Position numbers and translations under genes: made by a program
Notes under the pieces: generated by a model
What the model saw: the letters and a program-made list of their open reading frames with translations, nothing else
What the model was told of the DNA's origin: nothing
Database searches by the model: none
Assembly: GCA_951812755.1 (NCBI GenBank)
Contig: OX638329.1
Location: forward strand, 5,853,563 to 5,917,562
DNA from: an uncultured Latescibacterota bacterium
GTDB taxonomy: Bacteria; Latescibacterota; UBA2968
Length of the DNA stretch: 64,000 nt
Reading direction: 5' to 3'
In this document: positions 1 to 64,000 of the stretch, piece by piece
How the letters are laid out: every line of letters starts with the position of its first letter
How positions within the stretch are numbered: position 1 is the stretch's first letter

Positions 1-1
1 C

Positions 2-334
2 ACGTGCGACAGCGAGGGGCCTTGCTACCGCTGCCTCTATCCCGCGCCACCGCCAGCAGACCTGGCACCGTCGTGAGACGAAGCAGGCGTGCTGGGTGTT
101 TTGCCCGGCACAATTGGCCTCGTGCAGGCCACAGAAGTAGTCAAACTCATACTCGGTCAGGGGGATCCACTCATCGGTCGCTTGCTGATGTACGACGCCC
201 TGCAAATGAACTTCAACACATTCAAAATTCGCCGCGACAAAAATTGCCCTGTATGCGGCGACAACCCGACCATCACCGAACTCATGGACTATCAGGCATT
301 CTGCTCCATGGATCACAGCGACGCGGCGGACTAA
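2..334 (+). CDS. MoeB/ThiF-family adenylyltransferase, 3' part, probable selenoprotein
   Basis: This is the C-terminal part of an E1-like enzyme that adenylates, and often thiolates, the C-terminus of a ubiquitin-like sulfur carrier in molybdopterin, thiamine or cysteine synthesis; the 5' part lies outside the window. Reading frame 2 from the edge gives a CYRC zinc knuckle, the proline-rich loop, then EAGVLGVLPGTIG and ATEVVKL, and a second knuckle CPVC near the end, all at the usual spacing. The frame is interrupted once, by TGA at 74-76, exactly where MoeB/MOCS3-type enzymes carry the conserved cysteine of the 'PSC-x-EAGVLG' segment. The reading is otherwise uninterrupted to TAA at 332-334. 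A hairpin fitting bacterial SECIS rules follows (89-111), so I read the TGA as selenocysteine; a TGC-to-TGA nonsense mutation is the alternative. Whether it is MoeB, ThiF or a MoeZ-like protein cannot be decided from this fragment, and no rhodanese domain follows. Confidence 0.85.
89..111 (+). promoter_or_regulatory. Candidate bacterial SECIS hairpin
   Basis: The arms GTGCTGGG (89-96) and CCCGGCAC (104-111) pair over 8 bp with one G-U, around the 7-nt loop TGTTTTG. The loop begins 20 nt after the in-frame TGA at 74-76 and has G as its second base. Both features fit the known bacterial SECIS pattern (loop 16-37 nt downstream, G among the first two loop bases). The hairpin also overlaps the conserved codons for VLGVLPGT, so part of the pairing could be coincidental. 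Confidence 0.55.
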
Positions 335-354
335 CTGCCACAGCGCAAAAACAC

Positions 355-390
355 AAAGGGGTGAAACCATCAATCGGTTTCACCCCTTTT
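355..390. terminator. Bidirectional Rho-independent terminator
   Basis: A 14-bp A/T-flanked stem (355-368 with 376-389) lies between the convergent MoeB-like gene and the minus-strand Ldh_2 gene. The stem is G/C rich in the middle (GGGGTGAAACC) and ends in T runs on both strands, so it can stop transcription from either side. Confidence 0.8.
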
Positions 391-441
391 GTATTTCAAA
401 GACCAGTCCCCAGTCCCTCGCCTTTCATCTGTGAAAAACGC

Positions 442-1539
442 TCAAATTACTCGCGTTTTTTTCTGCGTCATCTGCGGATGATAATGCGCCCTATCTCTAT
501 CCTCCACAATACTCTCATCCACAGGCACCTCGAGGCGATCTGCCCATTCGCCAATTTGCTCGTCAATAGTATCGGGTATCTCAATGCCGTGTTTGAGGCG
601 ATGCTTGCGATTGCGGTATTCAAAATCCCCGGGAACCAGAACCTCGTCTATCCCATCGGCGGGCTCGGTCGTCTTCATCGCATCTAAAAAAGCGCGGATA
701 TCCTGTTGATAACTGTCCAAATCTGTAAATGTACTGATATCTATAACCTGCATAAACGCGCCCCCAGAACGCCGGCCCTCCCTTTGGGCCCCCGAAAGCT
801 GCCCCATCAAACAGACCATCAGCGAAAGCGCATAGCCCTTGTGATCCCCAAAAGTACGCAAAAATCCGCCATCGTAAAAATCGAGAGGATTGGTTGACGG
901 ATTATTATTCTTATCCACAATAAAATTATCGGGAATTGACGCATTTTTGCTTCGCGCAACCTGGAGCTTGCCCTCGGCGACCATAGAAGTGGCAAAATCG
1001 ATTACAAAAGGCGCCTCATCGCCCGTGGGAACACCCACCGCAATGGGATTGGTACCCAGACTCCCTTTCTTCCCCCCAAAAGGCAAAACTTTCATCGTAT
1101 TGGGCGAACCCCCACCAACCATGCAAATACCGATAAAACCCGCGCGTGCGGCAATCTCGACATATTCGCCCAGGCGCCCAATATGTGCAACCCGCGTGAA
1201 TGAAACCGAACAAATTTCAGAAGTTCGCGCTTTTTCCATCGCCTGGTGGACTGCGCGATAAGCCGTGAGATGACCCACCCCCTGATTGCCGTCCAGAACC
1301 AGTGTAGTGGCCGATTCCCGTACCGTAGTCGGTTCAGCCGCCGGATTCATCCCTCCTTCAGAGATATGAGTGAGATACGAAGGGATGCGAAGAACACCGT
1401 GAGAATCGTGACCGGCGAGATTGGCATTCACCAGAATCTTCGCCACAATGCCTGCAATATCAGGTGTCGCACCAGATGCTTCAAACAAACATCTCGCGAG
1501 CGCGTGAAGATGTGTGGGTTGGTAAATGTGCATTTTCAT
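442..1539 (-). CDS. Ldh_2 (malate/L-lactate-type) NAD(P)-dependent dehydrogenase
   Basis: A 365-residue cytoplasmic 2-hydroxyacid dehydrogenase of the Ldh_2 family (malate/L-lactate/ureidoglycolate/dihydropyridine dehydrogenases), which oxidises 2-hydroxy acids with NAD(P)+. The family signature HDSHGVLR is at residues 44-51, VAHIGRLGEY near 117, GTNPIAVGVPTGD-x-PFVIDFATS near 160-185 and GDHKGYALSLMV near 230. The length is normal. An upstream GAGGAG supports the ATG at 1539. It is last in a minus-strand run (DUF2237, GNAT, aldo/keto reductase), 84 nt after the reductase. This suggests a role in catabolism of sugar-derived hydroxy acids, but the substrate cannot be read from sequence. Confidence 0.9.
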   Translation of the reverse strand: MKMHIYQPTHLHALARCLFEASGATPDIAGIVAKILVNANLAGHDSHGVLRIPSYLTHISEGGMNPAAEPTTVRESATTLVLDGNQGVGHLTAYRAVHQAMEKARTSEICSVSFTRVAHIGRLGEYVEIAARAGFIGICMVGGGSPNTMKVLPFGGKKGSLGTNPIAVGVPTGDEAPFVIDFATSMVAEGKLQVARSKNASIPDNFIVDKNNNPSTNPLDFYDGGFLRTFGDHKGYALSLMVCLMGQLSGAQREGRRSGGAFMQVIDISTFTDLDSYQQDIRAFLDAMKTTEPADGIDEVLVPGDFEYRNRKHRLKHGIEIPDTIDEQIGEWADRLEVPVDESIVEDRDRAHYHPQMTQKKTRVI

Positions 1540-1610
1540 GGGTTAGAAAATCTCCTCAAATCTGGATATTGTTTTATCTGATCGACTGGATTACTGACGT
1601 AATGACAAGC

Positions 1611-1655
1611 AAAACCTTCTGGATTACTGGCGTTGTGCCTGCGGCGTGGCGGCGA
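1611..1655. repeat. Dispersed REP-like repeat, long form, overlapping a gene end
   Basis: The segment around CCTTCTGGATTACTGGCGTT followed by a GCGTGGCGGC-like stretch recurs at 3483-3543 and 14496-14558. Here it supplies the stop codon and the last dozen codons of the minus-strand aldo/keto reductase. The distal half of the usual repeat (the CGCCGCAATGACGG arm) is absent. Confidence 0.7.
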
Positions 1656-2571
1656 AAAACTCTTCGAACACCTCATCGGAAACCGTTGCACACGCCGCAC
1701 GCACATTGGCTTCGAGTTGCGCCTTATTCAGGCTACCGATTGGATTGCCGTGGATGCGGGTTTCGCGAACACAGAATTGCAAAGTCAGCTCGAGCAAGTT
1801 GTGCCCGCGATCTTCGCACCACAGACGCATATTCTCGGCGCGCCGGTGATCTTCTCGCCAGCGATCGCGGGGCATAAAGTTTTCCACGGGCACACCCGTG
1901 AGAAAACCGCGCATAATTGACCAGCCATTCATCACGCCCAGATCGCGCTCCGCCGCAGCGGGCAAAATACTTTCGCTAATGGTTTCTCGCAAAAGATTGT
2001 GATCGCTAAAACACAGGAAACAATCCGTACGCCCCGATTCGATCTGCGCCAGATGAAAATCGTGGGGCCGCATCCCGTATCCAATAAAATTGACCCACCC
2101 CCGCTCTCGCGCTTTTTCCAATCCCTCGAGCGTACCCCCCGGAGCCAGCGTGGCCTCGATACTCCACGGATCGTGAATAAAGAGCACATCGAAATGATCA
2201 ATCCCCAGAATCTCAAGCTGATCCTCTATATCGGCAAGTGCGTGCGCAGTTGAATAATCGGGATCTCCATCTCCATATCCCCCCCACTTCGCAGCACTGT
2301 GGCAACAAACGCGCCCACTAATAATGATTTCATCGCGATCGACAACGCCCTGTTTAATCGCAAGCCCCAATTTTCGCAGAGAATCGCCATAACACCGCGC
2401 ACAATCGAAGTGATTGACCCCAATATCCACGGCATACCGAATGAGATCTGCGGCCTCGTCATCGGTAACAGGACCAAAATTATTGCCAAACCCCTGCGTA
2501 CCAAAGGGAATAACGGGAATAGAAAGTTCAGTTTTGCCCCAGCGACGACGCGGGACTTGAAGATCGGACAT
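1624..2571 (-). CDS. Aldo/keto reductase family protein
   Basis: A 315-residue TIM-barrel oxidoreductase of the aldo/keto reductase superfamily, probably NAD(P)H dependent and cytoplasmic. It opens with the typical RRRWGKTELSIPVIPFGTQG strand-turn. The catalytic Asp56 and Tyr61 are in FDCARCYGDS, and His133 is in VLFIHDPW. The usual catalytic lysine (as in I-x-x-K-V) is not evident: the matching segment reads IIISGRVCC, with Gly86/Arg87 at that place. The enzyme may therefore be altered or non-canonical. An AAGGAG lies 5 nt before ATG 2571. The gene is 14 nt behind the GNAT gene. Its C-terminus (FAATPQAQRQ) is encoded inside a dispersed repeat, so the natural 3' end may have been replaced. 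Confidence 0.85.
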   Translation of the reverse strand: MSDLQVPRRRWGKTELSIPVIPFGTQGFGNNFGPVTDDEAADLIRYAVDIGVNHFDCARCYGDSLRKLGLAIKQGVVDRDEIIISGRVCCHSAAKWGGYGDGDPDYSTAHALADIEDQLEILGIDHFDVLFIHDPWSIEATLAPGGTLEGLEKARERGWVNFIGYGMRPHDFHLAQIESGRTDCFLCFSDHNLLRETISESILPAAAERDLGVMNGWSIMRGFLTGVPVENFMPRDRWREDHRRAENMRLWCEDRGHNLLELTLQFCVRETRIHGNPIGSLNKAQLEANVRAACATVSDEVFEEFFAATPQAQRQ

Positions 2572-2585
2572 AAAAACTCCTTATC

Positions 2586-3035
2586 TCAATAAGTCAACAA
2601 CATCATCTCATCAGTTTGTCGAAAGCCGATTCTCTCATAAATGCCCCGTGCTTCAGAGGAAGAGATCAGGCGGATCATATTTATATCTTTGCTCTTGAGC
2701 CACGCAATAACTTCGTGAGTGAGCATAGTAGCATAACCTTTTCCGCGATGGGCTGGCAGGGTGTACGAATCGGAGATGAAACCATAATGCGGTTTGGTAA
2801 AAAAGCAATAGGGAGGATCGTCTTTTATAAAACCACCAGCGCATGACACAATAGATTCTTCCTCGCGGATCACAAAGTGCTGCACAGTGCCCTGAGCATA
2901 AAATTCGCGGTACCGCGACAAAATCAAATCCTCGGCATTTTCTGCCAGCAACCACTTAGCCCCCATGTCTTCAAACATTCTGATCTTCAATTTTATGATC
3001 TGATCGAGGTCCTCAACCGTGGCTTTTTCAATCAT
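2586..3035 (-). CDS. GNAT-family N-acetyltransferase
   Basis: A 149-residue acetyl-CoA-dependent acyltransferase of the GNAT fold. The acetyl-CoA-binding motif A is clear as LPAHRGKGYATMLTHEVIAWL around residues 90-110 (R-G-x-G-x-A). It is followed by a motif B region ending in ARGIYERIGFRQTDEMMLL, typical of the family C-terminus. The length is standard. Its ATG overlaps the stop of the upstream DUF2237 gene in an ATGA arrangement (3032-3035), which indicates translational coupling. The acceptor substrate is unknown. Confidence 0.9.
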   Translation of the reverse strand: MIEKATVEDLDQIIKLKIRMFEDMGAKWLLAENAEDLILSRYREFYAQGTVQHFVIREEESIVSCAGGFIKDDPPYCFFTKPHYGFISDSYTLPAHRGKGYATMLTHEVIAWLKSKDINMIRLISSSEARGIYERIGFRQTDEMMLLTY

Positions 3036-3415
3036 GTCAAAGAGTCTCCATTATCCAGCGCATATTCCTTCAGCGTATCCAAATCGACAAACTCGAGCGT
3101 AGAAACATGCGTACCCGAAAGATAAACGGGAGGTGCAAAACCCGCGTTAAGAGCTTCTACCCAGCGCTGGACACACAAACACCAGCGATCACCTGGCACA
3201 AGACCGGGAAAGCGCAATTCGGGCACAGGCGTACTCAAATCATTGCCCGCAGACTGGGAAAAAGCCAAAAACTCTTCGGTCATCTCTGCACAGAGAATAT
3301 GCAACCCCAGATCACCCGGACCCGTGCGACAACATCCATCTCGAAAAAAACCCGTCATAGGATCGGTACAACAATCCTCGAGGTCTTCGCCCAAAACATT
3401 TTTACCGCGATTCAT
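3032..3415 (-). CDS. DUF2237 family protein
   Basis: A 127-residue protein that I recognise as the DUF2237 family from its highly conserved sequence: NVLGEDLEDCCTDPMTGFFR at the N-terminus, DGCCRTGPGDLGLHILCAEMT, GNDLSTPVPE, FPGL-x-PGDRWCLC and a C-terminal APPVYLSGTH segment. Several invariant cysteines and acidic residues suggest metal or cofactor binding, but no function is established. TTGGAGG precedes ATG 3415. It leads a four-gene minus-strand run and is coupled to the acetyltransferase gene. Confidence 0.9.
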   Translation of the reverse strand: MNRGKNVLGEDLEDCCTDPMTGFFRDGCCRTGPGDLGLHILCAEMTEEFLAFSQSAGNDLSTPVPELRFPGLVPGDRWCLCVQRWVEALNAGFAPPVYLSGTHVSTLEFVDLDTLKEYALDNGDSLT

Positions 3416-3482
3416 TTTTCCTCCAATATAACAGGCAGACAGCCATCAGCTTTCAGTCCTCCACCCAGCCCCAAAAAAGCAA

Positions 3483-3543
3483 CACCTTCTGGATTACTGG
3501 CGTTGTGCTGCGCGTGGCGGCTAACACCACGCCGCAATGACGG
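3483..3543. repeat. Dispersed REP-like repeat, long form
   Basis: A full copy of the long form: CCTTCTGGATTACTGGCGTT, then GCGTGGCGGC, a short loop and CGCCGCAATGACGG. The GGCGGC and GCCGCAAT arms can form a hairpin. It lies between the DUF2237 gene and the sulfatase gene, inside a 184-nt gap that holds nothing else I recognise. Confidence 0.75.
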
Positions 3544-3599
3544 CTCTAATACCCTTGTTTTGCTGACCGCTGATCGCCATAATAAAGTCACACATGACG

Positions 3600-4946
3600 T
3601 TAATTTCTATATGGCACAGTACCGCTCTCATTCACCGTATATCCCCACTGCCGAATATAGTCTTCGCCCGGAAGAAATTCATCGCCCCGCGCATCGAGGC
3701 GGCGTTGAAGCCAAGCATCCAACTCGCGGCGCAAATCCGCGTATTCGGGATCGTCAACGAGATTGCTCAACTGAAAGGGATCGGCCTCGTTGTCATAGAG
3801 CAACCACGGCCCATCAAGGGAGCGAACATAAGTGTATTGCCCCGTCCGCAAGCCGCGATATTCGCGCGCGCCCCTATCGCGTGTCCACTGCCCAAAAGGC
3901 TGCGGACACTGTAAAAGCGCGGCACCATCAGAGGGATTCTCACCCCCCCTGAGATAAGCCGAAAAATCCACCCCTTCAACCGAGTCGGGAACATCAATCC
4001 CGCAAAGCCCCAAAAGCGTGGGCATAATATCCGGTATATCGATAGGATCAGGGACCTCTCTCCCCTCTACTCCAAATTGCGCTGGCCATCGCAACAAAAA
4101 CGGAATGCGGATAGACTCTTCCCAGGGCTGTTGCTTTTTCGCACTCCCCTGTGAGCCGAGCATATCGCCGTGATCCGAAAAAAAGAGCAAAAGCGTATCG
4201 TCGGCTATCCCCTTATCGTCCAGCGTCTGGAGCAAATCGCCCATACAATCGTCCAGCGCCGTGCAATGCGCGTAATAGCCCGCAATCCATTCTCGGGCAT
4301 TCTCTTCGGATTCCGGTGGCACATTCTCGCGCAAAGGCACATCCTCGGGACCATACATAGCGCGGTATTTCTCGGGCGCAGTCTCGTAAGGCGCGTGCGG
4401 TGGTCCCCAGGACAGCACGAGCAAAAAGGGATTCTCCGAGTCTTGATTCTCAATATACTCTTGCACATCGCGCGTCTGTGCAATCGCGTCGTATCCCTCC
4501 CATGTGAGCTTCTCATCGGAATCATTGGCATAATAAAAAGAATTATTGTAATTGTGCGTACACTCCAGCACTTTCCAATAATCAAACCCCTGCCGATTTT
4601 CGGGAGGAATATAATTGGATCGTCCATTTGCATTGACATGCCATTTGCCGACATAAGCGGTATCGTATCCCGCACTCTTAAAAGCCTGTGCCAGACTAAC
4701 AGCCCTATCGCTCAAATGCACATCATTGACAAAAACGCCATGCGTCAGCGGATATTGACCCGTCAGCAGAGACGCGCGCGCCGGGCAACAAACCGAACAC
4801 CCCGAAACCGCGTGAGTCGCATTAATACTTTGAGACGCGAAACGATCGATATGCGGCGTCTGCACACACGTATTGCCGGCATAACCAAACGCCTGTGCGC
4901 GCCACTGATCGCCAAAAATGAGAATGACATTGGGAGAATCGCTCAT
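3600..4946 (-). CDS. Sulfatase (formylglycine-dependent, type I)
   Basis: A 448-residue arylsulfatase/phosphonate monoesterase superfamily enzyme that hydrolyses sulfate esters, most likely on polysaccharides or glycans. The N-terminal metal site is NVILIFGDQWR. The formylglycine signature is C53-C-P-A-R57 followed by ASLLTG, so Cys53 would be converted to formylglycine. A second metal motif, LLLFFSDHGDMLGSQG, lies near two thirds of the length. I start at ATG 4946 because AAAAGGA precedes it; an in-frame ATG 48 nt upstream has no such support. No signal peptide is seen. The next upstream gene is a DUF5686 protein behind a terminator, so this gene is probably transcribed alone or into the DUF2237 run. 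Confidence 0.93.
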   Translation of the reverse strand: MSDSPNVILIFGDQWRAQAFGYAGNTCVQTPHIDRFASQSINATHAVSGCSVCCPARASLLTGQYPLTHGVFVNDVHLSDRAVSLAQAFKSAGYDTAYVGKWHVNANGRSNYIPPENRQGFDYWKVLECTHNYNNSFYYANDSDEKLTWEGYDAIAQTRDVQEYIENQDSENPFLLVLSWGPPHAPYETAPEKYRAMYGPEDVPLRENVPPESEENAREWIAGYYAHCTALDDCMGDLLQTLDDKGIADDTLLLFFSDHGDMLGSQGSAKKQQPWEESIRIPFLLRWPAQFGVEGREVPDPIDIPDIMPTLLGLCGIDVPDSVEGVDFSAYLRGGENPSDGAALLQCPQPFGQWTRDRGAREYRGLRTGQYTYVRSLDGPWLLYDNEADPFQLSNLVDDPEYADLRRELDAWLQRRLDARGDEFLPGEDYIRQWGYTVNESGTVPYRN

Positions 4947-5010
4947 AAAAAAATCCTTTTCATTAAAATGTGATCCCACAAAAAACCGCGACAATATTAT
5001 GAACCAAAAA

Positions 5011-5039
5011 GCCCCTTGTCAATGTATCTGACAAGGGGC
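5011..5039 (-). terminator. Rho-independent terminator
   Basis: GCCCCTTGTCA (5011-5021) pairs perfectly with TGACAAGGGGC (5029-5039). Read on the minus strand it is followed by TTTTTGG. It lies 28 nt past the end of the DUF5686 gene, whose transcript it should end. Confidence 0.85.
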
Positions 5040-5066
5040 AAAGATGATGTGTTATCCACAACACCC

Positions 5067-7487
5067 TCAAAACCGCACCAACCCAGCACTCACAAAAAAC
5101 CCCGGCGCATCTAACCTCTTCGTGAAATCCAACCGAAACCAATCAAACAGCCCGTTAATCGACACACCCAGTTCGTGGTGAAATCCGTCTATATATTGCG
5201 GCGCGTAATCCAATAACGTGCGATCCCCAAACCATGTGCGCCCGTGTCCGCCGTGAACAATCAAACCAATACTGCGCTCCGCAGCCCACCGCCAGCCAAT
5301 CAACTCAAACGGAACCGTGCGAAAATTGTGTTCCCAGAACATCCCCAGCACCTTCTCGCCCTCATAAGGGCGATCCACAAGCGTGCGAAATGCCCCAAAT
5401 GTCGAAAACCTGCTCAATAGCACCCCTAAATCCAAAATCTCAAAGCGCTGCCTGGGCAGCGTCCCCACAAACGCACTGCCGACAACGCGCACATCGAGTA
5501 CATTGGGCAACAAACGCCGCTTAAACATCGTCTCAATCCGCCAATCCAACAGCATCCGAACCTGTGTAAAACCAAAATCACTACCGAACTCCGAGCGACT
5601 GTGTTCAACCTCCAGGGTGATTTTTCGTTGCCCAAAAATGAGTGCAAGCCCCGAATTTCTACCCTCGATATCCGCGCGTAAAAACACAGAACGCAAATTA
5701 CCCGGATCAATCTCCGGATTTGGCCGTTGCACATCAATATCCCCACTCAAATGCCAATCCGTCGTCTTCTCCACCGACCTGTGTTGCACAACATTAATCC
5801 CACCGCTCAACCGCACACCTGCCTTTCGCGGACGACCAAACCGATAGCCCGCAATGCCTCTTACACCCTCGCGCCAGAAATAATCAAAATAATCTTCAAA
5901 ACCGAAAACTTGCAGAGAGCCGCCCGTAGCCCGCCCGTACAGATTTGACCGATAGCGCGTATCTGTTCCACGAAAACCCTCAAGCGAAACAAATCCTTTG
6001 TTGCTCGCCCCCCAGCGCACCGTTGCTTTACCGTCAAAGGCCCATTTCTCCAAACCAAAATTATACGCACCTCCACCTGCAAAAGTTGCTCGAGTGTGAC
6101 TTGATCCCACGGAAATTTTTAAGCTCAGATGCATGCCCTCTACGCGATTAAACCATATATCGGAATCAACCCCAAACGGCAATTTGCGCCCCTTCTTACC
6201 ATCCTCCTCATTCTTCTTTTTTTCCTCATCCTCCTTCACAAAACGCGCCAAAAACCCCTTCGGCTCATACGCTTTATCCAGCGTCATCGTACTATCAATC
6301 CGCGCATAAGCCTCTTGCTCGATATCATCCAATGGCACGACAAGTCCTGTTTGAGCCAACAAACTATCCTGTTCCACGCGCGCAGAATCCACCACCACAA
6401 TGCGATCCTGTTCATAAAGCGAATCGGGCAACGCGACATTCACCTCATACCCCGTCAAACGAGAAACGCGCTGTCCCTTAATAGGCGGAAATTGCAAACC
6501 AATCATCCCAATCTCAATATTCACATCCGACTGATAGCCCACCGGCAAATAGTAATCACCACCGAAATTGCTAAACTGTTGGCGCATAGTAATGGTAAAT
6601 TCGCGAACAGGCGGTGGAAACAAAAACGACCGATTAGGCGTCAATTCCACCTCCACGAGCGCGTACACACTATCGAGCACAGCCACGCGACCATTAAAAG
6701 CCGTCTTGAGACTGTGTTTGGGTTTCACGTCAATATCATAAATAATGCGATCATCCATTTTGCGACGGCCTGTGAGCACAAAATCATAGTGACTTAGAGC
6801 ATCGGGATGCGTAACGCCGATCAAACGATGACCGAAGAGTCCAGTCTCATCATCGTACAAATTCACGCCTGCAGCCGCGGGCAAAGCAAAATCCAAATCC
6901 AAATTCTCTGTCTCGCGCTTATCCTTAACGACCTCCCGCCACCCTCTTTTTCCATCCCAAAAACCATCGGACAAGCTCTCGACAATAGCGACAATCTCCG
7001 ATGAGTCATTATCCCCCTTTCCCCTGTAATAGACAAACCGCGAATAAGCCTCAACGCGAAACGTCTCCAGACTATCCCGCCACGTTTGTTTCTGCGCGAT
7101 GACCTTACGCATAATATTCGGCCCCATATCCTCAGCCGTCACCACGAGCGTCTCCAACTCAATCGGCACAGGCTCCAGCGCAAAATCATGCACATCGGCT
7201 GCATCCTCCGTCACATGGTACTGCTGCGATCGGTAGCCGATATAGCGCACCTCCACCACTGCGGGAAGAGAGCGCAAAGACAGCACATACTTGCCTTCGG
7301 TATTCGAAATCGTGCCATCATACGCCCCCAGAACATGCACCGTCGCAGCGGGAAGCGGCTCACCTGTTGACGCATCGGTCACAGTGCCCTGAATCACCTT
7401 TGCCTGCACCTGTGCAGCAAATAAAAGAACGGCAAATAGCCATACCCATCGCATTGTCATAGTCTGTTTTTTCATTTCTCGATTCAT
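5067..7487 (-). CDS. DUF5686/CarboxypepD_reg-like outer-membrane protein
   Basis: An 806-residue envelope protein of the architecture common in Bacteroidota and relatives. It has a signal peptide (hydrophobic residues about 12-28, ending AQVQA), a CarboxypepD_reg-like beta-sandwich (VIQGTVTDASTGEPLPAATV, about 31-115), the linker LETLVVTAEDMGPNIMRKVI, and a long DUF5686 region rich in alternating strands that ends in aromatic FFVSAGLVRF, as expected for an outer-membrane barrel. A charged, low-complexity insert (KEDEEKKKNEEDGKKGRK) lies near residue 420. Function is unknown; in the family it is thought to be surface or outer-membrane associated. No SusC/SusD pair is adjacent. The start could be ATG 7487 or 7475. 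Confidence 0.88.
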   Translation of the reverse strand: MNREMKKQTMTMRWVWLFAVLLFAAQVQAKVIQGTVTDASTGEPLPAATVHVLGAYDGTISNTEGKYVLSLRSLPAVVEVRYIGYRSQQYHVTEDAADVHDFALEPVPIELETLVVTAEDMGPNIMRKVIAQKQTWRDSLETFRVEAYSRFVYYRGKGDNDSSEIVAIVESLSDGFWDGKRGWREVVKDKRETENLDLDFALPAAAGVNLYDDETGLFGHRLIGVTHPDALSHYDFVLTGRRKMDDRIIYDIDVKPKHSLKTAFNGRVAVLDSVYALVEVELTPNRSFLFPPPVREFTITMRQQFSNFGGDYYLPVGYQSDVNIEIGMIGLQFPPIKGQRVSRLTGYEVNVALPDSLYEQDRIVVVDSARVEQDSLLAQTGLVVPLDDIEQEAYARIDSTMTLDKAYEPKGFLARFVKEDEEKKKNEEDGKKGRKLPFGVDSDIWFNRVEGMHLSLKISVGSSHTRATFAGGGAYNFGLEKWAFDGKATVRWGASNKGFVSLEGFRGTDTRYRSNLYGRATGGSLQVFGFEDYFDYFWREGVRGIAGYRFGRPRKAGVRLSGGINVVQHRSVEKTTDWHLSGDIDVQRPNPEIDPGNLRSVFLRADIEGRNSGLALIFGQRKITLEVEHSRSEFGSDFGFTQVRMLLDWRIETMFKRRLLPNVLDVRVVGSAFVGTLPRQRFEILDLGVLLSRFSTFGAFRTLVDRPYEGEKVLGMFWEHNFRTVPFELIGWRWAAERSIGLIVHGGHGRTWFGDRTLLDYAPQYIDGFHHELGVSINGLFDWFRLDFTKRLDAPGFFVSAGLVRF

Positions 7488-7561
7488 GGCAAATAGGCTA
7501 TTTTTAGATGTGGGTTAAAAAAAATGATTGTAACCGGGACAAGCAAAACCGGAGAGACAAA

Positions 7562-8185
7562 ATGGACAAAGGTTTTATTTATTGGGACGACTCCAACATT
7601 TTCATCAGTGCTCAACAAGTTGCCATTGAGAGGGAAGGCGAAGCTGTGCGTTCTCGCGTGCGTATTCACTTTCGGAATCTGCTGGAACTGGCGCGTGCCG
7701 GACGAAAAATTGAGCACGCTGTCGCCGTTGGCTCTATCCCACCAGAACTACGGCACGTCTGGAATCGTTTGGAGAACGAAGGCGTTACCATCAAGCTATT
7801 GGAACGCGGTGCAATACAGGGACGAGAACAGGGCGTGGACCAGGTTTTGCAAACCGAGATGCTACGCGATGGATTCGATTATAACGGCAATCCAGGTATT
7901 GTGGTCATGCTCACAGGAGACGGAGCCAGCTTTGATGATGGCGTCGGCTTTCACGCTGACCTGGAGCGCATGCGACGACGAGGTTGGCGTATTGAAGTTT
8001 TGTCGTGGCGGCATAGCTGCAATCGCCGGATGCGGGAATGGGCGGAGGAGAACGGCAGATTTATCGCATTGGATGATTTCTACGACAGCGTAACCTTTCT
8101 GGAACGACCTGCCCCAGGCGAACCCATCGCCGCTCCGCGCTATGCGGTTCCAGTTGACCTTAACCGGCGTCTTCCTGAGAAATGA
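7562..8185 (+). CDS. NYN/PIN-like domain protein (LabA/DUF88 type)
   Basis: A 207-residue protein with a NYN domain, a PIN-fold family of predicted metal-dependent RNases. The acidic motif YWDDSNIF (D9, D10, N12 from the chosen start) opens the first strand. A second acidic site, VMLTGDGASFDDG, lies near residue 120, followed by a basic segment and LSWRHSCNRRMREW. I start at ATG 7562 because GGAGAG lies just before it and the motif should sit close to the N-terminus; the upstream in-frame ATG adds 18 unsupported residues. It is convergent with the Sel1/S41 gene, with a weak ATGTAAG/CTTACAT hairpin (8185-8216) between. The RNA target is unknown. Confidence 0.85.
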   Translation: MDKGFIYWDDSNIFISAQQVAIEREGEAVRSRVRIHFRNLLELARAGRKIEHAVAVGSIPPELRHVWNRLENEGVTIKLLERGAIQGREQGVDQVLQTEMLRDGFDYNGNPGIVVMLTGDGASFDDGVGFHADLERMRRRGWRIEVLSWRHSCNRRMREWAEENGRFIALDDFYDSVTFLERPAPGEPIAAPRYAVPVDLNRRLPEK

Positions 8186-8189
8186 TGTA

Positions 8190-8206
8190 AGTACTGCGTA
8201 ACATCA
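8190..8206. repeat. 17-bp repeat end (AGTACTGCGTAACATCA)
   Basis: An exact 17-bp match to 39628-39644. Its TGCGTAACATCA core matches the terminal inverted repeats of the MITE-like element at 29403-29662. Here it lies alone between convergent genes and looks like the remnant of one element end. Confidence 0.5.
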
Positions 8207-8221
8207 ACTCTTACATTGGCA

Positions 8222-9718
8222 CTATTTTAGCAATTGTATTGCCATCTCTATAACTGGATCTCTTGCCATACGACTATCCGAAGGTGAGACCGCAACGTGA
8301 ATATCTGGAGGAATCCCAATGTCTTCATACAGAACATTGTCAGCCGAAGACCACTTCCCTGTGGGGATTCTATATTCCCAACCATTGGGCAATTTCTTAC
8401 GGGTAGGACTCCCCTGGCCTCCAAATGTCGTGTCCCCTACTGTCCTGACATAAGGAAATCGTTTCATCGCCAGCACGAAATATTCCCCTGAACTTATTAC
8501 TTGTCTATCTGTGAGGACAATAATGGGTTTGGTAAATTGTTTGTCTCCAGCAGGCTCGACATATTTTTTTATAATACGATCAAAATCTGAATGTCGAGAC
8601 CCATCGCGCCTTTGTACAAGAGCGGACACTCTCTTTTGGTCTGCAAAGCGTCCCACTATTGCATCCACGTTGCGGCTACTTCCTCCGTTATTGCCTCTTA
8701 CATCCACAATTAAACCCTTATGATCAAAAAAATCGTTCACAATGGGGTCTATCGCCTCTACCCAGGCACTGCCATTCCTGATGCTAAAAGACGCGATGTG
8801 TAAATAGCCTATCGCATCAAAAATTTGACCAAAAGTAAAAAAGCCATTCCCCGTAGTTTGAAATCCAGTACTCAAATATTTACTTTTCACAATATCCAAA
8901 TTTAGAGTTCCTTCAGATCGTTTATTTGCAGAATTGAAAGACCTGAACGGCATGGTTAGAGTAACGTGAACATCGTTTAAGTGAGCCAGCATTGAAGATA
9001 AAATATCAAAAAGCTCAGAATTATCTGTCAGGTCGGTGACTTGTGGCGCATAGATGTCATACAAAGTCTGCCAATTGATATTTTTGTACTTAAAAAAAAC
9101 ATAATGGCGGTCAAATTCGTTCCATAAAATTTGGAAATTTTTTTCAGGATCAACCTGAGTTTCGTTAAGCAACATAGGCAAGATTCGTTGGGCTTGATCA
9201 TAGTCTTGCTCGGCAGCCTCGCGAACCCACTTCACAGCCTCCTCACTGTCTTTCGAAACGCCCTGACCTTTGTAATACATCTCGCCGAGGTAGAACTGGG
9301 CTTTGGCATGGCCTTGCTCAGCTGCCTTGAGAAGCCACATCTCTGCCTCCTCACTGTCTTGATCTATGCCCTGACCTTTGTAACACATATAACCAAGAAG
9401 GTACTGGGCTTTGACATCCCCTTGTTCGGCAGCATTGCGAAACCACTTCACGGCCTCCTCACCATCTTGACCTACGCCCCTGCCTTTGTAATACATATAG
9501 CCAAGAAGGTACTGTGATCCGGCATGGCCTTGCTCAGCGAGCGGTCGCAGTTCTTTGAGTGCCGTCGTGTAGTCACCCCGGTTGTATGCCTTCCTACCAT
9601 CCTGATAATCCCCCCACGCCGATGGCACGATGAGCAGACACAGCGACAGAACGAAAAGTAAGCGTTGCAGGATTGCAGGATACGTAGAGGATTCGATTCT
9701 CTGTCCATTCTCAGTCAT
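8222..9718 (-). CDS. Secreted Sel1-repeat/S41-family peptidase
   Basis: A protein of about 498 residues. After an N-terminal hydrophobic signal segment (LLFVLSLCLLIVPSAWG) come four Sel1-type repeats of about 36 residues (for example AVKWFRNAAEQGDVKAQYLLG). A C-terminal S41 (tail-specific/C-terminal processing peptidase) domain follows. VDVRGNNGGSSRNVD is the oxyanion-strand motif, and VLTDRQVISSGEYFVLAM contains the candidate nucleophile serine in the SSGE context. The end GIPPDIHVAVSPSD is typical of the fold. No PDZ domain is evident. I prefer ATG 9718, preceded by ACGGAGG; a GTG lies one codon upstream. A second, unrelated S41 gene is at 12786. Likely periplasmic; substrate unknown. Confidence 0.87.
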   Translation of the reverse strand: MTENGQRIESSTYPAILQRLLFVLSLCLLIVPSAWGDYQDGRKAYNRGDYTTALKELRPLAEQGHAGSQYLLGYMYYKGRGVGQDGEEAVKWFRNAAEQGDVKAQYLLGYMCYKGQGIDQDSEEAEMWLLKAAEQGHAKAQFYLGEMYYKGQGVSKDSEEAVKWVREAAEQDYDQAQRILPMLLNETQVDPEKNFQILWNEFDRHYVFFKYKNINWQTLYDIYAPQVTDLTDNSELFDILSSMLAHLNDVHVTLTMPFRSFNSANKRSEGTLNLDIVKSKYLSTGFQTTGNGFFTFGQIFDAIGYLHIASFSIRNGSAWVEAIDPIVNDFFDHKGLIVDVRGNNGGSSRNVDAIVGRFADQKRVSALVQRRDGSRHSDFDRIIKKYVEPAGDKQFTKPIIVLTDRQVISSGEYFVLAMKRFPYVRTVGDTTFGGQGSPTRKKLPNGWEYRIPTGKWSSADNVLYEDIGIPPDIHVAVSPSDSRMARDPVIEMAIQLLK

Positions 9719-9787
9719 CACAAAACGCCTCCGTTTTGTGTCTGGGATTTCGCAAGACGTACGACGGATTGGTGCACAATTCGGAAT

Positions 9788-10579
9788 TTAGATTTCCGCG
9801 CGTTTTTCATACATCGCAAGCCCAATGATCATAAAGATAATACCTGTGAGAATGATAGAAAGATAAGGCATTACACTCGTTTCCATAGAAATGAAACCTA
9901 TATTATAAGAAAAAGGAAGCATCGGCATCAGGAAACTTGTAAAAACACCCAGACCTTGAAGCGTGAAGAAGCTAAAAAATAAAAATACAACAAAAGAAGC
10001 AACCGCAGCCAATCTCCGATACCGCTTAACCGAATACTTCACCCCTTCCATCCCTGTTACAATGCCAAAAATAAAAATCATATAAGTTACAAATAGCAAA
10101 TGCGCTATAAGAACAAAATCAAAAAATGGCATAAGCTCTCCTATAAGTATAAATATAGACCCTCCCCCTCCCTCTAACACCAAGTCAGCGATCTTTGCCA
10201 TCGATAAATACACACTGCCAATAACAATCTCACCCCCCACAAAGCCTACACTTGCAACCGCAGCGATCTTTGCCAGAATCACTTTGTATCGCGAAATTGG
10301 AAGGGTAAACATCTGATAATGCGTTTCGGATCGCCATTCCGAATTGAAGGTGTGCGCCAGCAAAAAGGGCAGACTCAGAACGAGGATAGATTTTGCCAGA
10401 TTGATAGGCGACATAACAAGTAGCCGAAATTTGATGATCGTCCCAAGCTGTTCTTGGGAAACATTTGCCACCTTCATAAGCCCATAGATATTCATCCCCA
10501 CGATCAAAAGCAACAAAAACAGAAAAAGGGTTTTATTCGCTTTGAGTTCTTTCACGTATAATGCAAAAAATGATTTCAT
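9788..10579 (-). CDS. ABC-2-type transporter permease
   Basis: A 263-residue integral membrane protein with about six hydrophobic segments, opening with FFALYVKELKANKTLFLFLLLLIVGMNIYG and ending IILTGIIFMIIGLAMYEKRAEI. It is clearly a paralogue of the permease at 11853 (same N- and C-termini and VKYSVKRYRRLAAVA). It probably forms the membrane part of a half-transporter with the ATPase at 10751. The organisation matches GntR(YtrA-like)-controlled ABC-2 exporters in other bacteria. It is separated from the ATPase gene by 171 nt that contain a dispersed repeat. Confidence 0.88.
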   Translation of the reverse strand: MKSFFALYVKELKANKTLFLFLLLLIVGMNIYGLMKVANVSQEQLGTIIKFRLLVMSPINLAKSILVLSLPFLLAHTFNSEWRSETHYQMFTLPISRYKVILAKIAAVASVGFVGGEIVIGSVYLSMAKIADLVLEGGGGSIFILIGELMPFFDFVLIAHLLFVTYMIFIFGIVTGMEGVKYSVKRYRRLAAVASFVVFLFFSFFTLQGLGVFTSFLMPMLPFSYNIGFISMETSVMPYLSIILTGIIFMIIGLAMYEKRAEI

Positions 10580-10640
10580 ATCACGATTCCAGGTAAAGGT
10601 AGAAAATGGAATTACAGCCTGTAAACAGCGAGCGGCTAAA

Positions 10641-10738
10641 AATCTTCTGGATCGCGGCTAAAATCATGCCGCGATGACGGGAGACTGCCCCTGCAGGTCT
10701 TAAGCAGGGGACCGTCCCCTACACTGATGGGCGGACAT
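10641..10738. repeat. REP-like hairpin plus GCAGGGGAC unit
   Basis: TTCTGGATCGCGGCTAAAA is followed by CATGCCGCGATGACGG; the arms ATCGCGGC and GCCGCGAT form a perfect 8-bp hairpin. It is followed by a second unit in which CCCCTGC pairs with GCAGGGG, ending in CCGTCCCCTACACTGATGGGCGG. The string TTAAGCAGGGGAC of this second unit also occurs in the compound repeat at 12629-12757. Confidence 0.75.
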
Positions 10739-10750
10739 AGAAACACTCTC

Positions 10751-11443
10751 CTACATCGCCACCATCTCAAACATCTCTGAAAGCGATTCACCGCGTTCCT
10801 CGCGCAGCGCATCTGCATTGCCGGAAAGTGCGATCTCGCCCTCTTTCATAAACATCACATCTTCGATAAACTCGCCCACTTCATGGACCAGATGCGTCGA
10901 AATCAAAATCGTCTGCTCACCAAAGCGAAACTCGCTAAACAACGCTTCCACAATGCGTTTGCGCGACGGGGGATCAATACCGGATAGCGGCTCATCCATC
11001 AAAACCAGATCACTCGGCCAGGAAAACGCGCACACCACCTTGAGCCGTCCTTTTTGACCCCGCGAAAGCGCGCCCACCTTCTTATCGCCATCCAGCCCCA
11101 TAAAACTCAGCAAACTGCGCGCCTTATCCATATCCCACATCGGATAAAAACGCGCCAAAAACTCGACCTGCTCCATCACCTTCATCCAATCGTAAAACGG
11201 ATTGATCTCCGCCAAATACGCCACATGCTGTCGGGTCTTCACACTCACCGCTTGCCCCATCACCTCGGCGGATCCCCGCGACGGACGGGTCAAACCAGCC
11301 AGAATGCGAAACAAAGTACTCTTCCCACTCCCATTCTCGCCCAACACACCTTGCACGCGCCCGCGCTCAACCTGAAAAGAAACACCGCGCAGCGCCCACG
11401 CGCCTGGATATCGCTTCCACACATCACGAACATCGATCATCAT
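10751..11443 (-). CDS. ABC transporter ATP-binding protein
   Basis: A 230-residue cytoplasmic ATPase of the ABC-2 exporter type. Walker A is GENGSGKST near residue 35, the signature is LSRGQKGR near 136, Walker B is DLVLMDEPLSGID, and the switch histidine is in LISTHLVHE. Length and motif order are those of a single-domain ABC ATPase. Its start overlaps the end of the GntR gene by an ATGA (11440-11443), so the two are translationally coupled. It should energise the two ABC-2 permeases encoded on either side of the pair. Confidence 0.94.
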   Translation of the reverse strand: MMIDVRDVWKRYPGAWALRGVSFQVERGRVQGVLGENGSGKSTLFRILAGLTRPSRGSAEVMGQAVSVKTRQHVAYLAEINPFYDWMKVMEQVEFLARFYPMWDMDKARSLLSFMGLDGDKKVGALSRGQKGRLKVVCAFSWPSDLVLMDEPLSGIDPPSRKRIVEALFSEFRFGEQTILISTHLVHEVGEFIEDVMFMKEGEIALSGNADALREERGESLSEMFEMVAM

Positions 11444-11811
11444 GTCAAATCCTCCTCTATATCGCGCAACAAATCGGCAATTTGCTCGCCGGAAAGATCC
11501 AATTCTCCAACTTCTGCAACAAACCGCGCAACAGCACTCTGTGCCAACTTCCGTTTCTCAGCCTCAATTTTCCTCCTATTCTCCGTCACAAATGAACCCT
11601 GCCCACGCCGCGTAAAAACAAAACCCTCACGCTCAAGCTCTGCATAAGCCCGCGCCATCGTATTGGGATTCACACCCATTTCTCTCGCCATATCCCGCAC
11701 CGATGGCAACTTTGACCCCGGCGAATAAACCCCGCGCACCGAACGCTTTTTAATCTCGCCGATAATTTGTAGATAAATAGGTGCATTCGGATCAAATTCA
11801 TAAGGTGGCAT
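11440..11811 (-). CDS. GntR-family transcriptional regulator, YtrA-like
   Basis: A 123-residue regulator with a complete winged helix-turn-helix (YLQIIGEIKKRSVRGVYSPG, LPSVRDMAREMGVNPNTMARAYAELEREG, wing FVFTRRGQGSFVTEN) and only a short helical tail (LAQSAVARFVAEVGELDLSG). That is the layout of the YtrA subfamily, which lacks a large effector domain and usually represses its own ABC-transporter operon. AGGAGG lies upstream of the ATG. It is coupled to the ATPase gene and lies 41 nt behind a permease gene. The dyad at 14297-14334 may be one of its operators; this is inference. Confidence 0.92.
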   Translation of the reverse strand: MPPYEFDPNAPIYLQIIGEIKKRSVRGVYSPGSKLPSVRDMAREMGVNPNTMARAYAELEREGFVFTRRGQGSFVTENRRKIEAEKRKLAQSAVARFVAEVGELDLSGEQIADLLRDIEEDLT

Positions 11812-11852
11812 ACAAATGCCTCCTGACTTTTTGTAGGTTCATACACTGGACC

Positions 11853-12599
11853 TCATATTTCCGCGCGTTTTTCATACATAACAAGCCCAATAATCATAAA
11901 GATGACACCCATCAGAATGGTATAGACAAAAGGTGCTAACGCTATTTGTGCAGAAGGAGTAGGAAGAATTTCGATTTGCCCCAAAAAGTCCAACGCTATC
12001 GTCATCTGCTGGAAAAATCGAAAAAATAAAAACACGGCAACTGCAAAAAAAGCAACCGCAACCAACCCCCGATACCGCTTGACCGAAAACTTCACCCCTT
12101 CCATCCCGGTCACAAGCCCGAGAATGAAAACCATATATGTCACAAGTCCCAAACCACACATAAAAACAAAATCCCAAAATAAGGTAACCTCCATTCCGTC
12201 AAATGATAGAATTTGACCTGGCAGGTTGGCCAACATCAGTAAATACAGGCTCCCAATAACAATCCCACCCCCTACAAAGCCTATACTCGCTACCACAGCG
12301 ACCTTTGCCAGAATTACCTTGTATTGTGATACCGGCAACGCAAACATTTGATAATGCGTGTCTGATTTCCACTCGGAATTGAAGGCGTGTGCCAGCAAAA
12401 AGGGCAGGCTGAGAATGGCGAGAAAAATCGCTATCGTCGTCCAAATAAATATCTGTTTGAATGACTCTTCGACATCCAAACCATCTTCTATTCGGATAAG
12501 TCCATAAGCATTCAATCCCGCAATCAAAAGAAGCAAAAACAAAAAAAGGGTTCTATTTGCTTTGAGTTCCTTCACATACAGCGCAAAAAATTGTTTCAT
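11853..12599 (-). CDS. ABC-2-type transporter permease (paralogue)
   Basis: A 248-residue membrane protein with about six transmembrane segments, paralogous to the permease at 9788 (both begin MK-x-FFALYVKELKAN and end MIIGL-x-MYEKRAEI). I start at ATG 12599, preceded by AAAGGAGT, because the paralogue starts at the same place; the open frame extends 28 codons further upstream into repeat DNA. It lies upstream of and close to the GntR-ATPase pair, so the unit is permease-regulator-ATPase-permease. Export substrate unknown. Confidence 0.88.
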   Translation of the reverse strand: MKQFFALYVKELKANRTLFLFLLLLIAGLNAYGLIRIEDGLDVEESFKQIFIWTTIAIFLAILSLPFLLAHAFNSEWKSDTHYQMFALPVSQYKVILAKVAVVASIGFVGGGIVIGSLYLLMLANLPGQILSFDGMEVTLFWDFVFMCGLGLVTYMVFILGLVTGMEGVKFSVKRYRGLVAVAFFAVAVFLFFRFFQQMTIALDFLGQIEILPTPSAQIALAPFVYTILMGVIFMIIGLVMYEKRAEI

Positions 12600-12628
12600 G
12601 TTATACTCCTTTGAAACAGGTGAGACTG

Positions 12629-12757
12629 GATCGCGGCTAAAGCATGCCCCCTTGATTAAACCCTTCAAGGGCAGGCTCTGCATGGTTTAAGCAGGGGACA
12701 TACCGTGATGACAACCAAAACCTTCTGGATCGCGGCTAAAAGCATGCCGCGATGACG
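12629..12757. repeat. Compound REP-like repeats, one interrupted
   Basis: The first copy begins GGATCGCGGCTAAA-GCATGCC. It is then interrupted by about 55 nt, containing an AAGGG/CCCTT-rich hairpin and TTTAAGCAGGGGAC, before the closing CCGTGATGAC. A second, intact copy with ATCGCGGC/GCCGCGAT arms follows at 12717-12757. The interrupting unit resembles the second unit at 10681-10738, which suggests nested insertion. Confidence 0.7.
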
Positions 12758-12785
12758 CTTGTCGTCTCTTCTCAGGTTTTACGTT

Positions 12786-14279
12786 TTACCTCTCACCGCC
12801 TTTCAACAATTCAAGGGCTGCATTGATCAAAGGATCATCCTCTGATCCGTCGGGAAATTCGACGTGAACATCAGGTGATATACCCTTCCCCTCAAACGGC
12901 TCTCCATCGGACGTCAAAGCCACCCACGACGGAAGAAACACAGTCACCTTATTTGCCAGAGAAATGGGCTTCGGATTGCCCGAGCTGCCGTAGGACTTCT
13001 CACCCATCAGCGTGCATTGCGGTGCTTGCTTCATCATCAACAAAAACGCCTCGCAACTGCTCATATTGACCGGCCCCATCAAAACGACCGTGCGTCCTCG
13101 AAAACCGGGCCGAATCGGCTTCAGCGTTCGCTTCTTGATCTTGGAAAAACCTGAAGGACTGGAAGTATCGCGATTGAGATGACCGGCATATACCACAGAT
13201 CGCTCGACAAATCGACCGGCGATCTTTCTCGCCAACCGCTCGTCTCCCCCACTGTTGAATCGAATATCCAGAATCAGTGTATCATCGGGCGACAGTCCGT
13301 CGATCCATTTCTCGGCAGCCTCGATATCCCGGGCAGCCTCTTGTGACCAACTTCCAATCATCAGATATGCCGGTCCATCTGGAAACCTCCCGGTAGCCAC
13401 CACGCGATTGACGGATTGAAACTGAGGTACTGTTTGTTTCAGTAGATTATAGTCCACGTTGGGGCGAACACTGCGCTGAAAGCCAGCTAATCGATCACCA
13501 TCCACATCGACCTTGATATGAGCATCGCGGGCGACCTCCAGAAGTTGCCCGGCAAGACTGGCAAACTGGCGGGAAGTCTTCGCGTTGATCAACCGCGCCT
13601 CAAATTCCGCAAATCTAACGTCCCAATCTATGCCCCGTAGATCGCGATAGGAATACTTCTTCTCTACGGCTGACCTCAACTGCTCCAACGCTTTCCGATT
13701 CTTTTCTGGATCCAGGGGTTTCACATCGCCCGATGGCGCAGTCCGGAAAGAAAAGGGATAGGGAACCGCGGAAAGTCCATTGGTTCCTCGAAAATTTTGA
13801 TAACGCTTTGAGTTGATACCAAATCGGTATTCGTGATCGGGTTTGAGTTTCACCGAAAGAACGATGGTCGTATCAGAGATCCACTGGGGCTTGCCGACAA
13901 CCTCAGGGTACATGGATTTGCCCCCCGTAGTCACAAACGAATAGCCGCCCCTCATGGGCTGGTCAAAAGTAACGCGCAATTCCGTCGTAGCGGCATCCAC
14001 TGACTGCGCGCCGTTCTCCGGCATAGTCTGTACCACACGGGGAGGTTCCTCAGCACCTGCGGTCGCACATCCGATGAACAAACAGAAGCCCAACAGTGTT
14101 CGATTTACCGTTGCGAATATCCCGAGCCCAGAGCGATCTGACCCCTCCCCCGGCCCCTCCCCGTGCCGGGGAGGGGAGACCTGATCTTTTCCTTCCTCGT
14201 AGAAAGACGAATTAGGGAGGTAGGTCTCAATAAATTTAAAACGGCTTCTAAAATATCGAGCAGTCATTTGACCCTCCAA
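12786..14279 (-). CDS. S41-family peptidase with N-terminal Ig-like (Big_5) domain
   Basis: An open frame of up to 497 residues. After a likely export signal (LLGFCLFIGCATAG) comes an SbsA/Big_5-type Ig-like domain (PPRVVQTMPENGAQSVDAAT through FSFRTAPSG). An S41 peptidase domain follows: TLILDIRFNSGGDERLARKIAGRF and VVLMGPVNMSSCEAFLLMMKQ with the putative nucleophile serine, then GEKSYGSSGNPKP and GISPDVHVEFPDG. It is probably periplasmic or a lipoprotein. The first 50 codons are suspect: they contain a GC-rich hairpin repeat (14154-14176), and the signal sequence comes only after it. The true start may be a non-ATG codon downstream, or the repeat may have inserted in frame. Confidence 0.85.
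   Translation of the reverse strand: MEGQMTARYFRSRFKFIETYLPNSSFYEEGKDQVSPPRHGEGPGEGSDRSGLGIFATVNRTLLGFCLFIGCATAGAEEPPRVVQTMPENGAQSVDAATTELRVTFDQPMRGGYSFVTTGGKSMYPEVVGKPQWISDTTIVLSVKLKPDHEYRFGINSKRYQNFRGTNGLSAVPYPFSFRTAPSGDVKPLDPEKNRKALEQLRSAVEKKYSYRDLRGIDWDVRFAEFEARLINAKTSRQFASLAGQLLEVARDAHIKVDVDGDRLAGFQRSVRPNVDYNLLKQTVPQFQSVNRVVATGRFPDGPAYLMIGSWSQEAARDIEAAEKWIDGLSPDDTLILDIRFNSGGDERLARKIAGRFVERSVVYAGHLNRDTSSPSGFSKIKKRTLKPIRPGFRGRTVVLMGPVNMSSCEAFLLMMKQAPQCTLMGEKSYGSSGNPKPISLANKVTVFLPSWVALTSDGEPFEGKGISPDVHVEFPDGSEDDPLINAALELLKGGER
14154..14176. repeat. GC-rich hairpin repeat inside an N-terminal coding region
   Basis: CCCCTCCCCG and CGGGGAGGGG form a perfect 10-bp stem with a 3-nt loop, within a longer CCCC/GGGG-rich segment. 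Read in the minus-strand frame it encodes the low-complexity PPRHGEGPGEG. Hairpins of this type are common intergenic repeats in many bacteria, so its position in an open frame is notable. Confidence 0.6.
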
Positions 14280-14296
14280 TCGAGTAAAAAACAGTG

Positions 14297-14334
14297 GTGT
14301 ATTAGTGTTCTACTTAAATAATACACTAATGCAC
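14297..14334. promoter_or_regulatory. Inverted repeat upstream of the S41 gene, candidate operator
   Basis: GTGTATTAGTGT (14297-14308) and ACACTAATGCAC (14323-14334) form a dyad with one G-T pair around a 14-bp spacer. It lies 18 nt upstream of the ATG at 14279. The GTGTA-type arms recall operators of YtrA-like GntR repressors, and such a regulator is encoded 2.5 kb downstream in the same direction. The link is inference. Confidence 0.4.
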
Positions 14335-14457
14335 ATCTCCTGTCAAGCGGAAAAATAAAAAATCCCCAAAACCCGAAGGCTCTGAGGATTTAATTGTCGA
14401 TATAGTGATGGTGTAAGATGCCGAAAGTCGGGAAAAGGATTTCCCTCCTACTTCACA

Positions 14458-14558
14458 TCTGGATCGCGGCTAAAACCATGCCGCGATGACGGACAGAACC
14501 TTCTGGATTACTGGCGTTGTGCTTGCGCGTGGCGGCTAAAATCACGCCGCAATGACGG
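14458..14558. repeat. Tandem REP-like repeats, short and long forms
   Basis: A short form with ATCGCGGC/GCCGCGAT arms (14458-14492) is followed directly by a long form (14496-14558) with CTGGATTACTGGCGTT, GCGTGGCGGC and CGCCGCAATGACGG. Apart from the dyad above, the gap 14280-14598 also has a weak stem AAATCC/GGATTT near 14355-14392 and nothing else I recognise. Confidence 0.75.
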
Positions 14559-14598
14559 CTTTGTTGATAGGATTTATTGATGAGGTCAGCTTTTTATT

Positions 14599-15963
14599 TT
14601 ATTGCCCCTCCCACATCCTGGCTCGGGTCATGAAAACCGAGTGATCCTGCCGCCATTCTCCATAACCGATACTTCGGTCATCCGTCAGATAATTGATCTT
14701 ATCATCAATACAGGCAGCCAAATCCGCATCCTCTACAGAAAGCGTAAAGCCACCGTACTCAACCGCCGCATCCAGCGCCGTAACTACAAACGCACCGCCC
14801 GAAGCATGCACAGCATCGCGGTTGCCGATCTCTCCTCGAGCCAGGGCATCTACCCTACCAGACGCAAGCGCACCGAGTAATTCTTCTTCCCCCAGATAAA
14901 CCACCTGCGGCATCGTATCTACAGGAGGGAAAATGCGCTGCCTGCCCTCGAGATTGGGCGACGCGCCAGCAGCAGTAATAAAATAATCTGCACTCCCATC
15001 GGCCACCACCGTATCCGTCTGCGTTTCAACGCGCACACCCTCAGCGAGTACACCATCGGCATTGACCAGACCTGCCAGCACCAGCAAACGCGCTTCCCCT
15101 GTTGTACTCGCCAACACGCCCACGCGCACCTCACTCTTCAAATCGTCATGACTACCCCAGCGCGCCCCATCTTCGACGCGCACCAGAAGCGACTGCCGAA
15201 ACGCAATATGCCCCGAAGTAAAAGTCACCACCTCATTACCCATCTCATCGCGGGTTCGAGAATCCAGAATCGTAATACCACCGCCCACAATATCGTATTC
15301 CGCACCAGCCGACAGCAGCCAGATATTGGGCCATATATCAATACCCCGCCGGGAAAATGACAACCCCGCACCATCCATCGCTTCCAGCGCCGTCAACAAA
15401 TCCGCTTCATAACCCACATGCGTATTAAACCCGGCGGCATCCGGATCGGGATCTGCACTGGAACTGACCGGCGCAAAAAAAGCGAAAAAACCAAAATTGA
15501 GCACGCGATCCGCGCAAGCCGACGACGGAGACATCCTCGTCACCTGCGCTATCCCACCAATGGGCAAATTGACCACCACTTCATCACCAGCGTTAATCGG
15601 AATACTCGTCCACAAACCGACCACCCGACCATCCTGCGATACACGCGCCTGATAATAACCCGTCGCATCACCCGCAATCTCCAACCGCGTCCGACCATCT
15701 TCATCCGTCATCCCCGACCACGCATACTCTGCCACCTGCCCCGCAACAGAACGCGCAAACTCTACCATTGCACCACTCACCGGCGCATCATCCTCTCGCA
15801 CAGAAGCCACCACCACAGCCCCCGACGCATTGTCTTGCACCGCCAACTTACTCAGCGGCTGCCCAACCTGTTCATCCACCTCCACCATCACGCGCTCACC
15901 GCCACAGTGCCACATCAGTCCTGCGACAAGAACCAGAGCAACCACACTGCCAATTCGGCTCAT
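14599..15963 (-). CDS. Family 3 solute-binding-like lipoprotein with N-terminal Ig-like domain
   Basis: A protein of about 454 residues. A signal segment (GSVVALVLVAGLMWHCGG) offers a cysteine that could be lipidated, although His at -1 is unusual for a lipobox. Residues about 45-130 form a beta-rich domain with GMTDEDGRTRLEI, like a carboxypeptidase-regulatory or Ig domain. From about 155 it resembles periplasmic amino-acid-type binding proteins (SBP_bac_3): LNFGFFAFFAPVS, GYEADLLTALEAM, DIVGGGITILDSRT, FRQSLLVRV, VGVLASTTGEARLL, and the terminal LAACIDDKINYLTDDRSIGYGEW. I start at ATG 15963 because AAGGA lies 8 nt upstream. No permease is adjacent, so it may be an orphan sensor or a binding protein. 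Confidence 0.75.
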   Translation of the reverse strand: MSRIGSVVALVLVAGLMWHCGGERVMVEVDEQVGQPLSKLAVQDNASGAVVVASVREDDAPVSGAMVEFARSVAGQVAEYAWSGMTDEDGRTRLEIAGDATGYYQARVSQDGRVVGLWTSIPINAGDEVVVNLPIGGIAQVTRMSPSSACADRVLNFGFFAFFAPVSSSADPDPDAAGFNTHVGYEADLLTALEAMDGAGLSFSRRGIDIWPNIWLLSAGAEYDIVGGGITILDSRTRDEMGNEVVTFTSGHIAFRQSLLVRVEDGARWGSHDDLKSEVRVGVLASTTGEARLLVLAGLVNADGVLAEGVRVETQTDTVVADGSADYFITAAGASPNLEGRQRIFPPVDTMPQVVYLGEEELLGALASGRVDALARGEIGNRDAVHASGGAFVVTALDAAVEYGGFTLSVEDADLAACIDDKINYLTDDRSIGYGEWRQDHSVFMTRARMWEGQ

Positions 15964-15991
15964 AACATTCATCCTTCTTCTCCCCCTACAC

Positions 15992-16189
15992 TCACTTATC
16001 ATTCTTGCGCTTCATCCTTTGATACCGCGTCACCTGATTCTGTTTTTTTATAAATGCAACCACAACGATCACCACAAACACACCCACAGCCAACAGACTT
16101 CCCACCTCTTTTTTTGGATGATCCATCCACCACGCCAGCGCAATCACCGCCCCAACGGATATGCCAGCCATCACGATCTCGCGTATCAT
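15992..16189 (-). CDS. Small two-helix membrane protein
   Basis: A 65-residue protein with two hydrophobic segments (IVMAGISVGAVIALAWWM and GSLLAVGVFVVIVVVAFI) separated by a charged turn (DHPKKE), and a basic tail (KKQNQVTRYQRMKRKNDK). A GAGGCGAG lies just before the ATG. It ends 28 nt before the start chosen for the solute-binding-like gene, so the two probably form one transcript. The topology suggests both ends in the cytoplasm. No family recognised. Confidence 0.55.
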   Translation of the reverse strand: MIREIVMAGISVGAVIALAWWMDHPKKEVGSLLAVGVFVVIVVVAFIKKQNQVTRYQRMKRKNDK

Positions 16190-16388
16190 TTCTCGCCTCT
16201 TCCAAAAATGTAAATCCTCTCAAACGCCAAACACCTCGCATCCATCGAAAAATACACCATCAACAAATTTCAGTCCACACAAAAAGATCAGCATAGGCAC
16301 AAGTAACACTATCATCTATATGATTTTATGTGTATCTTGAAACAGCACGCCAATGCACAACGTCAATAATAACAAGCAAAACCTCCAA

Positions 16389-16425
16389 AACCTCTGGATC
16401 GCGGCTAAAAACATGCCGCGATGAC
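16389..16425. repeat. REP-like repeat, short form
   Basis: CCTCTGGATCGCGGCTAAAA, then CATGCCGCGATGAC, with the 8-bp ATCGCGGC/GCCGCGAT hairpin. A second unit follows at about 16436-16488 (ACCGCCCCTACAC and GGGCGAAAGATTTTTCGCCC, itself a hairpin). The 330-nt gap 16190-16519 between divergent genes must also hold the Hen1-Pnkp promoter, which I could not pick with confidence. Confidence 0.7.
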
Positions 16426-16519
16426 ACACGGGAGGCACAGGGACACCGCCCCTACACAAAAACGGGCGAAAGATTTTTCGCCCCTACGCATCTGCGTTCA
16501 CCTGTGGACCATATATCAC

Positions 16520-17881
16520 ATGCTCTTAACCATCACAACCACATACAACCCCGCAACCGACCTGGGCTACCTGCTACACAAACATCCCAGGCGCGCGCAG
16601 ACCTTTGACCTTTCTTTTGGTCGCGCACATGTATTTTATCCCGAAGCCACAGATGAAAAATGCACGGCTGCCCTATTGCTCGACCTCGACACCATCGGCC
16701 TCAAACGCCGTCGCCAAAACACCTTTGCACTTCGCGATTACGTCACCGACCGGCCCTATGTCGCCTCCTCATTCACCAGCGTAGCCATCGCCCGCGTATT
16801 TGGCAGCGCGCTCAAAGGCCAGTGCACCGACCGACCCGATCTCGTTACCCGGCCCATCCCCTTGCGCGCAGAAATCCACGTTCTGCCATGTCGCGGTGGC
16901 GACCAACTGCTCAACGACCTGTTTCAGCCATTGGGATATAAAGTCACAGCCAAACCACACCGTCTCGACAAAAAATTCCCAGAATGGGGGTACAGCCCGT
17001 ATTACACCGTCGCACTCGAAGCAACCATCCCACTAAAAGACCTGCTCACCCATCTCTACGTCCTCATCCCCGTACTCGACGACGACAAACACTACTTCGT
17101 CAGCCAATCTGAAATAGACACCCTGATGCGCCGCGGCGAAGGCTGGTTATCAGACCACCCCAAACGCGACCTCATCATAGACCGATACCTCAGACACCAG
17201 CGCATCCTCACCCAGGAAGCCTTTCGCCTTATGGATGAACAACCCCTATCGCGCAACATCAAAGACAACGAACTCGTCGTCGAAAACAACCTCCGGCTGA
17301 ACCAGCAACGGCACAATGCCGTACTCAAAGAACTCGAAATCAGCGGCGCACAACGCGTACTCGATCTCGGCTGCGGCGAAGGCCACTTCACACAAATTTT
17401 ATCAGAACATCCCCAATTTACCAGAATCCTCGGCCTGGAAGTTTCACACCATGCCTTGAGCCGCGCTCACAAACGCCTCGACCAACCCATACAGCGCAAC
17501 CGCATCGAACTCATACACGGATCGCTATTTTATCGCGACACGCGCCTCGACGGCTATGACGCCGCAGTAATCCTGGAAGTTATCGAACACCTCGACCCAT
17601 CGCGACTACCCGTCTTCGAACGCGTCGTATTTGAATATGCCCAACCCAACACCATCATCATCACCACCCCAAATGCCGACTTCAACACGCGCTGGGCATC
17701 TCTGCCCGCCGGGCAATTTCGCCATCCCGATCACCGCTTTGAGTGGTCGCGCAAACAATTTCAACACTGGACACAAAGCGTGGAAAAAAAATTCAACTAC
17801 CACACAACAATCAAACCCATCGGCCCCGTAGATCCAGCAGTAGGCCCACCAACGCAAATGGCCGTATTTAATAAAAAGTAA
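16520..17881 (+). CDS. hen1: Hen1: 3'-terminal RNA ribose 2'-O-methyltransferase
   Basis: A 453-residue RNA repair methyltransferase that 2'-O-methylates the 3'-terminal ribose of the damaged RNA during Pnkp-Hen1 repair, making the repaired site resistant to recutting. The N-terminal half carries the bacterial Hen1 N-domain (MLLTITTTYNPATDLGYLL, FGRAHVFYPEA). The C-terminal half is a SAM methyltransferase: motif I VLDLGCGEGHFTQIL, the metal/catalytic segment AVILEVIEHLDPSRL, IIITTPNADFNTRW and HPDHRFEWSRKQFQHW. ATG 16520 matches the family N-terminus; an upstream in-frame ATG runs through repeat DNA and is rejected. Only 3 nt separate it from pnkp, so the two are co-transcribed and probably act as one complex, as known for this family. 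Confidence 0.95.
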   Translation: MLLTITTTYNPATDLGYLLHKHPRRAQTFDLSFGRAHVFYPEATDEKCTAALLLDLDTIGLKRRRQNTFALRDYVTDRPYVASSFTSVAIARVFGSALKGQCTDRPDLVTRPIPLRAEIHVLPCRGGDQLLNDLFQPLGYKVTAKPHRLDKKFPEWGYSPYYTVALEATIPLKDLLTHLYVLIPVLDDDKHYFVSQSEIDTLMRRGEGWLSDHPKRDLIIDRYLRHQRILTQEAFRLMDEQPLSRNIKDNELVVENNLRLNQQRHNAVLKELEISGAQRVLDLGCGEGHFTQILSEHPQFTRILGLEVSHHALSRAHKRLDQPIQRNRIELIHGSLFYRDTRLDGYDAAVILEVIEHLDPSRLPVFERVVFEYAQPNTIIITTPNADFNTRWASLPAGQFRHPDHRFEWSRKQFQHWTQSVEKKFNYHTTIKPIGPVDPAVGPPTQMAVFNKK

Positions 17882-17884
17882 ACC

Positions 17885-20416
17885 ATGAACATCACACTCC
17901 CCGAAATCTCTCTCGTCGTCCTCATCGGCGTATCTGGCTCTGGCAAATCCACATTTGCCAAAACCCACTTCAAACCGACCGAAGTCCTCTCCTCTGACTA
18001 CTTCCGCGGACTCATCAGCGACGACGAAACCGACCAGACCATCACAAAAGAGGCATTTGAAACCCTCCACTACGTGGCCGCCAAACGCCTCGCCAATTAC
18101 AAACTCACCGTTATCGACGCCACCAGCGTACAGGAAAGTGCCCGCAAACCCCTCGTCGCACTGGCCAAACAACATCACGTCTTCCCCATCGCCATCGTCC
18201 TCGACATGCCCGAAGACCTCTGCCGCGAGCGCAACAAACACCGACCAGAACGCAACTTTGCGCATCGCGTCATCGCGCAACAACGCCACCAACTCCGCCG
18301 CTCATTCAGACGCCTCAAACGCGAAGGATTTCGCCGCATCTACACCCTGCGCTCAGAAGACGAAGTCCAGCGCGTACGCGTCACACGCGAAAAAGTTTGG
18401 TCCAACCGCCGCGACGACCACGGCCCCTTTGACATCATTGGCGATGTACACGGCTGTCATGACGAACTCCTCGCGCTACTCGACAAACTCGGCTACGACA
18501 TTCAGCCCAACTCAATTGCACCGCCGCCAGGACGCAAAGCCATCTTTCTCGGCGACCTCGTAGATCGCGGCCCCAAAACACCCCAGGTACTCGACCTCGT
18601 CATGCAAATGGTCGATTCCGGCACCGCCCTCTGCATCCCCGGCAATCACGACACCCGCCTCGTGCGCGCACTACAGGGCAAAAACGTCAAACCCACTTAT
18701 GGCCTTTCCGAAACCTTGGAACAGCTCGAATCATACCCCACTGAAGACCGCAAACGCTATGCAAAATTCCTCGATAGCCTCGTCAGCCACTACATACTCG
18801 ACAACGGCAACCTCATCGTTGCACACGCCGGAATGAAAGAAGAACTGGCCGGACGCACTTCGGGCACCGTACGCGCCTTCGCCCTATATGGCGAAACCAC
18901 GGGCGAAACCGATGAATATGGCCTGCCCATCCGTCTCAACTGGGCGGCGCGCTATCGCGGCACAGCCACCGTCGTCTATGGACACACCCCCGTATCCAAT
19001 CCCGAATGGCTCAACAACACCATCAACATAGACACGGGCTGCGTCTATGGCGGCGCACTCACTGCCCTGCGCTATCCCGAAAAAGAATGCGTTTCCGTAC
19101 CCGCGCTCAAAGCATATAACAAACCCTCGCGGCCTCTTGCCTCTGAGACCACCCGCTCCGTACAACAAACGCATGACGACATGCTCGACATCGACGACGT
19201 CATTGGCAAACGCGCCGTAGATACCTTTCTCATCCCACGCATCACCATCCGCGAAGAACACGCCATTGCCGCCCTCGAAATAATGAGCCGCTACGCCATC
19301 GATCCCAAATGGCTGATCTACCTGCCGCCGACCATGTCCCCATCAAAACCCAGTTCGCGTCCCAATATCCTCGAACACCCCGACGAAGCCTATGCCTACT
19401 ACCGGGAAAACGACATCGCCCAGGTCATAGCCGAAGAAAAACACATGGGATCCCGCGCCATTGTCATCCTGTGCAAAAATGACGAAGTTGCCCGTGCGCG
19501 TTTTGGCCTATCCGAACCCGCACCTGGCGCGTGTTATACCCGAACGGGCCGTTCCTTTTTTGACGATACAAACCTCGAAACCGCATTCCTCACCCGCCTC
19601 CAAAACGCCGTCTCCAAAGCCAATCTCTGGCATGACCTCAACACCACCTGGATAGCCCTCGACTGCGAACTCATGCCCTGGTCTGCGCGCGCACAACAAC
19701 TATTGCAAGAACAATACGCGGCTGTCGGTGCCTCTGCCCGCGCATCTCTCAACGCCACCCTCGAGGCCCTCAACACCAACAACAATATCGACGTCTCCGA
19801 CTGGCTCGCCAAATACAAAGACCGCTCACAACGCATCGACCACTACATCCACGCATATCGCGCCTACTGCTGGCCCGTTCACAATCTCACAGACCTCAAA
19901 CTCGCGCCCTTTCACATTCTCGCCACAGAAGGAAGCGTTCACCACAATCAGCCACACACCTATCACATGGAAACCCTCTCAAAACTGTGTGTGGCCGACC
20001 CCGAACTCCTCCATGCCACATCATACCGCGTCGTCGATCTCAACGACACACAGAGTTGTGCCAACACCACCGCCTGGTGGAAAGAAAGAACAGCGCAGGG
20101 CAGCGAGGGCATGGTCGTCAAACCCATAGATTTCATCGCACGGAATAAAAAAGACAGGCTGATTCAGCCCGCCATCAAATGCCGAGGACGCGAATACCTC
20201 CGCATCATCTACGGTCCCGAATACACCACCCCCGAAAATCTCAAAAAATTGCGCTGGCGCAATGTCAAAACCAAGCAATCTCTTGCCCTGCGCGAATTTG
20301 CCCTGGGCCTCGAAGCCCTCAGCCGCTTCGCTCAAAACGAGCCCCTGCGCCGCATCCACGAATGCGTCTTCGGCGTTCTCGCACTCGAAACAGAACCCGT
20401 GGATCCGAGACTATAG
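17885..20416 (+). CDS. pnkp: Pnkp: polynucleotide kinase-phosphatase-ligase
   Basis: An 843-residue bacterial RNA end-healing and sealing enzyme. The N-terminal 5'-kinase has Walker A GVSGSGKST (15-23). The central calcineurin-type 2',3'-phosphatase has DIIGDVHGCHDELL (about 180), FLGDLVDRGP (about 221), GNHDTR (about 252) and an HAGM motif. The C-terminal ATP-dependent ligase has the adenylated lysine in EEKHMGSR (about 519), then LDCELMPW and EGMVVKP near the end. All three domains are intact and the length is standard for the family. It repairs RNA cut by ribotoxins, together with Hen1 encoded immediately upstream. No toxin is adjacent. Confidence 0.96.
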   Translation: MNITLPEISLVVLIGVSGSGKSTFAKTHFKPTEVLSSDYFRGLISDDETDQTITKEAFETLHYVAAKRLANYKLTVIDATSVQESARKPLVALAKQHHVFPIAIVLDMPEDLCRERNKHRPERNFAHRVIAQQRHQLRRSFRRLKREGFRRIYTLRSEDEVQRVRVTREKVWSNRRDDHGPFDIIGDVHGCHDELLALLDKLGYDIQPNSIAPPPGRKAIFLGDLVDRGPKTPQVLDLVMQMVDSGTALCIPGNHDTRLVRALQGKNVKPTYGLSETLEQLESYPTEDRKRYAKFLDSLVSHYILDNGNLIVAHAGMKEELAGRTSGTVRAFALYGETTGETDEYGLPIRLNWAARYRGTATVVYGHTPVSNPEWLNNTINIDTGCVYGGALTALRYPEKECVSVPALKAYNKPSRPLASETTRSVQQTHDDMLDIDDVIGKRAVDTFLIPRITIREEHAIAALEIMSRYAIDPKWLIYLPPTMSPSKPSSRPNILEHPDEAYAYYRENDIAQVIAEEKHMGSRAIVILCKNDEVARARFGLSEPAPGACYTRTGRSFFDDTNLETAFLTRLQNAVSKANLWHDLNTTWIALDCELMPWSARAQQLLQEQYAAVGASARASLNATLEALNTNNNIDVSDWLAKYKDRSQRIDHYIHAYRAYCWPVHNLTDLKLAPFHILATEGSVHHNQPHTYHMETLSKLCVADPELLHATSYRVVDLNDTQSCANTTAWWKERTAQGSEGMVVKPIDFIARNKKDRLIQPAIKCRGREYLRIIYGPEYTTPENLKKLRWRNVKTKQSLALREFALGLEALSRFAQNEPLRRIHECVFGVLALETEPVDPRL

Positions 20417-20435
20417 CCCGTAAGGAGTGTAAAAA

Positions 20436-21596
20436 ATGTTTTCCAAAAAAAGATTGTCATTTATTACCGCCCTTGCATTGCTGGTATTTGCAGGTCAAGC
20501 CTCTGCTGGTCCCAATGCAAATGCTATGCTATCGCTCGATCTTATTCCCGATGGCGGAGCGGGCAATCAGACAGATGATGGCGTTACTTCGGGCACAGTC
20601 TCTGGACAGGGCACAAAAATTGCCGTTGAAATCTTCGCAAAAGGTGTGACCACACCGCTCGCCGGTGTGGTAATCACATTCAATTTTGATCCTGCTGTTT
20701 TGACTTTTGACAAAGCTGAAAACAGTGCGTTTGCCTTTGTTGTTCCAGAACCAGACTCGACTGGCACAAACTTCGCATCTGCTACCCCTGTCACCTTGCC
20801 AGAATCAGGTTTTCTGGCACGCGCTGAGTTTACCTCCGCGGTGGATGTAACCGATAAGACATTTACCCTTGGCATCAAGATGGTTTCTCTTGCCCAAAGC
20901 GTAGCATTGATCGACGAGATCACAACGACAAATGTCATATCGTTTAACGAGCCAGTAACTGGCGAATTTGAAGGCCTGCAACTCCACCTCGACACACAAA
21001 TTGAAATGCCCACTGTACAGAACAACAGGCTGATCATCCCCGAACAAACAACTGGCGATACGATACAAATTCAACTTTTTGTTCCAATGGCCGCAGACAA
21101 ACAAACTTATGGTTACGAAATAGAACTCGACCTGCCCGGCAAGACATTTTCCGACTACATCGGTAGCATATCGGGCACGAGTTTTACAGGTGCCCCCCTG
21201 CGCCAAACACCGGACCGTCCTGTTCTATCCGCATTGCTCATCTCTACCCCTGCTGTGCCAGCCAACGGTTATCTCGGCCAGATTAACTTGCAAGTGACCA
21301 ACGCCCTTGAAGTAGAAACAACGCTCATTGTCAAAACCGCGTCAATGGCCGGGATCAGTGGACCACAGAGCGCATTGGATGTGTCCAACGCCGTGATCAC
21401 TGTTACGATCATTTCCGGCGATTTCGATGGCGACCTCGACGTTGACTTTGCCGATTTTCTCGCCTTTACCGGCGTTTTTGGATTATCGTCATCAGATGCC
21501 AATTACGATGCCCGTATGGATATGAACGACGATGGTATCATTAACTTTGCCGATTTTCTTATCTTTGTTAGTGCTTTTAGCACCACAGACTCATAG
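20436..21596 (+). CDS. Secreted cohesin-like/dockerin-like protein
   Basis: A 386-residue exported protein. The signal peptide (LSFITALALLVFAGQASA) is followed by two cohesin-like beta domains (GVVITFNFDPAVLTFDKAEN in the first; IQLFVPMAADKQTYGYEIEL in the second). A dockerin-like tail follows with two calcium-loop/helix units: DFDGDLDVDFADFLAF and DMNDDGIINFADFLIF, separated by 36 residues, about 20 more than in clostridial dockerins. AAGGAG precedes the ATG. Residues 30-385 are closely copied in the neighbouring subtilase gene. No enzyme domain is present, so it may be an adaptor, scaffold or surface filler. Cohesin and dockerin calls rest on pattern, not on search. Confidence 0.75.
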   Translation: MFSKKRLSFITALALLVFAGQASAGPNANAMLSLDLIPDGGAGNQTDDGVTSGTVSGQGTKIAVEIFAKGVTTPLAGVVITFNFDPAVLTFDKAENSAFAFVVPEPDSTGTNFASATPVTLPESGFLARAEFTSAVDVTDKTFTLGIKMVSLAQSVALIDEITTTNVISFNEPVTGEFEGLQLHLDTQIEMPTVQNNRLIIPEQTTGDTIQIQLFVPMAADKQTYGYEIELDLPGKTFSDYIGSISGTSFTGAPLRQTPDRPVLSALLISTPAVPANGYLGQINLQVTNALEVETTLIVKTASMAGISGPQSALDVSNAVITVTIISGDFDGDLDVDFADFLAFTGVFGLSSSDANYDARMDMNDDGIINFADFLIFVSAFSTTDS

Positions 21597-21707
21597 CAAA
21601 AAAATTCCCATATCAATATACTGATCTATCATTCCGTCTCAGGCCGCAGTGATGGAAAATTCAATCTATATGGGGTATGACTTAATCACATAACCGAACG
21701 ATTCTAT

Positions 21708-24700
21708 ATGTCCTGCGCGAAAGCCCTGATTGCAAAGCATATTCCCCAGGTCCTGTTGATTGCTCTCCTGTGGAGCACTTCGACAAGTGCTCAAAATCTC
21801 GATCTTGATCATAAAGAAAATAGAGAATCCCCAAGCATTGAAAGTGCTCTTCTCAGAGTGTATCAAGCCTGGGCATCGGACCGCCCTGCACTTGCCAAGC
21901 GGACCGCCCTACAATACTCCTCTCACATCAAGCTAACGGGGAAAATCGTAGTCATTTTGGAACCGGAATCAAACTACGACATATCACAGATCAACATTGC
22001 TGATCTTGAAAATCTGAATGCCGAGGTTATAGCTCAATCAAAAAGTTTGATGCGTGTCGCTGTTCCCATCTCCAATTTGCCGAGACTTACAAATATTCCG
22101 GGTGTTTCCTTTGTTCGCACGCCTATGAAACCCCAGGTGAATCGCGTAACGAGTGAAGGCGTTGGAAATACCCAGGCAAACAAAATTCATTCACTTGGTA
22201 TTCGAGGATTAGGTGTAAAAGTCGGCATTATTGATTTTGAATTTGGAAAAGCATTGGAAGCGGGAGCACAGGGCGATCTTCCATCAAAGTGGCAGTATGT
22301 TGATTATACAGATGAGGGCATTTACACAGGTGGTGTTCACGGCACTGCCTGCGCAGAAGTTGTCCATGACATGGCACCTGATGCAGAACTGGTTCTGATA
22401 AAGATTGGTGATCTAGTCGATTTCGAAAATGCAAAGGATATGGCAATAAGAGAAAATATTGATATTCTTTCGTTCTCTAGCTCCTGGTTGGGATCGGGAT
22501 TTGGAGATGGCTTAGGGCTGGCCTGCAACATTGTAAATAATGCTTTCGATAACGACATACTTTGGGTCAATAGTGCGGGTAATTATGCCAGCAGCCTCTA
22601 TTCAGGACTTTACAGGGACTCTGATATAGAGGTGGCTGACGGCTGGCATAATTTCGAGGGAGATGATGAAGTACTTACTTTGATGGATATAACTGTTGGC
22701 GATGAAATTGAAATTTGGCTCACCTGGAACGACTTTCCGCGCACGTCCGAGAACTACGATCTCGTTTTGACCAAATCTAAGGCCGATGGGACGGTAGATA
22801 TTGTCGAAAAATCAGAGACCTTTCAGCGAAACTCGCCCCCTGTTGAACATATCGTTTATGAAGTTACAGAAATAGGGCGATACGGTGTTGCGGTTTGGAA
22901 ATCAGAAAATGCAAGGACCACAGTAATCAAGATTTTTAGCAGCAATCACGACTTTGAAGGGATTGAGTCTATTCGAGGAAGTATTGGTGTCCCTGCCGAT
23001 GCAAGAGGGTCACTAACAGTGGGAGCAATACCTCATTGGAGATGGCAGACAGGCCCACAGGAGCCCTTCAGTTCTCAAGGACCAACAATAGATGGAAGAA
23101 TAAAACCCGACATCATGGGACCAGATGGCGTAAACACATTCACCTATGGTTCAAACGGATTTTTCGGCACTTCGGCTGCTACCCCTCATATAGCAGGTGC
23201 CGCAGCACTGATAAAGTCATCAAACCCAGAGAACTTCACAGCGCAAACGCTTCGCAACAAGCTGATAGAAGCGACCGTAGATTTGGGGGCAAGAGGCAAA
23301 GACAATATTCATGGCTACGGGCGACTTGATCTTTCCCTTCTGGACTTACAGCCAAGGATTGATGTTTCGAATGTGGTAGTGTCGCTTGATCTTATTCCCG
23401 GTAGCGGGGCGGGTAATCAGATAAATGATAGCGTTACTTCAGGCACAGTCTCTGGACAGGGCACTAAAATTGCCGTTGAGGTTTTCGCAAAAGGTGTGAT
23501 CACGCCGTTGATTGGTGTGAAAATCGAATTTGAATTTAAAGCTGAAGAATTAAAGCTCGACAAGGTCGAGAATAGTGCGTTTCTGTTTGCTATTCCAGAA
23601 CCGACGGGCGTAAATTTTGCAGCGACTGCGCCTGTTACGTTGCCTGAGTCTGATTTTATAGGACGTGCTGAGTTTACCACAGTATCAGATGTAACTGGCC
23701 GGGAGTTTACCCTTGGCATCAAGCGGGTTACACTTGCTCAAAGCGCGTCATTGAGCGATGAAATCACAACGACAAATGTTATATCGTTTAATAAGCTTAT
23801 AAGCGGCGAATTTGCCGGCATGCAACTTCACCTCGACACACAAATCGAAACACCCGCTATACATAACAACACGCTGACTATCCCCGAACAAAAAGCTGGT
23901 GATACAATCCAACTTCAACTTTTTGTTCCAATGGCCGCAGGCAAACAAACTTATGGTTACGAAATAGAACTCGACCTACCCGGCAAGACATTTTCCGACA
24001 ACATTGGTAGCATATCGGGCACGAGTTTTACAGGTGCATCTCTGTTCCCAACACCGGGCCGTCCTATCCTATCCGCGCTATTGCTCTCTGCCCCTGTTGT
24101 GCCCACTAATGGTTATCTCGGCCAAATTGACTTGCAAGTGATCAATACTCTTGAGGCAGAGACAACGCTCATTGTCAAAGCCGCTTCAATGGCCGGTCAT
24201 AATAGGCAACAAGACCCATTAGATGTATCTAATGCCATGATCTCCTTTAGCCGCCGCGTTTATCCAGGCGATTTCGATGGCGACCTCGATGTTGATTTTG
24301 CGGATTTCCTCGCCTTTGCTGGTGTTCTTGGATTATCGTCATCAGATACCAATTACGATGCCCGTATGGATATGAACAGCGATGGTATCATTAACTTTGC
24401 CGATTTTCTCGTCTTTGTTGGTGTTTTTGGAAGCACAGCACCTGTGCGAGACCCAGAACCGGTACCAGGAGGCCCTGGCCGGATCGCATATATAAAACAA
24501 AACCTGCAAACGGGTAGTTTTCATCTTCATATCGTAGATCCCGACGGAAAAAATCCCATCAATCTCAACCCTACAGACGATCTGGCTGAATATTCCGGGC
24601 AATCGTGGTCGCCCGACGGCACACAACTCGCCTTTGCCTCAAACCGCAGTGGCAATGCCAATTTCAACATTTTTGTTATGAATGCCGACGGCAGCAATAT

Positions 24701-25358
24701 CCGCAGTGTGGTTGAACATCCGGGAGGCGATTTTGCTTCGTCCTGGTCGCCAGATGGACAAAAAATTCTCTTTCAAGCATGGCGCAGCGATGAGACAGTT
24801 TGGGATATTTATGTCGTCAATATTGACGGCTCTGACGAAAAAGTACTGATCAATACGGATATGGAAGAGCAACTGCCCGTCTGGTCGCCAGATGGCACCA
24901 AATTTGCCTATCAGGCTGGACATCGCGGTCGGGGAATCGATATCTACGTCGTCAATGTCGATGGTACAGGCGCAATGCGTTTGACAGATGGCAATGGCAC
25001 CTTGCACGCATCACCTGCATGGTCGCCAGATGGTACACAGATTGCGTTCGAATCCAATCGTCATCAACCCCCTTCAACAGGCACGAGAACGCCCCTGGCA
25101 CAGTACGAGATTTACGTGATGAATCGGGACGGTTCAAATATGCGCCGTCTCACGTCTTCCCAACCCCTCGAAGCATTACGCAATCCAACCTGGTCGCCCG
25201 ATGGGAAGCAAATTGCATTTGAATTTCACACTTATTCAACAAATCTAATCTCGGGATTTTCGACCATTAAGGTCATGAATGTAGATGGGTCCAATGTGTA
25301 CTCCATTCCCAATCTCCCTCCTGGCGCGCGCTTTCCGCGCTGGTCGCCTGTGCCGTAA
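21708..25358 (+). CDS. Secreted subtilase with cohesin/dockerin-like and TolB-propeller domains
   Basis: A 1216-residue exported serine protease (family S8). A signal peptide (PQVLLIALLWSTSTSAQ) and propeptide-like region precede the catalytic domain: Asp in VGIIDFEFG (about 173), His in GGVHGTACAEVVHDMAPDAE (about 208) and Ser in GTSAATPHIAGAAAL (about 488). A jelly-roll-like insert lies between His and Ser. From about 560 to 905 it repeats the cohesin-like domains and dockerin-like tail of the upstream gene. A C-terminal TolB/PD40 propeller follows, with six WSPDG-type blades (SWSPDGTQLAF through RWSPVP). It lies 111 nt after the upstream gene, and no terminator is seen between them. The substrate could be extracellular protein; the propeller may bind it or the cell surface. 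Confidence 0.88.
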   Translation: MSCAKALIAKHIPQVLLIALLWSTSTSAQNLDLDHKENRESPSIESALLRVYQAWASDRPALAKRTALQYSSHIKLTGKIVVILEPESNYDISQINIADLENLNAEVIAQSKSLMRVAVPISNLPRLTNIPGVSFVRTPMKPQVNRVTSEGVGNTQANKIHSLGIRGLGVKVGIIDFEFGKALEAGAQGDLPSKWQYVDYTDEGIYTGGVHGTACAEVVHDMAPDAELVLIKIGDLVDFENAKDMAIRENIDILSFSSSWLGSGFGDGLGLACNIVNNAFDNDILWVNSAGNYASSLYSGLYRDSDIEVADGWHNFEGDDEVLTLMDITVGDEIEIWLTWNDFPRTSENYDLVLTKSKADGTVDIVEKSETFQRNSPPVEHIVYEVTEIGRYGVAVWKSENARTTVIKIFSSNHDFEGIESIRGSIGVPADARGSLTVGAIPHWRWQTGPQEPFSSQGPTIDGRIKPDIMGPDGVNTFTYGSNGFFGTSAATPHIAGAAALIKSSNPENFTAQTLRNKLIEATVDLGARGKDNIHGYGRLDLSLLDLQPRIDVSNVVVSLDLIPGSGAGNQINDSVTSGTVSGQGTKIAVEVFAKGVITPLIGVKIEFEFKAEELKLDKVENSAFLFAIPEPTGVNFAATAPVTLPESDFIGRAEFTTVSDVTGREFTLGIKRVTLAQSASLSDEITTTNVISFNKLISGEFAGMQLHLDTQIETPAIHNNTLTIPEQKAGDTIQLQLFVPMAAGKQTYGYEIELDLPGKTFSDNIGSISGTSFTGASLFPTPGRPILSALLLSAPVVPTNGYLGQIDLQVINTLEAETTLIVKAASMAGHNRQQDPLDVSNAMISFSRRVYPGDFDGDLDVDFADFLAFAGVLGLSSSDTNYDARMDMNSDGIINFADFLVFVGVFGSTAPVRDPEPVPGGPGRIAYIKQNLQTGSFHLHIVDPDGKNPINLNPTDDLAEYSGQSWSPDGTQLAFASNRSGNANFNIFVMNADGSNIRSVVEHPGGDFASSWSPDGQKILFQAWRSDETVWDIYVVNIDGSDEKVLINTDMEEQLPVWSPDGTKFAYQAGHRGRGIDIYVVNVDGTGAMRLTDGNGTLHASPAWSPDGTQIAFESNRHQPPSTGTRTPLAQYEIYVMNRDGSNMRRLTSSQPLEALRNPTWSPDGKQIAFEFHTYSTNLISGFSTIKVMNVDGSNVYSIPNLPPGARFPRWSPVP
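23385..24431 (+). repeat. Duplicated cohesin/dockerin module (matches 20529-21581)
   Basis: This stretch of the subtilase gene matches the adjacent gene at DNA level, with long identical runs such as GGCACAGTCTCTGGACAGGG, TTCCAATGGCCGCAG and GATTTCGATGGCGACCTCGA. Order and spacing are the same over about 1.05 kb. It is either a recent tandem duplication or a shared exchangeable module. Confidence 0.8.
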
Positions 25359-25476
25359 ATGCCACAGTATGGAAGGGGTGAATTGATCTGTCTCAACCCC
25401 ATCTATCGCGATAATCCGGTCTTTGGTCTTCGTGGACCAAGTTATGACAGCGCAAAAAACAAATAGAGGCAGTTTG

Positions 25477-26969
25477 ATGGCCCCCAAACGACCATTCAAA
25501 ATCAAACCAATGCAAAAGGCCATGAAAAGGCTCAAAAAAGAGATTAGACAATTTGGTCCAGGGAAATCGTTGACGCTTGTATTAAGCAACAGCCATATCC
25601 CCCCTGGTTCTCGTTATTACTAATTAAATGGACTTTCCTCTACGGCAGGTGGGATAGAGCTATCCCTAACAAACAGTTCGATCTAACTACGCTTGGCAGG
25701 CTCATAAAAAGAATACACAACCTCAACAATTTGGCTCGATTGCCAACACAGTACGATCATTCTTACCTTTTTATGAGAAATCTGGCCTTTCAGCAATTAT
25801 GGTTACAGGAAGAAACTGAGGACAAGGCCAGACTCGCACGTCAAATATTCCTTTTTGGCAATCTTCAAGATAACCATACATTCAAACGTGAGTTTAAACA
25901 GGATTCAGGAATTGAAGTTGATCATTTCATTGAACTTTCTGTGTGTCTGATAGGTAGGTTTATCTGGAACAATCAGGCTGATAATGTCACTGCAAGCTGG
26001 TTTGATTCTTTACAAGCGTCATATCCATCGGGTACTGTAAAAAAATTTCTCAGTCATATATCGGGTGATATCGATAGGGTAAAAACTCATTTAGAACAAG
26101 ACACTGGGACAAACCGAAATATCTCTTATGAGATTTTCGAGCAAAGTCCTCTCATTCGGTATCCGCTACTGGAAGACAATGACAAATACTATGTTTACTC
26201 AATCATACTTCTACTGCATTCACTACAATCTTTTATTTACGATACCCTCAAGGCAAAATCTCCTGGCGCATTCGTGAGCAAGTTCGGTACAAATTTCGAG
26301 GAGTATATAGCCCGAGGAGTTGATTATATGAATCTTCCCTATAAACGCGAGCACACCTTGCAGCAAATATTGGGCGGGGGTAAAGTCGTAGATTTTCTCA
26401 TAGTTGATGATAACTGCAACATTCTCATTGACGCCAAGGGCGTTGAAATGAATCAACTTGGAATGGTGGGTCACAGACCAGAAGTGATTCTCGATAAAAC
26501 AAAAACGTCCGTGATGAAGGGAATACAGCAAGGAACAGAAGTTGCCGACAAACTAAAGGATATCTGTCAGATTGACGATTTGCAAACGGGACACGAAAAT
26601 TTTCTTTTAGTCGTAACCTACAAAGATTGCTACGTTGGAAATGGAAAGACCTTCTACGAAGCTATTGGAAGGGAAAGGGTTGACGAAATTCGCGCAGGAT
26701 ATGATACGTCTCAGTTGCCGTATGAGAATATGTATTTTATATCCGTAGATGATTTTGATTACCTTGTCCGCCTGGTGCATGATGGTCAATATGGCCTTGC
26801 TGAAGCAATAAAAACAATTCGAGAAGCTGATCGGGAACCCTCAAAAAGCACCTTCCTGTTCAGACAGGGCTTGAAGACTCATTTTGGCAATGGACAAATG
26901 CAAATGCCTGCGTATCTTGAAGACGAATTTAAAAAAATTATGGATACGCTTTATGAAAAGTTCAAGTAA
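25477..26969 (+). CDS. PD-(D/E)XK-nuclease-like protein with a frame break near its start
   Basis: The frame ending at 26969 is open from 25548, well upstream of its first start-like codon (TTG 25731), and reads as real protein there (KWTFLYGRWDRAIPNKQFDL, then TLGRLIKRIHNLNN). Another frame supplies a likely N-terminus: ATG 25477 after GAGG, giving MAPKRPFKIKP, then MKRLKKEIRQFGP. Joining them needs one missing base near 25561. This suggests a protein of about 496 residues broken by a 1-nt deletion, or a sequencing error. The C-terminal half carries FGTNFEEYI, then GGGKVVDFLIVDDN and CNILIDAKGVEMN, an E...D...(D)xK pattern typical of PD-(D/E)XK nucleases. No family is recognised. The gap 25359-25476 holds nothing I recognise. 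Confidence 0.6.
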
Positions 26970-27053
26970 ATGAATACTCCATTTTAAGAGTCAGTCTAAC
27001 CTGTAGCGATCAGCACACAGACGTTGCCACACCACAGCGATAGGACTGACAAA

Positions 27054-27091
27054 AATTCTGGATTGCGGCTCAAAACCATGCCGCAATGACG
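27054..27091. repeat. REP-like repeat, short form (ATTGCGGC variant)
   Basis: TTCTGGATTGCGGCTCAAAA, then CATGCCGCAATGACGG. The arms ATTGCGGC and GCCGCAAT pair, so the A/G changes are compensatory relative to the ATCGCGGC/GCCGCGAT copies. That indicates selection for the hairpin. Confidence 0.75.
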
Positions 27092-27187
27092 GCTTTCATG
27101 TAACACAATGATTTGTTGTCCGCTACTCCTGACCGCTTTTTTTAGCGTTCTCTTGGTTAGGGCAAGATCAAAATTCACATTGCTTTT

Positions 27188-27215
27188 TGTTGATATATTC
27201 AACATGTTGATATAT
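27188..27215. promoter_or_regulatory. Candidate operator upstream of the two-gene HTH module
   Basis: TGTTGATATAT occurs twice (27188-27198 and 27205-27215), 17 bp apart. Between and across them lies an imperfect palindrome centred on TCAACATGTTGA (27199-27210), extended outward by ATATA arms. It ends 5 nt before the ATG at 27221, a position suited to autorepression. Confidence 0.45.
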
Positions 27216-27220
27216 GCACA

Positions 27221-27595
27221 ATGAATTGGTTAGAACAAATTCGCAACCTTTTACCTCATCAACTCGCGGTTGAACACCAGCCTGAAACACCTCGATATTC
27301 TCGCGCACGAAGTAAATTGCGACACATCGTAAATCGCGGAACATATTTGGGAAAACGCGAAAAAAAAGAACGAACGCTTGAGATTGCTGTCTGGGCACCG
27401 CCGGAACACGGCAGAGGTACAGGATACTACTGTTGCTTTCGCGTCTATTTCAAGGATAACGAACTACTCTGCGCTGTCCTTTTTTGCTTCTATGATGGAA
27501 CCGAAAAATCTCCCGGATTTCGTTCTTTTGAATCCGCCCTTGCCTTTGCAAAAGCAGAAGATTTCTATGGAGATAACGATGAAAACGCTCATTAA
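27221..27595 (+). CDS. Hypothetical protein, first gene of an HTH module
   Basis: A 124-residue soluble protein with no family I recognise. It has a basic N-terminal third (RYSRARSKLRHIVNRGTYLG, GKREKKERTLEIAVW) and a beta-rich middle (GTGYYCCFRVYFKDNELLC, AVLFCFYDGTEKSPGFRSFE). An acidic C-terminus follows. It overlaps the next gene by 17 nt, and a palindrome lies immediately upstream. The small size, overlap and downstream HTH protein resemble toxin-antitoxin pairs; toxin activity is only a guess. Confidence 0.6.
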   Translation: MNWLEQIRNLLPHQLAVEHQPETPRYSRARSKLRHIVNRGTYLGKREKKERTLEIAVWAPPEHGRGTGYYCCFRVYFKDNELLCAVLFCFYDGTEKSPGFRSFESALAFAKAEDFYGDNDENAH

Positions 27596-28052
27596 AAAAA
27601 AATATCCTTATCAAGCGGCTGGGCGAATCTGGGTCATTCCGGAGTTTCATCTGTCTGAATTGCCAGACGGAACAATCGCCATCCTCGAATCGGAAATCAA
27701 CCGCATTCACTACGCAATTGCCAACGAAATCTGTGGCAATGAAGAAGGCTTGTCAAAAGAAGAACTGGAGTTCTTGTGCGACATTACGCAAACCTCATTT
27801 TCAGAAATCGCAGACTATCTGGGCATTCATCGAAGCACACTAACCAAATGGCGGACCACAGGTGAAGTCCCCAAAAATGTCATGGGATTGGTTCTAAAAA
27901 AATGGTTCTGGTTCAAACTCTTTGGACAAAAATTAGGCCAGCGAAAAATACCCATTGCCCAACTCAGAGACGAAGCAAGATTTCTTTCATTTGCAAAAGC
28001 AGAAGCTATCGAGAGAAATTTGGCTGAACATGTCGAAATAATGCAAGCCTAA
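27579..28052 (+). CDS. HTH-domain protein, possible antitoxin/regulator
   Basis: A 157-residue protein starting inside the upstream gene (ATG 27579). The N-terminal part (GRIWVIPEFHLSELPDGTIA) may bind the partner. The central LSKEELEFLCDITQTSFSEI, then ADYLGIHRSTLTKWRTTGEVP, is an XRE-like helix-turn-helix of the kind seen in MqsA/HigA-type antitoxins and other regulators. The C-terminus is helical and basic. ATGGAGAT lies before the start. The candidate operator at 27188-27215 would be its target. Downstream, a short GAGC/GCTC hairpin precedes the sulfatase. Confidence 0.7.
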   Translation: MKTLIKKKYPYQAAGRIWVIPEFHLSELPDGTIAILESEINRIHYAIANEICGNEEGLSKEELEFLCDITQTSFSEIADYLGIHRSTLTKWRTTGEVPKNVMGLVLKKWFWFKLFGQKLGQRKIPIAQLRDEARFLSFAKAEAIERNLAEHVEIMQA

Positions 28053-28091
28053 ACCGTCGAGCTACGGCTCGCTTTTAAAAAAGGATATCTC

Positions 28092-29381
28092 ATGCCAGAT
28101 CGTCCCAATATTCTCTTTATTATCACTGACCAGCAATACGCCGGGGCCATGTCCTGTGCGGGCAACCCCGATGTACACACCCCAAATATGGATAGCCTCG
28201 CCGAAACCGGCGTGCGCTTCACCCGCGCCTATTGCACGCATCCCCTGTGCGGTCCTCAGCGCGCCAGCTATATGACGGGCCTCTACCCCCATCAAAACGG
28301 CGCCACGAGCAACGGCACCCCAATCAAATCCGAATACAAAGGCCAAACCCTCGGCAACTTTCTCAAAAACGCGGGCTATGATTGCGCCCTCTCGGGCAAA
28401 TGGCACGTCCCCGGCACCACGCCAGAAGAAAGCGGCCTCGAAGTCATCTGCGGCAACCGCGACAACGAAGTGCCCCTTCGCGCCATCGAATTCATGAAAC
28501 GCGACCGCGACAATCCCTTCTTCCTCATCGCGTCATTCCTCAATCCCCACGACATCTGCCAGGTCGCCCGCAGTCAGCCGCTTCCGCAAGGTCCCGTGCC
28601 AGAACCCGCAACTGTAGAAGAATGCCCGAACCTGCCCGCAAACTTCGCCATCCCACCCTATTCACCCGACATCTTGCAAATGCTGCGACAGGCCAACCGC
28701 CGCGTCTATCCCACCATCGAATACACCGAAGACGACTGGCGACGCCTCCGCTTCCTCTATTACCGCCTGTGCGAAAAAGTCGATGCCGAAATCGGCGTCC
28801 TCCTCAACGGCTTGCGCGACCTGGGCCTTGAAGAAAACACATACATCATCTTCACCTCAGATCACGGCGACGGACACGGCGCACACAACTGGAATCAAAA
28901 AACCAGCCTCTACGAAGAAGTCATCAACATCCCATTCATCATCAGCCAAAAGGGCGTCACGCAACCCGGCGGCGTCAACAACACGCACCTCGTCTCCCTC
29001 GGCCTCGACCTTCTGCCCACAGTGTGCGACGTAGGCGGTGCGAACATTCCCGACGGCCTCGACGGATTGAGCCTGCGGTCTCTCGCAGAAGGCAACACAT
29101 CCGGCGAATGGCGCGATGACCTCGTCGTTGAAACCATCATCGACCTCGGCTCTGGTCCAGGCGGTAGCGGTGCTTCGCGCGCCGTCCTCACCGACCGCTA
29201 CAAATACAGCGCCTTTCCCATGGGGCGCCATCGCGAACAACTCATCGACCTCCAGGACGACCCCGGCGAAATGGTCAACCTCGCCGTCAACACGCGCTTC
29301 AAAAATGAACTCGACGACCACCGCCGCCGCCTGCGCGCATGGTGCGAAAAAACCAATGATACGTCTTTTACAAGCGTATAA
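28092..29381 (+). CDS. Sulfatase (formylglycine-dependent, type I)
   Basis: A 429-residue sulfatase. The metal site is RPNILFIITDQQ at the N-terminus. The formylglycine motif is C-G-P-Q-R in PLCGPQRASYMTG, near residue 57. Histidine/lysine active-site residues are in SGKWHVPGT, and the second metal motif is IIFTSDHGDGHGAH near residue 258. The C-terminus has the usual QLIDLQDDPGEMVNLA. AAAGGA lies 9 nt before the start. No signal peptide. Closest in style to the iduronate/choline-sulfatase group, but the substrate is undetermined. Confidence 0.94.
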   Translation: MPDRPNILFIITDQQYAGAMSCAGNPDVHTPNMDSLAETGVRFTRAYCTHPLCGPQRASYMTGLYPHQNGATSNGTPIKSEYKGQTLGNFLKNAGYDCALSGKWHVPGTTPEESGLEVICGNRDNEVPLRAIEFMKRDRDNPFFLIASFLNPHDICQVARSQPLPQGPVPEPATVEECPNLPANFAIPPYSPDILQMLRQANRRVYPTIEYTEDDWRRLRFLYYRLCEKVDAEIGVLLNGLRDLGLEENTYIIFTSDHGDGHGAHNWNQKTSLYEEVINIPFIISQKGVTQPGGVNNTHLVSLGLDLLPTVCDVGGANIPDGLDGLSLRSLAEGNTSGEWRDDLVVETIIDLGSGPGGSGASRAVLTDRYKYSAFPMGRHREQLIDLQDDPGEMVNLAVNTRFKNELDDHRRRLRAWCEKTNDTSFTSV

Positions 29382-29402
29382 GTTTTACCGCTCAAATTCT
29401 TT

Positions 29403-29662
29403 ACTGATGTTACGCATAGGCACAATATAATGCGCCTGTCATTCTGAGCGGAGCGCAGCGGAGTCGAAGGAGCGGGGTACAACTGGCCGGTGAACGAGCC
29501 TGAAAAGCGGCTCGTTGTACACCATCCTCAGGCCAGTTCATCTGCTACCCGAACAATATGCATAGGTAAAAGATGCTTCGTCAGCCTATCGGGTGTTGGG
29601 CGCAGGAGATTCATTGCGCCCGCCTCAGCATGACAAAAACGCGAGACATGCGTAACGTCAGT
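29403..29662. mobile_element. MITE-like element with 15-bp terminal inverted repeats
   Basis: ACTGATGTTACGCAT (29403-29417) and ATGCGTAACGTCAGT (29648-29662) are inverted repeats with one mismatch. Inner inverted segments TGTCATTCTGAG (29437-29448) and CTCAGCATGACA (29624-29635) pair at 11 of 12 positions. The 260-bp element has no transposase ORF. It fills the gap between the sulfatase and the aldolase gene. Related ends lie at 8190-8206 and 39628-39646. Confidence 0.6.
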
Positions 29663-29687
29663 TCTTTACTTTAACAGGAGTTCCAAA

Positions 29688-30449
29688 ATGGCCGACAACC
29701 TGCTCAAAAACAAACTCTCCAATGGCGATGTTGCCATCGGGCCTTTCGTCAATATCAGCTCTGGCGCGCTCATCGAAATCGCGGCATACAGCGGATTTGA
29801 CTTTGTCATCCTCGACACCGAACACGGACCGCTCGACATACCCACCTGCGAAGACCTCTGCCGCGTTGCACACGGAGTCGATATCACACCCATTGTCAGA
29901 GTGCGAGAAAATGACCCCGCACAGATCCTGCGCGCCCTCGACATAGGCGCTGGCGGCGTACAGGTACCGCAAATCTGCAACAAAGCCGATGCCGAAGCTG
30001 TTGTGCGCGCAGCCAAATACTCACCACTGGGCATGCGGGGTGTCTCGCCCTATACACGAGCAGCCCGTTATTTTGCAGATGGTGGAGCCATCTTTGAACG
30101 CCTCAATGCCTCATCGATGATACTCATCCATATCGAAGGCGTGGAAGGCCTTGAAAACCTCGAAGAAATCATCTCCGTTCCAGGTCTCGACGTCATCTTC
30201 CTCGGACCTTATGACCTCTCGCAATCTCTCGGCATTCCCGGCCAGGTCAACGACCCGCGCGTAGTTGACCGAATGCGCGAAGCCGCAAACTTAATCAACG
30301 ACGCCGGACTCACTGTCGGCACATTTGCCGACTCCCCCGAAGCCGCCAACCGCTGGATCGACGCAGGCGTGGGCTACATCTCGCTCTCCGTTGACACCGG
30401 CATCTACCTCTACGGCTGCCGCCACATCCTTCGTGAAATCCGCACCTGA
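29688..30449 (+). CDS. HpcH/HpaI-family aldolase
   Basis: A 253-residue class II, metal-dependent aldolase that cleaves 2-keto-4-hydroxy acids (for example 4-hydroxy-2-oxoheptanedioate or 2-keto-3-deoxy sugars) to pyruvate plus an aldehyde. The catalytic base His46 is in LDTEHGPLD and Arg71 is in VRVREND. The metal ligands are Glu in LIHIEGVEGL and Asp in FLGPYDLSQSLG, and the substrate loop is GMRGVSPYTRAARY. ACAGGAGT precedes the ATG. With the sulfatases and dehydrogenases nearby it fits degradation of acidic sugars. A terminator follows directly. Confidence 0.94.
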   Translation: MADNLLKNKLSNGDVAIGPFVNISSGALIEIAAYSGFDFVILDTEHGPLDIPTCEDLCRVAHGVDITPIVRVRENDPAQILRALDIGAGGVQVPQICNKADAEAVVRAAKYSPLGMRGVSPYTRAARYFADGGAIFERLNASSMILIHIEGVEGLENLEEIISVPGLDVIFLGPYDLSQSLGIPGQVNDPRVVDRMREAANLINDAGLTVGTFADSPEAANRWIDAGVGYISLSVDTGIYLYGCRHILREIRT

Positions 30450-30468
30450 CCCATCAGAGCGCAAAAAA

Positions 30469-30503
30469 ACAAAAAGAGACACCATTTGGCGTCTCTTTTT
30501 GTT
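30469..30503 (+). terminator. Rho-independent terminator
   Basis: AAAAAGAGACACC (30471-30483) pairs with GGCGTCTCTTTTT (30488-30500) with one wobble and flanking A-T pairs. It lies 20 nt beyond the aldolase stop codon. Confidence 0.85.
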
Positions 30504-30591
30504 CACCTGTTGACATTTGCGTCTTAATCTGCCATGATTAAGTTTATCATTGCATGGTATTCATAAAATTGCTCAAGGGAAAGGATAGACA

Positions 30592-30831
30592 ATGACCCCA
30601 AGAAGAAAGCAAATTTTAAGGGAACTCAAAGACCGAGGGGTTGACGACCCTTGCCCAATGTGCGGTCATTCCAATTTCACCTTTGCTGGCGAATCAGAAA
30701 TCTCTGTAAGCGATAATCGAAAGCGAAATGGTGGTTGCGTCCCCATCGCGATTATCGCGTGTCGGAACTGCGGATACATAACCCAACACGCGCTCGGACC
30801 TCTTGGCCTTTTCCCTGATGAGGATGTCTAA
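30592..30831 (+). CDS. Small zinc-ribbon protein
   Basis: A 79-residue protein with two cysteine pairs, CPMCGHSNF (about 21-24) and ACRNCGY (about 57-60), spaced as in a zinc ribbon, after a basic helix (RRKQILRELKDRG). Between them lie SEISVSDNRKRNGG and the hydrophobic strand VPIAIIA. Upstream GGGAAAGG supports the start. Its stop overlaps the ATG of the next gene (TAATG), so the two are coupled. No function is known; such ribbons bind nucleic acid or protein. Confidence 0.75.
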   Translation: MTPRRKQILRELKDRGVDDPCPMCGHSNFTFAGESEISVSDNRKRNGGCVPIAIIACRNCGYITQHALGPLGLFPDEDV

Positions 30832-31127
30832 TGTCCGAACAAAGACAAATCAACGACCAGGATCCCTCTGTTGTACTCGCCGCTAAGAAAATGGAACTTG
30901 AATCTGGTTGGTTGGGAAAGTTTTTCGGCAACAGAGCAAACGCCCCATCCAATGTCTCAGGGCTTGTGCTCATTGTGCTATTGCTATCCGGGATCGTCAT
31001 GATAGTGCTGCCTCATGAGGACCCCAATACTCTTAGCGTGACCCCAAAAGAGTACTGGGAAATCATCGTTCCCCTGGTGACGCTGATATTGGGCTACATG
31101 TTTGGCAAGCGCAGCAACGGAGACTAA
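30831..31127 (+). CDS. Small membrane protein coupled to a zinc-ribbon gene
   Basis: A 98-residue protein with two hydrophobic segments (VSGLVLIVLLLSGIVMIVL and WEIIVPLVTLILGYMFG) joined by a short polar loop (PHEDPNTLSVTPKEY), after a polar N-terminal half (EQRQINDQDPSVVLAAKKME). Both termini are predicted cytoplasmic. It starts within the stop of the zinc-ribbon gene. No family recognised. A terminator follows. Confidence 0.7.
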   Translation: MSEQRQINDQDPSVVLAAKKMELESGWLGKFFGNRANAPSNVSGLVLIVLLLSGIVMIVLPHEDPNTLSVTPKEYWEIIVPLVTLILGYMFGKRSNGD

Positions 31128-31190
31128 TCGCGTCCAAATGCGCGTGCCAAAAGCCCAGGGACATGCACTGAAAGAGAAGATGAAATGTAG

Positions 31191-31222
31191 AAAGGAGACA
31201 CCGCCTGGTATCTCCTTTTTTT
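31191..31222 (+). terminator. Rho-independent terminator
   Basis: AAAGGAGACACC pairs with GGTATCTCCTTT (one mismatch), followed by a T run, 64 nt after the small membrane-protein gene. Confidence 0.8.
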
Positions 31223-31260
31223 ATTTTTTCATGGTATCCTTCGCCATATCCAATGCCTTA

Positions 31261-31581
31261 TTAAATCGGTGCTTGCAGTGCCTGGTTAGGCCATTTAAGT
31301 CGTTCCTCGGCATTCTCAATCGGCCAATTCACAATATCTATTCCCGCGCCTTTAGCCCAGGCCAACTCACGTCTGACCCATTTTGAACGCCGCGAATTTG
31401 GCGAATCAAAAAGAAGTACACTCGAAGATTTGCGAAGAGCCTGAAGAATTTGATCATCCATAGGTGCATCCAGATTGAGATGCTCGGAATCAATCCACAC
31501 ATCGCGGCCCATACCTGACAATTGCTTTGTCACATCATGGACGACTTCGGCGTCACGCCAAGAGTAACAGATAAATATCAT
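31261..31581 (-). CDS. Minimal stand-alone TIR-domain protein
   Basis: A 106-residue protein consisting only of a TIR-like fold: first strand MIFICYSWRD, DVWIDSEHLNLDAP (box-2/BB-loop-like region), SVLLFDSPNSRRSKWVRREL with the glutamate expected to act in TIR NAD+-glycohydrolases, then WAKGAGIDIVNWPI. It is about 20-30 residues shorter than typical TIR domains and ends soon after the fourth strand. AGGAAATGG precedes the ATG. No effector or sensor partner is obvious on the same strand; the small zinc-ribbon and membrane genes are convergent. A defence or signalling role is possible but unproven. Confidence 0.75.
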   Translation of the reverse strand: MIFICYSWRDAEVVHDVTKQLSGMGRDVWIDSEHLNLDAPMDDQILQALRKSSSVLLFDSPNSRRSKWVRRELAWAKGAGIDIVNWPIENAEERLKWPNQALQAPI

Positions 31582-31656
31582 GTGTCACCATTTCCTGTTT
31601 GCTGATGCTTGTGAACCAGATAGTAACCGTCCATCTCAGAGGTTAGTGCGTTCATC

Positions 31657-32955
31657 TCAATCACTCCCACCCGTGAAATAGCTCTTGGTCCCCTTAGCTT
31701 GCACCGCATCGCCGATCCGGTTCAAAGCGTGGACATAAGCCGCTGTACGCTGAGAAATATCCTGTGTCTGGGCAATATCCCAAACGCGCTCTGTCTCCTC
31801 GACCATCTTCTGTTTCAGCCGCTGATTGACCTCATCCAGCGTCCAGTACAACCCTTGCCGGTTCTGCACCCACTCAAAATAACTCACAGTCACACCGCCG
31901 GCATTGACCAGAATATCGGGAAACACCACCACATCCCGCCCGCGCAAAATCTCGTCGGCCTCTGGAGTAGTCGGACCATTGGCCAGTTCGTACACCGCCC
32001 TCGCCTTAATATCGCGGGCATTGGACGCGGTAATCTGATTCTCCAACGCCGCTGGCGCCAGAATATCCACATCGAGCGCGAGCAATTCCTCATTGGTAAT
32101 CGTCTCGTGATCAACCACATTGCACACACTGCCCTCGCAATAAACAGCTTTGAGCGCACGGGTCGAATCCTTGAACTGCCGCACACTGGGAATATCAAGC
32201 CCCTCTCGCCGATATATCCCGCCCCTGGAATCGCTCACCGCCACAACCTTATAGCCGGCATTAAAAAGCAACTCGGCAATAATAGCACCGGCATTGCCAA
32301 AACCCTGCACAGCCACAGTCGTGGTAGCGGGCGAGCCACTCAACCCGAGCCTGGGCAAAGTCGCCTCCATCGTAAAAAAGGCTCCCATGGCAGTCGCCTT
32401 GTCCCTCCCCAGACTCCCTCCCATAGTCAAGGGCTTGCCAGTAATGACCGCAGGCGCAATCTGCCGCTTAATAATGCTGTACTGATCCACCATCCAGCCC
32501 ATAATCATCTCATTGGTATAAACATCTGGCGCTGGAATATCGACATCCGGACCGATAAAATCGGCCACCGCATCAATATAGCCCCGACTGAGCCGCTCCA
32601 GTTCAAAAGGGGACAATTCCTTGGGATCAACCGTTATGCCGCCTTTGCCCCCACCAAATGGCAAATTGACCACCGCGCATTTGAAAGTCATCCAAAAAGC
32701 CAGAGACTGCACCTCGTCAATAGACACATCTGGATGAAAGCGAATACCCCCTTTGGTGGGACCCCGCGTATCGTCGTAGCGCACCCGGTAGCCCGGAAAA
32801 ATACGCAACTCGCCGTTATCCATCCGCACCGGAATAGAAACTTTCAAACTCGACCTGGGCAATTTGAGCCGCTCAATCGCCTCCTCTGTAATAGAAGCAT
32901 AAGCCAGAGCTTCGTCGAGCCGTTGGCTGGCATCGCTGAACAATGATTGGGACAT
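31657..32955 (-). CDS. gdhA: Glutamate dehydrogenase (Glu/Leu/Phe/Val family)
   Basis: A 432-residue enzyme that interconverts glutamate and 2-oxoglutarate plus ammonia with NAD(P). Substrate and catalytic motifs are GPTKGGIRFHPD, LPFGGGKGGITVDPK (catalytic lysine) and IPAPDVYTNEMIMGWM. The Rossmann dinucleotide motif is VAVQGFGNAG, and the end region IVNAGG-like ILVNAGGVTVSYFEWVQN is conserved. AGGAGG lies just before the ATG. Length is normal for the bacterial/archaeal hexameric type. It lies behind the terminator of the DksA-like gene, so it has its own promoter. Confidence 0.96.
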   Translation of the reverse strand: MSQSLFSDASQRLDEALAYASITEEAIERLKLPRSSLKVSIPVRMDNGELRIFPGYRVRYDDTRGPTKGGIRFHPDVSIDEVQSLAFWMTFKCAVVNLPFGGGKGGITVDPKELSPFELERLSRGYIDAVADFIGPDVDIPAPDVYTNEMIMGWMVDQYSIIKRQIAPAVITGKPLTMGGSLGRDKATAMGAFFTMEATLPRLGLSGSPATTTVAVQGFGNAGAIIAELLFNAGYKVVAVSDSRGGIYRREGLDIPSVRQFKDSTRALKAVYCEGSVCNVVDHETITNEELLALDVDILAPAALENQITASNARDIKARAVYELANGPTTPEADEILRGRDVVVFPDILVNAGGVTVSYFEWVQNRQGLYWTLDEVNQRLKQKMVEETERVWDIAQTQDISQRTAAYVHALNRIGDAVQAKGTKSYFTGGSD

Positions 32956-32970
32956 GGATCCTCCTGAAAG

Positions 32971-33000
32971 AAAAAACCGTCAGGGATATATCCTGACGGC
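32971..33000 (-). terminator. Rho-independent terminator
   Basis: CCGTCAGG and CCTGACGG pair over 8 bp (32977-32984 with 32992-32999). Read on the minus strand they are followed by six T residues. It ends the DksA-like transcript, 27 nt beyond its stop codon. Confidence 0.85.
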
Positions 33001-33026
33001 TATGAAATCACTAAAAAATTTCAGAG

Positions 33027-33467
33027 TCACTCATCGTCATCTGTAGATATGGGCAAATCCTCGCGCTTCAAAACGCGGCGGCGGGTCCGACTAAGTTGTT
33101 GAGGTGTGCGCTCGAGCCGTTCCTGAACCTGTACTGTATAACGCGCCGTAGGCATAGCCTCGAGCCGCAGGGGATGAATGGGTTCACCGGATTCTTCGCA
33201 AAACCCATAAGATCCATTTTCAATTTTTTGCAAGGCATTGTCAATCTCCGCCAATTCGCGCCGCTCGTGATTCCCCAGCGACGTCATCAACTCCAACGAC
33301 GACGCATTGCCCGCCGCATCGAGAGGATCGGCTGCGACATCACCTCTAATTTCATCGAGATCTTCATCTTGACTGAGCACTTGCTTGAGCAACTCGCGCT
33401 TGCGCTCAGCCAGAATTTTTTTATAAAACGCGAGTTTGTCATCGCTCAAAGGTTCATGCGTTGCCAT
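33027..33467 (-). CDS. DksA/TraR-like protein with a degenerate zinc finger
   Basis: A 146-residue protein with the coiled-coil and C-terminal domain layout of DksA, which binds the RNA polymerase secondary channel. The coiled coil runs from about 8 to 85 and contains the acidic tip-like segment DEDLDEIRGD. The finger region reads NGSYGFCEESGEPIHPLRLE, then AMPTARYTVQVQE. It matches 'YGxCxxCGxPI...RLEAxPxAxxCxxCQ', but only the first of four cysteines is kept. Cysteine-poor DksA relatives that work without zinc are known. The basic tail (RTRRRVLKRED) is extra. Confidence 0.85.
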   Translation of the reverse strand: MATHEPLSDDKLAFYKKILAERKRELLKQVLSQDEDLDEIRGDVAADPLDAAGNASSLELMTSLGNHERRELAEIDNALQKIENGSYGFCEESGEPIHPLRLEAMPTARYTVQVQERLERTPQQLSRTRRRVLKREDLPISTDDDE

Positions 33468-33599
33468 TGCCTATTCGCCCTCTTTTCTTGTCTTTGTCAA
33501 TACGCAGGGAGGGGTACTTCCACTCCCATAAAATTTGTCCGCAATTATATGTCAGCATCCAAATAATGTCAAGTCTTGCAAAACAAAAAATAAGACGTT

Positions 33600-35309
33600 C
33601 TATCCCCCAAGCGCAGCCAAAAAATCTTCTACAGAAAGAGCGTTGAGCACACCATCAGCAGTCAGTCCACCCTTTCTGGCAATCCCCAACCCAAAGCACA
33701 TATCTTTCAGCCCCTCCATACTGTGGGCATCTGTATTAATCGGGATCTGCACGCCCTTCTCACTCGCATAAGATAAAAATCGCCAATCCAACTCCAAACG
33801 CGCGGGATTGGCATTGATCTCAATCGCCGTACGCGCCTCGGCCGCAGCGTCAATCACAGCCTTCATATTGAGCGGATAACCCTCACGAGACAATAACAAA
33901 CGGCCTGACGGATGCCCCAAAATATCGACGTGAGGATTTTGAACCGCGCGAATCAACCGATCCGTAGCCTCCTTTTCAGTCATTGAAAACTTCGAATGCA
34001 CAGACGCAACCACCAGATCAAACTCAGATAAAAATTCATCGTCAAAATCCAACCGCCCATCGCTCAAAATATCCACCTCAATACCCTTCAACACCCGGAT
34101 ACCTTCTATCGAATCATTGACCTGATCGATCTCATCCCACTGCAACCGCACGCGATCTTCATTCAGCCCATTGGCATAAGCCGCGGCCTTGCTGTGATCG
34201 CAAATGCCGATATACGTATAACCCAACGCTTTTGCCGCCCGTGCCATGTCCTCCACGCTATGCCGCCCATCGCTATACGTCGTGTGAACATGAAGCGTAC
34301 CCTTCAGATCGGATTGCGCGACCAACTCCGGCAACAGCGCTTGTTCTGCGCGTTCGATCTCATCCCGTCCCTCGCGCAACTCGGGCGGAATATAATGCAA
34401 ACCCAACGCGGCAAATAACGCTTCCTCATCGGCGCAAACCGCGTTTTCATCCCCCTTGAACAAACCGTATTCATTGAGCTTCATACCCCGGTCTTTTGCC
34501 CGCTGCCGCATCGCGGTATTGTGTTCTTTGCTCCCTGTAAAATGGTGCAATGCGCAGGGATACGCCGCATCCGGCACAATCCTCAAATCCGCACGCATAC
34601 CCGAACCCAACACAACACTCACCTTTGTCTCTCCGCGCCCTGTAACCTCTACCACGCCGGAATACGCGACAAAAGCCTCGGCAATCGCGCCCCCGTCTTT
34701 CGCACTCGCAACAATATCCACATCCTTACTCGTTTCCATACATCGCCGCACACTACCCGCCACCGCCAGACGAACCACCCCGAATTGATCCGACAAATAA
34801 GCGCGCAAAGCCTCTGCCTCATCTCGCGCCGTGCGGCTCAAAAAACGCCCGCGGTGTTGCTGCAAATAAGACACCCCTCGCAAGATACTCTCAGCGGTCT
34901 TCTTCCCGAACCCGCGCAATTTTTCGACCTCACCCGCCTCGCAGGCTTTTGCCAGCGCATCCACATCGGCAATACCCAATTGCTCGTAAATAGACCGCAC
35001 CCGCTTCGCCCCCAAACCGGGCACTTCAATCATCTCCAACAACCCTTCGGGCAGCGCGGAACGCAAATCGCCCACGCCCGGCAACTGCCCCGTTTCAATA
35101 AGTATTGCGATATTTTGCGCCATCTTTGCGCCAATACCGCGCACAGATTCCAATTCGCCGCGCGCGCTCAAATCCAAAGCTGGCTCCTGCAACAGCTCAA
35201 TCTGCCGCGCTGCATTGACATAAGACCGGATGCGAAACGCATTTTCGCCATTCAGTTCCATCAGCGTGGTCATCTCTTCCAATGCCGCGGCAATATCTTT
35301 ATTATCCAT
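33600..35309 (-). CDS. polX: PolX-type DNA polymerase/3'-5' exonuclease
   Basis: A 569-residue repair polymerase of the bacterial PolX type. The N-terminal helix-hairpin-helix region includes VRGIGAKMAQNI and VPGLGAKRVRSIYEQLG. The palm motif is LAVAGSVRRCMETSKDVDIV, with metal-binding aspartates, and the thumb includes HHFTGSKEHN. The C-terminal PHP domain (from about 340) has HVHTTYSDGRHSVEDM, CDHSKAAAYANG, KGIEVDIL, ASVHSKFSM, GHPSGRLL and NTDAHS, a full set of metal ligands for gap-directed exonuclease activity. It acts in base-excision and gap repair. It is monocistronic. Confidence 0.96.
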   Translation of the reverse strand: MDNKDIAAALEEMTTLMELNGENAFRIRSYVNAARQIELLQEPALDLSARGELESVRGIGAKMAQNIAILIETGQLPGVGDLRSALPEGLLEMIEVPGLGAKRVRSIYEQLGIADVDALAKACEAGEVEKLRGFGKKTAESILRGVSYLQQHRGRFLSRTARDEAEALRAYLSDQFGVVRLAVAGSVRRCMETSKDVDIVASAKDGGAIAEAFVAYSGVVEVTGRGETKVSVVLGSGMRADLRIVPDAAYPCALHHFTGSKEHNTAMRQRAKDRGMKLNEYGLFKGDENAVCADEEALFAALGLHYIPPELREGRDEIERAEQALLPELVAQSDLKGTLHVHTTYSDGRHSVEDMARAAKALGYTYIGICDHSKAAAYANGLNEDRVRLQWDEIDQVNDSIEGIRVLKGIEVDILSDGRLDFDDEFLSEFDLVVASVHSKFSMTEKEATDRLIRAVQNPHVDILGHPSGRLLLSREGYPLNMKAVIDAAAEARTAIEINANPARLELDWRFLSYASEKGVQIPINTDAHSMEGLKDMCFGLGIARKGGLTADGVLNALSVEDFLAALGG

Positions 35310-35420
35310 TCAAAACCACCGGGAAATGTAGTGGACATTTGACAATTCACATGGTTATTTTAATTTCAATCGTCTGCGTCAAAATTTTGGAGAATATAGA
35401 TACAGAATGGAGATTCGTCA

Positions 35421-36449
35421 ATGAATCAAACCACAAAAATCGCCATCGTCGGACTGGGGCGCATCGGCTGGCGCTTTCACTTCCAGCAAGCCCTATCATC
35501 CGACCAATTTGAACTCACCGCCGTTGTCGATCCCCTGCCCGAACGCTTATCCGAAGCACGCGCAGCAGCGGGTTGTGAAACCCATACCGATTTTGAATCT
35601 CTCTGGTCTGGCCCATTGCCCGATGTGGTCGCCATTGCCACACCGACCACATTACACGAAGACATGACCATTCGCGCCCTCAACGAAGGTTGTCACGTCA
35701 TCCTCGAAAAACCCATGACCACCTCCCTCGCCTCGGCAGATCGCATGATCGCCCAGGCGCAAAAAAATAACCGCCGCATTTTTCTCTATCAACCCCACCG
35801 CCTCACACCCGAAACGCAAACCGCGCGAGAAATTATTCAAAGCGGCAAGCTGGGACCCATCTACGCCATACACCGGGGCGTATATCGCTATGTGCGGCGA
35901 AACGACTGGCAGAGCTTGCGAAAAAACGGCGGCGGCATGCTCAACAACTACGGCGCGCATTACCTCGACCAACTCATCTATCTCTCCGACGACTCGGCAA
36001 TCACAGAAGTCGATTGCAAACGCTGGGCAATAGCCACCCGCGGCGACGCCGACGACGTGGTCAAAGCCTGGGTGAAAAAAGAATCTGGACAACTCTTAGA
36101 CGTACAAATCAACCAGGCCTCTGCCTATACAATGCCCCTCTGGCACATTTGTGGGAAATACGGCACGGCTATCCGCGAAGACAACGTATTCAAAGTACGA
36201 TATTACGACCCCGCAGAAGCCCCCCCGCTCAACATCGTCGAAGGCGCAGCCCCCGAACGCAGCTACGACAATCGGGACCGATTGCCCTGGCGGGAAGAAG
36301 ATATCCCCATTACCCGGGACAAACAGCGCGACTTCTACGCCAACATCTACGACGTAATCGTCAACAATGCCACCCCATATATTCGCATAGAAGAATCGCG
36401 CGAACTCATGCGCGTCATGGACTTATGCCGCCAAAGTGCCAAATTCTGA
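35421..36449 (+). CDS. Gfo/Idh/MocA-family oxidoreductase
   Basis: A 342-residue NAD(P)-dependent dehydrogenase of sugars or polyols. The Rossmann motif is IVGLGRIGWRF (G11-x-G-x-x-G16). The conserved lysine is in HVILEKPMTTS (EKP 96-98). The C-terminal substrate domain has NNYGAHYLDQLIYL with the expected catalytic histidine. GGAG precedes the ATG. It leads a tight four-gene operon (gaps 12, 13 and 8 nt) with a xylose-isomerase-like protein, a DUF5069-like protein and an oligogalacturonate-lyase-like gene, pointing to uronic acid or modified sugar catabolism. Confidence 0.93.
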   Translation: MNQTTKIAIVGLGRIGWRFHFQQALSSDQFELTAVVDPLPERLSEARAAAGCETHTDFESLWSGPLPDVVAIATPTTLHEDMTIRALNEGCHVILEKPMTTSLASADRMIAQAQKNNRRIFLYQPHRLTPETQTAREIIQSGKLGPIYAIHRGVYRYVRRNDWQSLRKNGGGMLNNYGAHYLDQLIYLSDDSAITEVDCKRWAIATRGDADDVVKAWVKKESGQLLDVQINQASAYTMPLWHICGKYGTAIREDNVFKVRYYDPAEAPPLNIVEGAAPERSYDNRDRLPWREEDIPITRDKQRDFYANIYDVIVNNATPYIRIEESRELMRVMDLCRQSAKF

Positions 36450-36461
36450 TCAGGAGACCCG

Positions 36462-37310
36462 ATGAAACTTTCACTCACTTCTGTTATGCTTCCCAGATGG
36501 GACTTAAAAACCACATTCAAAAAATTGGGAAAACACGGTTACGAAGGCATCGAGCTCCGATGCCGATACAACGATCCCAATGCTGAATTGTCCTATTGGG
36601 GCCGCCATCTCACGGATGTCAGCCCGGACAATATCCTGGACAAGGCAGCGCAGATACGCGATCTCTCAAACGAAACCGGAGTGCGCGTTTGCACCCTCGC
36701 ATCCAATTTTACTTATGACAAGACCGAAATTATTGAAAAAATTTTCAAAGGCGCGCGTGCAATAGATTCCGATAACCCACCTCTCATTCGCGTTGGAGCC
36801 CAGCATCACGACCGCCAGGCACCCTATATTCCCCAATTCCTCAAAGCGCGTGTGGGTTTTGCCGACCTGGTCGAAATAGCGCGCGATTACGGCGTCAAAA
36901 TCATCTATGAAATTCACGTTGGCACCATCGCTGTGAGCGCATCTCGCACCATAGCACTCCTGGAAAATTTTGATCCCAATCACATCGGTGCCATCTGGGA
37001 TGTGCCCAACATGATCCGCGTGGGACTTGAGGACAGCAAAATGGGCCTCGAACTACTCGGCCCGTATCTCGCCCATGTACACATCGGCAATGCCACGCCA
37101 GTACAAACCCAGCGCGACGAGACCGGAAGCATGAAATGGCAATGGGATTTTAGCGACCTGCGAGAAGGCATGGCGGATATTCCCCAGATTATCCAGGACC
37201 TCAAAGACGTCGGATATCGGGGTTATATCTCACTCGAAGAATTTGGACCCGGCGATGACGAAGAAAAAATCAGTTCCCAGGGTAACTATTTGAAATCCCT
37301 CATCAATTAA
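36462..37310 (+). CDS. Sugar phosphate isomerase/epimerase (xylose isomerase-like TIM barrel)
   Basis: A 282-residue TIM-barrel protein of the AP-endonuclease-2/xylose isomerase-like superfamily. The barrel strands and metal ligands are visible as GYEGIELRCR, VKIIYEIHVGTI (Glu, His), IGAIWDVPNMI (Asp), LAHVHIGN (His) and GYISLEEFGPG (Glu). AGGAG precedes the ATG. It probably epimerises or isomerises a sugar acid handled by the dehydrogenase encoded 12 nt upstream. The exact substrate is not predictable. Confidence 0.9.
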   Translation: MKLSLTSVMLPRWDLKTTFKKLGKHGYEGIELRCRYNDPNAELSYWGRHLTDVSPDNILDKAAQIRDLSNETGVRVCTLASNFTYDKTEIIEKIFKGARAIDSDNPPLIRVGAQHHDRQAPYIPQFLKARVGFADLVEIARDYGVKIIYEIHVGTIAVSASRTIALLENFDPNHIGAIWDVPNMIRVGLEDSKMGLELLGPYLAHVHIGNATPVQTQRDETGSMKWQWDFSDLREGMADIPQIIQDLKDVGYRGYISLEEFGPGDDEEKISSQGNYLKSLIN

Positions 37311-37323
37311 CAAGGAGCACACT

Positions 37324-38205
37324 ATGATCCCTCTCATCAGCAGCCTCGCTTATGGCCCGCTCGGCGCGTGTCAACTGCCCCGCACATGGTGGAAAGTACT
37401 CACGCGCAACGCCGATATTTTAGACGACGAATATCCCGACTTTGGCGATGGCCTCGACCGCAGAGTTCTCGAAGTACTCGGCTTAGACCGCGAAACCACA
37501 TTGGCCTACTTGCGCGAAAACATGCCCTCATACCTCGATTTTGAAGCCTGGATTCTCGAACAAAAAGGCGACGCCTTCTGGGGCTTTGAACAACAAGACG
37601 CCATCATCCGATGGAATGCATTTATCCGCGCACGGCGACACCGTGGGGAAAAAATCGAAGAAACGTACACAGATACGGGCCTGCCGCGGGATGCGGGCAT
37701 TGATTCTGCAACCGTACTCAACAGCCTTCAGGATTGGCAATTATTTTACAAGCGCGACCTGTCCAAACTCAGCGGAAACATCGTACCACTCGTCGCCACA
37801 ATTGATTTCGGTCCCCTCGGCGTGCGCCAGTTGCCCCGTACCTGGTACAAAATCCTCCTCAAGGCAAAAGGCCTGCTACATCCCGACTATCCCGACATGA
37901 CAGAGAGCGGCCTGGACCCCCGCGTACTGCGCGCATTAAATCTGGACATCGACGCCACATTAAACCACATCCGCGAAAATCTCCCTTCCTATCTCGAATT
38001 TGAAGGCTGGGTGCTCGAACAATGCGGCGGTCAAATTCCCGCACAAGCCGTTGACGAATGGAATGACTATTTGTGCAATCGCATCCACAACGACGCCAAA
38101 CGCGCAGAAATCCGCGCAACCGTGGGATGTGGCGACATATCCTCAGCCGTCGTACTCAACCACATCGAAGACTGGCATCTGGCACACCAGTGGCTCTCAA
38201 TGTGA
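37324..38205 (+). CDS. Tandem-duplicated DUF5069-like protein
   Basis: A 293-residue protein made of two halves that clearly derive from one another: YGPLGACQLPRTWWKVLTRN / FGPLGVRQLPRTWYKILLKA; LDRRVLEVLGLDRETTLAYL / LDPRVLRALNLDIDATLNHI; and REN-x-PSYL-x-FE-x-W-x-LEQ in both. Each unit is about 145 residues and resembles the DUF5069 family (LPR-x-x-K motif, then a GLD-R-x-LE helix). AAGGAG precedes the ATG. It is soluble and in an operon between an isomerase and an oligogalacturonate-lyase-like gene. Function unknown; in related genomes DUF5069-like genes keep company with sugar catabolic genes, which I infer only from this context. Confidence 0.7.
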   Translation: MIPLISSLAYGPLGACQLPRTWWKVLTRNADILDDEYPDFGDGLDRRVLEVLGLDRETTLAYLRENMPSYLDFEAWILEQKGDAFWGFEQQDAIIRWNAFIRARRHRGEKIEETYTDTGLPRDAGIDSATVLNSLQDWQLFYKRDLSKLSGNIVPLVATIDFGPLGVRQLPRTWYKILLKAKGLLHPDYPDMTESGLDPRVLRALNLDIDATLNHIRENLPSYLEFEGWVLEQCGGQIPAQAVDEWNDYLCNRIHNDAKRAEIRATVGCGDISSAVVLNHIEDWHLAHQWLSM

Positions 38206-38213
38206 AAGGAAAA

Positions 38214-39330
38214 ATGACAATGTCCATCGAACTCGGCGAATTATCCAACGGCGTGTCCCTCACACAGGTGACCACAGACACGCGCGAAAAATCCAACATC
38301 TACTGCGAACTGCCCTACTGCTCTGCTGACTCGCGCATCTTTGTCTATGAGCAGAAAAATTCAGATACCGCGCCCAATACCACCGAATATGTCGCCTGCG
38401 AATTTGGCACATGGGAAACCGAAGTAATCGGTCGCGGCCTGGGCGGGCCTGGCATGACCCACAGCGGCATCTTCTTCTATAAGCGCATCGTCCCCAACAA
38501 ATGCCAGGAACTCGTGCGCATCGACCTGCGCACGGGCAAACAGCGCGTCATCTACGAATTTCCCGAAGACCTTCAAACGCGCGGACTGGGCACCCTGTCT
38601 CCCAATGAACGCTATTACGCTTATGGCGTCACCATCAGCTATCACCCCAAAATGTTTGGCATTGAACTCGTCGATCTCGCAAAGGGAACGCGAGAAATCA
38701 TCAACACCGACCCCGATATCTGCAACCCACACACGCAATTTGAACCCACAGAAGGCAAACAAATCATGGTTCAACACAACCGGGGCTGCGAATTTAAACC
38801 CGACGGCACCCGCCTCAAACTCGTCGGAGACGAAGGCGCCACCGAGTACCTCGTCGATATTCCCGACGGCAAAGTCACGCGCCTTCAGGTCGGGCTACCC
38901 CATACACCGAGCATCACCGGGCATGAAGCCTGGATCGCGGGCGCGAATGAAATCCTCCTATCCGTCCGCGCCGAAGGCGAGTACGCACCCGACAAGGGCA
39001 ACCTCGTCAAAGTATCGGCAAACAAACCCGCAGAGCGCGTCGGCAACGCCGGGCTATCGCTTCAACCACGTTGGCACCTCCCCGTGTGGTCGCTACTTCT
39101 TCTGCGACGACTGGCGGGGCGCCAGCAAACTCATCGTCGGCAATATCCAGACCGGCAAAACCGCGGTCGTATGCGAAGCGCACACATCCATGAGCACCGC
39201 GCAAAACACACACGGGCATCCCTATCTCTCGCCCGACCTCAAATGGCTCGTCTTCAACTCCGACCGCTCGGGCCATCCCCAAATCCACGTCGCATCCGTG
39301 CCGGCTGATCTCATCGCGCAATTGAATTAG
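38214..39330 (+). pseudogene. Oligogalacturonate-lyase-like gene, frameshifted
   Basis: The N-terminal three quarters read in one frame from ATG 38214 (after GAAAGG): GLGTLSPNERYYAYGVTISY, MVQHNRGCEFKPDGTRL and HTPSITGHEAWIAGANEIL. The rest reads in the next frame: GYRFNHVGTSPCGRYFFCDD, then NTHGHPYLSPDLKWLVFNSD and a stop at 39330. The switch lies between about 39040 and 39055. Together they make a full-length propeller protein of about 370 residues resembling oligogalacturonate lyase (PL22), which cleaves unsaturated pectin oligomers; the conserved His segments are all present. It needs one frame correction, so it is either a recent pseudogene or a sequencing error. Last gene of the operon. 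Confidence 0.8.
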
Positions 39331-39656
39331 GAGTGTGCATAATTTTAATATTGTGGTACAGCGAAGTATATAGCTTTTTTCTATATATTGCTTTTCATGC
39401 CTTCGGCGACTTCATTTTTTTGCGCGCCCAAAAAAATGAAGCAAAAAAAGGGCGCCCCTGCGGGGAGCTGGCACAGCGCAAATCACTTCTATAATAATAC
39501 GCCATGCTGTGGCCTGCACAGTTGGAATGCCATAAAGATGTCCGCTGCGAGACGGACTCACACGCTGTGCCTAATGGCTTTGATTGATGGCATTTTGCGA
39601 TAGTGCGTTTTGTGATGCCTTATCTGAAGTACTGCGTAACATCAGTCACAAATTCA
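39331..39656. other. Intergenic repeat-like region with a long hairpin
   Basis: No credible gene. CTTCATTTTTTTG (39410-39422) and CAAAAAAATGAAG (39429-39441) form a 13-bp perfect hairpin in a GCC-rich setting, followed by AAAAAAAGGGCGCC. At 39628-39644 lies AGTACTGCGTAACATCA, the repeat end also seen at 8190, running on as GT to match the termini of the 29403 element. The region looks like layered remnants of non-coding mobile repeats. Confidence 0.5.
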
Positions 39657-39697
39657 ACAGGCACATTGAACCCAAAACAATGTGCCTGTTTTTTTTA
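39657..39697 (+). terminator. Terminator at the left edge of leader copy 1
   Basis: ACAGGCACATTG (39657-39668) pairs perfectly with CAATGTGCCTGT (39678-39689), followed by eight T residues. It is conserved in all three leader copies and insulates the sigma-54 promoter from upstream transcription. Confidence 0.85.
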
Positions 39698-39700
39698 TAA

Positions 39701-39741
39701 AGTGTTCATTTTCGGACACTACTGTATCAAAATCGGACACT
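39701..39741 (+). promoter_or_regulatory. Tandem enhancer-like sites, leader copy 1
   Basis: AGTGTTCATTTTCGGACACT (39701-39720) is followed immediately by ACTGTATCAAAATCGGACACT (39721-39741). Each ends in TCGGACACT; the first is a near-palindrome (GTGTTC/GGACAC). They lie about 85 nt upstream of the -24 element, the usual distance for activators of sigma-54 polymerase. The activator gene is not in the window. Confidence 0.65.
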
Positions 39742-39803
39742 TATTACAATGCGTTCATAGCACGAATTTTCATAACTACTTGTAAAATATAGAAAAGTGA
39801 CTT

Positions 39804-39818
39804 TGGCACAGAAATTGC
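39804..39818 (+). promoter_or_regulatory. Sigma-54 promoter, copy 1
   Basis: TGGCAC-AGAAA-TTGC, with GG (39805-39806) and GC (39817-39818) separated by exactly 10 nt, matches the -24/-12 consensus fully. The expected start of transcription is near 39830, about 50 nt before the lipoprotein ATG. Confidence 0.85.
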
Positions 39819-39880
39819 TTATCTATTTCTCATACATTAACTCATTTTCCCGACCATTTTTTGAAAAAGGAATCTCACCG

Positions 39881-40963
39881 ATGAATCGCAAAAAGTTATT
39901 GGCCCCGGTGAAATGGATGGCACTCCTCTTTCTCTTATGTGGAAGTTGCGAAAAAAGTGCTGTTGAAAATCCGCAAGATGAGGACGCCCTTAAGCCCCAT
40001 CTCTCATTGATTGATGAAATTATACTCGAACGCCCAGAGGCAGGACCTGCGCTCAGAATGGCAAACTCTATTGCGGTTATGGAGGACCATATCATTATTT
40101 TGGATTACAGGAGAAAAAGTGTCGAAGTTTTTGACATAGAGGGCAACTATAAGTGGGCTATTGGCAGTCGCGGGGATGGAGAAGGTCAGTATAAGATACC
40201 GAGAGCGCCAGTGGTTATCCCCAATACCAACCAAATACTCATCCACAATCAAGAGCGGAAGAGGCAGACGCTTCGCTTCTCGATCAAAGGTGAGTTTTTG
40301 GGAGAATTGAAACGAAGACGCTCCATGCATCAAATGTTGGTTTCTGAAGATCACAATCTCATTCATACTTATACGGACAGAAACAGAAACGGTATGCTTT
40401 GCGTCACCTCCCTCGACGCAGATGAAGTCCTCGCCAAGTTCAAAGTCTGCGAAGCTCAATACGGGAGGCTTTTTTCTACTTTTCGGCGTCTTCAAGGTCT
40501 TGCTTATGACGAGGAGCGAAAAATTATATACGTTGCCCTGCCGTGGGAAGATAAAGTGATGAGAATTGATCTGGCAACACAGGAATTTCTCACGCCTATA
40601 ATCATAAATCATCCCAAATTCATCAACCTCAAATTTGATGAGATCAAAACTGAAAACGAATCATCAAAACCTCCAAACTTTGGTAAATTTAGCAAATTGT
40701 ATGGCATGTATCTCCTGTCTTCGGGAGATATTTTACTCAGGTACATGTTCGGGGATTCACCAATGAATACCGCGCTTATACTTTTATCAGACCTAGATGC
40801 ACAGCCCTCCGCCCAGGAAGTAAAAAATGAATTGGGATACAATGCATTCACTTGTCATGGGCAGTCTGTCTATATGTATTCGCCTCCCACTGATGGCGAA
40901 GATACGAATGGCAGGATTCGCGTCTATCGTCTTATTGCCCCTCGGAAATCCCCTACCGGCTAA
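39881..40963 (+). CDS. Six-bladed beta-propeller lipoprotein, cassette 1
   Basis: A 360-residue exported protein. The N-terminus MNRKKLLAP is followed by a hydrophobic core (WMALLFLLCGSCEKS) with a cysteine suited to lipidation, though the residues before it are not a standard lipobox. The rest is repeated beta strands of the six-bladed-propeller type common in FCB bacteria: IAVMEDHIIILDYRRKSVEV, FDIEGNYKWAIGSRGDGEGQ and VVIPNTNQILIHN. I start at ATG 39881 (AAAGG upstream); the longer frame runs into the promoter. It is 43 nt before the permease gene and under the sigma-54 promoter. It is likely an envelope partner of the permease. The paralogue is at 45992. Confidence 0.85.
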   Translation: MNRKKLLAPVKWMALLFLLCGSCEKSAVENPQDEDALKPHLSLIDEIILERPEAGPALRMANSIAVMEDHIIILDYRRKSVEVFDIEGNYKWAIGSRGDGEGQYKIPRAPVVIPNTNQILIHNQERKRQTLRFSIKGEFLGELKRRRSMHQMLVSEDHNLIHTYTDRNRNGMLCVTSLDADEVLAKFKVCEAQYGRLFSTFRRLQGLAYDEERKIIYVALPWEDKVMRIDLATQEFLTPIIINHPKFINLKFDEIKTENESSKPPNFGKFSKLYGMYLLSSGDILLRYMFGDSPMNTALILLSDLDAQPSAQEVKNELGYNAFTCHGQSVYMYSPPTDGEDTNGRIRVYRLIAPRKSPTG

Positions 40964-41006
40964 TGGTGAAAGTCAGCAAGTATATCTTAATCGCAGAGGA
41001 TAACCG

Positions 41007-43505
41007 ATGATTGCCAATTATTTCCGGACATGGTTTCGCAATGTAATCAAGTATAGAGCCTATGCCACCATTAACCTGTTGGGTTTGGGGATAGGGATTG
41101 CGTGTTGCTATCTGTGCGTGCTTTACCTCTTGTATGATTGGAGCTTTGATAGATTCCACCAGGACCATCATCGCATATATCGCATTGCAGGGAAAATAAA
41201 ATTCAGAGAAACAATAAGAGGGTCTCCTAAAGCGGGCACCTGGACTGAGACAATGTCTTTTCCTGTTGCTCTATCGCCCATGATATCTGCCGAATTTCCA
41301 GAGATTGAGCTTACAACCCGTGTAACGAGTGACCTGGTGGATTGGGCCGTGGGTACTCATAAAGAGTTTCTGCGACCCATGGAAATCACTATCGGAATGC
41401 AAAAGGTCTTATTTGTAGATAAAAGTTTCGAGGAAATGTTCTCCTTTCCCCTTATTCGCGGTACATTCTTCTCGCGTCCAGAGCAAGTGGTGATTACACG
41501 TAGATTTGCCCAGACACTTACCAACGATATTGACAGTTTGGTGGGCAAAGTCTTATGGCTGCGATTTTCTCATAGTCTCTTTAAAGACCTGGAACCTATA
41601 GTAGCCCCTATTGAAATAGGGGGCATCGTGGAAACTCCTCCCCGCAATTCGAGCCTGGATTTTGAGATACTTTTGCCATTAAGTATGTCTGCAACCTTTC
41701 TCGACAGGGAAGAAGGAGATTGGGACTGGCGCTTTGAATCCACACATTACATACGTCTGACAGACGATGTAAATATAGAGGACATGGGAAAAAAGCTCAC
41801 GGGGCTTATCCAGAAACAATCCTCTTTCAACTCCCTATGGGATTTAGAGGGCTTTCAGGCCAAGCTCCAACCCCTCACAGATATGCACCATTATCCTGGA
41901 TCGGGGCGACAGCGGGTGTATGGCGTGCGTCGAAGCACCAATCCCCTGTATGGATATATCCTCGGTGGTATGAGTGTCCTTGTGCTGTCTGTCGCGTGTC
42001 TAAATTACGTGTTGCTCTACGTGGCGCGATTCAACTCGCGTGCCAAAGAATTGAGCCTAAGGCAAGTCTTTGGCGCGAATCGACGACACCTTAGGCACCA
42101 GCTATTAGTCGAATGCTTTGGATACAGCACTTTAGCTTGCATCATAGGCATGGCAGTCGCAGAGTTGGCCTCAAGTCCCCTCGAAGGCATTTTGCAAACA
42201 CCCCTCATGTCCTCAACGGATCCCATACAGACCGCGATCATTCTCCTAACACTGGCTTGTCTGATAGGCCTGATCACAGCCCTTTACCCGGCAGCTTTTA
42301 TGTCATCTGTTTCTGCCGTCAGCGTTTTGAGCAAAACAGCAAAAGCCGTCAGATCTGGACCTTTCTTAAAGGTATTGATGGCTATCCAGTCCGGTGTGAC
42401 ATTGGTATTTGTGTTTTGTACAATCATTATCTTCGAACAGACTTTTTTTGTCATCAAGGCTGATCCGGGATTTGAACCGGCGAACCTGCTGAAGCTCGAT
42501 ATTGGCGAATTAAACGAAAATGAGATTGACCGTCTGCAAGCATCTTTATCTGAGCATTCGCTCGTGACATCCTGCGTACGGACGAACCCGCCTCTCAGAT
42601 GGTCAAACCGAATCCTGATGAAAGACAGCAGTGGCAACCTCATTGATGGAGTGACCCATTATCAAGTGGATGGTCCCTTTCTCAAGACCGTTGGGTTGCA
42701 ACTCTTACAGGGAAAACCATTGTACCCAAATCCCATTCCGGGCGATATGATCGTAAATGAAACTTTTCTAAAACACTTAACGTCTTCAGAGCCTATTGGA
42801 CAGGTGATTGAGCCAGCGAATGAGCGGTCAAAATCACGAGTATTTGGAAGTGATTTCAGTGGCCGCATCGTCGGTGTGGTCAAAGACTTTCACTTCCATG
42901 ACTTGCGCCACACCGTCTCTCCTGCCATGATCACCATTGCTCAGGAGCCACCCAGACGATCAACTTCCCCCGGAGAGATATTAATTCGCATCCAGGAGAA
43001 CAGCACCGAAAAATTTGTCCCTCACCTCGAAAAACTCTGGAAAGACCTGAAAATTGGCGGGTTACTGACATTTTCTTTCGTAGAAGATGACAGGCGACAC
43101 TTTTATGCCAAAGAAATCAGTTGGAGCAAAATCGTCTCTGGCGCAGCCCTGTGTGCTGTCCTCATCGCATCAATGGGTGCCCTGGGCATGATCTCCCTAT
43201 CTGTGGCACGCAGACGAAAGGAAATAGCCATCCGAAGGGTCATGGGCGCCGTGCCCTCAAAAATAGCCAGTGGCATAGTGCTGAACTACGCGCTGCCCGG
43301 GCTTATCGCCGCCGTCATCGCGCTGCCACTTTCCTATTTCTTTATGGACGAGTGGCTCTCAGTATTTGCCTACCGCTTTCAATTCGGCGTTGGGACGATT
43401 TTGACAGCGATCTTATTGGGCATCCTGCTTCCGCTCACAGGCGGTTTCTTACACGCGCTAAAGATCGCTTCCGAAAGCCCGAATGCTGCCCTTCGAGAGG
43501 ACTAA
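41007..43505 (+). CDS. MacB/FtsX-type permease without ATPase, cassette 1
   Basis: An 832-residue membrane protein with two tandem MacB_PCD-FtsX units. TM1 is in YATINLLGLGIGIACCYLCV, followed by a periplasmic domain (about 50-285). Three TMs follow at about 310-430, including LSVACLNYVLLYVARFNSRA and the FtsX signature KELSLRQVFGANRRHLRHQL. TM5 is in SGVTLVFVFCTIIIF (about 465). A second periplasmic domain precedes the last three TMs with LSVARRRKEIAIRRVMGAVP. In MacB/LolC relatives an ATPase in the cytoplasm drives periplasmic motion; none is encoded nearby. GCAGAGG precedes the ATG. It is similar throughout to the permeases at 47131 and 54864. Probably envelope lipoprotein/peptide handling; function unproven. 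Confidence 0.9.
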   Translation: MIANYFRTWFRNVIKYRAYATINLLGLGIGIACCYLCVLYLLYDWSFDRFHQDHHRIYRIAGKIKFRETIRGSPKAGTWTETMSFPVALSPMISAEFPEIELTTRVTSDLVDWAVGTHKEFLRPMEITIGMQKVLFVDKSFEEMFSFPLIRGTFFSRPEQVVITRRFAQTLTNDIDSLVGKVLWLRFSHSLFKDLEPIVAPIEIGGIVETPPRNSSLDFEILLPLSMSATFLDREEGDWDWRFESTHYIRLTDDVNIEDMGKKLTGLIQKQSSFNSLWDLEGFQAKLQPLTDMHHYPGSGRQRVYGVRRSTNPLYGYILGGMSVLVLSVACLNYVLLYVARFNSRAKELSLRQVFGANRRHLRHQLLVECFGYSTLACIIGMAVAELASSPLEGILQTPLMSSTDPIQTAIILLTLACLIGLITALYPAAFMSSVSAVSVLSKTAKAVRSGPFLKVLMAIQSGVTLVFVFCTIIIFEQTFFVIKADPGFEPANLLKLDIGELNENEIDRLQASLSEHSLVTSCVRTNPPLRWSNRILMKDSSGNLIDGVTHYQVDGPFLKTVGLQLLQGKPLYPNPIPGDMIVNETFLKHLTSSEPIGQVIEPANERSKSRVFGSDFSGRIVGVVKDFHFHDLRHTVSPAMITIAQEPPRRSTSPGEILIRIQENSTEKFVPHLEKLWKDLKIGGLLTFSFVEDDRRHFYAKEISWSKIVSGAALCAVLIASMGALGMISLSVARRRKEIAIRRVMGAVPSKIASGIVLNYALPGLIAAVIALPLSYFFMDEWLSVFAYRFQFGVGTILTAILLGILLPLTGGFLHALKIASESPNAALRED

Positions 43506-43526
43506 TTATCAGGAGTACATAAGACT

Positions 43527-44045
43527 ATGGTCCATCCGGATAAAAATGCCATTAGAAGAAGCGCCCTCACGATTTACGACCATATTCCCGCAGAAAGACC
43601 AGATCTATATATCGCAAGCAAGAAGCTCGAAAAAATACTGAAAGAGAGTCTGATTGGCATTTCTCTCAGTGGCCTTGCGCTACGGACCAGATCAAAAGTC
43701 GTTAAAACGGAAGTATGCAAAGCAATAGGTTATCCAGTACCTGGGTCTTTCAAGAGGACACAACCGAGGTTTCCCGGACAGAACTTTGATGTATATATTC
43801 AGAAGTCGAATAACCTGCAGATTTGGAACGAGGAACTGGACGCATCGCGCAGGTACGTCATTGTGCGGGTAGATGAGGACAATCGGATAGAAGATGTCAG
43901 GGTGATTTCCGGCGCAGAACTCGCGAAACTGGATAGGACGGGCACATTAACTCAAATGAAAACCAAATGCTTTCCAGACCAATTTGTCAACTGTGTGCAT
44001 AAGTTCTGTTTTTTTGTCGGATGTGCATTCAAAAGTCTGTTTTGA
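43527..44045 (+). pseudogene. Truncated restriction-endonuclease-like gene (5' fragment)
   Basis: A 172-codon frame after AGGAG. The first 143 residues look like a conserved protein N-terminus (YIASKKLEKILKESLIGISL, LALRTRSKVVKTEVCKAIGY, FPGQNFDVYIQKSNNLQIWN, LDASRRYVIVRVDEDNRIED), which I associate with type II restriction enzymes paired with TaqI-like methylases. This family call is from memory and is moderate. After SGAELAKLDRTGTLTQ, the remaining residues are simply the antisense of the facing methylase's 3' end. The enzyme's C-terminal half therefore appears to have been lost by a deletion that joined it to the methylase gene near 43955. It is probably not an active nuclease. Confidence 0.6.
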
Positions 44046-45626
44046 CATTTCGATAAGTTGGCTTGCTGATGCCGAATCTATTCTTGGAAGAGGGAACTGC
44101 TCAACATATTGCGTCATGAATCGTCTTCTTCCGGCATATAATTTATTGTTGAAACTCCGGTCGTAAAAGCACTCTATGAATGAGGAGTTGCCTACAGCAA
44201 GAGCCAGCCAAGTAAGTACGTTTTCTTCAGAGCATGAAATCCAATAGCAGTCTCCGTTTACTACGGTGCCATCTATGTCCAGCCAAAATGTTGGATGTTT
44301 AGCTATATCCCGAAAAACGATTTTGGCTTTTTTCCAGGCTTTTGGGTCTTGAGGTACCCATATTTCATACCATTTTCTTCCTGACTCAATTACATACTTC
44401 CTGCCCTCAAGCTGATTTCTGTGTTCTTCGAGATAGGCTTTCGTTTTTGGGTAACTCGCCAGGTTGACGGCACAACGCTTTCCTTCGAGAATGGTGTGAG
44501 GGTAAAGAATCTTGCTTTCTGGTGTCTTTGACCTGTACGGATTTCCAATGTGATGGGTTGTCAAATCTTTGAGCAACTCCGGTCGTTTATCCAAAGGCAT
44601 ATCATCCCAGTCTGATCTTATGAATACGCGATCAGCGGTGGTCTTAACCCCCACTCTGATTTTGCCAAGGTCCTTGAAGGTGGCGGCGGTGTTCCTGCGA
44701 ACTCTACTTAGCCATTCTCTACTTTCCTTTGTAGAGATTCGCCAAATGTCCTCTGGGCTCCACCCTGAATCCAACTCGCCCTTCAAAACCCTGAAGTAGC
44801 CGTTAGATTTTGTTTTGACATACCCACTGCGTCGAAGGGCTTCGATTGGGCTCTCGCAATTGCGCGCTTTTTTGACGGGATCAGATGTGTAAATTGAAGT
44901 GAATTTGGCAGTGATTGAAGGCTTTGCAGAGGTTTTTGGTTTTAGCATCAGGACCGCTGGAAGCACAGCCGCCTCAAAAAGTTTTGTGTCGCCAAGATCC
45001 CAAATATGTTCAATCTCATACATTTCTTTAATTCTCGCTCTTACAGTCTCCCCGGACCTTGTCGTCATGAATCGATTAGATACGATTATTCCAAGAATGC
45101 CCTCCGGGTGAATGTATTGAGCTATCGCAATAATGAATGCATAATAGAGATCCACCCTTCCTGCCAATCCAAATCGGCGTGCTATGTCCTGAGATTTTTT
45201 TGACCCCATTACCTGGGTTCTCACATAAGGTGGATTTGAGATTACGAGATCGAATTGCTCTGGTTGTCGGCTTTGGAAAAGGTCAGGCTGGGAGAAACAG
45301 CCCGCTGATTGGGCGAGGAAGTCCCGATTGTGGAACTCAATAGCAACTTTTGGAAACTGGTCCTTTATTCTTTTTTTTGCTGCAAGCATCTCGGACTGAT
45401 TGGTTTCATATCCGCTTACGGATAGTTTCACATCCATTGCTTGTAAATTTCTTAGAACAGCAAGTAATAACTCACCGTCACCGAGAGCGGGATCGAATAC
45501 ATTGATGTTGTGTGTATTCTCTGGCGGCTTCCAAAATTTCAGCATTTCTTTTGCAACAAATTCAGATAGAGCCGGAGGCGTGTAATGCGATCCCGTTGAT
45601 TTTTGTTCTGAATTGGCTTTTATCAT
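43947..45626 (-). CDS. TaqI-like N6-adenine DNA methyltransferase
   Basis: A 559-residue DNA methyltransferase of gamma-type motif order. The segment SHYTPPALSEFVAKEML is motif X-like. SAM motif I is VFDPALGDGELLLAVL, the catalytic motif IV is FDLVISNPPYVRT, and HPEGILGIIVSNRFMTTR follows. A C-terminal TaqI-type specificity domain (KILYPHTILEGKRCAVNLAS, CYWISCSEENVLTWLALAVG, YVEQFPLPRI) completes it. It should modify adenine in a short palindrome or asymmetric site. I start at ATG 45626, preceded by AGGGA; the open frame extends 20 codons upstream. It is convergent with, and overlaps by 99 nt, the truncated endonuclease-like gene, so it may now be an orphan methylase. Confidence 0.88.
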   Translation of the reverse strand: MIKANSEQKSTGSHYTPPALSEFVAKEMLKFWKPPENTHNINVFDPALGDGELLLAVLRNLQAMDVKLSVSGYETNQSEMLAAKKRIKDQFPKVAIEFHNRDFLAQSAGCFSQPDLFQSRQPEQFDLVISNPPYVRTQVMGSKKSQDIARRFGLAGRVDLYYAFIIAIAQYIHPEGILGIIVSNRFMTTRSGETVRARIKEMYEIEHIWDLGDTKLFEAAVLPAVLMLKPKTSAKPSITAKFTSIYTSDPVKKARNCESPIEALRRSGYVKTKSNGYFRVLKGELDSGWSPEDIWRISTKESREWLSRVRRNTAATFKDLGKIRVGVKTTADRVFIRSDWDDMPLDKRPELLKDLTTHHIGNPYRSKTPESKILYPHTILEGKRCAVNLASYPKTKAYLEEHRNQLEGRKYVIESGRKWYEIWVPQDPKAWKKAKIVFRDIAKHPTFWLDIDGTVVNGDCYWISCSEENVLTWLALAVGNSSFIECFYDRSFNNKLYAGRRRFMTQYVEQFPLPRIDSASASQLIEMSKQTFECTSDKKTELMHTVDKLVWKAFGFHLS

Positions 45627-45767
45627 GATTTCCCTATCGCCCGGTTGGGTTATATTCTGTCCAGACCATACTAAACGTTTGAGCACTTGTCAATATCAAA
45701 ATCGCTCGCTATATGCTACACTTCACAGCAACTGCATCGCGAGGAGGTGGTAGTCGCCTCCGATCCA

Positions 45768-45808
45768 ACAGGCACATTGAAATCAAAACAATGTGCCTGT
45801 TTTTTTTA
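45768..45808 (+). terminator. Terminator at the left edge of leader copy 2
   Basis: The same ACAGGCACATTG/CAATGTGCCTGT hairpin and T run as at 39657. The only upstream gene points the other way, so no transcript needs ending here. That suggests it came along as part of a copied block. Confidence 0.85.
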
Positions 45809-45811
45809 TAA

Positions 45812-45852
45812 AGTGTTCATTTTCGGACACTACTGTATCAAAATCGGACACT
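45812..45852 (+). promoter_or_regulatory. Tandem enhancer-like sites, leader copy 2
   Basis: Identical to the copy 1 sites: AGTGTTCATTTTCGGACACT (45812-45831) and ACTGTATCAAAATCGGACACT-type site (45832-45852), in the same position relative to the sigma-54 promoter. Confidence 0.65.
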
Positions 45853-45914
45853 TATTACAACACGCTCACGGCACGAATTTTCATAACTACTTGTAAAACA
45901 TAGAAAAGAGACTT

Positions 45915-45929
45915 TGGCACAGAAATTGC
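45915..45929 (+). promoter_or_regulatory. Sigma-54 promoter, copy 2
   Basis: TGGCAC-AGAAA-TTGC with GG at 45916-45917 and GC at 45928-45929, exactly 10 nt apart. It drives the lipoprotein-permease-permease-propeller run to 54344. Confidence 0.85.
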
Positions 45930-45991
45930 TTACCTATTTCTCATACATTAACTCATTTTCCCGACCATTTTTTGAAAAAGGAATCTCACCA

Positions 45992-47080
45992 ATGAATTGC
46001 AAAAAGTTATGGATTCCCACGAGATGGATGGCACTCCTCTTTCTCTTATGTGGAAGTTGCGAAAAAAGTGCTGTTGAAAATCAGAACAATGTACTCGCCA
46101 TCAAGACGCAAGCACAAGGAACCCATCTCTCATTGACTGACGCCATTACACTCGAACGCCCAGAGACAGGACCATTTCTTGGACGTGTCCGTACCATTAC
46201 TGTTTTGGATGACTATATCATTATTGTAGATGAAAGTGTCAGAGTTTTTGACAAAGAGGGCAGCTATAAGTGGTCTATTGGTAGTCGAGGGGATGGAGAA
46301 AGCCAGTACAAGATACCGGGAGAGCCAGTGGTTATCCCCAATACCGGCCAAATTTTGATCTACGATGGAGGAACCGGGCAGACGCTTCGCTTCTCGATTA
46401 AAGGTGAATTTTTAGGGCAGTTGAAACTGCCGGAGAGGCGCTTTATTAATCGCATGGTGGTTTCTGAAGATCACAATCTCATTCATACTTATGTTGACAA
46501 AAACAAAAATGGTATGCTTTGCGTCACTCCCCTTGACACAGGTGAAGACATCGCCAGGTTCAAAGTTAGCGAGGCGAAATACAGTAACCTATTTTTCGGT
46601 TTGAAGCGTTCACAAGGGCTTGCTTATGACGAGACACGAAAAATTATATACTTTGCCCTCCCCTGGGAAGAGAAGGTTATGCGAATTGATCTGGCAGCAC
46701 AGGAATTTCTCACACCCATAACCATAAATCATCCCAAATTCATCAGCCTCAAATTAGATGAAGGAGATTATCGTAAAGATATAATAGAATTATTCCAAAA
46801 CAAGTTCAGCAGATTAGGCGGCATGTATCTCTTGTCTTCGGGCGATATATTGCTCAGGTACATGTTCGAGGATTCATCAATGAGTACCGCGCTTATACTT
46901 TTATCAGACCTGGACGTGGAGCCATCTGCCCAAGAACTAAAAAATGAACTGAGATACAATATTTTTACTTCCCATGGAAAATCCATATATACGTACTCAT
47001 CTTCCGCTGATGGCGAGGATACGAATGGCAGGATTCGCGTCTATCGTCTAACGGAACCCGAGGAAGCCCCTACCGGCTAG
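45992..47080 (+). CDS. Six-bladed beta-propeller lipoprotein, cassette 2
   Basis: A 362-residue paralogue of the protein at 39881, with the same leader (WMALLFLLCGSCEKSAVEN) and the same propeller segments (IVDESVRVFDKEGSYKWSIG, EPVVIPNTGQILIYDGGTGQ, HNLIHTYVDKNKNGMLCVTP). The N-terminal 25 codons and the end (TNGRIRVYRL) are the most alike; the middle has diverged. ATG 45992 is preceded by AAAAAGG. It lies 50 nt before the permease gene. Likely exported and anchored in the envelope. Confidence 0.85.
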   Translation: MNCKKLWIPTRWMALLFLLCGSCEKSAVENQNNVLAIKTQAQGTHLSLTDAITLERPETGPFLGRVRTITVLDDYIIIVDESVRVFDKEGSYKWSIGSRGDGESQYKIPGEPVVIPNTGQILIYDGGTGQTLRFSIKGEFLGQLKLPERRFINRMVVSEDHNLIHTYVDKNKNGMLCVTPLDTGEDIARFKVSEAKYSNLFFGLKRSQGLAYDETRKIIYFALPWEEKVMRIDLAAQEFLTPITINHPKFISLKLDEGDYRKDIIELFQNKFSRLGGMYLLSSGDILLRYMFEDSSMSTALILLSDLDVEPSAQELKNELRYNIFTSHGKSIYTYSSSADGEDTNGRIRVYRLTEPEEAPTG

Positions 47081-47130
47081 TATTGAAAGTTAGCCATGAT
47101 TAGGCATCTCTTCATTGCAGAGGATAACCA

Positions 47131-49611
47131 ATGATTGCCAATTATTTCCGAACATGGTTTCGCAATGTAATCAAGTATAAAACGTATGCAGCCATTGACC
47201 TGCTGGGTTTAGGAATCGGGATTGCCTGCTGCTATCTCTGCGTGCTTTATCTCCTCTATGATTGGAGTTTTGATAGATTTCACGAAAACCATCATCGCAT
47301 ATACGGCATTGCTGGAAAGGTAAAACACAGCAAAGGAATAATAGGGGGAAATATAGCGGGCACATGGGCTGAGACAGCTAGATTTCCTGTTGCACTGTCA
47401 TCAATGGTATCTGCTGAGTTTCCTGAGATTGAGACCACGACCCGTGTAAGGTGTGTCATCGGGACAGCGACCTGGCAGGTAGGTACTCACAAAGAGTTTC
47501 TACGGCCTATCCAGGAGATATTATTCGTCGATAGGAGTTTTGAGGAAATGTTTTCCTTTCCTCTTATTCGTGGAACTTTCTTTGCGCGTCCAGGGCAAGT
47601 CGTGATCACACGTAGATTCGCTCAGACACTTACCAACGATATTGACAGTTTGATTGGCAAAGTGTTATGGATGCGCGTTGCTTCTCGCAGGTTCTCGAGA
47701 GATATGAAACCCGTAGTAGCCCCTGTTGAAATAGGGGGCATCGTGGAAACACCTCCCCGCAATTCGAGCCTGAATTTTGAGATTCTGTTGCCATTAAGTA
47801 TGTCTTCAACCTTTCTCGATGAGCAAGAAGGAGAATGGGACTGGGGCTTTGAATCCACACATTACATCCGCCTGACAGACGGAGCCAATATGGATGAAGT
47901 GGAGGAAAAGCTCACGGCGTTCATGCAGAAACAATCCTCCTTCAACTCGCTATGGGATTTAGAGACCTTTCAGGCCAAACTGCAATCCATCACAGATTTG
48001 CACCATTATACTGGTCCGTTTATTGATGGTGTGTTTCGCTACACGAATCCCTTATATGGATATATTCTCGGCGGTATCAGTATCCTCGTGCTGTCTGTCG
48101 CGTGTTTGAATTATGTACTCCTCTATGTGGGACGATTCAACTCGCGTGCCAAAGAATTGAGCTTACGACAAGTCTTTGGTGCTAACCGCCGGCATCTCAT
48201 GCACCAGCTATTAGTCGAATGCTTTGGATACAGCATTTTGGCCTGCATCATAGGCATGGCAGTCGCAGAGTTGGCCTCAAGCCCCCTCGAAGGCATTTTA
48301 CGAACCCCACTCATGTCCTCAACAGACCCCATTCAAACCGTGACCGTTCTCCTAACATTGGCTTGTCTGATAGGTCTGGGCACAGCCCTTTACCCGGCAG
48401 CCTTCATGTCGTCTGTTTCCGCCGTCAGCGTTTTGAGCAAAACAGCAAAAGCTGTCAGATCTGGACCTTTCTTAAAGATATTGATGGCTATCCAGTCCGG
48501 TGTGACATTAGTATTTGTATTTTGCACAATCATTATCTTTGAACAGACTTTTTTCGTCATGAAGGCTGATCCGGGCTTTGAACCGGCGAACCTGGTCAGA
48601 CTCAATACCACTGGATTGACAAAAAATGAGGTTGATCGTCTGCAAGCGTCTTTATCTGCATCTCCTCTCGTGATATCCTGCGTGCGGACGAACCTGCCGT
48701 TCGGATGGTCAAACGCAATTCTAATCAAAGACAGCAATGGCAAACTCATTGATAACATAACCTGTTATCAGGTAGATGGTCCCTTTCTCGAGACCGTTGG
48801 GTTGAAACTCTTACAGGGAAGAGCCTTACATCCCAATCCCATCCCGGGCGATGTGCTTGTGAATGAAGCCTTCCAGAAGCACCTGACATCGCCCCAACCT
48901 CTTGGACAGGTGATCACACAAACGGATACAAAATTCAGAAGACCCGTATTTGACCGCGATGTCAACGGTCACATCGTCGGTGTGGTTAAAAATTTTCACG
49001 TTAGAAACTTGCGCCACAACGCCCCACCCACGATTATCACAATTGCCCCTGATGGTACAACAACTGAGCGACAAGACCTCGAAATATTGATTCGGATTCG
49101 AGAAGGCAGTGCCAAAGCATTTGGTGCGTATCTCAAGGGATTCTGGGAAAACCTCAAAACGGAACAGCACCTGACATTTTCCTACGTAGAAGATGAAAGA
49201 CAAAAATTTTACGCCAAAGAAATCAGTTGGAGCAAAATCGTCTCTGGTGCGGCTTTGTGCGCTATCCTCATCGCATCCATGGGTGCGATGGGCATGATCT
49301 CCCTATCTGTGGCACGCAGAAGAAAGGAAATCGCTATCCGAAGGGTCATGGGTGCCGTGCCCTCAAAAATTGCCAGTGGGATTGTGCTGAACTATGCGCT
49401 GCCCGGGTTTATAGCCGCCGTCATCGCACTTCCGCTCTCCTATTTCTTTATGGACGAGTGGCTCTCAATATTTGCCTACCGCTTTCAATTCGGCGTTGGC
49501 ACGATTTTGACAGCGATCTTATTGGGCATCCTGCTTCCACTAATATGCGGCTTCGTACACGCGCTGAAAGTCGCCTCTAATAGTCCAATCGAAGCCCTTA
49601 GAGAGGACTGA
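47131..49611 (+). CDS. MacB/FtsX-type permease without ATPase, cassette 2
   Basis: An 826-residue permease with the same two PCD-FtsX units as its paralogue at 41007 (MIANYFRTWFRNVIKYKTYA, LSLRQVFGANRRHLMHQLLV, SVARRRKEIAIRRVMGAVPS). The periplasmic domains differ most (for example FIDGVFRYTNPLYGY), which suggests different partners or cargo. The C-terminus LICGFVHALKVASNSPIEAL is distinct from cassettes 1 and 3. GCAGAGG precedes the ATG. It is 121 nt from a second, more distant permease. Confidence 0.9.
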   Translation: MIANYFRTWFRNVIKYKTYAAIDLLGLGIGIACCYLCVLYLLYDWSFDRFHENHHRIYGIAGKVKHSKGIIGGNIAGTWAETARFPVALSSMVSAEFPEIETTTRVRCVIGTATWQVGTHKEFLRPIQEILFVDRSFEEMFSFPLIRGTFFARPGQVVITRRFAQTLTNDIDSLIGKVLWMRVASRRFSRDMKPVVAPVEIGGIVETPPRNSSLNFEILLPLSMSSTFLDEQEGEWDWGFESTHYIRLTDGANMDEVEEKLTAFMQKQSSFNSLWDLETFQAKLQSITDLHHYTGPFIDGVFRYTNPLYGYILGGISILVLSVACLNYVLLYVGRFNSRAKELSLRQVFGANRRHLMHQLLVECFGYSILACIIGMAVAELASSPLEGILRTPLMSSTDPIQTVTVLLTLACLIGLGTALYPAAFMSSVSAVSVLSKTAKAVRSGPFLKILMAIQSGVTLVFVFCTIIIFEQTFFVMKADPGFEPANLVRLNTTGLTKNEVDRLQASLSASPLVISCVRTNLPFGWSNAILIKDSNGKLIDNITCYQVDGPFLETVGLKLLQGRALHPNPIPGDVLVNEAFQKHLTSPQPLGQVITQTDTKFRRPVFDRDVNGHIVGVVKNFHVRNLRHNAPPTIITIAPDGTTTERQDLEILIRIREGSAKAFGAYLKGFWENLKTEQHLTFSYVEDERQKFYAKEISWSKIVSGAALCAILIASMGAMGMISLSVARRRKEIAIRRVMGAVPSKIASGIVLNYALPGFIAAVIALPLSYFFMDEWLSIFAYRFQFGVGTILTAILLGILLPLICGFVHALKVASNSPIEALRED

Positions 49612-49732
49612 TACGCGAATCTCTACATGTCTTCCAAGCCTTTGCCTCCCATAGTTCGGACAGATTTAAGCGCCAACCTCCGAATAGGCTAAGGTGCATT
49701 TTAGTCTGATCATACGACAAAAGGATCCCAAA

Positions 49733-52222
49733 TTGTTGCGAAATTATCTCATAACAGCACTGCGCCATTTTACCAGGCAGAAAGTTTATTCGGTCATTAA
49801 TGTGCTTGGCCTGGCGATGAGTACTGCTTTTTGTTTTCTTGCGTTTTTATATGTGCAGCATGAGTGGAGCTATGATCAATTTCATAAGCATGCCGACCAG
49901 ATCTATCGTCTAATTAGCTTTAGAAAAGGAAAAACGGGCGACATGCATATGTTAACCATTTTACCTGAAAATTTAGGTCCACTTTTAAAAGCAGAATTTC
50001 CCCAATTAGATCGGGTCATTCGCATAGTCAAAAATGATAATTTAGTCATTCGCACTGGTGACCGGCGGTATAGAGAAGATGTATTATTCATAGATGAAGA
50101 TTTTTTTGACCTATTCTCATTTCCACTTAGCCAAGGCAATCCAGAGACATTTCGAACCGATCCTCAGTCTTTGGTATTGAGCGAATCAGCAGCTCAGAAC
50201 CTTTTCCCGGGAGAAAATCCTATCGGTAAAGAAATTATTATAGCGTCTCACCATTGGAAGAATGAACCCAAAACCCTGACAGTTGGCGGTGTGGCATTAG
50301 ATCCACCATCTAATTCCAGTATTCAATTCAAAATTCTTGTGCCCTATAAACTGATCCCCCCAAGAGTATCAGGTATGCCTGCTTCACCAATGAATGATCC
50401 CTCCAAACTCAACTTCTTTCTTCCTCGGGATTATATTTTTGTGCGACTTCACGCCCGGGCAAATTTAGAGGATCTAAATAATTCACTGCCTGCATTTATC
50501 AATACGCACCGAATACCAGGGATAGAGACTTCGCTACAATTTCAGCCATTAACGGACGTGCATTTTGATCAACGCCCGACATTTCTCCCGCTAATGCTTT
50601 CTGGCAATCCAGTATATGCCTACATCCTTTCTGCTATTGCAGGCATGGTGCTACTGATTGCAAGTGTAAATTTCATGAATTTGGCAACTGCGCGTTTTTC
50701 AACAAGAGCACGGGAAGTGGGGATACGCAAGGTAGTGGGTGCTCAGAGAACCCATTTAATGTGGCAATTTTGGGGTGAATCAATTGTGATGACAGCAATA
50801 GCCATGATACTCGGTATTTCACTTGCAGAACTCTGCCTACCTACTTTCAACAGCCTCATACAAACTCACTTGCTTATGACTGACATGTTCACACTGTCAT
50901 TTGTCTTATTCGCATTTGTTTTAATGGTCTTTATCGCTCTCATCTCCGGCTTGTATCCCGCGGTCAATTTGTCGGGCTTTCAGGCTGTGACAGTATTAAA
51001 AGAAAAAATACGATTGGGAAGCAGTGGGTCTATTCTACGCGCGTTGATTATTGTACAATTTGTGGGATCAATCCTGCTGGTAACCATAACGACGGTCATG
51101 TTTCTGCAAGTATCATTTATTAAAGCGAAAGACCTGGGGATTGATGGAGATCAAATCGCAGTCATTTCAACGGAGGATCTGTTCAACCAAAGCAATATGG
51201 AGGGAAAAAATCGCAGACACTTATTTGAGACCTTCCAACAACAACTCAACAGTCACCCGAATATTCTCGGCGTAAGCCGTTCTGATCTATTTTCAGATAT
51301 AGATTCAGATTATCAGTTTAGCGAACTATCCGTGCGATCTCCTGAAGGTAACGAGTTTTACATACCCTATATCGACATTGAAAAAAATTTCTTGCAAGTA
51401 TTGGGCATTGAATTGCTACATGGACAGCCGTTTTCAGACCACACCATCAATTTGCAACGTACAGTCCTGGTAAATGAAACGCTTGTCAAGCAATTGGGTC
51501 TGTCTCAGCCATTAGGGCATCAAGTCCCGTTAACCAGACGTATTTTAGACGGTACGAATATTAACAAGATGAAGTTCAGAATGATTAGAAATCCCGAAAT
51601 TGCAGGTATCGTAAAAGATTTTCATGTTCAATCACTCCATCAAGCAGTTCCGCCCCTGATTATGTTTTTGAGACCAGAGGTGCAAACAGGAGAATTTCTC
51701 GTTCGCATTCGTTCTGAGCGAATGCCAGAGACCCTGGATTTTATAGCGGGACAATGGAAACGGGTATTTGGTATAACACCATTTGATTATGCCTTTTTAA
51801 ATGAACGATTCGATCATTTATATCAACAAGAAGAGCGTTGGTCCTCAATGGTAGCCTACGCTTCAATATTCGCGCTTGTTGTTGCTTGTCTCGGCGTATT
51901 GGGTTTGACAGCGATGACCATCTCCAAGAGAACCAAAGAGTTTGGCATCCGTAAAGTGTTCGGTGCTTCCACAAAACACATTGTGACATTGCTTGCGACG
52001 GATTTTATTTTACTGATTACAATTGCGACACTCGTCGCCTGGCCGCTCGCATATTATGTTGCAAGTCAATGGTTGCAAAATTTTGCCTACCGCATCAATT
52101 TAGGATTTGAGATATTTTTCTTTAGCGGGGCAATGACGATCGTTATCGTCTTAGCGACCATTATCATCCTGACAATAAGGGTCACGCGATGTAATCCCGT
52201 AGAGATTTTGAAATATGAATAA
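49733..52222 (+). CDS. FtsX-type permease, second subfamily
   Basis: An 829-residue permease with the same overall plan but a different sequence: VYSVINVLGLAMSTAFCFLA (TM1), FMNLATARFSTRAREVGIRK-VVGAQRTHLMWQF (first FtsX unit), ILRALIIVQFVGSILLVTIT (middle TM), and LTAMTISKRTKEFGIRKVFG with three C-terminal TMs. This form is like permeases widespread in Bacteroidota. I choose a TTG start at 49733: AAAGGA lies 8 nt upstream, and LLRNYLITALRHF then aligns with MIANYFRTWFRNV of the paralogues. The GTG at 49694 would add 13 unsupported residues. It overlaps the next gene by 8 nt. Confidence 0.85.
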   Translation: MLRNYLITALRHFTRQKVYSVINVLGLAMSTAFCFLAFLYVQHEWSYDQFHKHADQIYRLISFRKGKTGDMHMLTILPENLGPLLKAEFPQLDRVIRIVKNDNLVIRTGDRRYREDVLFIDEDFFDLFSFPLSQGNPETFRTDPQSLVLSESAAQNLFPGENPIGKEIIIASHHWKNEPKTLTVGGVALDPPSNSSIQFKILVPYKLIPPRVSGMPASPMNDPSKLNFFLPRDYIFVRLHARANLEDLNNSLPAFINTHRIPGIETSLQFQPLTDVHFDQRPTFLPLMLSGNPVYAYILSAIAGMVLLIASVNFMNLATARFSTRAREVGIRKVVGAQRTHLMWQFWGESIVMTAIAMILGISLAELCLPTFNSLIQTHLLMTDMFTLSFVLFAFVLMVFIALISGLYPAVNLSGFQAVTVLKEKIRLGSSGSILRALIIVQFVGSILLVTITTVMFLQVSFIKAKDLGIDGDQIAVISTEDLFNQSNMEGKNRRHLFETFQQQLNSHPNILGVSRSDLFSDIDSDYQFSELSVRSPEGNEFYIPYIDIEKNFLQVLGIELLHGQPFSDHTINLQRTVLVNETLVKQLGLSQPLGHQVPLTRRILDGTNINKMKFRMIRNPEIAGIVKDFHVQSLHQAVPPLIMFLRPEVQTGEFLVRIRSERMPETLDFIAGQWKRVFGITPFDYAFLNERFDHLYQQEERWSSMVAYASIFALVVACLGVLGLTAMTISKRTKEFGIRKVFGASTKHIVTLLATDFILLITIATLVAWPLAYYVASQWLQNFAYRINLGFEIFFFSGAMTIVIVLATIIILTIRVTRCNPVEILKYE

Positions 52223-54344
52223 AATAAGAACCTGCATAATTCTACTGGTGCAACAAAAAAAACTATGTCGCTTCCTCTCCAGCATCTTGATTGGTCTATG
52301 CTTCATCAACAATATAGAAGCCCAAAAACTCATTCGAGGCACAGTTAAAAACGCTGATGATAATTCTTTTTTGCCCAATGCTTCTATTGTTATTGAAGGC
52401 ACCCAAATGGGTACGATGGCCAATGATCAAGGCGTGTTTGAACTCAACTTGTGGCAACTACCTGTGGTTCTTCAAATCAGCCATATTGGATATCGCACAG
52501 AACGAAAAATTATATCTGTGGAAACGCCAAACGAATGTGATATCTTGCTAAAACCCAAATTATTAAAGTTAGATGAAATCATAGTTACTGCTACCCATGA
52601 ATACCTGCAACAATTAACACAAGATGGGGGTTGGGATGGTGAGTGGTCACCAGATGGACAGCAAGTTGCATTTTGCAGCATTCAAAATGGAAATTCAGAT
52701 ATTTGGATCCAACCCATAGTTAGCGAAACACCTATAAGATGGACAAAACACCCGGCTTGGGATGCATCACCGACATGGTCACCCGATGGCACAACAATCG
52801 CATTTACGTCTTACCGAGATGACACCCTCAAAGTTTGGTTAAAACATGTGACCGGTAGTGAAATAAAACCTGTGACATCATCAAATGATGAATTGGCAGA
52901 TGATTTTGGAGATGAGCTCCTTTTCGAAAATGCGCGGATAACGTGGTCACCCGATGGCAAGCATATTGTGTTTAGCAAAAAGAGCGGAAAGAATTGGCAA
53001 AAACGCTATATTCGAGAACTATGGCGAAAGTCAATAGTGGATAGCAGCCCTTCTCATCTATTGGTCACAGGCTCGATATCGCGCAGAGATTTTGCAAACC
53101 AATCCAGTGCAACGTGGTCTCCAGACCATAAACGCATGGCATTTCAAGATGGACGCCAAATATTTCTTTGGGAAATTGATGCAAATGAAACCAGACTTTT
53201 GGGAAGAGGGGAAGAACCTGCCTGGTCACCTAACGGGAGATGGATAGCATATATTCAAAGTGATAGCACCAGGACGAAGGATATCTGGGTTAAGCAAGTT
53301 GATGGAAATCAGATGCTTCGGTTAACGCAGACGCCGACCAAACAAGAGTCTTCGCCCCATTGGTCGCCTGATGGACAATTTCTACTTTTTGGAATGCGAG
53401 AAGCTGGCTACGACTTGTGGAGTCTATCTTTAAACGACAGTAAGCTTACCAAATTGGCAAGTGGTATAGCAGACGCAGACTGGTCACCAGATGGAGACAC
53501 AATAGGATTCGCAGCTTATACAGACGAGGGATTAACACTGTTCACAATGCCCAGTTCAGGAGGTAACTGGACAGCACTTACAAAACCTGGCGCGATTCCC
53601 AATCCTTTTGGTGGATTGAGCTGGTCCCCTGATGGGCAGGAATTTGCTGGCGTATTGTACGGACGTCAAAATAAGATATGGCGTCTCAACATTAGTACAG
53701 GCGCGATGCAAACGGTGATGGATTTTAGGGACATCGGAAAAGGTTACTGGCGACTCTGGAAACACAGTGCGCCTCGTTGGTCTCCAAATGGTAAGCAACT
53801 TGTCGTAACAGCTCAATTGAGTACCTGGTTGACCCGGGTCTGGTATACTCAAAAAGATGGAAGGACAATAGACTCACAACAATTTTTGGATACAAAGCGT
53901 GAATGGTTGATGAGCGATATACGTGAGCCATTCGGTGCGTTGCATCCATCCTGGTCGCCTGATGGTACACAGATAGCATTCACTTATGTGACGATTTCTG
54001 AACACCCCCAAAAAGGGAATGCTACAGCCCAAACCATTTGGACTACTTCCATTGATAACGGGGAACCAACGCAACTCGCAGAAGGCTTTTGGCCTGTCTG
54101 GTCTCCCAATGGCCAAAAATTGCTTTTTCTTCGCCAGAATGAGGCAGGTGCTTTTCGTGAGCTATGGACAATGCCATCTAAGGGAGGCACACCTGAAAAA
54201 ATCCTGGGAGGTATGCCGGGCCTGATAAATGCGAGGTGGGCACCTGCGGGAGATCGAATCCTTTTTCTCACAGTGCCCTATAGAAATCTCTGGATTATGA
54301 GTCTTGCTGGCACTAAATTTCTGCCTTACTTGAACGAAAAATAA
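52215..54344 (+). CDS. CarboxypepD_reg-like/12-blade PD40 propeller fusion
   Basis: A 709-residue exported protein. The signal region (FLSSILIGLCFINNIEAQ) is followed by a CarboxypepD_reg-like domain (LIRGTVKNADDNSFLPNASI through DILLKPKLLKLDEIIVTATH), the module that normally precedes a TonB-dependent barrel. Instead of a barrel comes a PD40/TolB-like array. I count 12 WSP-x-G blades, from GEWSPDGQQVAF to RWAPAGDRILF, enough for two six-bladed propellers. It overlaps the permease gene by 8 nt and is the last gene of the cassette 2 operon. It could present or sense an envelope ligand for the permeases; this is inference. Confidence 0.85.
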   Translation: MNKIRTCIILLVQQKKLCRFLSSILIGLCFINNIEAQKLIRGTVKNADDNSFLPNASIVIEGTQMGTMANDQGVFELNLWQLPVVLQISHIGYRTERKIISVETPNECDILLKPKLLKLDEIIVTATHEYLQQLTQDGGWDGEWSPDGQQVAFCSIQNGNSDIWIQPIVSETPIRWTKHPAWDASPTWSPDGTTIAFTSYRDDTLKVWLKHVTGSEIKPVTSSNDELADDFGDELLFENARITWSPDGKHIVFSKKSGKNWQKRYIRELWRKSIVDSSPSHLLVTGSISRRDFANQSSATWSPDHKRMAFQDGRQIFLWEIDANETRLLGRGEEPAWSPNGRWIAYIQSDSTRTKDIWVKQVDGNQMLRLTQTPTKQESSPHWSPDGQFLLFGMREAGYDLWSLSLNDSKLTKLASGIADADWSPDGDTIGFAAYTDEGLTLFTMPSSGGNWTALTKPGAIPNPFGGLSWSPDGQEFAGVLYGRQNKIWRLNISTGAMQTVMDFRDIGKGYWRLWKHSAPRWSPNGKQLVVTAQLSTWLTRVWYTQKDGRTIDSQQFLDTKREWLMSDIREPFGALHPSWSPDGTQIAFTYVTISEHPQKGNATAQTIWTTSIDNGEPTQLAEGFWPVWSPNGQKLLFLRQNEAGAFRELWTMPSKGGTPEKILGGMPGLINARWAPAGDRILFLTVPYRNLWIMSLAGTKFLPYLNEK

Positions 54345-54366
54345 CCCACAACCAAAAGGAATACAC

Positions 54367-54594
54367 ATGAGCGAAAGACCCAATATCCTATTTACATGAC
54401 CGATGATCATGCATCGCATGCCATGAGTTGTTATAACAGTCGGATTAACGAAACGCCCAATCTGGACCGCATAGCCGAAGGCGGGATGCGCTTTAACAAT
54501 TGCTTTTGCACCAACTCAATCTGCGCGCCGAGCCGGGCAGTAATCTTGACCGGAACGTACAATCACATCAACGGCGTAACCACATCGCGCAGTT
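54367..54594 (+). pseudogene. 5' fragment of a sulfatase gene, frameshifted
   Basis: This is a copy of the first 228 bp of the sulfatase gene at 58908, including AAGGAATACACATGAG upstream, with about a dozen differences. One base is missing near 54391 (CTATTTACATGACC against CTATTTATCATGACC), breaking the frame after ten codons. The similarity stops after GGCGTAACCACA. The following ATCGCGCAGTTGAATTAG resembles the end of the oligogalacturonate-lyase-like gene (39313-39330), and leader copy 3 begins shortly after. Dead fragment. Confidence 0.85.
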
Positions 54595-54648
54595 GAATTA
54601 GAGAATCGAAAAAACCATGCGTTAAAGCTCATTTATTTCACAAATCCA

Positions 54649-54687
54649 ACAGGCACATTGAAGTTAAAACAATGTGCCTGTTTTTTA
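54649..54687 (+). terminator. Terminator at the left edge of leader copy 3
   Basis: The same ACAGGCACATTG/CAATGTGCCTGT hairpin, here with six T residues. It would end the operon that starts at the copy 2 promoter, which otherwise has no terminator. Confidence 0.85.
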
Positions 54688-54690
54688 TAA

Positions 54691-54731
54691 AGTGTTCATT
54701 TTCGGACACCACTGTATCAAAATCGGACACT
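54691..54731 (+). promoter_or_regulatory. Tandem enhancer-like sites, leader copy 3
   Basis: Same two sites as in copies 1 and 2 with one change (GGACACC for GGACACT at the end of site 1, 54691-54710). Site 2 at 54711-54731 is unchanged. Confidence 0.65.
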
Positions 54732-54793
54732 TATGACAAGGCACTCACGGCACTAATTTTCATAACTACTTGTAAAGCATAGAAAAGAAACTT

Positions 54794-54808
54794 TGGCACA
54801 GAAATTGC
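54794..54808 (+). promoter_or_regulatory. Sigma-54 promoter, copy 3
   Basis: TGGCAC-AGAAA-TTGC with GG at 54795-54796 and GC at 54807-54808. It lies only 56 nt before the permease ATG, because the propeller-lipoprotein gene is absent in this copy. Confidence 0.85.
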
Positions 54809-54863
54809 TTACCTATTTCTCATACATTCATTTTACTCTATAAATCATTGCAGAGGATAACTG

Positions 54864-57356
54864 ATGATTGCCAATTATTTCCGAACATGGTTTCGCAATG
54901 TAATCAAGTATAGAACCTATGCCGCCATTAACCTGCTGGGTTTGGGGATAGGGATTGCCTGCTGCTATCTGTGTGTGCTTTACATCCTGTACGATTGGAG
55001 CTTTGACAGGTTCCACCAGGATTATCACCGCATATACCGCGTTACTGGGAAAATGCAGTATTGGAAAAGAATGGGTGGCCCTATAGCGGGCACATGGGCT
55101 GAGACGGTCCATTTTCCGGTCCCATTGGCATCGGTGATGTCTGTTGAGATTCCAGAAATCGAGACTGCTACCAGTGTAAAAGATATCAAGTCTTTTCCTC
55201 CAACAAATAAGGCGATGTGGCGCGTGGGTATTCACGAAAATTTTCTGCGGGATATAGAAGACGTCGTGTTCGTAGATAGTAAGTTCGTGGAGATTTTTTC
55301 TTTTCCTATCATCAGTGGTACGTTCCCTTCAACCCCCGGGCAAGTCGTGATCACACGCGCATTCGCTCAGACGCTTGCCAACGATATTGACAGTTTGTTA
55401 GACCAGGTGTTATGGATGCAACCCCCCGATCGACCATTTTCCAGAAACCAGCAAAATGCAGTCCCCGTTAAAATCGGGGGCATCGTGGAAACCCCTCCTC
55501 GCAATTCGAGTCTGACATTCGAGATACTTGTGCCTCTTACTATGTATTCAACCTTTCGAAAAGTAAGGAAGCGAGAATGGGATTGGATCTTTAGTGCCAA
55601 TCATTATATCCGCCTATCAGAAGAATCGCCTATAAATATCGTAGAGGAAAAACTCACACAGGTCATCCAGAAGCGATCAGCCTTCAACTCGCTACGGGAT
55701 GTATCTACCTTTGAGGCCAAACTGCAACCCATCACGGATTTGCACCATATAGTTAAGGGAATCGGTGGTGATGGTGTGCGTCCAGGTACCAATCCGATAT
55801 ATGGCTACATTCTCGCCGGTATGGGTGTCCTGATCCTGTCTGTGGCTTGTTTGAATTACGTGCTACTCTACGTGGCGCGGTTCAATTCGCGTACCAAAGA
55901 ACTGAGCATAAGACAAATCTTTGGCGCAAACCGACGGCAACTCCGATACCAGCTATTGGTCGAATGCTTTGGATACAGCATTTTGGCGTGCGTCATAGGC
56001 CTGGCAATCGCAGAATTAGCTTCAGGTCCCCTCGAAGGCATTTTGAAAACCTCATTCATGTCCTCAACGGATCCCATACAGACCGCGATCATTCTCCTAT
56101 CGCTTGCCTGTCTAATAGGTCTGGGCACGGCCCTTTACCCGGCCGCCTTTATGTCATCTGTTTCTGCGATCAGCGTTCTAAACAAAACAGCAAGAGCCGC
56201 CAGGTCTGGACCTTTTTTGAAAATATTAATGGCCATCCAATCCGGCGTGACATTGGTATTTGTGTTTTGCACAATCATTATCTTTCAACAGACCTATTTC
56301 GTTGTCACGGCGGATCCGGGATTTGAACCCGCGAATTTGGTCAGACTCAGTATCAGAGGATTGACGCAAAATGAGGCTGCTCGCCTGCAAGCATCTTTAT
56401 CCGAGCACCCGCTTGTAGCCACTTGTGTCCGGGAGGATGGATCTGCAGGGATTCAGATGAGGGACAGCAATGGCAACTTGATTGATGGGGTGATTACCTA
56501 TGAAGCAGATGGTGACTTTCTCAAGACTTTGGGATTGAAACTCTTACAGGGAAAATCATTGTATCCAAATCCCATTCAGAGTAATGTGATAGTGAATGAA
56601 GCCTTCCTAAAACGCCTGGCATCGGCACAACCTCTTGGACAGGTGATCACTCAGGCAGATGAAAATACAAGCTCCCGAGAGTTTGGGCGCAATGTCAGTG
56701 GCCGCATTGTGGGTGTGGTCAAAGACTTTCACTTCCGAGACTTGCGCCACACAGCCCCGCCTACCGTCATCGCCATTGCCGATGATGCGACCACATTTTT
56801 ATTTAAGGGAAAATATATCACTGGAGAAATATTAATTCGCGTCCGAGAGAACAGTGCCGATCAATTTGTCCCTTACCTCGAAAAACTCTGGAAAGATCTG
56901 AAAATTGGCGGGTTGCTGACATTTTCCTTCGTAGAAGATGAAAGGCGAACATTTTACGCCAAAGAAATCAGTTGGAGCAAAATCGTCTCTGGTGCAGCCC
57001 TGTGTGCTGTCCTCATCGCGTCAATGGGTGCTCTGGGCATGATCTCCCTATCTGTGGCTCGCAGAAGAAAGGAAATCGCCATCCGAAGGGTCATGGGTGC
57101 CGTGCCCTCAAAAATAGCCAGTGGGATTGTACTGAACTACGCACTACCTGGATTTATAGCCGCTATCATCGCGCTTCCACTCTCGTATTTCTTTATGGAC
57201 GAGTGGCTCTCGATATTTGCCTACCGTTTTCAATTCGGCGTTATTACTATATTGGTGGCGATCTTATTGGGCATCCTGCTTCCGCTCACAGGCGGTTTCT
57301 TACACGCGCTAAAGATCGCTTCCGAAAGCCCGAATGCTGCCCTTCGAGAGGACTGA
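54864..57356 (+). CDS. MacB/FtsX-type permease without ATPase, cassette 3
   Basis: An 830-residue third paralogue of the 41007/47131 type (MIANYFRTWFRNVIKYRTYA, LSIRQIFGANRRQLRYQLLV, SVARRRKEIAIRRVMGAVPS). Its last 97 nt are identical to cassette 1 (LTGGFLHALKIASESPNAAL), while its 3' flank (GATACGCGAAT, then TACATG) follows cassette 2, so the gene is mosaic. GCAGAGG precedes the ATG. It is directly under leader copy 3 and is followed 84 nt later by a secreted LRR protein. Confidence 0.9.
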   Translation: MIANYFRTWFRNVIKYRTYAAINLLGLGIGIACCYLCVLYILYDWSFDRFHQDYHRIYRVTGKMQYWKRMGGPIAGTWAETVHFPVPLASVMSVEIPEIETATSVKDIKSFPPTNKAMWRVGIHENFLRDIEDVVFVDSKFVEIFSFPIISGTFPSTPGQVVITRAFAQTLANDIDSLLDQVLWMQPPDRPFSRNQQNAVPVKIGGIVETPPRNSSLTFEILVPLTMYSTFRKVRKREWDWIFSANHYIRLSEESPINIVEEKLTQVIQKRSAFNSLRDVSTFEAKLQPITDLHHIVKGIGGDGVRPGTNPIYGYILAGMGVLILSVACLNYVLLYVARFNSRTKELSIRQIFGANRRQLRYQLLVECFGYSILACVIGLAIAELASGPLEGILKTSFMSSTDPIQTAIILLSLACLIGLGTALYPAAFMSSVSAISVLNKTARAARSGPFLKILMAIQSGVTLVFVFCTIIIFQQTYFVVTADPGFEPANLVRLSIRGLTQNEAARLQASLSEHPLVATCVREDGSAGIQMRDSNGNLIDGVITYEADGDFLKTLGLKLLQGKSLYPNPIQSNVIVNEAFLKRLASAQPLGQVITQADENTSSREFGRNVSGRIVGVVKDFHFRDLRHTAPPTVIAIADDATTFLFKGKYITGEILIRVRENSADQFVPYLEKLWKDLKIGGLLTFSFVEDERRTFYAKEISWSKIVSGAALCAVLIASMGALGMISLSVARRRKEIAIRRVMGAVPSKIASGIVLNYALPGFIAAIIALPLSYFFMDEWLSIFAYRFQFGVITILVAILLGILLPLTGGFLHALKIASESPNAALRED

Positions 57357-57440
57357 TACGCGAATATATACATGTTTTTTTAAGGGAGAATGAGAGGAAG
57401 GAATAATCTGGCCTACCATACTACACTAAAAAGAAATACT

Positions 57441-58892
57441 ATGCAGAATCGCATCTCAACAATTTTTATTCTCATCGCGCTTGCGTTGACAGTTCACCCT
57501 CTCCCTACTAAACATATTTTTCTCCAGGCAGAAGATGGTGAGGTGCATATCCCGGATGTCAATCTGCGAGCGGTGATTCTGGAAATGATAAATGCAAAGA
57601 GCGCGGCTCCAGACACGATAATCACGCAGGCAGAAATGTCAAATTTAATTCGCCTTGAGGCATCAAATGCGAAGATCAGCGATTTGACCGGGCTGGAATA
57701 TGCAACTCGTCTAACAGAGCTGTATCTCAATATTAACAGCATCTCGGACATTACACCACTATCTAAATTGAACAACTTGACACGGCTGGATATTTCCGAC
57801 AACAGCATCTCGGATATCACGCCACTATCTGGATTAACCAACCTGAGAATATTGTCTCTTGACACCAACGGCATCTTGAACATCACGCCACTATCTGGAT
57901 TAACCAACCTGACATGGCTACGTCTCAACACCAACAGCATCTCGGACATTACACCACTGTCTGAATTGAACAACCTGACAGACCTGCTTCTTTACACCAA
58001 CAACATCTCGGATATCACACCGCTGTCTGAATTAAACAACCTGACACGGCTGGATATTTCCGACAACAGTATCTCGGACATTACACCACTATCTGGCCTA
58101 AACGATCTGACAGACCTGCATCTTCGGAACAACCGTATCTCAAACATCGCATCATTATCCGGATTGGCCAATCTGAGAGTATTGCATCTTGACACCAACA
58201 GCATCTTGGACATCACACCACTGTCTGCGTTAAAAGGCCTGGGAGAACTGGATCTTTCCGACAACAGCATTTCGGACCTCGCGCCACTATCTGATCTAAA
58301 AAATTTGGCAGACTTACGGCTTTCCGGCAACGCTATATCGGATCTCACGCCATTATCTGAGTTAAACATCTTGACATGGCTGCGGCTTTCCGGCAACGCT
58401 ATATCGGATCTCACGCCACTATCTAAATTGACCAACCTGACACGACTACATCTTGACGCCAACGACATCTCCGACCTCACGCCATTATCTGAGTTATACA
58501 TCCTGACATGGCTGGGGCTTTCCGACAACAGCATTTCGGACCTTGTGCCTCTATCTAGATTAAACCTCCTGATAGGGATGAATTTTTCCGACAATCGCAT
58601 CTCGGATCTCACACCGCTATCTGGCCTAAAAAATCTGGCAGACCTGCGACTTGATAACAACAGTATCTCGGATATTACGCCCCTATCTAAGTTGACCGGT
58701 CTGAAAGGGCTGCGTCTTTACAACAACAAAATCTCGGATCTTTCGCCTTTGATTGCAAACCCGGGATTAGTCAATGGAGACGGAGTTGATGTGGGTAACA
58801 ATCCTTTGAGTGCCACATCACTCAATACACACATTCCTGCCCTGAGAGCCAGGGGGGTTACGGTAGAGATATATTCAAAAGTGGATGAATAA
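57441..58892 (+). CDS. Secreted internalin-like leucine-rich-repeat protein
   Basis: A 483-residue exported protein. The signal peptide (ISTIFILIALALTVHPLPT) is followed by a cap region (VHIPDVNLRAVILEMINAKS). About 17 tandem 22-residue LRRs of the SDS22/internalin type follow (L-x-x-L-T-x-L-x-L-x-x-N-x-I-S-D-I-T-P-L-S), then the typical end cap (LSPLIANPGLVNGDGVDVGN). The DNA is a near-perfect 66-bp tandem repeat, prone to unit gain and loss. ATG 57441 starts right before the signal sequence. It probably mediates protein or glycan binding at the surface and, from its place, may serve the cassette 3 permease in the role the propeller lipoprotein has in the others. Confidence 0.88.
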   Translation: MQNRISTIFILIALALTVHPLPTKHIFLQAEDGEVHIPDVNLRAVILEMINAKSAAPDTIITQAEMSNLIRLEASNAKISDLTGLEYATRLTELYLNINSISDITPLSKLNNLTRLDISDNSISDITPLSGLTNLRILSLDTNGILNITPLSGLTNLTWLRLNTNSISDITPLSELNNLTDLLLYTNNISDITPLSELNNLTRLDISDNSISDITPLSGLNDLTDLHLRNNRISNIASLSGLANLRVLHLDTNSILDITPLSALKGLGELDLSDNSISDLAPLSDLKNLADLRLSGNAISDLTPLSELNILTWLRLSGNAISDLTPLSKLTNLTRLHLDANDISDLTPLSELYILTWLGLSDNSISDLVPLSRLNLLIGMNFSDNRISDLTPLSGLKNLADLRLDNNSISDITPLSKLTGLKGLRLYNNKISDLSPLIANPGLVNGDGVDVGNNPLSATSLNTHIPALRARGVTVEIYSKVDE

Positions 58893-58907
58893 AAGAAAGG
58901 AATACAC

Positions 58908-60311
58908 ATGAGTGAAAGACCCAATATTCTATTTATCATGACCGATGATCACGCATCGCATGCCATGAGTTGTTATAACAGTCGGATTAACGAAACGCCC
59001 AACCTGGACCGCATCGCTGAAGGTGGGATGCGCTTTAACAACTGCTTTTGCACCAACTCGATCTGCGCGCCGAGCCGGGCAGTAATCTTGACCGGAACGT
59101 ACAACCACATCAACGGCGTAACCACACTACGCACAAATCTGGACGGGCGACAGGTCACATTTCCCAAACTACTACAAGCCGCGGGATATCAAACCGCAAT
59201 GGTAGGTAAATGGCATCTCGGACACGGCGGACACAACGACCCCACCGGATTTGACTACTGGAACGTACTACCCGGTCAAGGCGCATATCACAACCCCATG
59301 ATGTACGACATGGGCAAAGAAATCTACTACGAGGGATATACCACAGACATCATAACCGACCTCGCACTGGACTGGCTAAAAGACCGCGACAAAAACAGAC
59401 CATTTATGCTCATGTACCACCACAAAGCGCCCCATCGCCCCTGGGAACCAGATGACAAACACGCGGACATGTACGAAGACATCGACATCCCAGAACCAGA
59501 AACACTATGGGACGACTACAGCAACCGCGCCACAGCGGCATCTCAGGCTGAAATGCGCGTCAACCGCGACCTGAACCCCCGCGACCTGAAACAGCCCGTA
59601 CCCGAAGGCTTAAGTCCCGAAGAAGACATGAAATGGAAATACCAGCGCTACATCAAAGACTACTTGCGCTGCGTGGCATCCGTCGATGACAATGTCGGCC
59701 GCGTACTGGACTACCTGGACGAAGAAGACCTCACCGACAACACCATCGTCGTCTATACATCGGACCAGGGCTTTTACCTGGGCGACCACGGCTGGTACGA
59801 CAAACGCTTTATGTACGAAGAATCCCTCCGCATGCCATTCCTCATCCGGTATCCCAAAGAAATCAAAGCCGGCAGTGTCTGCGACGACATGATCCTCAAC
59901 GTAGATTTCGCATCCACATTCTTGGACTACGCCGGAATAAACATCCCCAGCCATTTTCAAGGACACAGCATGCGCCCCCTGTTAAATGGCGACCGACCCG
60001 CCTACTGGCGCACCTCGATGTATTACCGGTACTGGATGCACCTCAATGGACATAATATCTACGCACACTACGGAGTCAGAACGCATCGGCACAAACTCAT
60101 CTACTATTACGCCGACGGATGTGGGCAGGAAGGCGCCTCGGATGACGCCCGAGAACCAGAGTGGGAATTATTTGACCTGGACAAAGACCCGTACGAATTG
60201 AACAGCGTCTATCACAACCCAGAATACGCAGAAATAGTCGCCGAACTAAAAGACGAACTCCACCGCTTGCAGGATGAAGTGGGAGATGAGAGGTATGAGA
60301 AAGACATTTAA
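58908..60311 (+). CDS. Sulfatase (formylglycine-dependent, type I)
   Basis: A 467-residue sulfatase. The metal site is [20 protein letters not shown] (Asp-Asp). The formylglycine motif is C-A-P-S-R in [14 protein letters not shown], near residue 53. [12 protein letters not shown], then [13 protein letters not shown] and the second metal motif [20 protein letters not shown] follow. The C-terminal [16 protein letters not shown] is typical of the N-sulfoglucosamine/choline-sulfatase-like groups. AAGGA precedes the ATG, 15 nt after the LRR gene. It lies 12 nt before another sulfatase, so the two are co-transcribed and probably act on the same sulfated glycan. Confidence 0.95.
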
Positions 60312-60323
60312 GAGGATTGTTTA

Positions 60324-61670
60324 ATGCCGAATGTCGTATTCATCATGACCGACAACCAGGGGGCATGGACCCTGGGCTGTTATGGAAACCCGGATATTCG
60401 AACCCCCAACATCGACAGACTCGCAGACGAAGGAATCCGATTTTCAAATGCCTACTGCGTGAACTCGGTCTGCTCGCCCAGCCGCGCCACATTTATGACC
60501 GGACTGATCCCCTCCCAACACGGCGTACACTGTTACCTCGGCGGAGAAAGACCAGATGCACAGATGGGACCAGACGCGTACTGCACCATTCGGGAATTTG
60601 CAAACCTCCCCCGCGTCATGGCAGACGCGGGCTACGTATGCGGACTGAGCGGAAAATGGCATTTGGGAGACAGCCTGCGGCCCCAGGAAGGATTTTCATA
60701 CTGGTTTACCCGCCCGAGAGGACATACCACCACATTTTACGACGACGAATTGATCTGGCGGGATGGGGTTTACACCGAACCCCGATACACAACCGAAGTC
60801 ATAACAGAACACGCCCTCGAATTCCTGCAACAAAACCACCACCAGCCGTTCTTTCTCTACGTAGCGTACAACGGTCCATACGGCCTGGGTAAAAGCATGC
60901 TGGAAACACATATCAACCAGCATACCGAATATTATGCGGATAAGGAACTACCGAGTTTCCCGAGGGAACCAGTACATCCCTGGCTACGCAGCAACCGGGA
61001 CATGATCAACAACCCGGTGAGCATTCGCGGATATGCCGCTGCGGTAAGTGGCGTAGATGATGGGATAGGCGAAATAACAAACGCCTTAAAAGAATATGGC
61101 CTGGAGGAAGACACCCTGGTAATTTTCACAGCAGATCAGGGCTGGTGCGGTGGACATCACGGAATGTGGGGCATGGGAGACCACTCCCGGCCGCTACATA
61201 CTTATGAAGAAACCATTCACATCCCGCTGATATTTCACCAGCCCGGGCGGATACCAGAGGGCGGGATATTTGAAGGGCGAACATGCAACTACGATTTTCT
61301 CCCATCCGTACTGGACTATCTGGAATTGCGGGATCGGATTGCCGACAACTCCAATCTCCCGGGCGGGAGTTATGCCCCAGCACTTCTGGGAGAAAAAATG
61401 GCGTGGAACAATGAGATATTCCACGAATTTGAAAACACGCGCATGGTGCGAAATGACCGCTGGAAATACACCTGGCGTCATCCAGATGGCCCGGATGAGC
61501 TATACGACATGCAAGCAGACCCAGAAGAACGCAACAACCTGGCGGACCGTTCCCACACAAACATCATCAACGAATGTCGCAACCGCATCCAGAACTTCTT
61601 TGACCAGTACGCAGACCCCCAGTACGATCTGTGGCGCGGAGGACGCTCCAAAGCCGGGCGAATCGGATAA
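60324..61670 (+). CDS. Sulfatase (formylglycine-dependent, type I)
   Basis: A 448-residue sulfatase with NVVFIMTDNQGAWTLGCYGN, the formylglycine motif C-S-P-S-R in NSVCSPSRATFMTG (about residue 52), LSGKWHLGDSL and the second metal motif VIFTADQGWCGGHHGMWGMG. It ends with ELYDMQADPEERNNLADRSH. GAGGA precedes the ATG. It differs clearly from the sulfatase upstream, so the pair probably removes different sulfate groups. No signal peptide is visible on either, although sulfatases of this style are often exported. Confidence 0.95.
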   Translation: MPNVVFIMTDNQGAWTLGCYGNPDIRTPNIDRLADEGIRFSNAYCVNSVCSPSRATFMTGLIPSQHGVHCYLGGERPDAQMGPDAYCTIREFANLPRVMADAGYVCGLSGKWHLGDSLRPQEGFSYWFTRPRGHTTTFYDDELIWRDGVYTEPRYTTEVITEHALEFLQQNHHQPFFLYVAYNGPYGLGKSMLETHINQHTEYYADKELPSFPREPVHPWLRSNRDMINNPVSIRGYAAAVSGVDDGIGEITNALKEYGLEEDTLVIFTADQGWCGGHHGMWGMGDHSRPLHTYEETIHIPLIFHQPGRIPEGGIFEGRTCNYDFLPSVLDYLELRDRIADNSNLPGGSYAPALLGEKMAWNNEIFHEFENTRMVRNDRWKYTWRHPDGPDELYDMQADPEERNNLADRSHTNIINECRNRIQNFFDQYADPQYDLWRGGRSKAGRIG

Positions 61671-61679
61671 CGGACCTCC

Positions 61680-62849
61680 CTACGTCTCCCAAATCAGAGC
61701 CAGCGCGCCCGTATAGCTATGGACAAAATTGCGCCCACCCACAGGTGCCAGTTCCGAATTGCCAAAAAAGCCAGCCATTGGAAAAGCGCCCAGATGTTTT
61801 CGAATCACCAGAACATCGTGATCGGGCTGACCGTAAAGCCCAAATCCGCGTCCCCTACAGTTAAAATACAAACCACATGTATTGGACGGGCGCCCGACAG
61901 ACTGCCGCAACGCCTGCATCACCTCCACCATATCTTCATGTCCCGCCTGGGGCGTACGCCGATTAAATTGAATAGTCTGCCCCACAGACACGCGTTCATT
62001 AACTGCAATCGCGCCCGACTGCTCGTCGATATGCGTCAGACTGCGAATCAAAAAATCGCCGCGCCCCCGTTCAATTGCGTATTCATCCATCGCCAGCCCC
62101 ACAAAAATATTGTAGCGCAAATCGGCTTTCTCTTCTGCAGAGAGCGTATTAATAGCCTCCTTGAGCGCATCGACAGCGGGGCCAAATGCGATCTGCTGGA
62201 TCACATTCCCCTCCGCTCTGGTAATCGCATAAGCCTGCCCAAACGGTTGGCAGCCTTGCGCCACCCCCGTAGCCACCTTTATCCCGGACAACAACGCCCC
62301 TACCACGCCGTGTTCGCCAATCCACCTGCCACACCATTGCAATGTCTGCGGCGACGCTGAACCCCATGGATTGCCCGATGCGACGCCCCCCACAACAGGC
62401 ACATCGCCAGCCATCTCGGCAATCTGTTCCAGACAAGTCGCCGGATTGGAATAAATCCCACACATAAGCACCAGCAACGCATCCTCTGTTCCCTGGGCTG
62501 CCACGCGCTCGCCAATAATAACCCCCGCATCGTCACCCTCCGCCACCAGAGGTGTCACCTCGATATGATCTCCGCCCAAAACCAGCACCGCCACCCCAGG
62601 CTCGCGATCATTTTCTCGGGCATCCGTCAAAACCCCCATGCCACTACATCCAAATACAGCCTCTGTCTCTACACGATCAATAACAACATCAACCATAGCT
62701 GCCGCATCGCCCATGTGGTGATAGGTCAAAAAAAGAAATGCAGCATCAGCCGCAACCTCGCCCAGCCCCTTCATAGCTTCTGACAAAGCGGCCTCAACGG
62801 CGAACATGCCATCGGCATCATTTGAATGTCCAGCCCCGGATCGCAGCAT
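61680..62849 (-). CDS. FIST domain protein
   Basis: A 389-residue protein with both FIST halves. FIST_N includes AFLFLTYHHM, VFGCSGMGVLTDAREND, GVAVLVLGGD and VPVVGGVASGNPWG. FIST_C includes CQPFGQAYAITRAEGNVIQQ, NIFVGLAMDEY, VGQTIQFNRRTPQ and GLYFNCRGRGFGLYGQPDHD ending GFFGNSELAPVGGRNFVHSY. FIST is a sensory module thought to bind small ligands such as amino acids; here it stands alone, with no kinase or cyclase domain. I start at ATG 62849 (GGGGAAGAT before it); the longer frame begins with unlikely hydrophobic sequence. Convergent with the sulfatase pair. Confidence 0.9.
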   Translation of the reverse strand: MLRSGAGHSNDADGMFAVEAALSEAMKGLGEVAADAAFLFLTYHHMGDAAAMVDVVIDRVETEAVFGCSGMGVLTDARENDREPGVAVLVLGGDHIEVTPLVAEGDDAGVIIGERVAAQGTEDALLVLMCGIYSNPATCLEQIAEMAGDVPVVGGVASGNPWGSASPQTLQWCGRWIGEHGVVGALLSGIKVATGVAQGCQPFGQAYAITRAEGNVIQQIAFGPAVDALKEAINTLSAEEKADLRYNIFVGLAMDEYAIERGRGDFLIRSLTHIDEQSGAIAVNERVSVGQTIQFNRRTPQAGHEDMVEVMQALRQSVGRPSNTCGLYFNCRGRGFGLYGQPDHDVLVIRKHLGAFPMAGFFGNSELAPVGGRNFVHSYTGALALIWET

Positions 62850-62991
62850 ATCTTCCCCACGACAAAAACGAATTCTAAAAAATATTGTCAAGCAATATAG
62901 AGGGAAAAAACCGCAGATCAAACAATTTCCGAACCGACCTTTTTGCGCGGTTTGCTACCCGATATATATTTATATTATTTCCGAACAATGC

Positions 62992-63020
62992 TTGCCACAT
63001 ATATGTAAATACATTATATT
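62992..63020 (+). promoter_or_regulatory. Sigma-70-type promoter for the CBS/2-oxoacid oxidoreductase operon
   Basis: TTGCCA (62992-62997) and TATATT (63015-63020) are separated by 17 nt in a strongly A/T-rich stretch, one mismatch each from TTGACA and TATAAT. The predicted start lies about 55 nt upstream of the CBS ATG. The rest of the gap 62850-62990 shows nothing I recognise. Confidence 0.55.
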
Positions 63021-63080
63021 AAGTTGCTCTGAAATTATAGCTCTATTCCCCCTCTAAAATCACCCCAAAGAGCCTTCCCA

Positions 63081-63548
63081 ATGAATCTGAATTACAGTCT
63101 CCATAACGACACCGTAAAACACGTTGATCTCTCTTTTTACGTCGAAGTACAAAAAGACAATCCCGTTGATCAAGTCATCGCCAAAATGCAGACCAGCCAG
63201 CGCAAATGCGCGCTGGTAATGGATCATGGCAAACTAATCGGCATCTTTACAGCGCACGATATTGCCCGCCGCGTGATCGATCAATCCGAAGCACTCAACG
63301 AGCCTATAGAAACGATCATGACCCCCGATCCGCTCACCCTACAATCGGATATCACACTGATCGAAGCCATCCGATTTATGAGCGACAAACCCCACCGCTA
63401 CATGCCTGTTGTAGATGCAGAAGGGCGCGTAATGGGCACACTGACACACTATGCCATCATCAAATACATGAGCGACCACTTCCCAGAAGAAATCTACAAC
63501 TTACCGCCAACGCCCGACCACTTTGCCAGCACTCGGGCTGGAGCCTAA
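63081..63548 (+). CDS. CBS-domain-pair protein
   Basis: A 155-residue cytoplasmic protein with two CBS motifs: VIAKMQTSQRKCALVMDHGK, LIGIFTAHDIARRVI and then IETIMTPDPLTLQSDITLIE, YMPVVDAEGRVMGTLTHYAI. Such pairs bind adenosine nucleotides (AMP, ATP, SAM) and often regulate a neighbour. It lies 18 nt before the 2-oxoacid:ferredoxin oxidoreductase gene, so it may report energy state to that enzyme. A sigma-70-type promoter lies upstream. Confidence 0.92.
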   Translation: MNLNYSLHNDTVKHVDLSFYVEVQKDNPVDQVIAKMQTSQRKCALVMDHGKLIGIFTAHDIARRVIDQSEALNEPIETIMTPDPLTLQSDITLIEAIRFMSDKPHRYMPVVDAEGRVMGTLTHYAIIKYMSDHFPEEIYNLPPTPDHFASTRAGA

Positions 63549-63566
63549 AATATTTCAGGAGGATTT

Positions 63567-64000
63567 ATGGCCGAAATAGACATCAAGGAAACGGCCGAAT
63601 CGGCGCTTTTTGAACTGTCCGAAATCGAATCAATTGCCATTCGCTTTGCAGGTGATTCCGGCGATGGCAGTCAGCTCATCGGCAAAGAATTTGCCAACAC
63701 CTCAGCAATTGTCGGCAATGACATCAGCACCCTGCCGGACTTTCCCGCTGAAATCCGCGCACCTGCCGGCACATTACCCGGCGTTAGCGGGTTTCAAATC
63801 CACATTTCCAGCGAAGACATATACACGCCCGGCGATGAGCCGCAAGTCCTCGTGGCGATGAACCCGGCAGCACTCAAAGCCAATGTCAACGATCTTCCAG
63901 ACGGCGGCATCATCATTGCCAATACAGACAACTTCACGCGCAACAATCTGCGCAAAGCCGGATATGACAGCGACCCCCTCGAAGGCAATGACCTCTCCAA
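63567..64000 (+). CDS. 2-oxoacid:acceptor oxidoreductase subunit alpha, 5' part
   Basis: The first 144 codons of a 2-oxoglutarate/2-oxoacid:ferredoxin oxidoreductase subunit; the gene runs off the window. The N-terminus carries the gamma-domain motif [20 protein letters not shown], then [20 protein letters not shown] with the substrate-loop arginine, and [20 protein letters not shown]. This layout (gamma domain fused before the alpha domain) is typical of KorA-type subunits. AGGAGGA lies 4 nt before ATG 63567. It makes acyl-CoA from a 2-oxoacid with ferredoxin reduction, normally with a beta subunit encoded next. Confidence 0.93.

Follow-up and report, generated by a model that had tools for sequence, protein, structure and literature searches.

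A candidate two-component/sigma-54 regulon of duplicated MacB/FtsX permeases, with co-regulated ATPases and an adaptor, in a Latescibacterota genome

Orphan duplicated permeases form large paralogous sets in Acidobacteriota and Bacteroidota. The acidobacterium CO124 carries 102 of them (PMC10564751) and two Dyadobacter genomes carry 28 and 33 (PMC11573002); large ADOP sets are known from Acidobacteriota and Dyadobacter, and many of the acidobacterial members are transcribed (PMC10564751, PMC11573002). In MacB, the coupling helix communicates with the ATPase domain and transmits ATPase motion (PMC5985334). Sigma-54 promoters are enriched before COG0577 (FtsX-like) permeases in gammaproteobacteria, Opitutia and Bacteroidia (PMC12316311). 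The literature that was searched contained no paper assigning an ATPase, a regulator or a function to orphan duplicated permeases.

Here, a preliminary description of three permease cassettes in the window (the whole 64,000-nucleotide stretch of DNA that was analysed) is followed through the genome, a single contig of 6.53 Mb, and through 64 genomes of the phylum. New are a DNA element, a candidate activator and sensor kinase, and a regulon that unites many permeases with few ATPases and a single adaptor. Since the regulator, the DNA element and the candidate ATPases and adaptor can all be named, partnership and induction are directly testable. If sharing of the ATPases is true, it would represent an unusual many-to-few arrangement among ABC pumps.

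The three cassettes of the window

About 150 bp are common to three places in the window at 95% identity (39691-39838, 45802-45949 and 54681-54828), each with a gene for a MacB/FtsX permease of about 830 residues downstream. Repeat search, alignment and domain matches agree on these three blocks, as the preliminary description had read them. All cassette features lie on the forward strand. Every copy is preceded by a terminator-like 13-bp hairpin with a T run, predicted by folding at −19.3 kcal/mol with z near −6 (39656..39690 for copy 1, a member of repeat family D16; 45767..45801 for copy 2; 54648..54682 for copy 3). All three copies carry two upstream sites, GTGTTCATTTTCGGACAC and TGTATCAAAATCGGACAC, and a sigma-54 −24/−12 box, TGGCACAGAAATTGCT. 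In copy 1, site 1, a putative activator site whose palindromic form TGTCCG-N4-CGGACA is seen elsewhere, lies at 39702..39719, site 2 at 39723..39740 and the box at 39804..39819, 91 nt from site 1. The two sites span 45813..45851 in copy 2 and 54692..54730 in copy 3, with boxes at 45915..45930 and 54794..54809, respectively.

The genes behind the blocks follow the order first described. Copies 1 and 2 head a DUF5128 six-bladed beta-propeller gene, whose product, with a lipoprotein-like leader, is a probable lipoprotein (39881..40963 and 45992..47080), followed by the ADOP-like duplicated MacB_PCD/FtsX permease (41007..43505, 832 aa, in copy 1; 47131..49611, 826 aa and 77% identical to it, in copy 2). 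We place the starts of the two propeller genes at about 39881 and 45992; the ORF starts at 39797 and 45914 are upstream of or inside the promoter. Behind copy 2 lie two genes without a leader of their own, a diverged fourth permease of 842 aa, 28% identical to that of copy 1 (49694..52222), and a PD40/TolB-like propeller protein with a carboxypeptidase-regulatory-like domain (52215..54344). Copy 3 heads a permease of 830 aa, 72% identical to that of copy 1 (54864..57356), with a leucine-rich repeat (LRR) protein of 500 aa encoded about 33 nt 3' of it (57390..58892). The suggestion that such envelope partners are exchangeable is borne out thinly at the genome level: propellers occur at two of the 13 two-site elements and LRR proteins likewise at two, and most elements head permeases alone. 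The absence of an ABC ATPase from the region stands: 39657-57356 contains no ABC_tran domain, and going upstream along the genome the first one is met after about 28 kb.

Copies 1 and 2 are separated by an Eco57I-type N6-methylase gene on the reverse strand (43947-45686). Together with a convergent ORF of 172 aa that matches no family, it occupies 43527-45686 and is probably a restriction-modification insertion between the two cassettes. Between the PD40 gene and cassette 3, 231 bp (54355-54584) match the beginning of the sulfatase gene at 58908 with 95% identity; because of this copy, cassette 3 has probably arisen by duplication.

The control element and its candidate activator

Where the preliminary description knew three leaders, the genome holds 13 copies of a paired element, CGGACAC-N14-CGGACAC, of which 12 are exact and one differs at a single position. 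Permease genes or operons follow all 13. A further copy, with one site, precedes the gene of a MacB-type ATPase that stands alone. The copy at 4696968 is a perfect palindrome, TGTCCGAAAACGGACA, and defines the site. In 12 of the 13 copies the half-site is 90-92 nt from the promoter; in the thirteenth (4849643) the best box is weaker and about 177 nt away. The element has the features of a sigma-54 promoter with enhancers, namely a −24/−12 box (TGGC/TTGC) and upstream sites at a fixed distance. About two-thirds of the permeases lack a leader immediately upstream, some being inside operons and others isolated. By title and abstract, none of the papers found on CGGACA with sigma-54 describes this element.

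The same geometry was found in relatives. The two-site block is present in 14 of 64 phylum genomes and a looser composite pattern in 20, together 22, while control patterns gave zero matches in the scan of these 64 genomes. Half-site and TGGC are 90-93 nt apart in 76 of 82 copies, and within the genus a genome carries about 2-13 elements, in agreement with the expansion proposed earlier. The immediate operons of the 82 full elements include a permease in 62 cases, an ATPase in 19 and an adaptor in 15, and 71 elements head at least one of the three. Of the 11 exceptions, three lie close to or at the end of a contig or narrowly exceed the gap limit, two correspond to the 2107213 locus as orthologs, their permeases being further on, two are in genome G061, and four, at three places in the distant genome G009, which lacks the activator described below, stand before other secreted proteins. 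Leader copies ahead of unrelated genes would have counted against the preliminary reading; this is mostly not the case, apart from the G009 matches.

Several loci show further arrangements. In G007 and G009, which belong to a distant family, paired palindromic sites occur with −24/−12 boxes. An ECF sigma factor-like gene stands first behind the element in four operons (by domain scan in one of them, L172); because of this position, an ECF cascade may lie downstream of the element. At three loci of relatives a propeller and permease pair without a leader lies behind a subtilisin-like protein; two of these have a small, precursor-like Cys-containing peptide (70-76 aa) in between, one of the two with an ABC exporter and a rhodanese-domain protein downstream; this is possibly a peptide natural-product cluster. 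In another phylum, an orphan permease is preceded by TGTACGATTACGGACA 89 nt before TGGCACAGCGGTTGCA (L085:3850-3970); it is the sole case among 39 genomes of its phylum, and we claim no general rule of conservation across phyla.

A sigma-54 promoter calls for an activator, and the search for one yielded a candidate through adjacency and co-occurrence in relatives. In eight genomes of four families, an activator gene lies within a few hundred bp of an element, and in four of these the gene, of response-regulator type and with a histidine kinase gene behind it, stands face to face with the element of the adaptor operon. The ortholog in the window's genome, 63-68% identical to four element-linked activators, is an NtrC-type protein of 460 aa (225147-226529, minus strand) with receiver, Sigma54_activat and HTH_8 domains (Pfam) in one chain and a loop reading GAFTDA instead of GAFTGA. 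A sensor histidine kinase gene overlaps its end (223814 to about 225150, minus strand). This ortholog scores 623-773 bits against relatives in the element-linked group, and the next activator of the same genome 301. RpoN is encoded by a single gene. Orthologs of the activator were found in 28 phylum genomes, comprising 20 of the 22 with the element and 8 of the 42 in which the element was not found at the stringency used (Fisher 2.5e-8). These genome counts are non-independent, phylogeny being handled by the genus-level count alone, which points in the same direction (7/8 versus 2/16, p = 7e-4). At six loci (L129-L133 and L139) stand other regulators, a set of paralogous activators (about 1060-1100 aa) in which a propeller sensor of two-component type is apparently fused to a sigma-54 AAA+ domain; some of them, by eye, adjoin genes for secreted dockerin/LRR-like proteins. 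They were dropped as candidate regulators of the element for want of a link to it.

Taken with the fixed geometry and the empty control scans, the activator/kinase pair upholds the earlier proposal of coordinate sigma-54 control, and regulation of the permease set by the element is well supported. That a different one of the genome's roughly 25 activators drives the element is rather improbable. In the window's genome the candidate is linked to none of the elements, and no ortholog was detected in two genomes that have elements (G009, which lacks a close one, and the fragmented MAG G036); against this stand the adjacency in eight genomes and the strong co-occurrence. Alternatively, the leader might spread from locus to locus as a mobile or converted repeat and matter little for regulation. 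Leader-bearing permeases are indeed scattered on the permease tree, with 10 label changes against a shuffled mean of 10.7, and some leaders share 82-87% of their spacer in an ungapped comparison (shuffled baseline 0.35; a gapped version, with a shuffled baseline of 0.72, was discarded), even though the permeases behind them are 30-50% identical. This sharing suggests that the promoter unit has recently spread or been converted among loci, a process that would be secondary, as most leader pairs are unlike. Spread of a promoter unit that works would fit a sigma-54 regulon, whereas a repeat of little regulatory meaning is highly improbable: spacing and half-sites stay the same from genus to genus and from family to family, most paralog spacers have diverged, pump genes follow nearly every copy, and genomes with the element tend to have the activator too.

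Permeases, ATPases and adaptor

The genome contains 73 MacB_PCD matches. Clear relatives of the window permeases number about 37, of which 35 are full length in the stretches read, with intact ORFs; many are clustered at 461-520 kb and others lie around 2.1 Mb. An AlphaFold model of the copy 1 permease (pLDDT 81.7, pTM 0.77) has YbbP as its closest solved fold, then MacB, with BceB and LolE further down. The protein has the hallmarks of a type VII ABC permease, an FtsX core, a periplasmic core and a coupling helix between TM2 and TM3; in the model, the two coupling-helix motifs form short helices at 342-354 and 737-745, after the second transmembrane helix of each half.

The operon behind the element at 476347 (minus strand) encodes permeases, an HlyD/DarC-like adaptor (471672), an ATPase (468227), a permease, a second ATPase (464495) and a permease. 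The second ATPase is 53% identical to the first. An orphan MacB-like ATPase, of the kind that the preliminary description proposed to look for, is encoded at 5324066-5324740 (minus strand); it is DarD-like, of 224 aa, and has one intact site 71 nt before TGGCACGGATATTGC. This site stands at the usual site 2 position, and about 20 bp are missing, which removes the second site. Both sites are present at orthologs of this gene in five relatives. NCBIfam models were scanned for the adaptor, which matches DarC best, and for the 468227 and lone ATPases, which match DarD best; the permeases match DarB second, after ADOP.

With the element heading both the adaptor/ATPase operon and the lone ATPase, the earlier suggestion that the permeases share a distant ATPase gains indirect support. 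Its alternative, that they are envelope sensors or structural components in no need of ATP, with a true loss of the ATPase, is disfavoured and very unlikely. Most of the permeases do have no neighbouring ATPase, and some 37 of them face three linked or lone ATPases. However, the two coupling-helix motifs are the most conserved 20-mers among the 35 full-length permeases, invariant or nearly so, and ATPase genes bear the same element in the window's genome and in relatives. Since the coupling helix appears to be under selection in permeases that have no linked ATPase, the sequences argue that some ATPase is used by the unlinked permeases. This could be a housekeeping type VII ATPase (LolD-, FtsE- or YbbA-like) in place of the co-regulated DarD-like proteins. 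Several LolD-like ATPases, 38-48% identical to the 468227 ATPase, are encoded elsewhere in the genome, conserved coupling helices would also fit LolD-type use, and co-regulation alone does not prove partnership. We regard such use as unlikely, as most of the other small LolD-like loci read have their own permease (230 to 1100 aa) alongside, and the co-regulated ATPases and adaptor find their best models in the same exporter, whose permease model is the second match of the permeases. The co-regulated DarD-like proteins are the natural ATPase candidates, and from co-regulation and coupling-helix conservation we infer that many permeases share few ATPases and one adaptor in trans.

These data have led us to propose, as the probable arrangement, a single two-component/sigma-54 regulon in which many type VII permeases are served in trans by few ATPases and one adaptor. 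The sensor histidine kinase would phosphorylate the NtrC-type activator (REC, AAA+ with the GAFTDA loop, Fis-type HTH), allowing it to bind the pair of TGTCCG-N4-CGGACA-type sites, which lie some 70 and 91 nt before the −24/−12 box. The 13-14 loci would then be induced together, providing duplicated permeases, the DarC-like adaptor and three MacB/DarD-type ATPases, with propeller lipoproteins and LRR proteins co-induced at some loci. ATPases and adaptor would serve many permeases in trans, presumably in tripartite assemblies, the two permease halves engaging two ATPase subunits via the two coupling helices. The resulting mechanotransmission pump would move envelope or periplasmic substrates, for which peptides are a guess. 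More tentatively, the system may be a combinatorial exporter, in which dozens of permeases, interchangeable and induced at the same time, are energised through a single adaptor and a few ATPases. One two-component signal would then deploy a whole set of type VII pumps, and the orphan ADOP permeases known elsewhere may function alike.

Relation to described pump systems

The closest described family is ADOP (TIGR03434), with proteins of about 800 aa and two MacB/FtsX halves, mostly without an adjacent ATPase and with many paralogs per genome. The window copies share this architecture, each being a single chain of about 800 aa made of two MacB_PCD/FtsX halves, with no ATPase encoded alongside. 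However, they score 189.7 to 251.9 bits against a curated cut-off of 622.3, and the paralogs described here have a defined sigma-54 element in common with ATPase and adaptor genes. The darobactin exporter DarBCD (NF038008/NF038010/NF038007) is alike in the models matched by adaptor, ATPases and permeases, but its cut-offs are missed as well (DarB up to 96 of 700, DarC 195 of 450 and DarD 278 of 375). Furthermore, no darA or darE, RiPP precursor or radical SAM enzyme is seen in the operon as read, and one adaptor and three ATPases stand here against about 37 permeases. Because both the ADOP and the DarB cut-offs are failed, we describe the permeases as ADOP/DarB-like, outside both family memberships.

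MacA-MacB-TolC and YbbAP, both of type VII ABC, share with this system the fold, the coupling helices and a MacA-like adaptor, and a duplicated permease with a separate ATPase is the arrangement of YbbAP; here, in contrast, permease genes vastly outnumber the ATPases and are mostly unlinked to them. Finally, the reported enrichment of sigma-54 promoters before FtsX-like permeases is encountered here in a different phylum, and with an enhancer pair, a named activator and kinase, and a list of the genes in the regulon.
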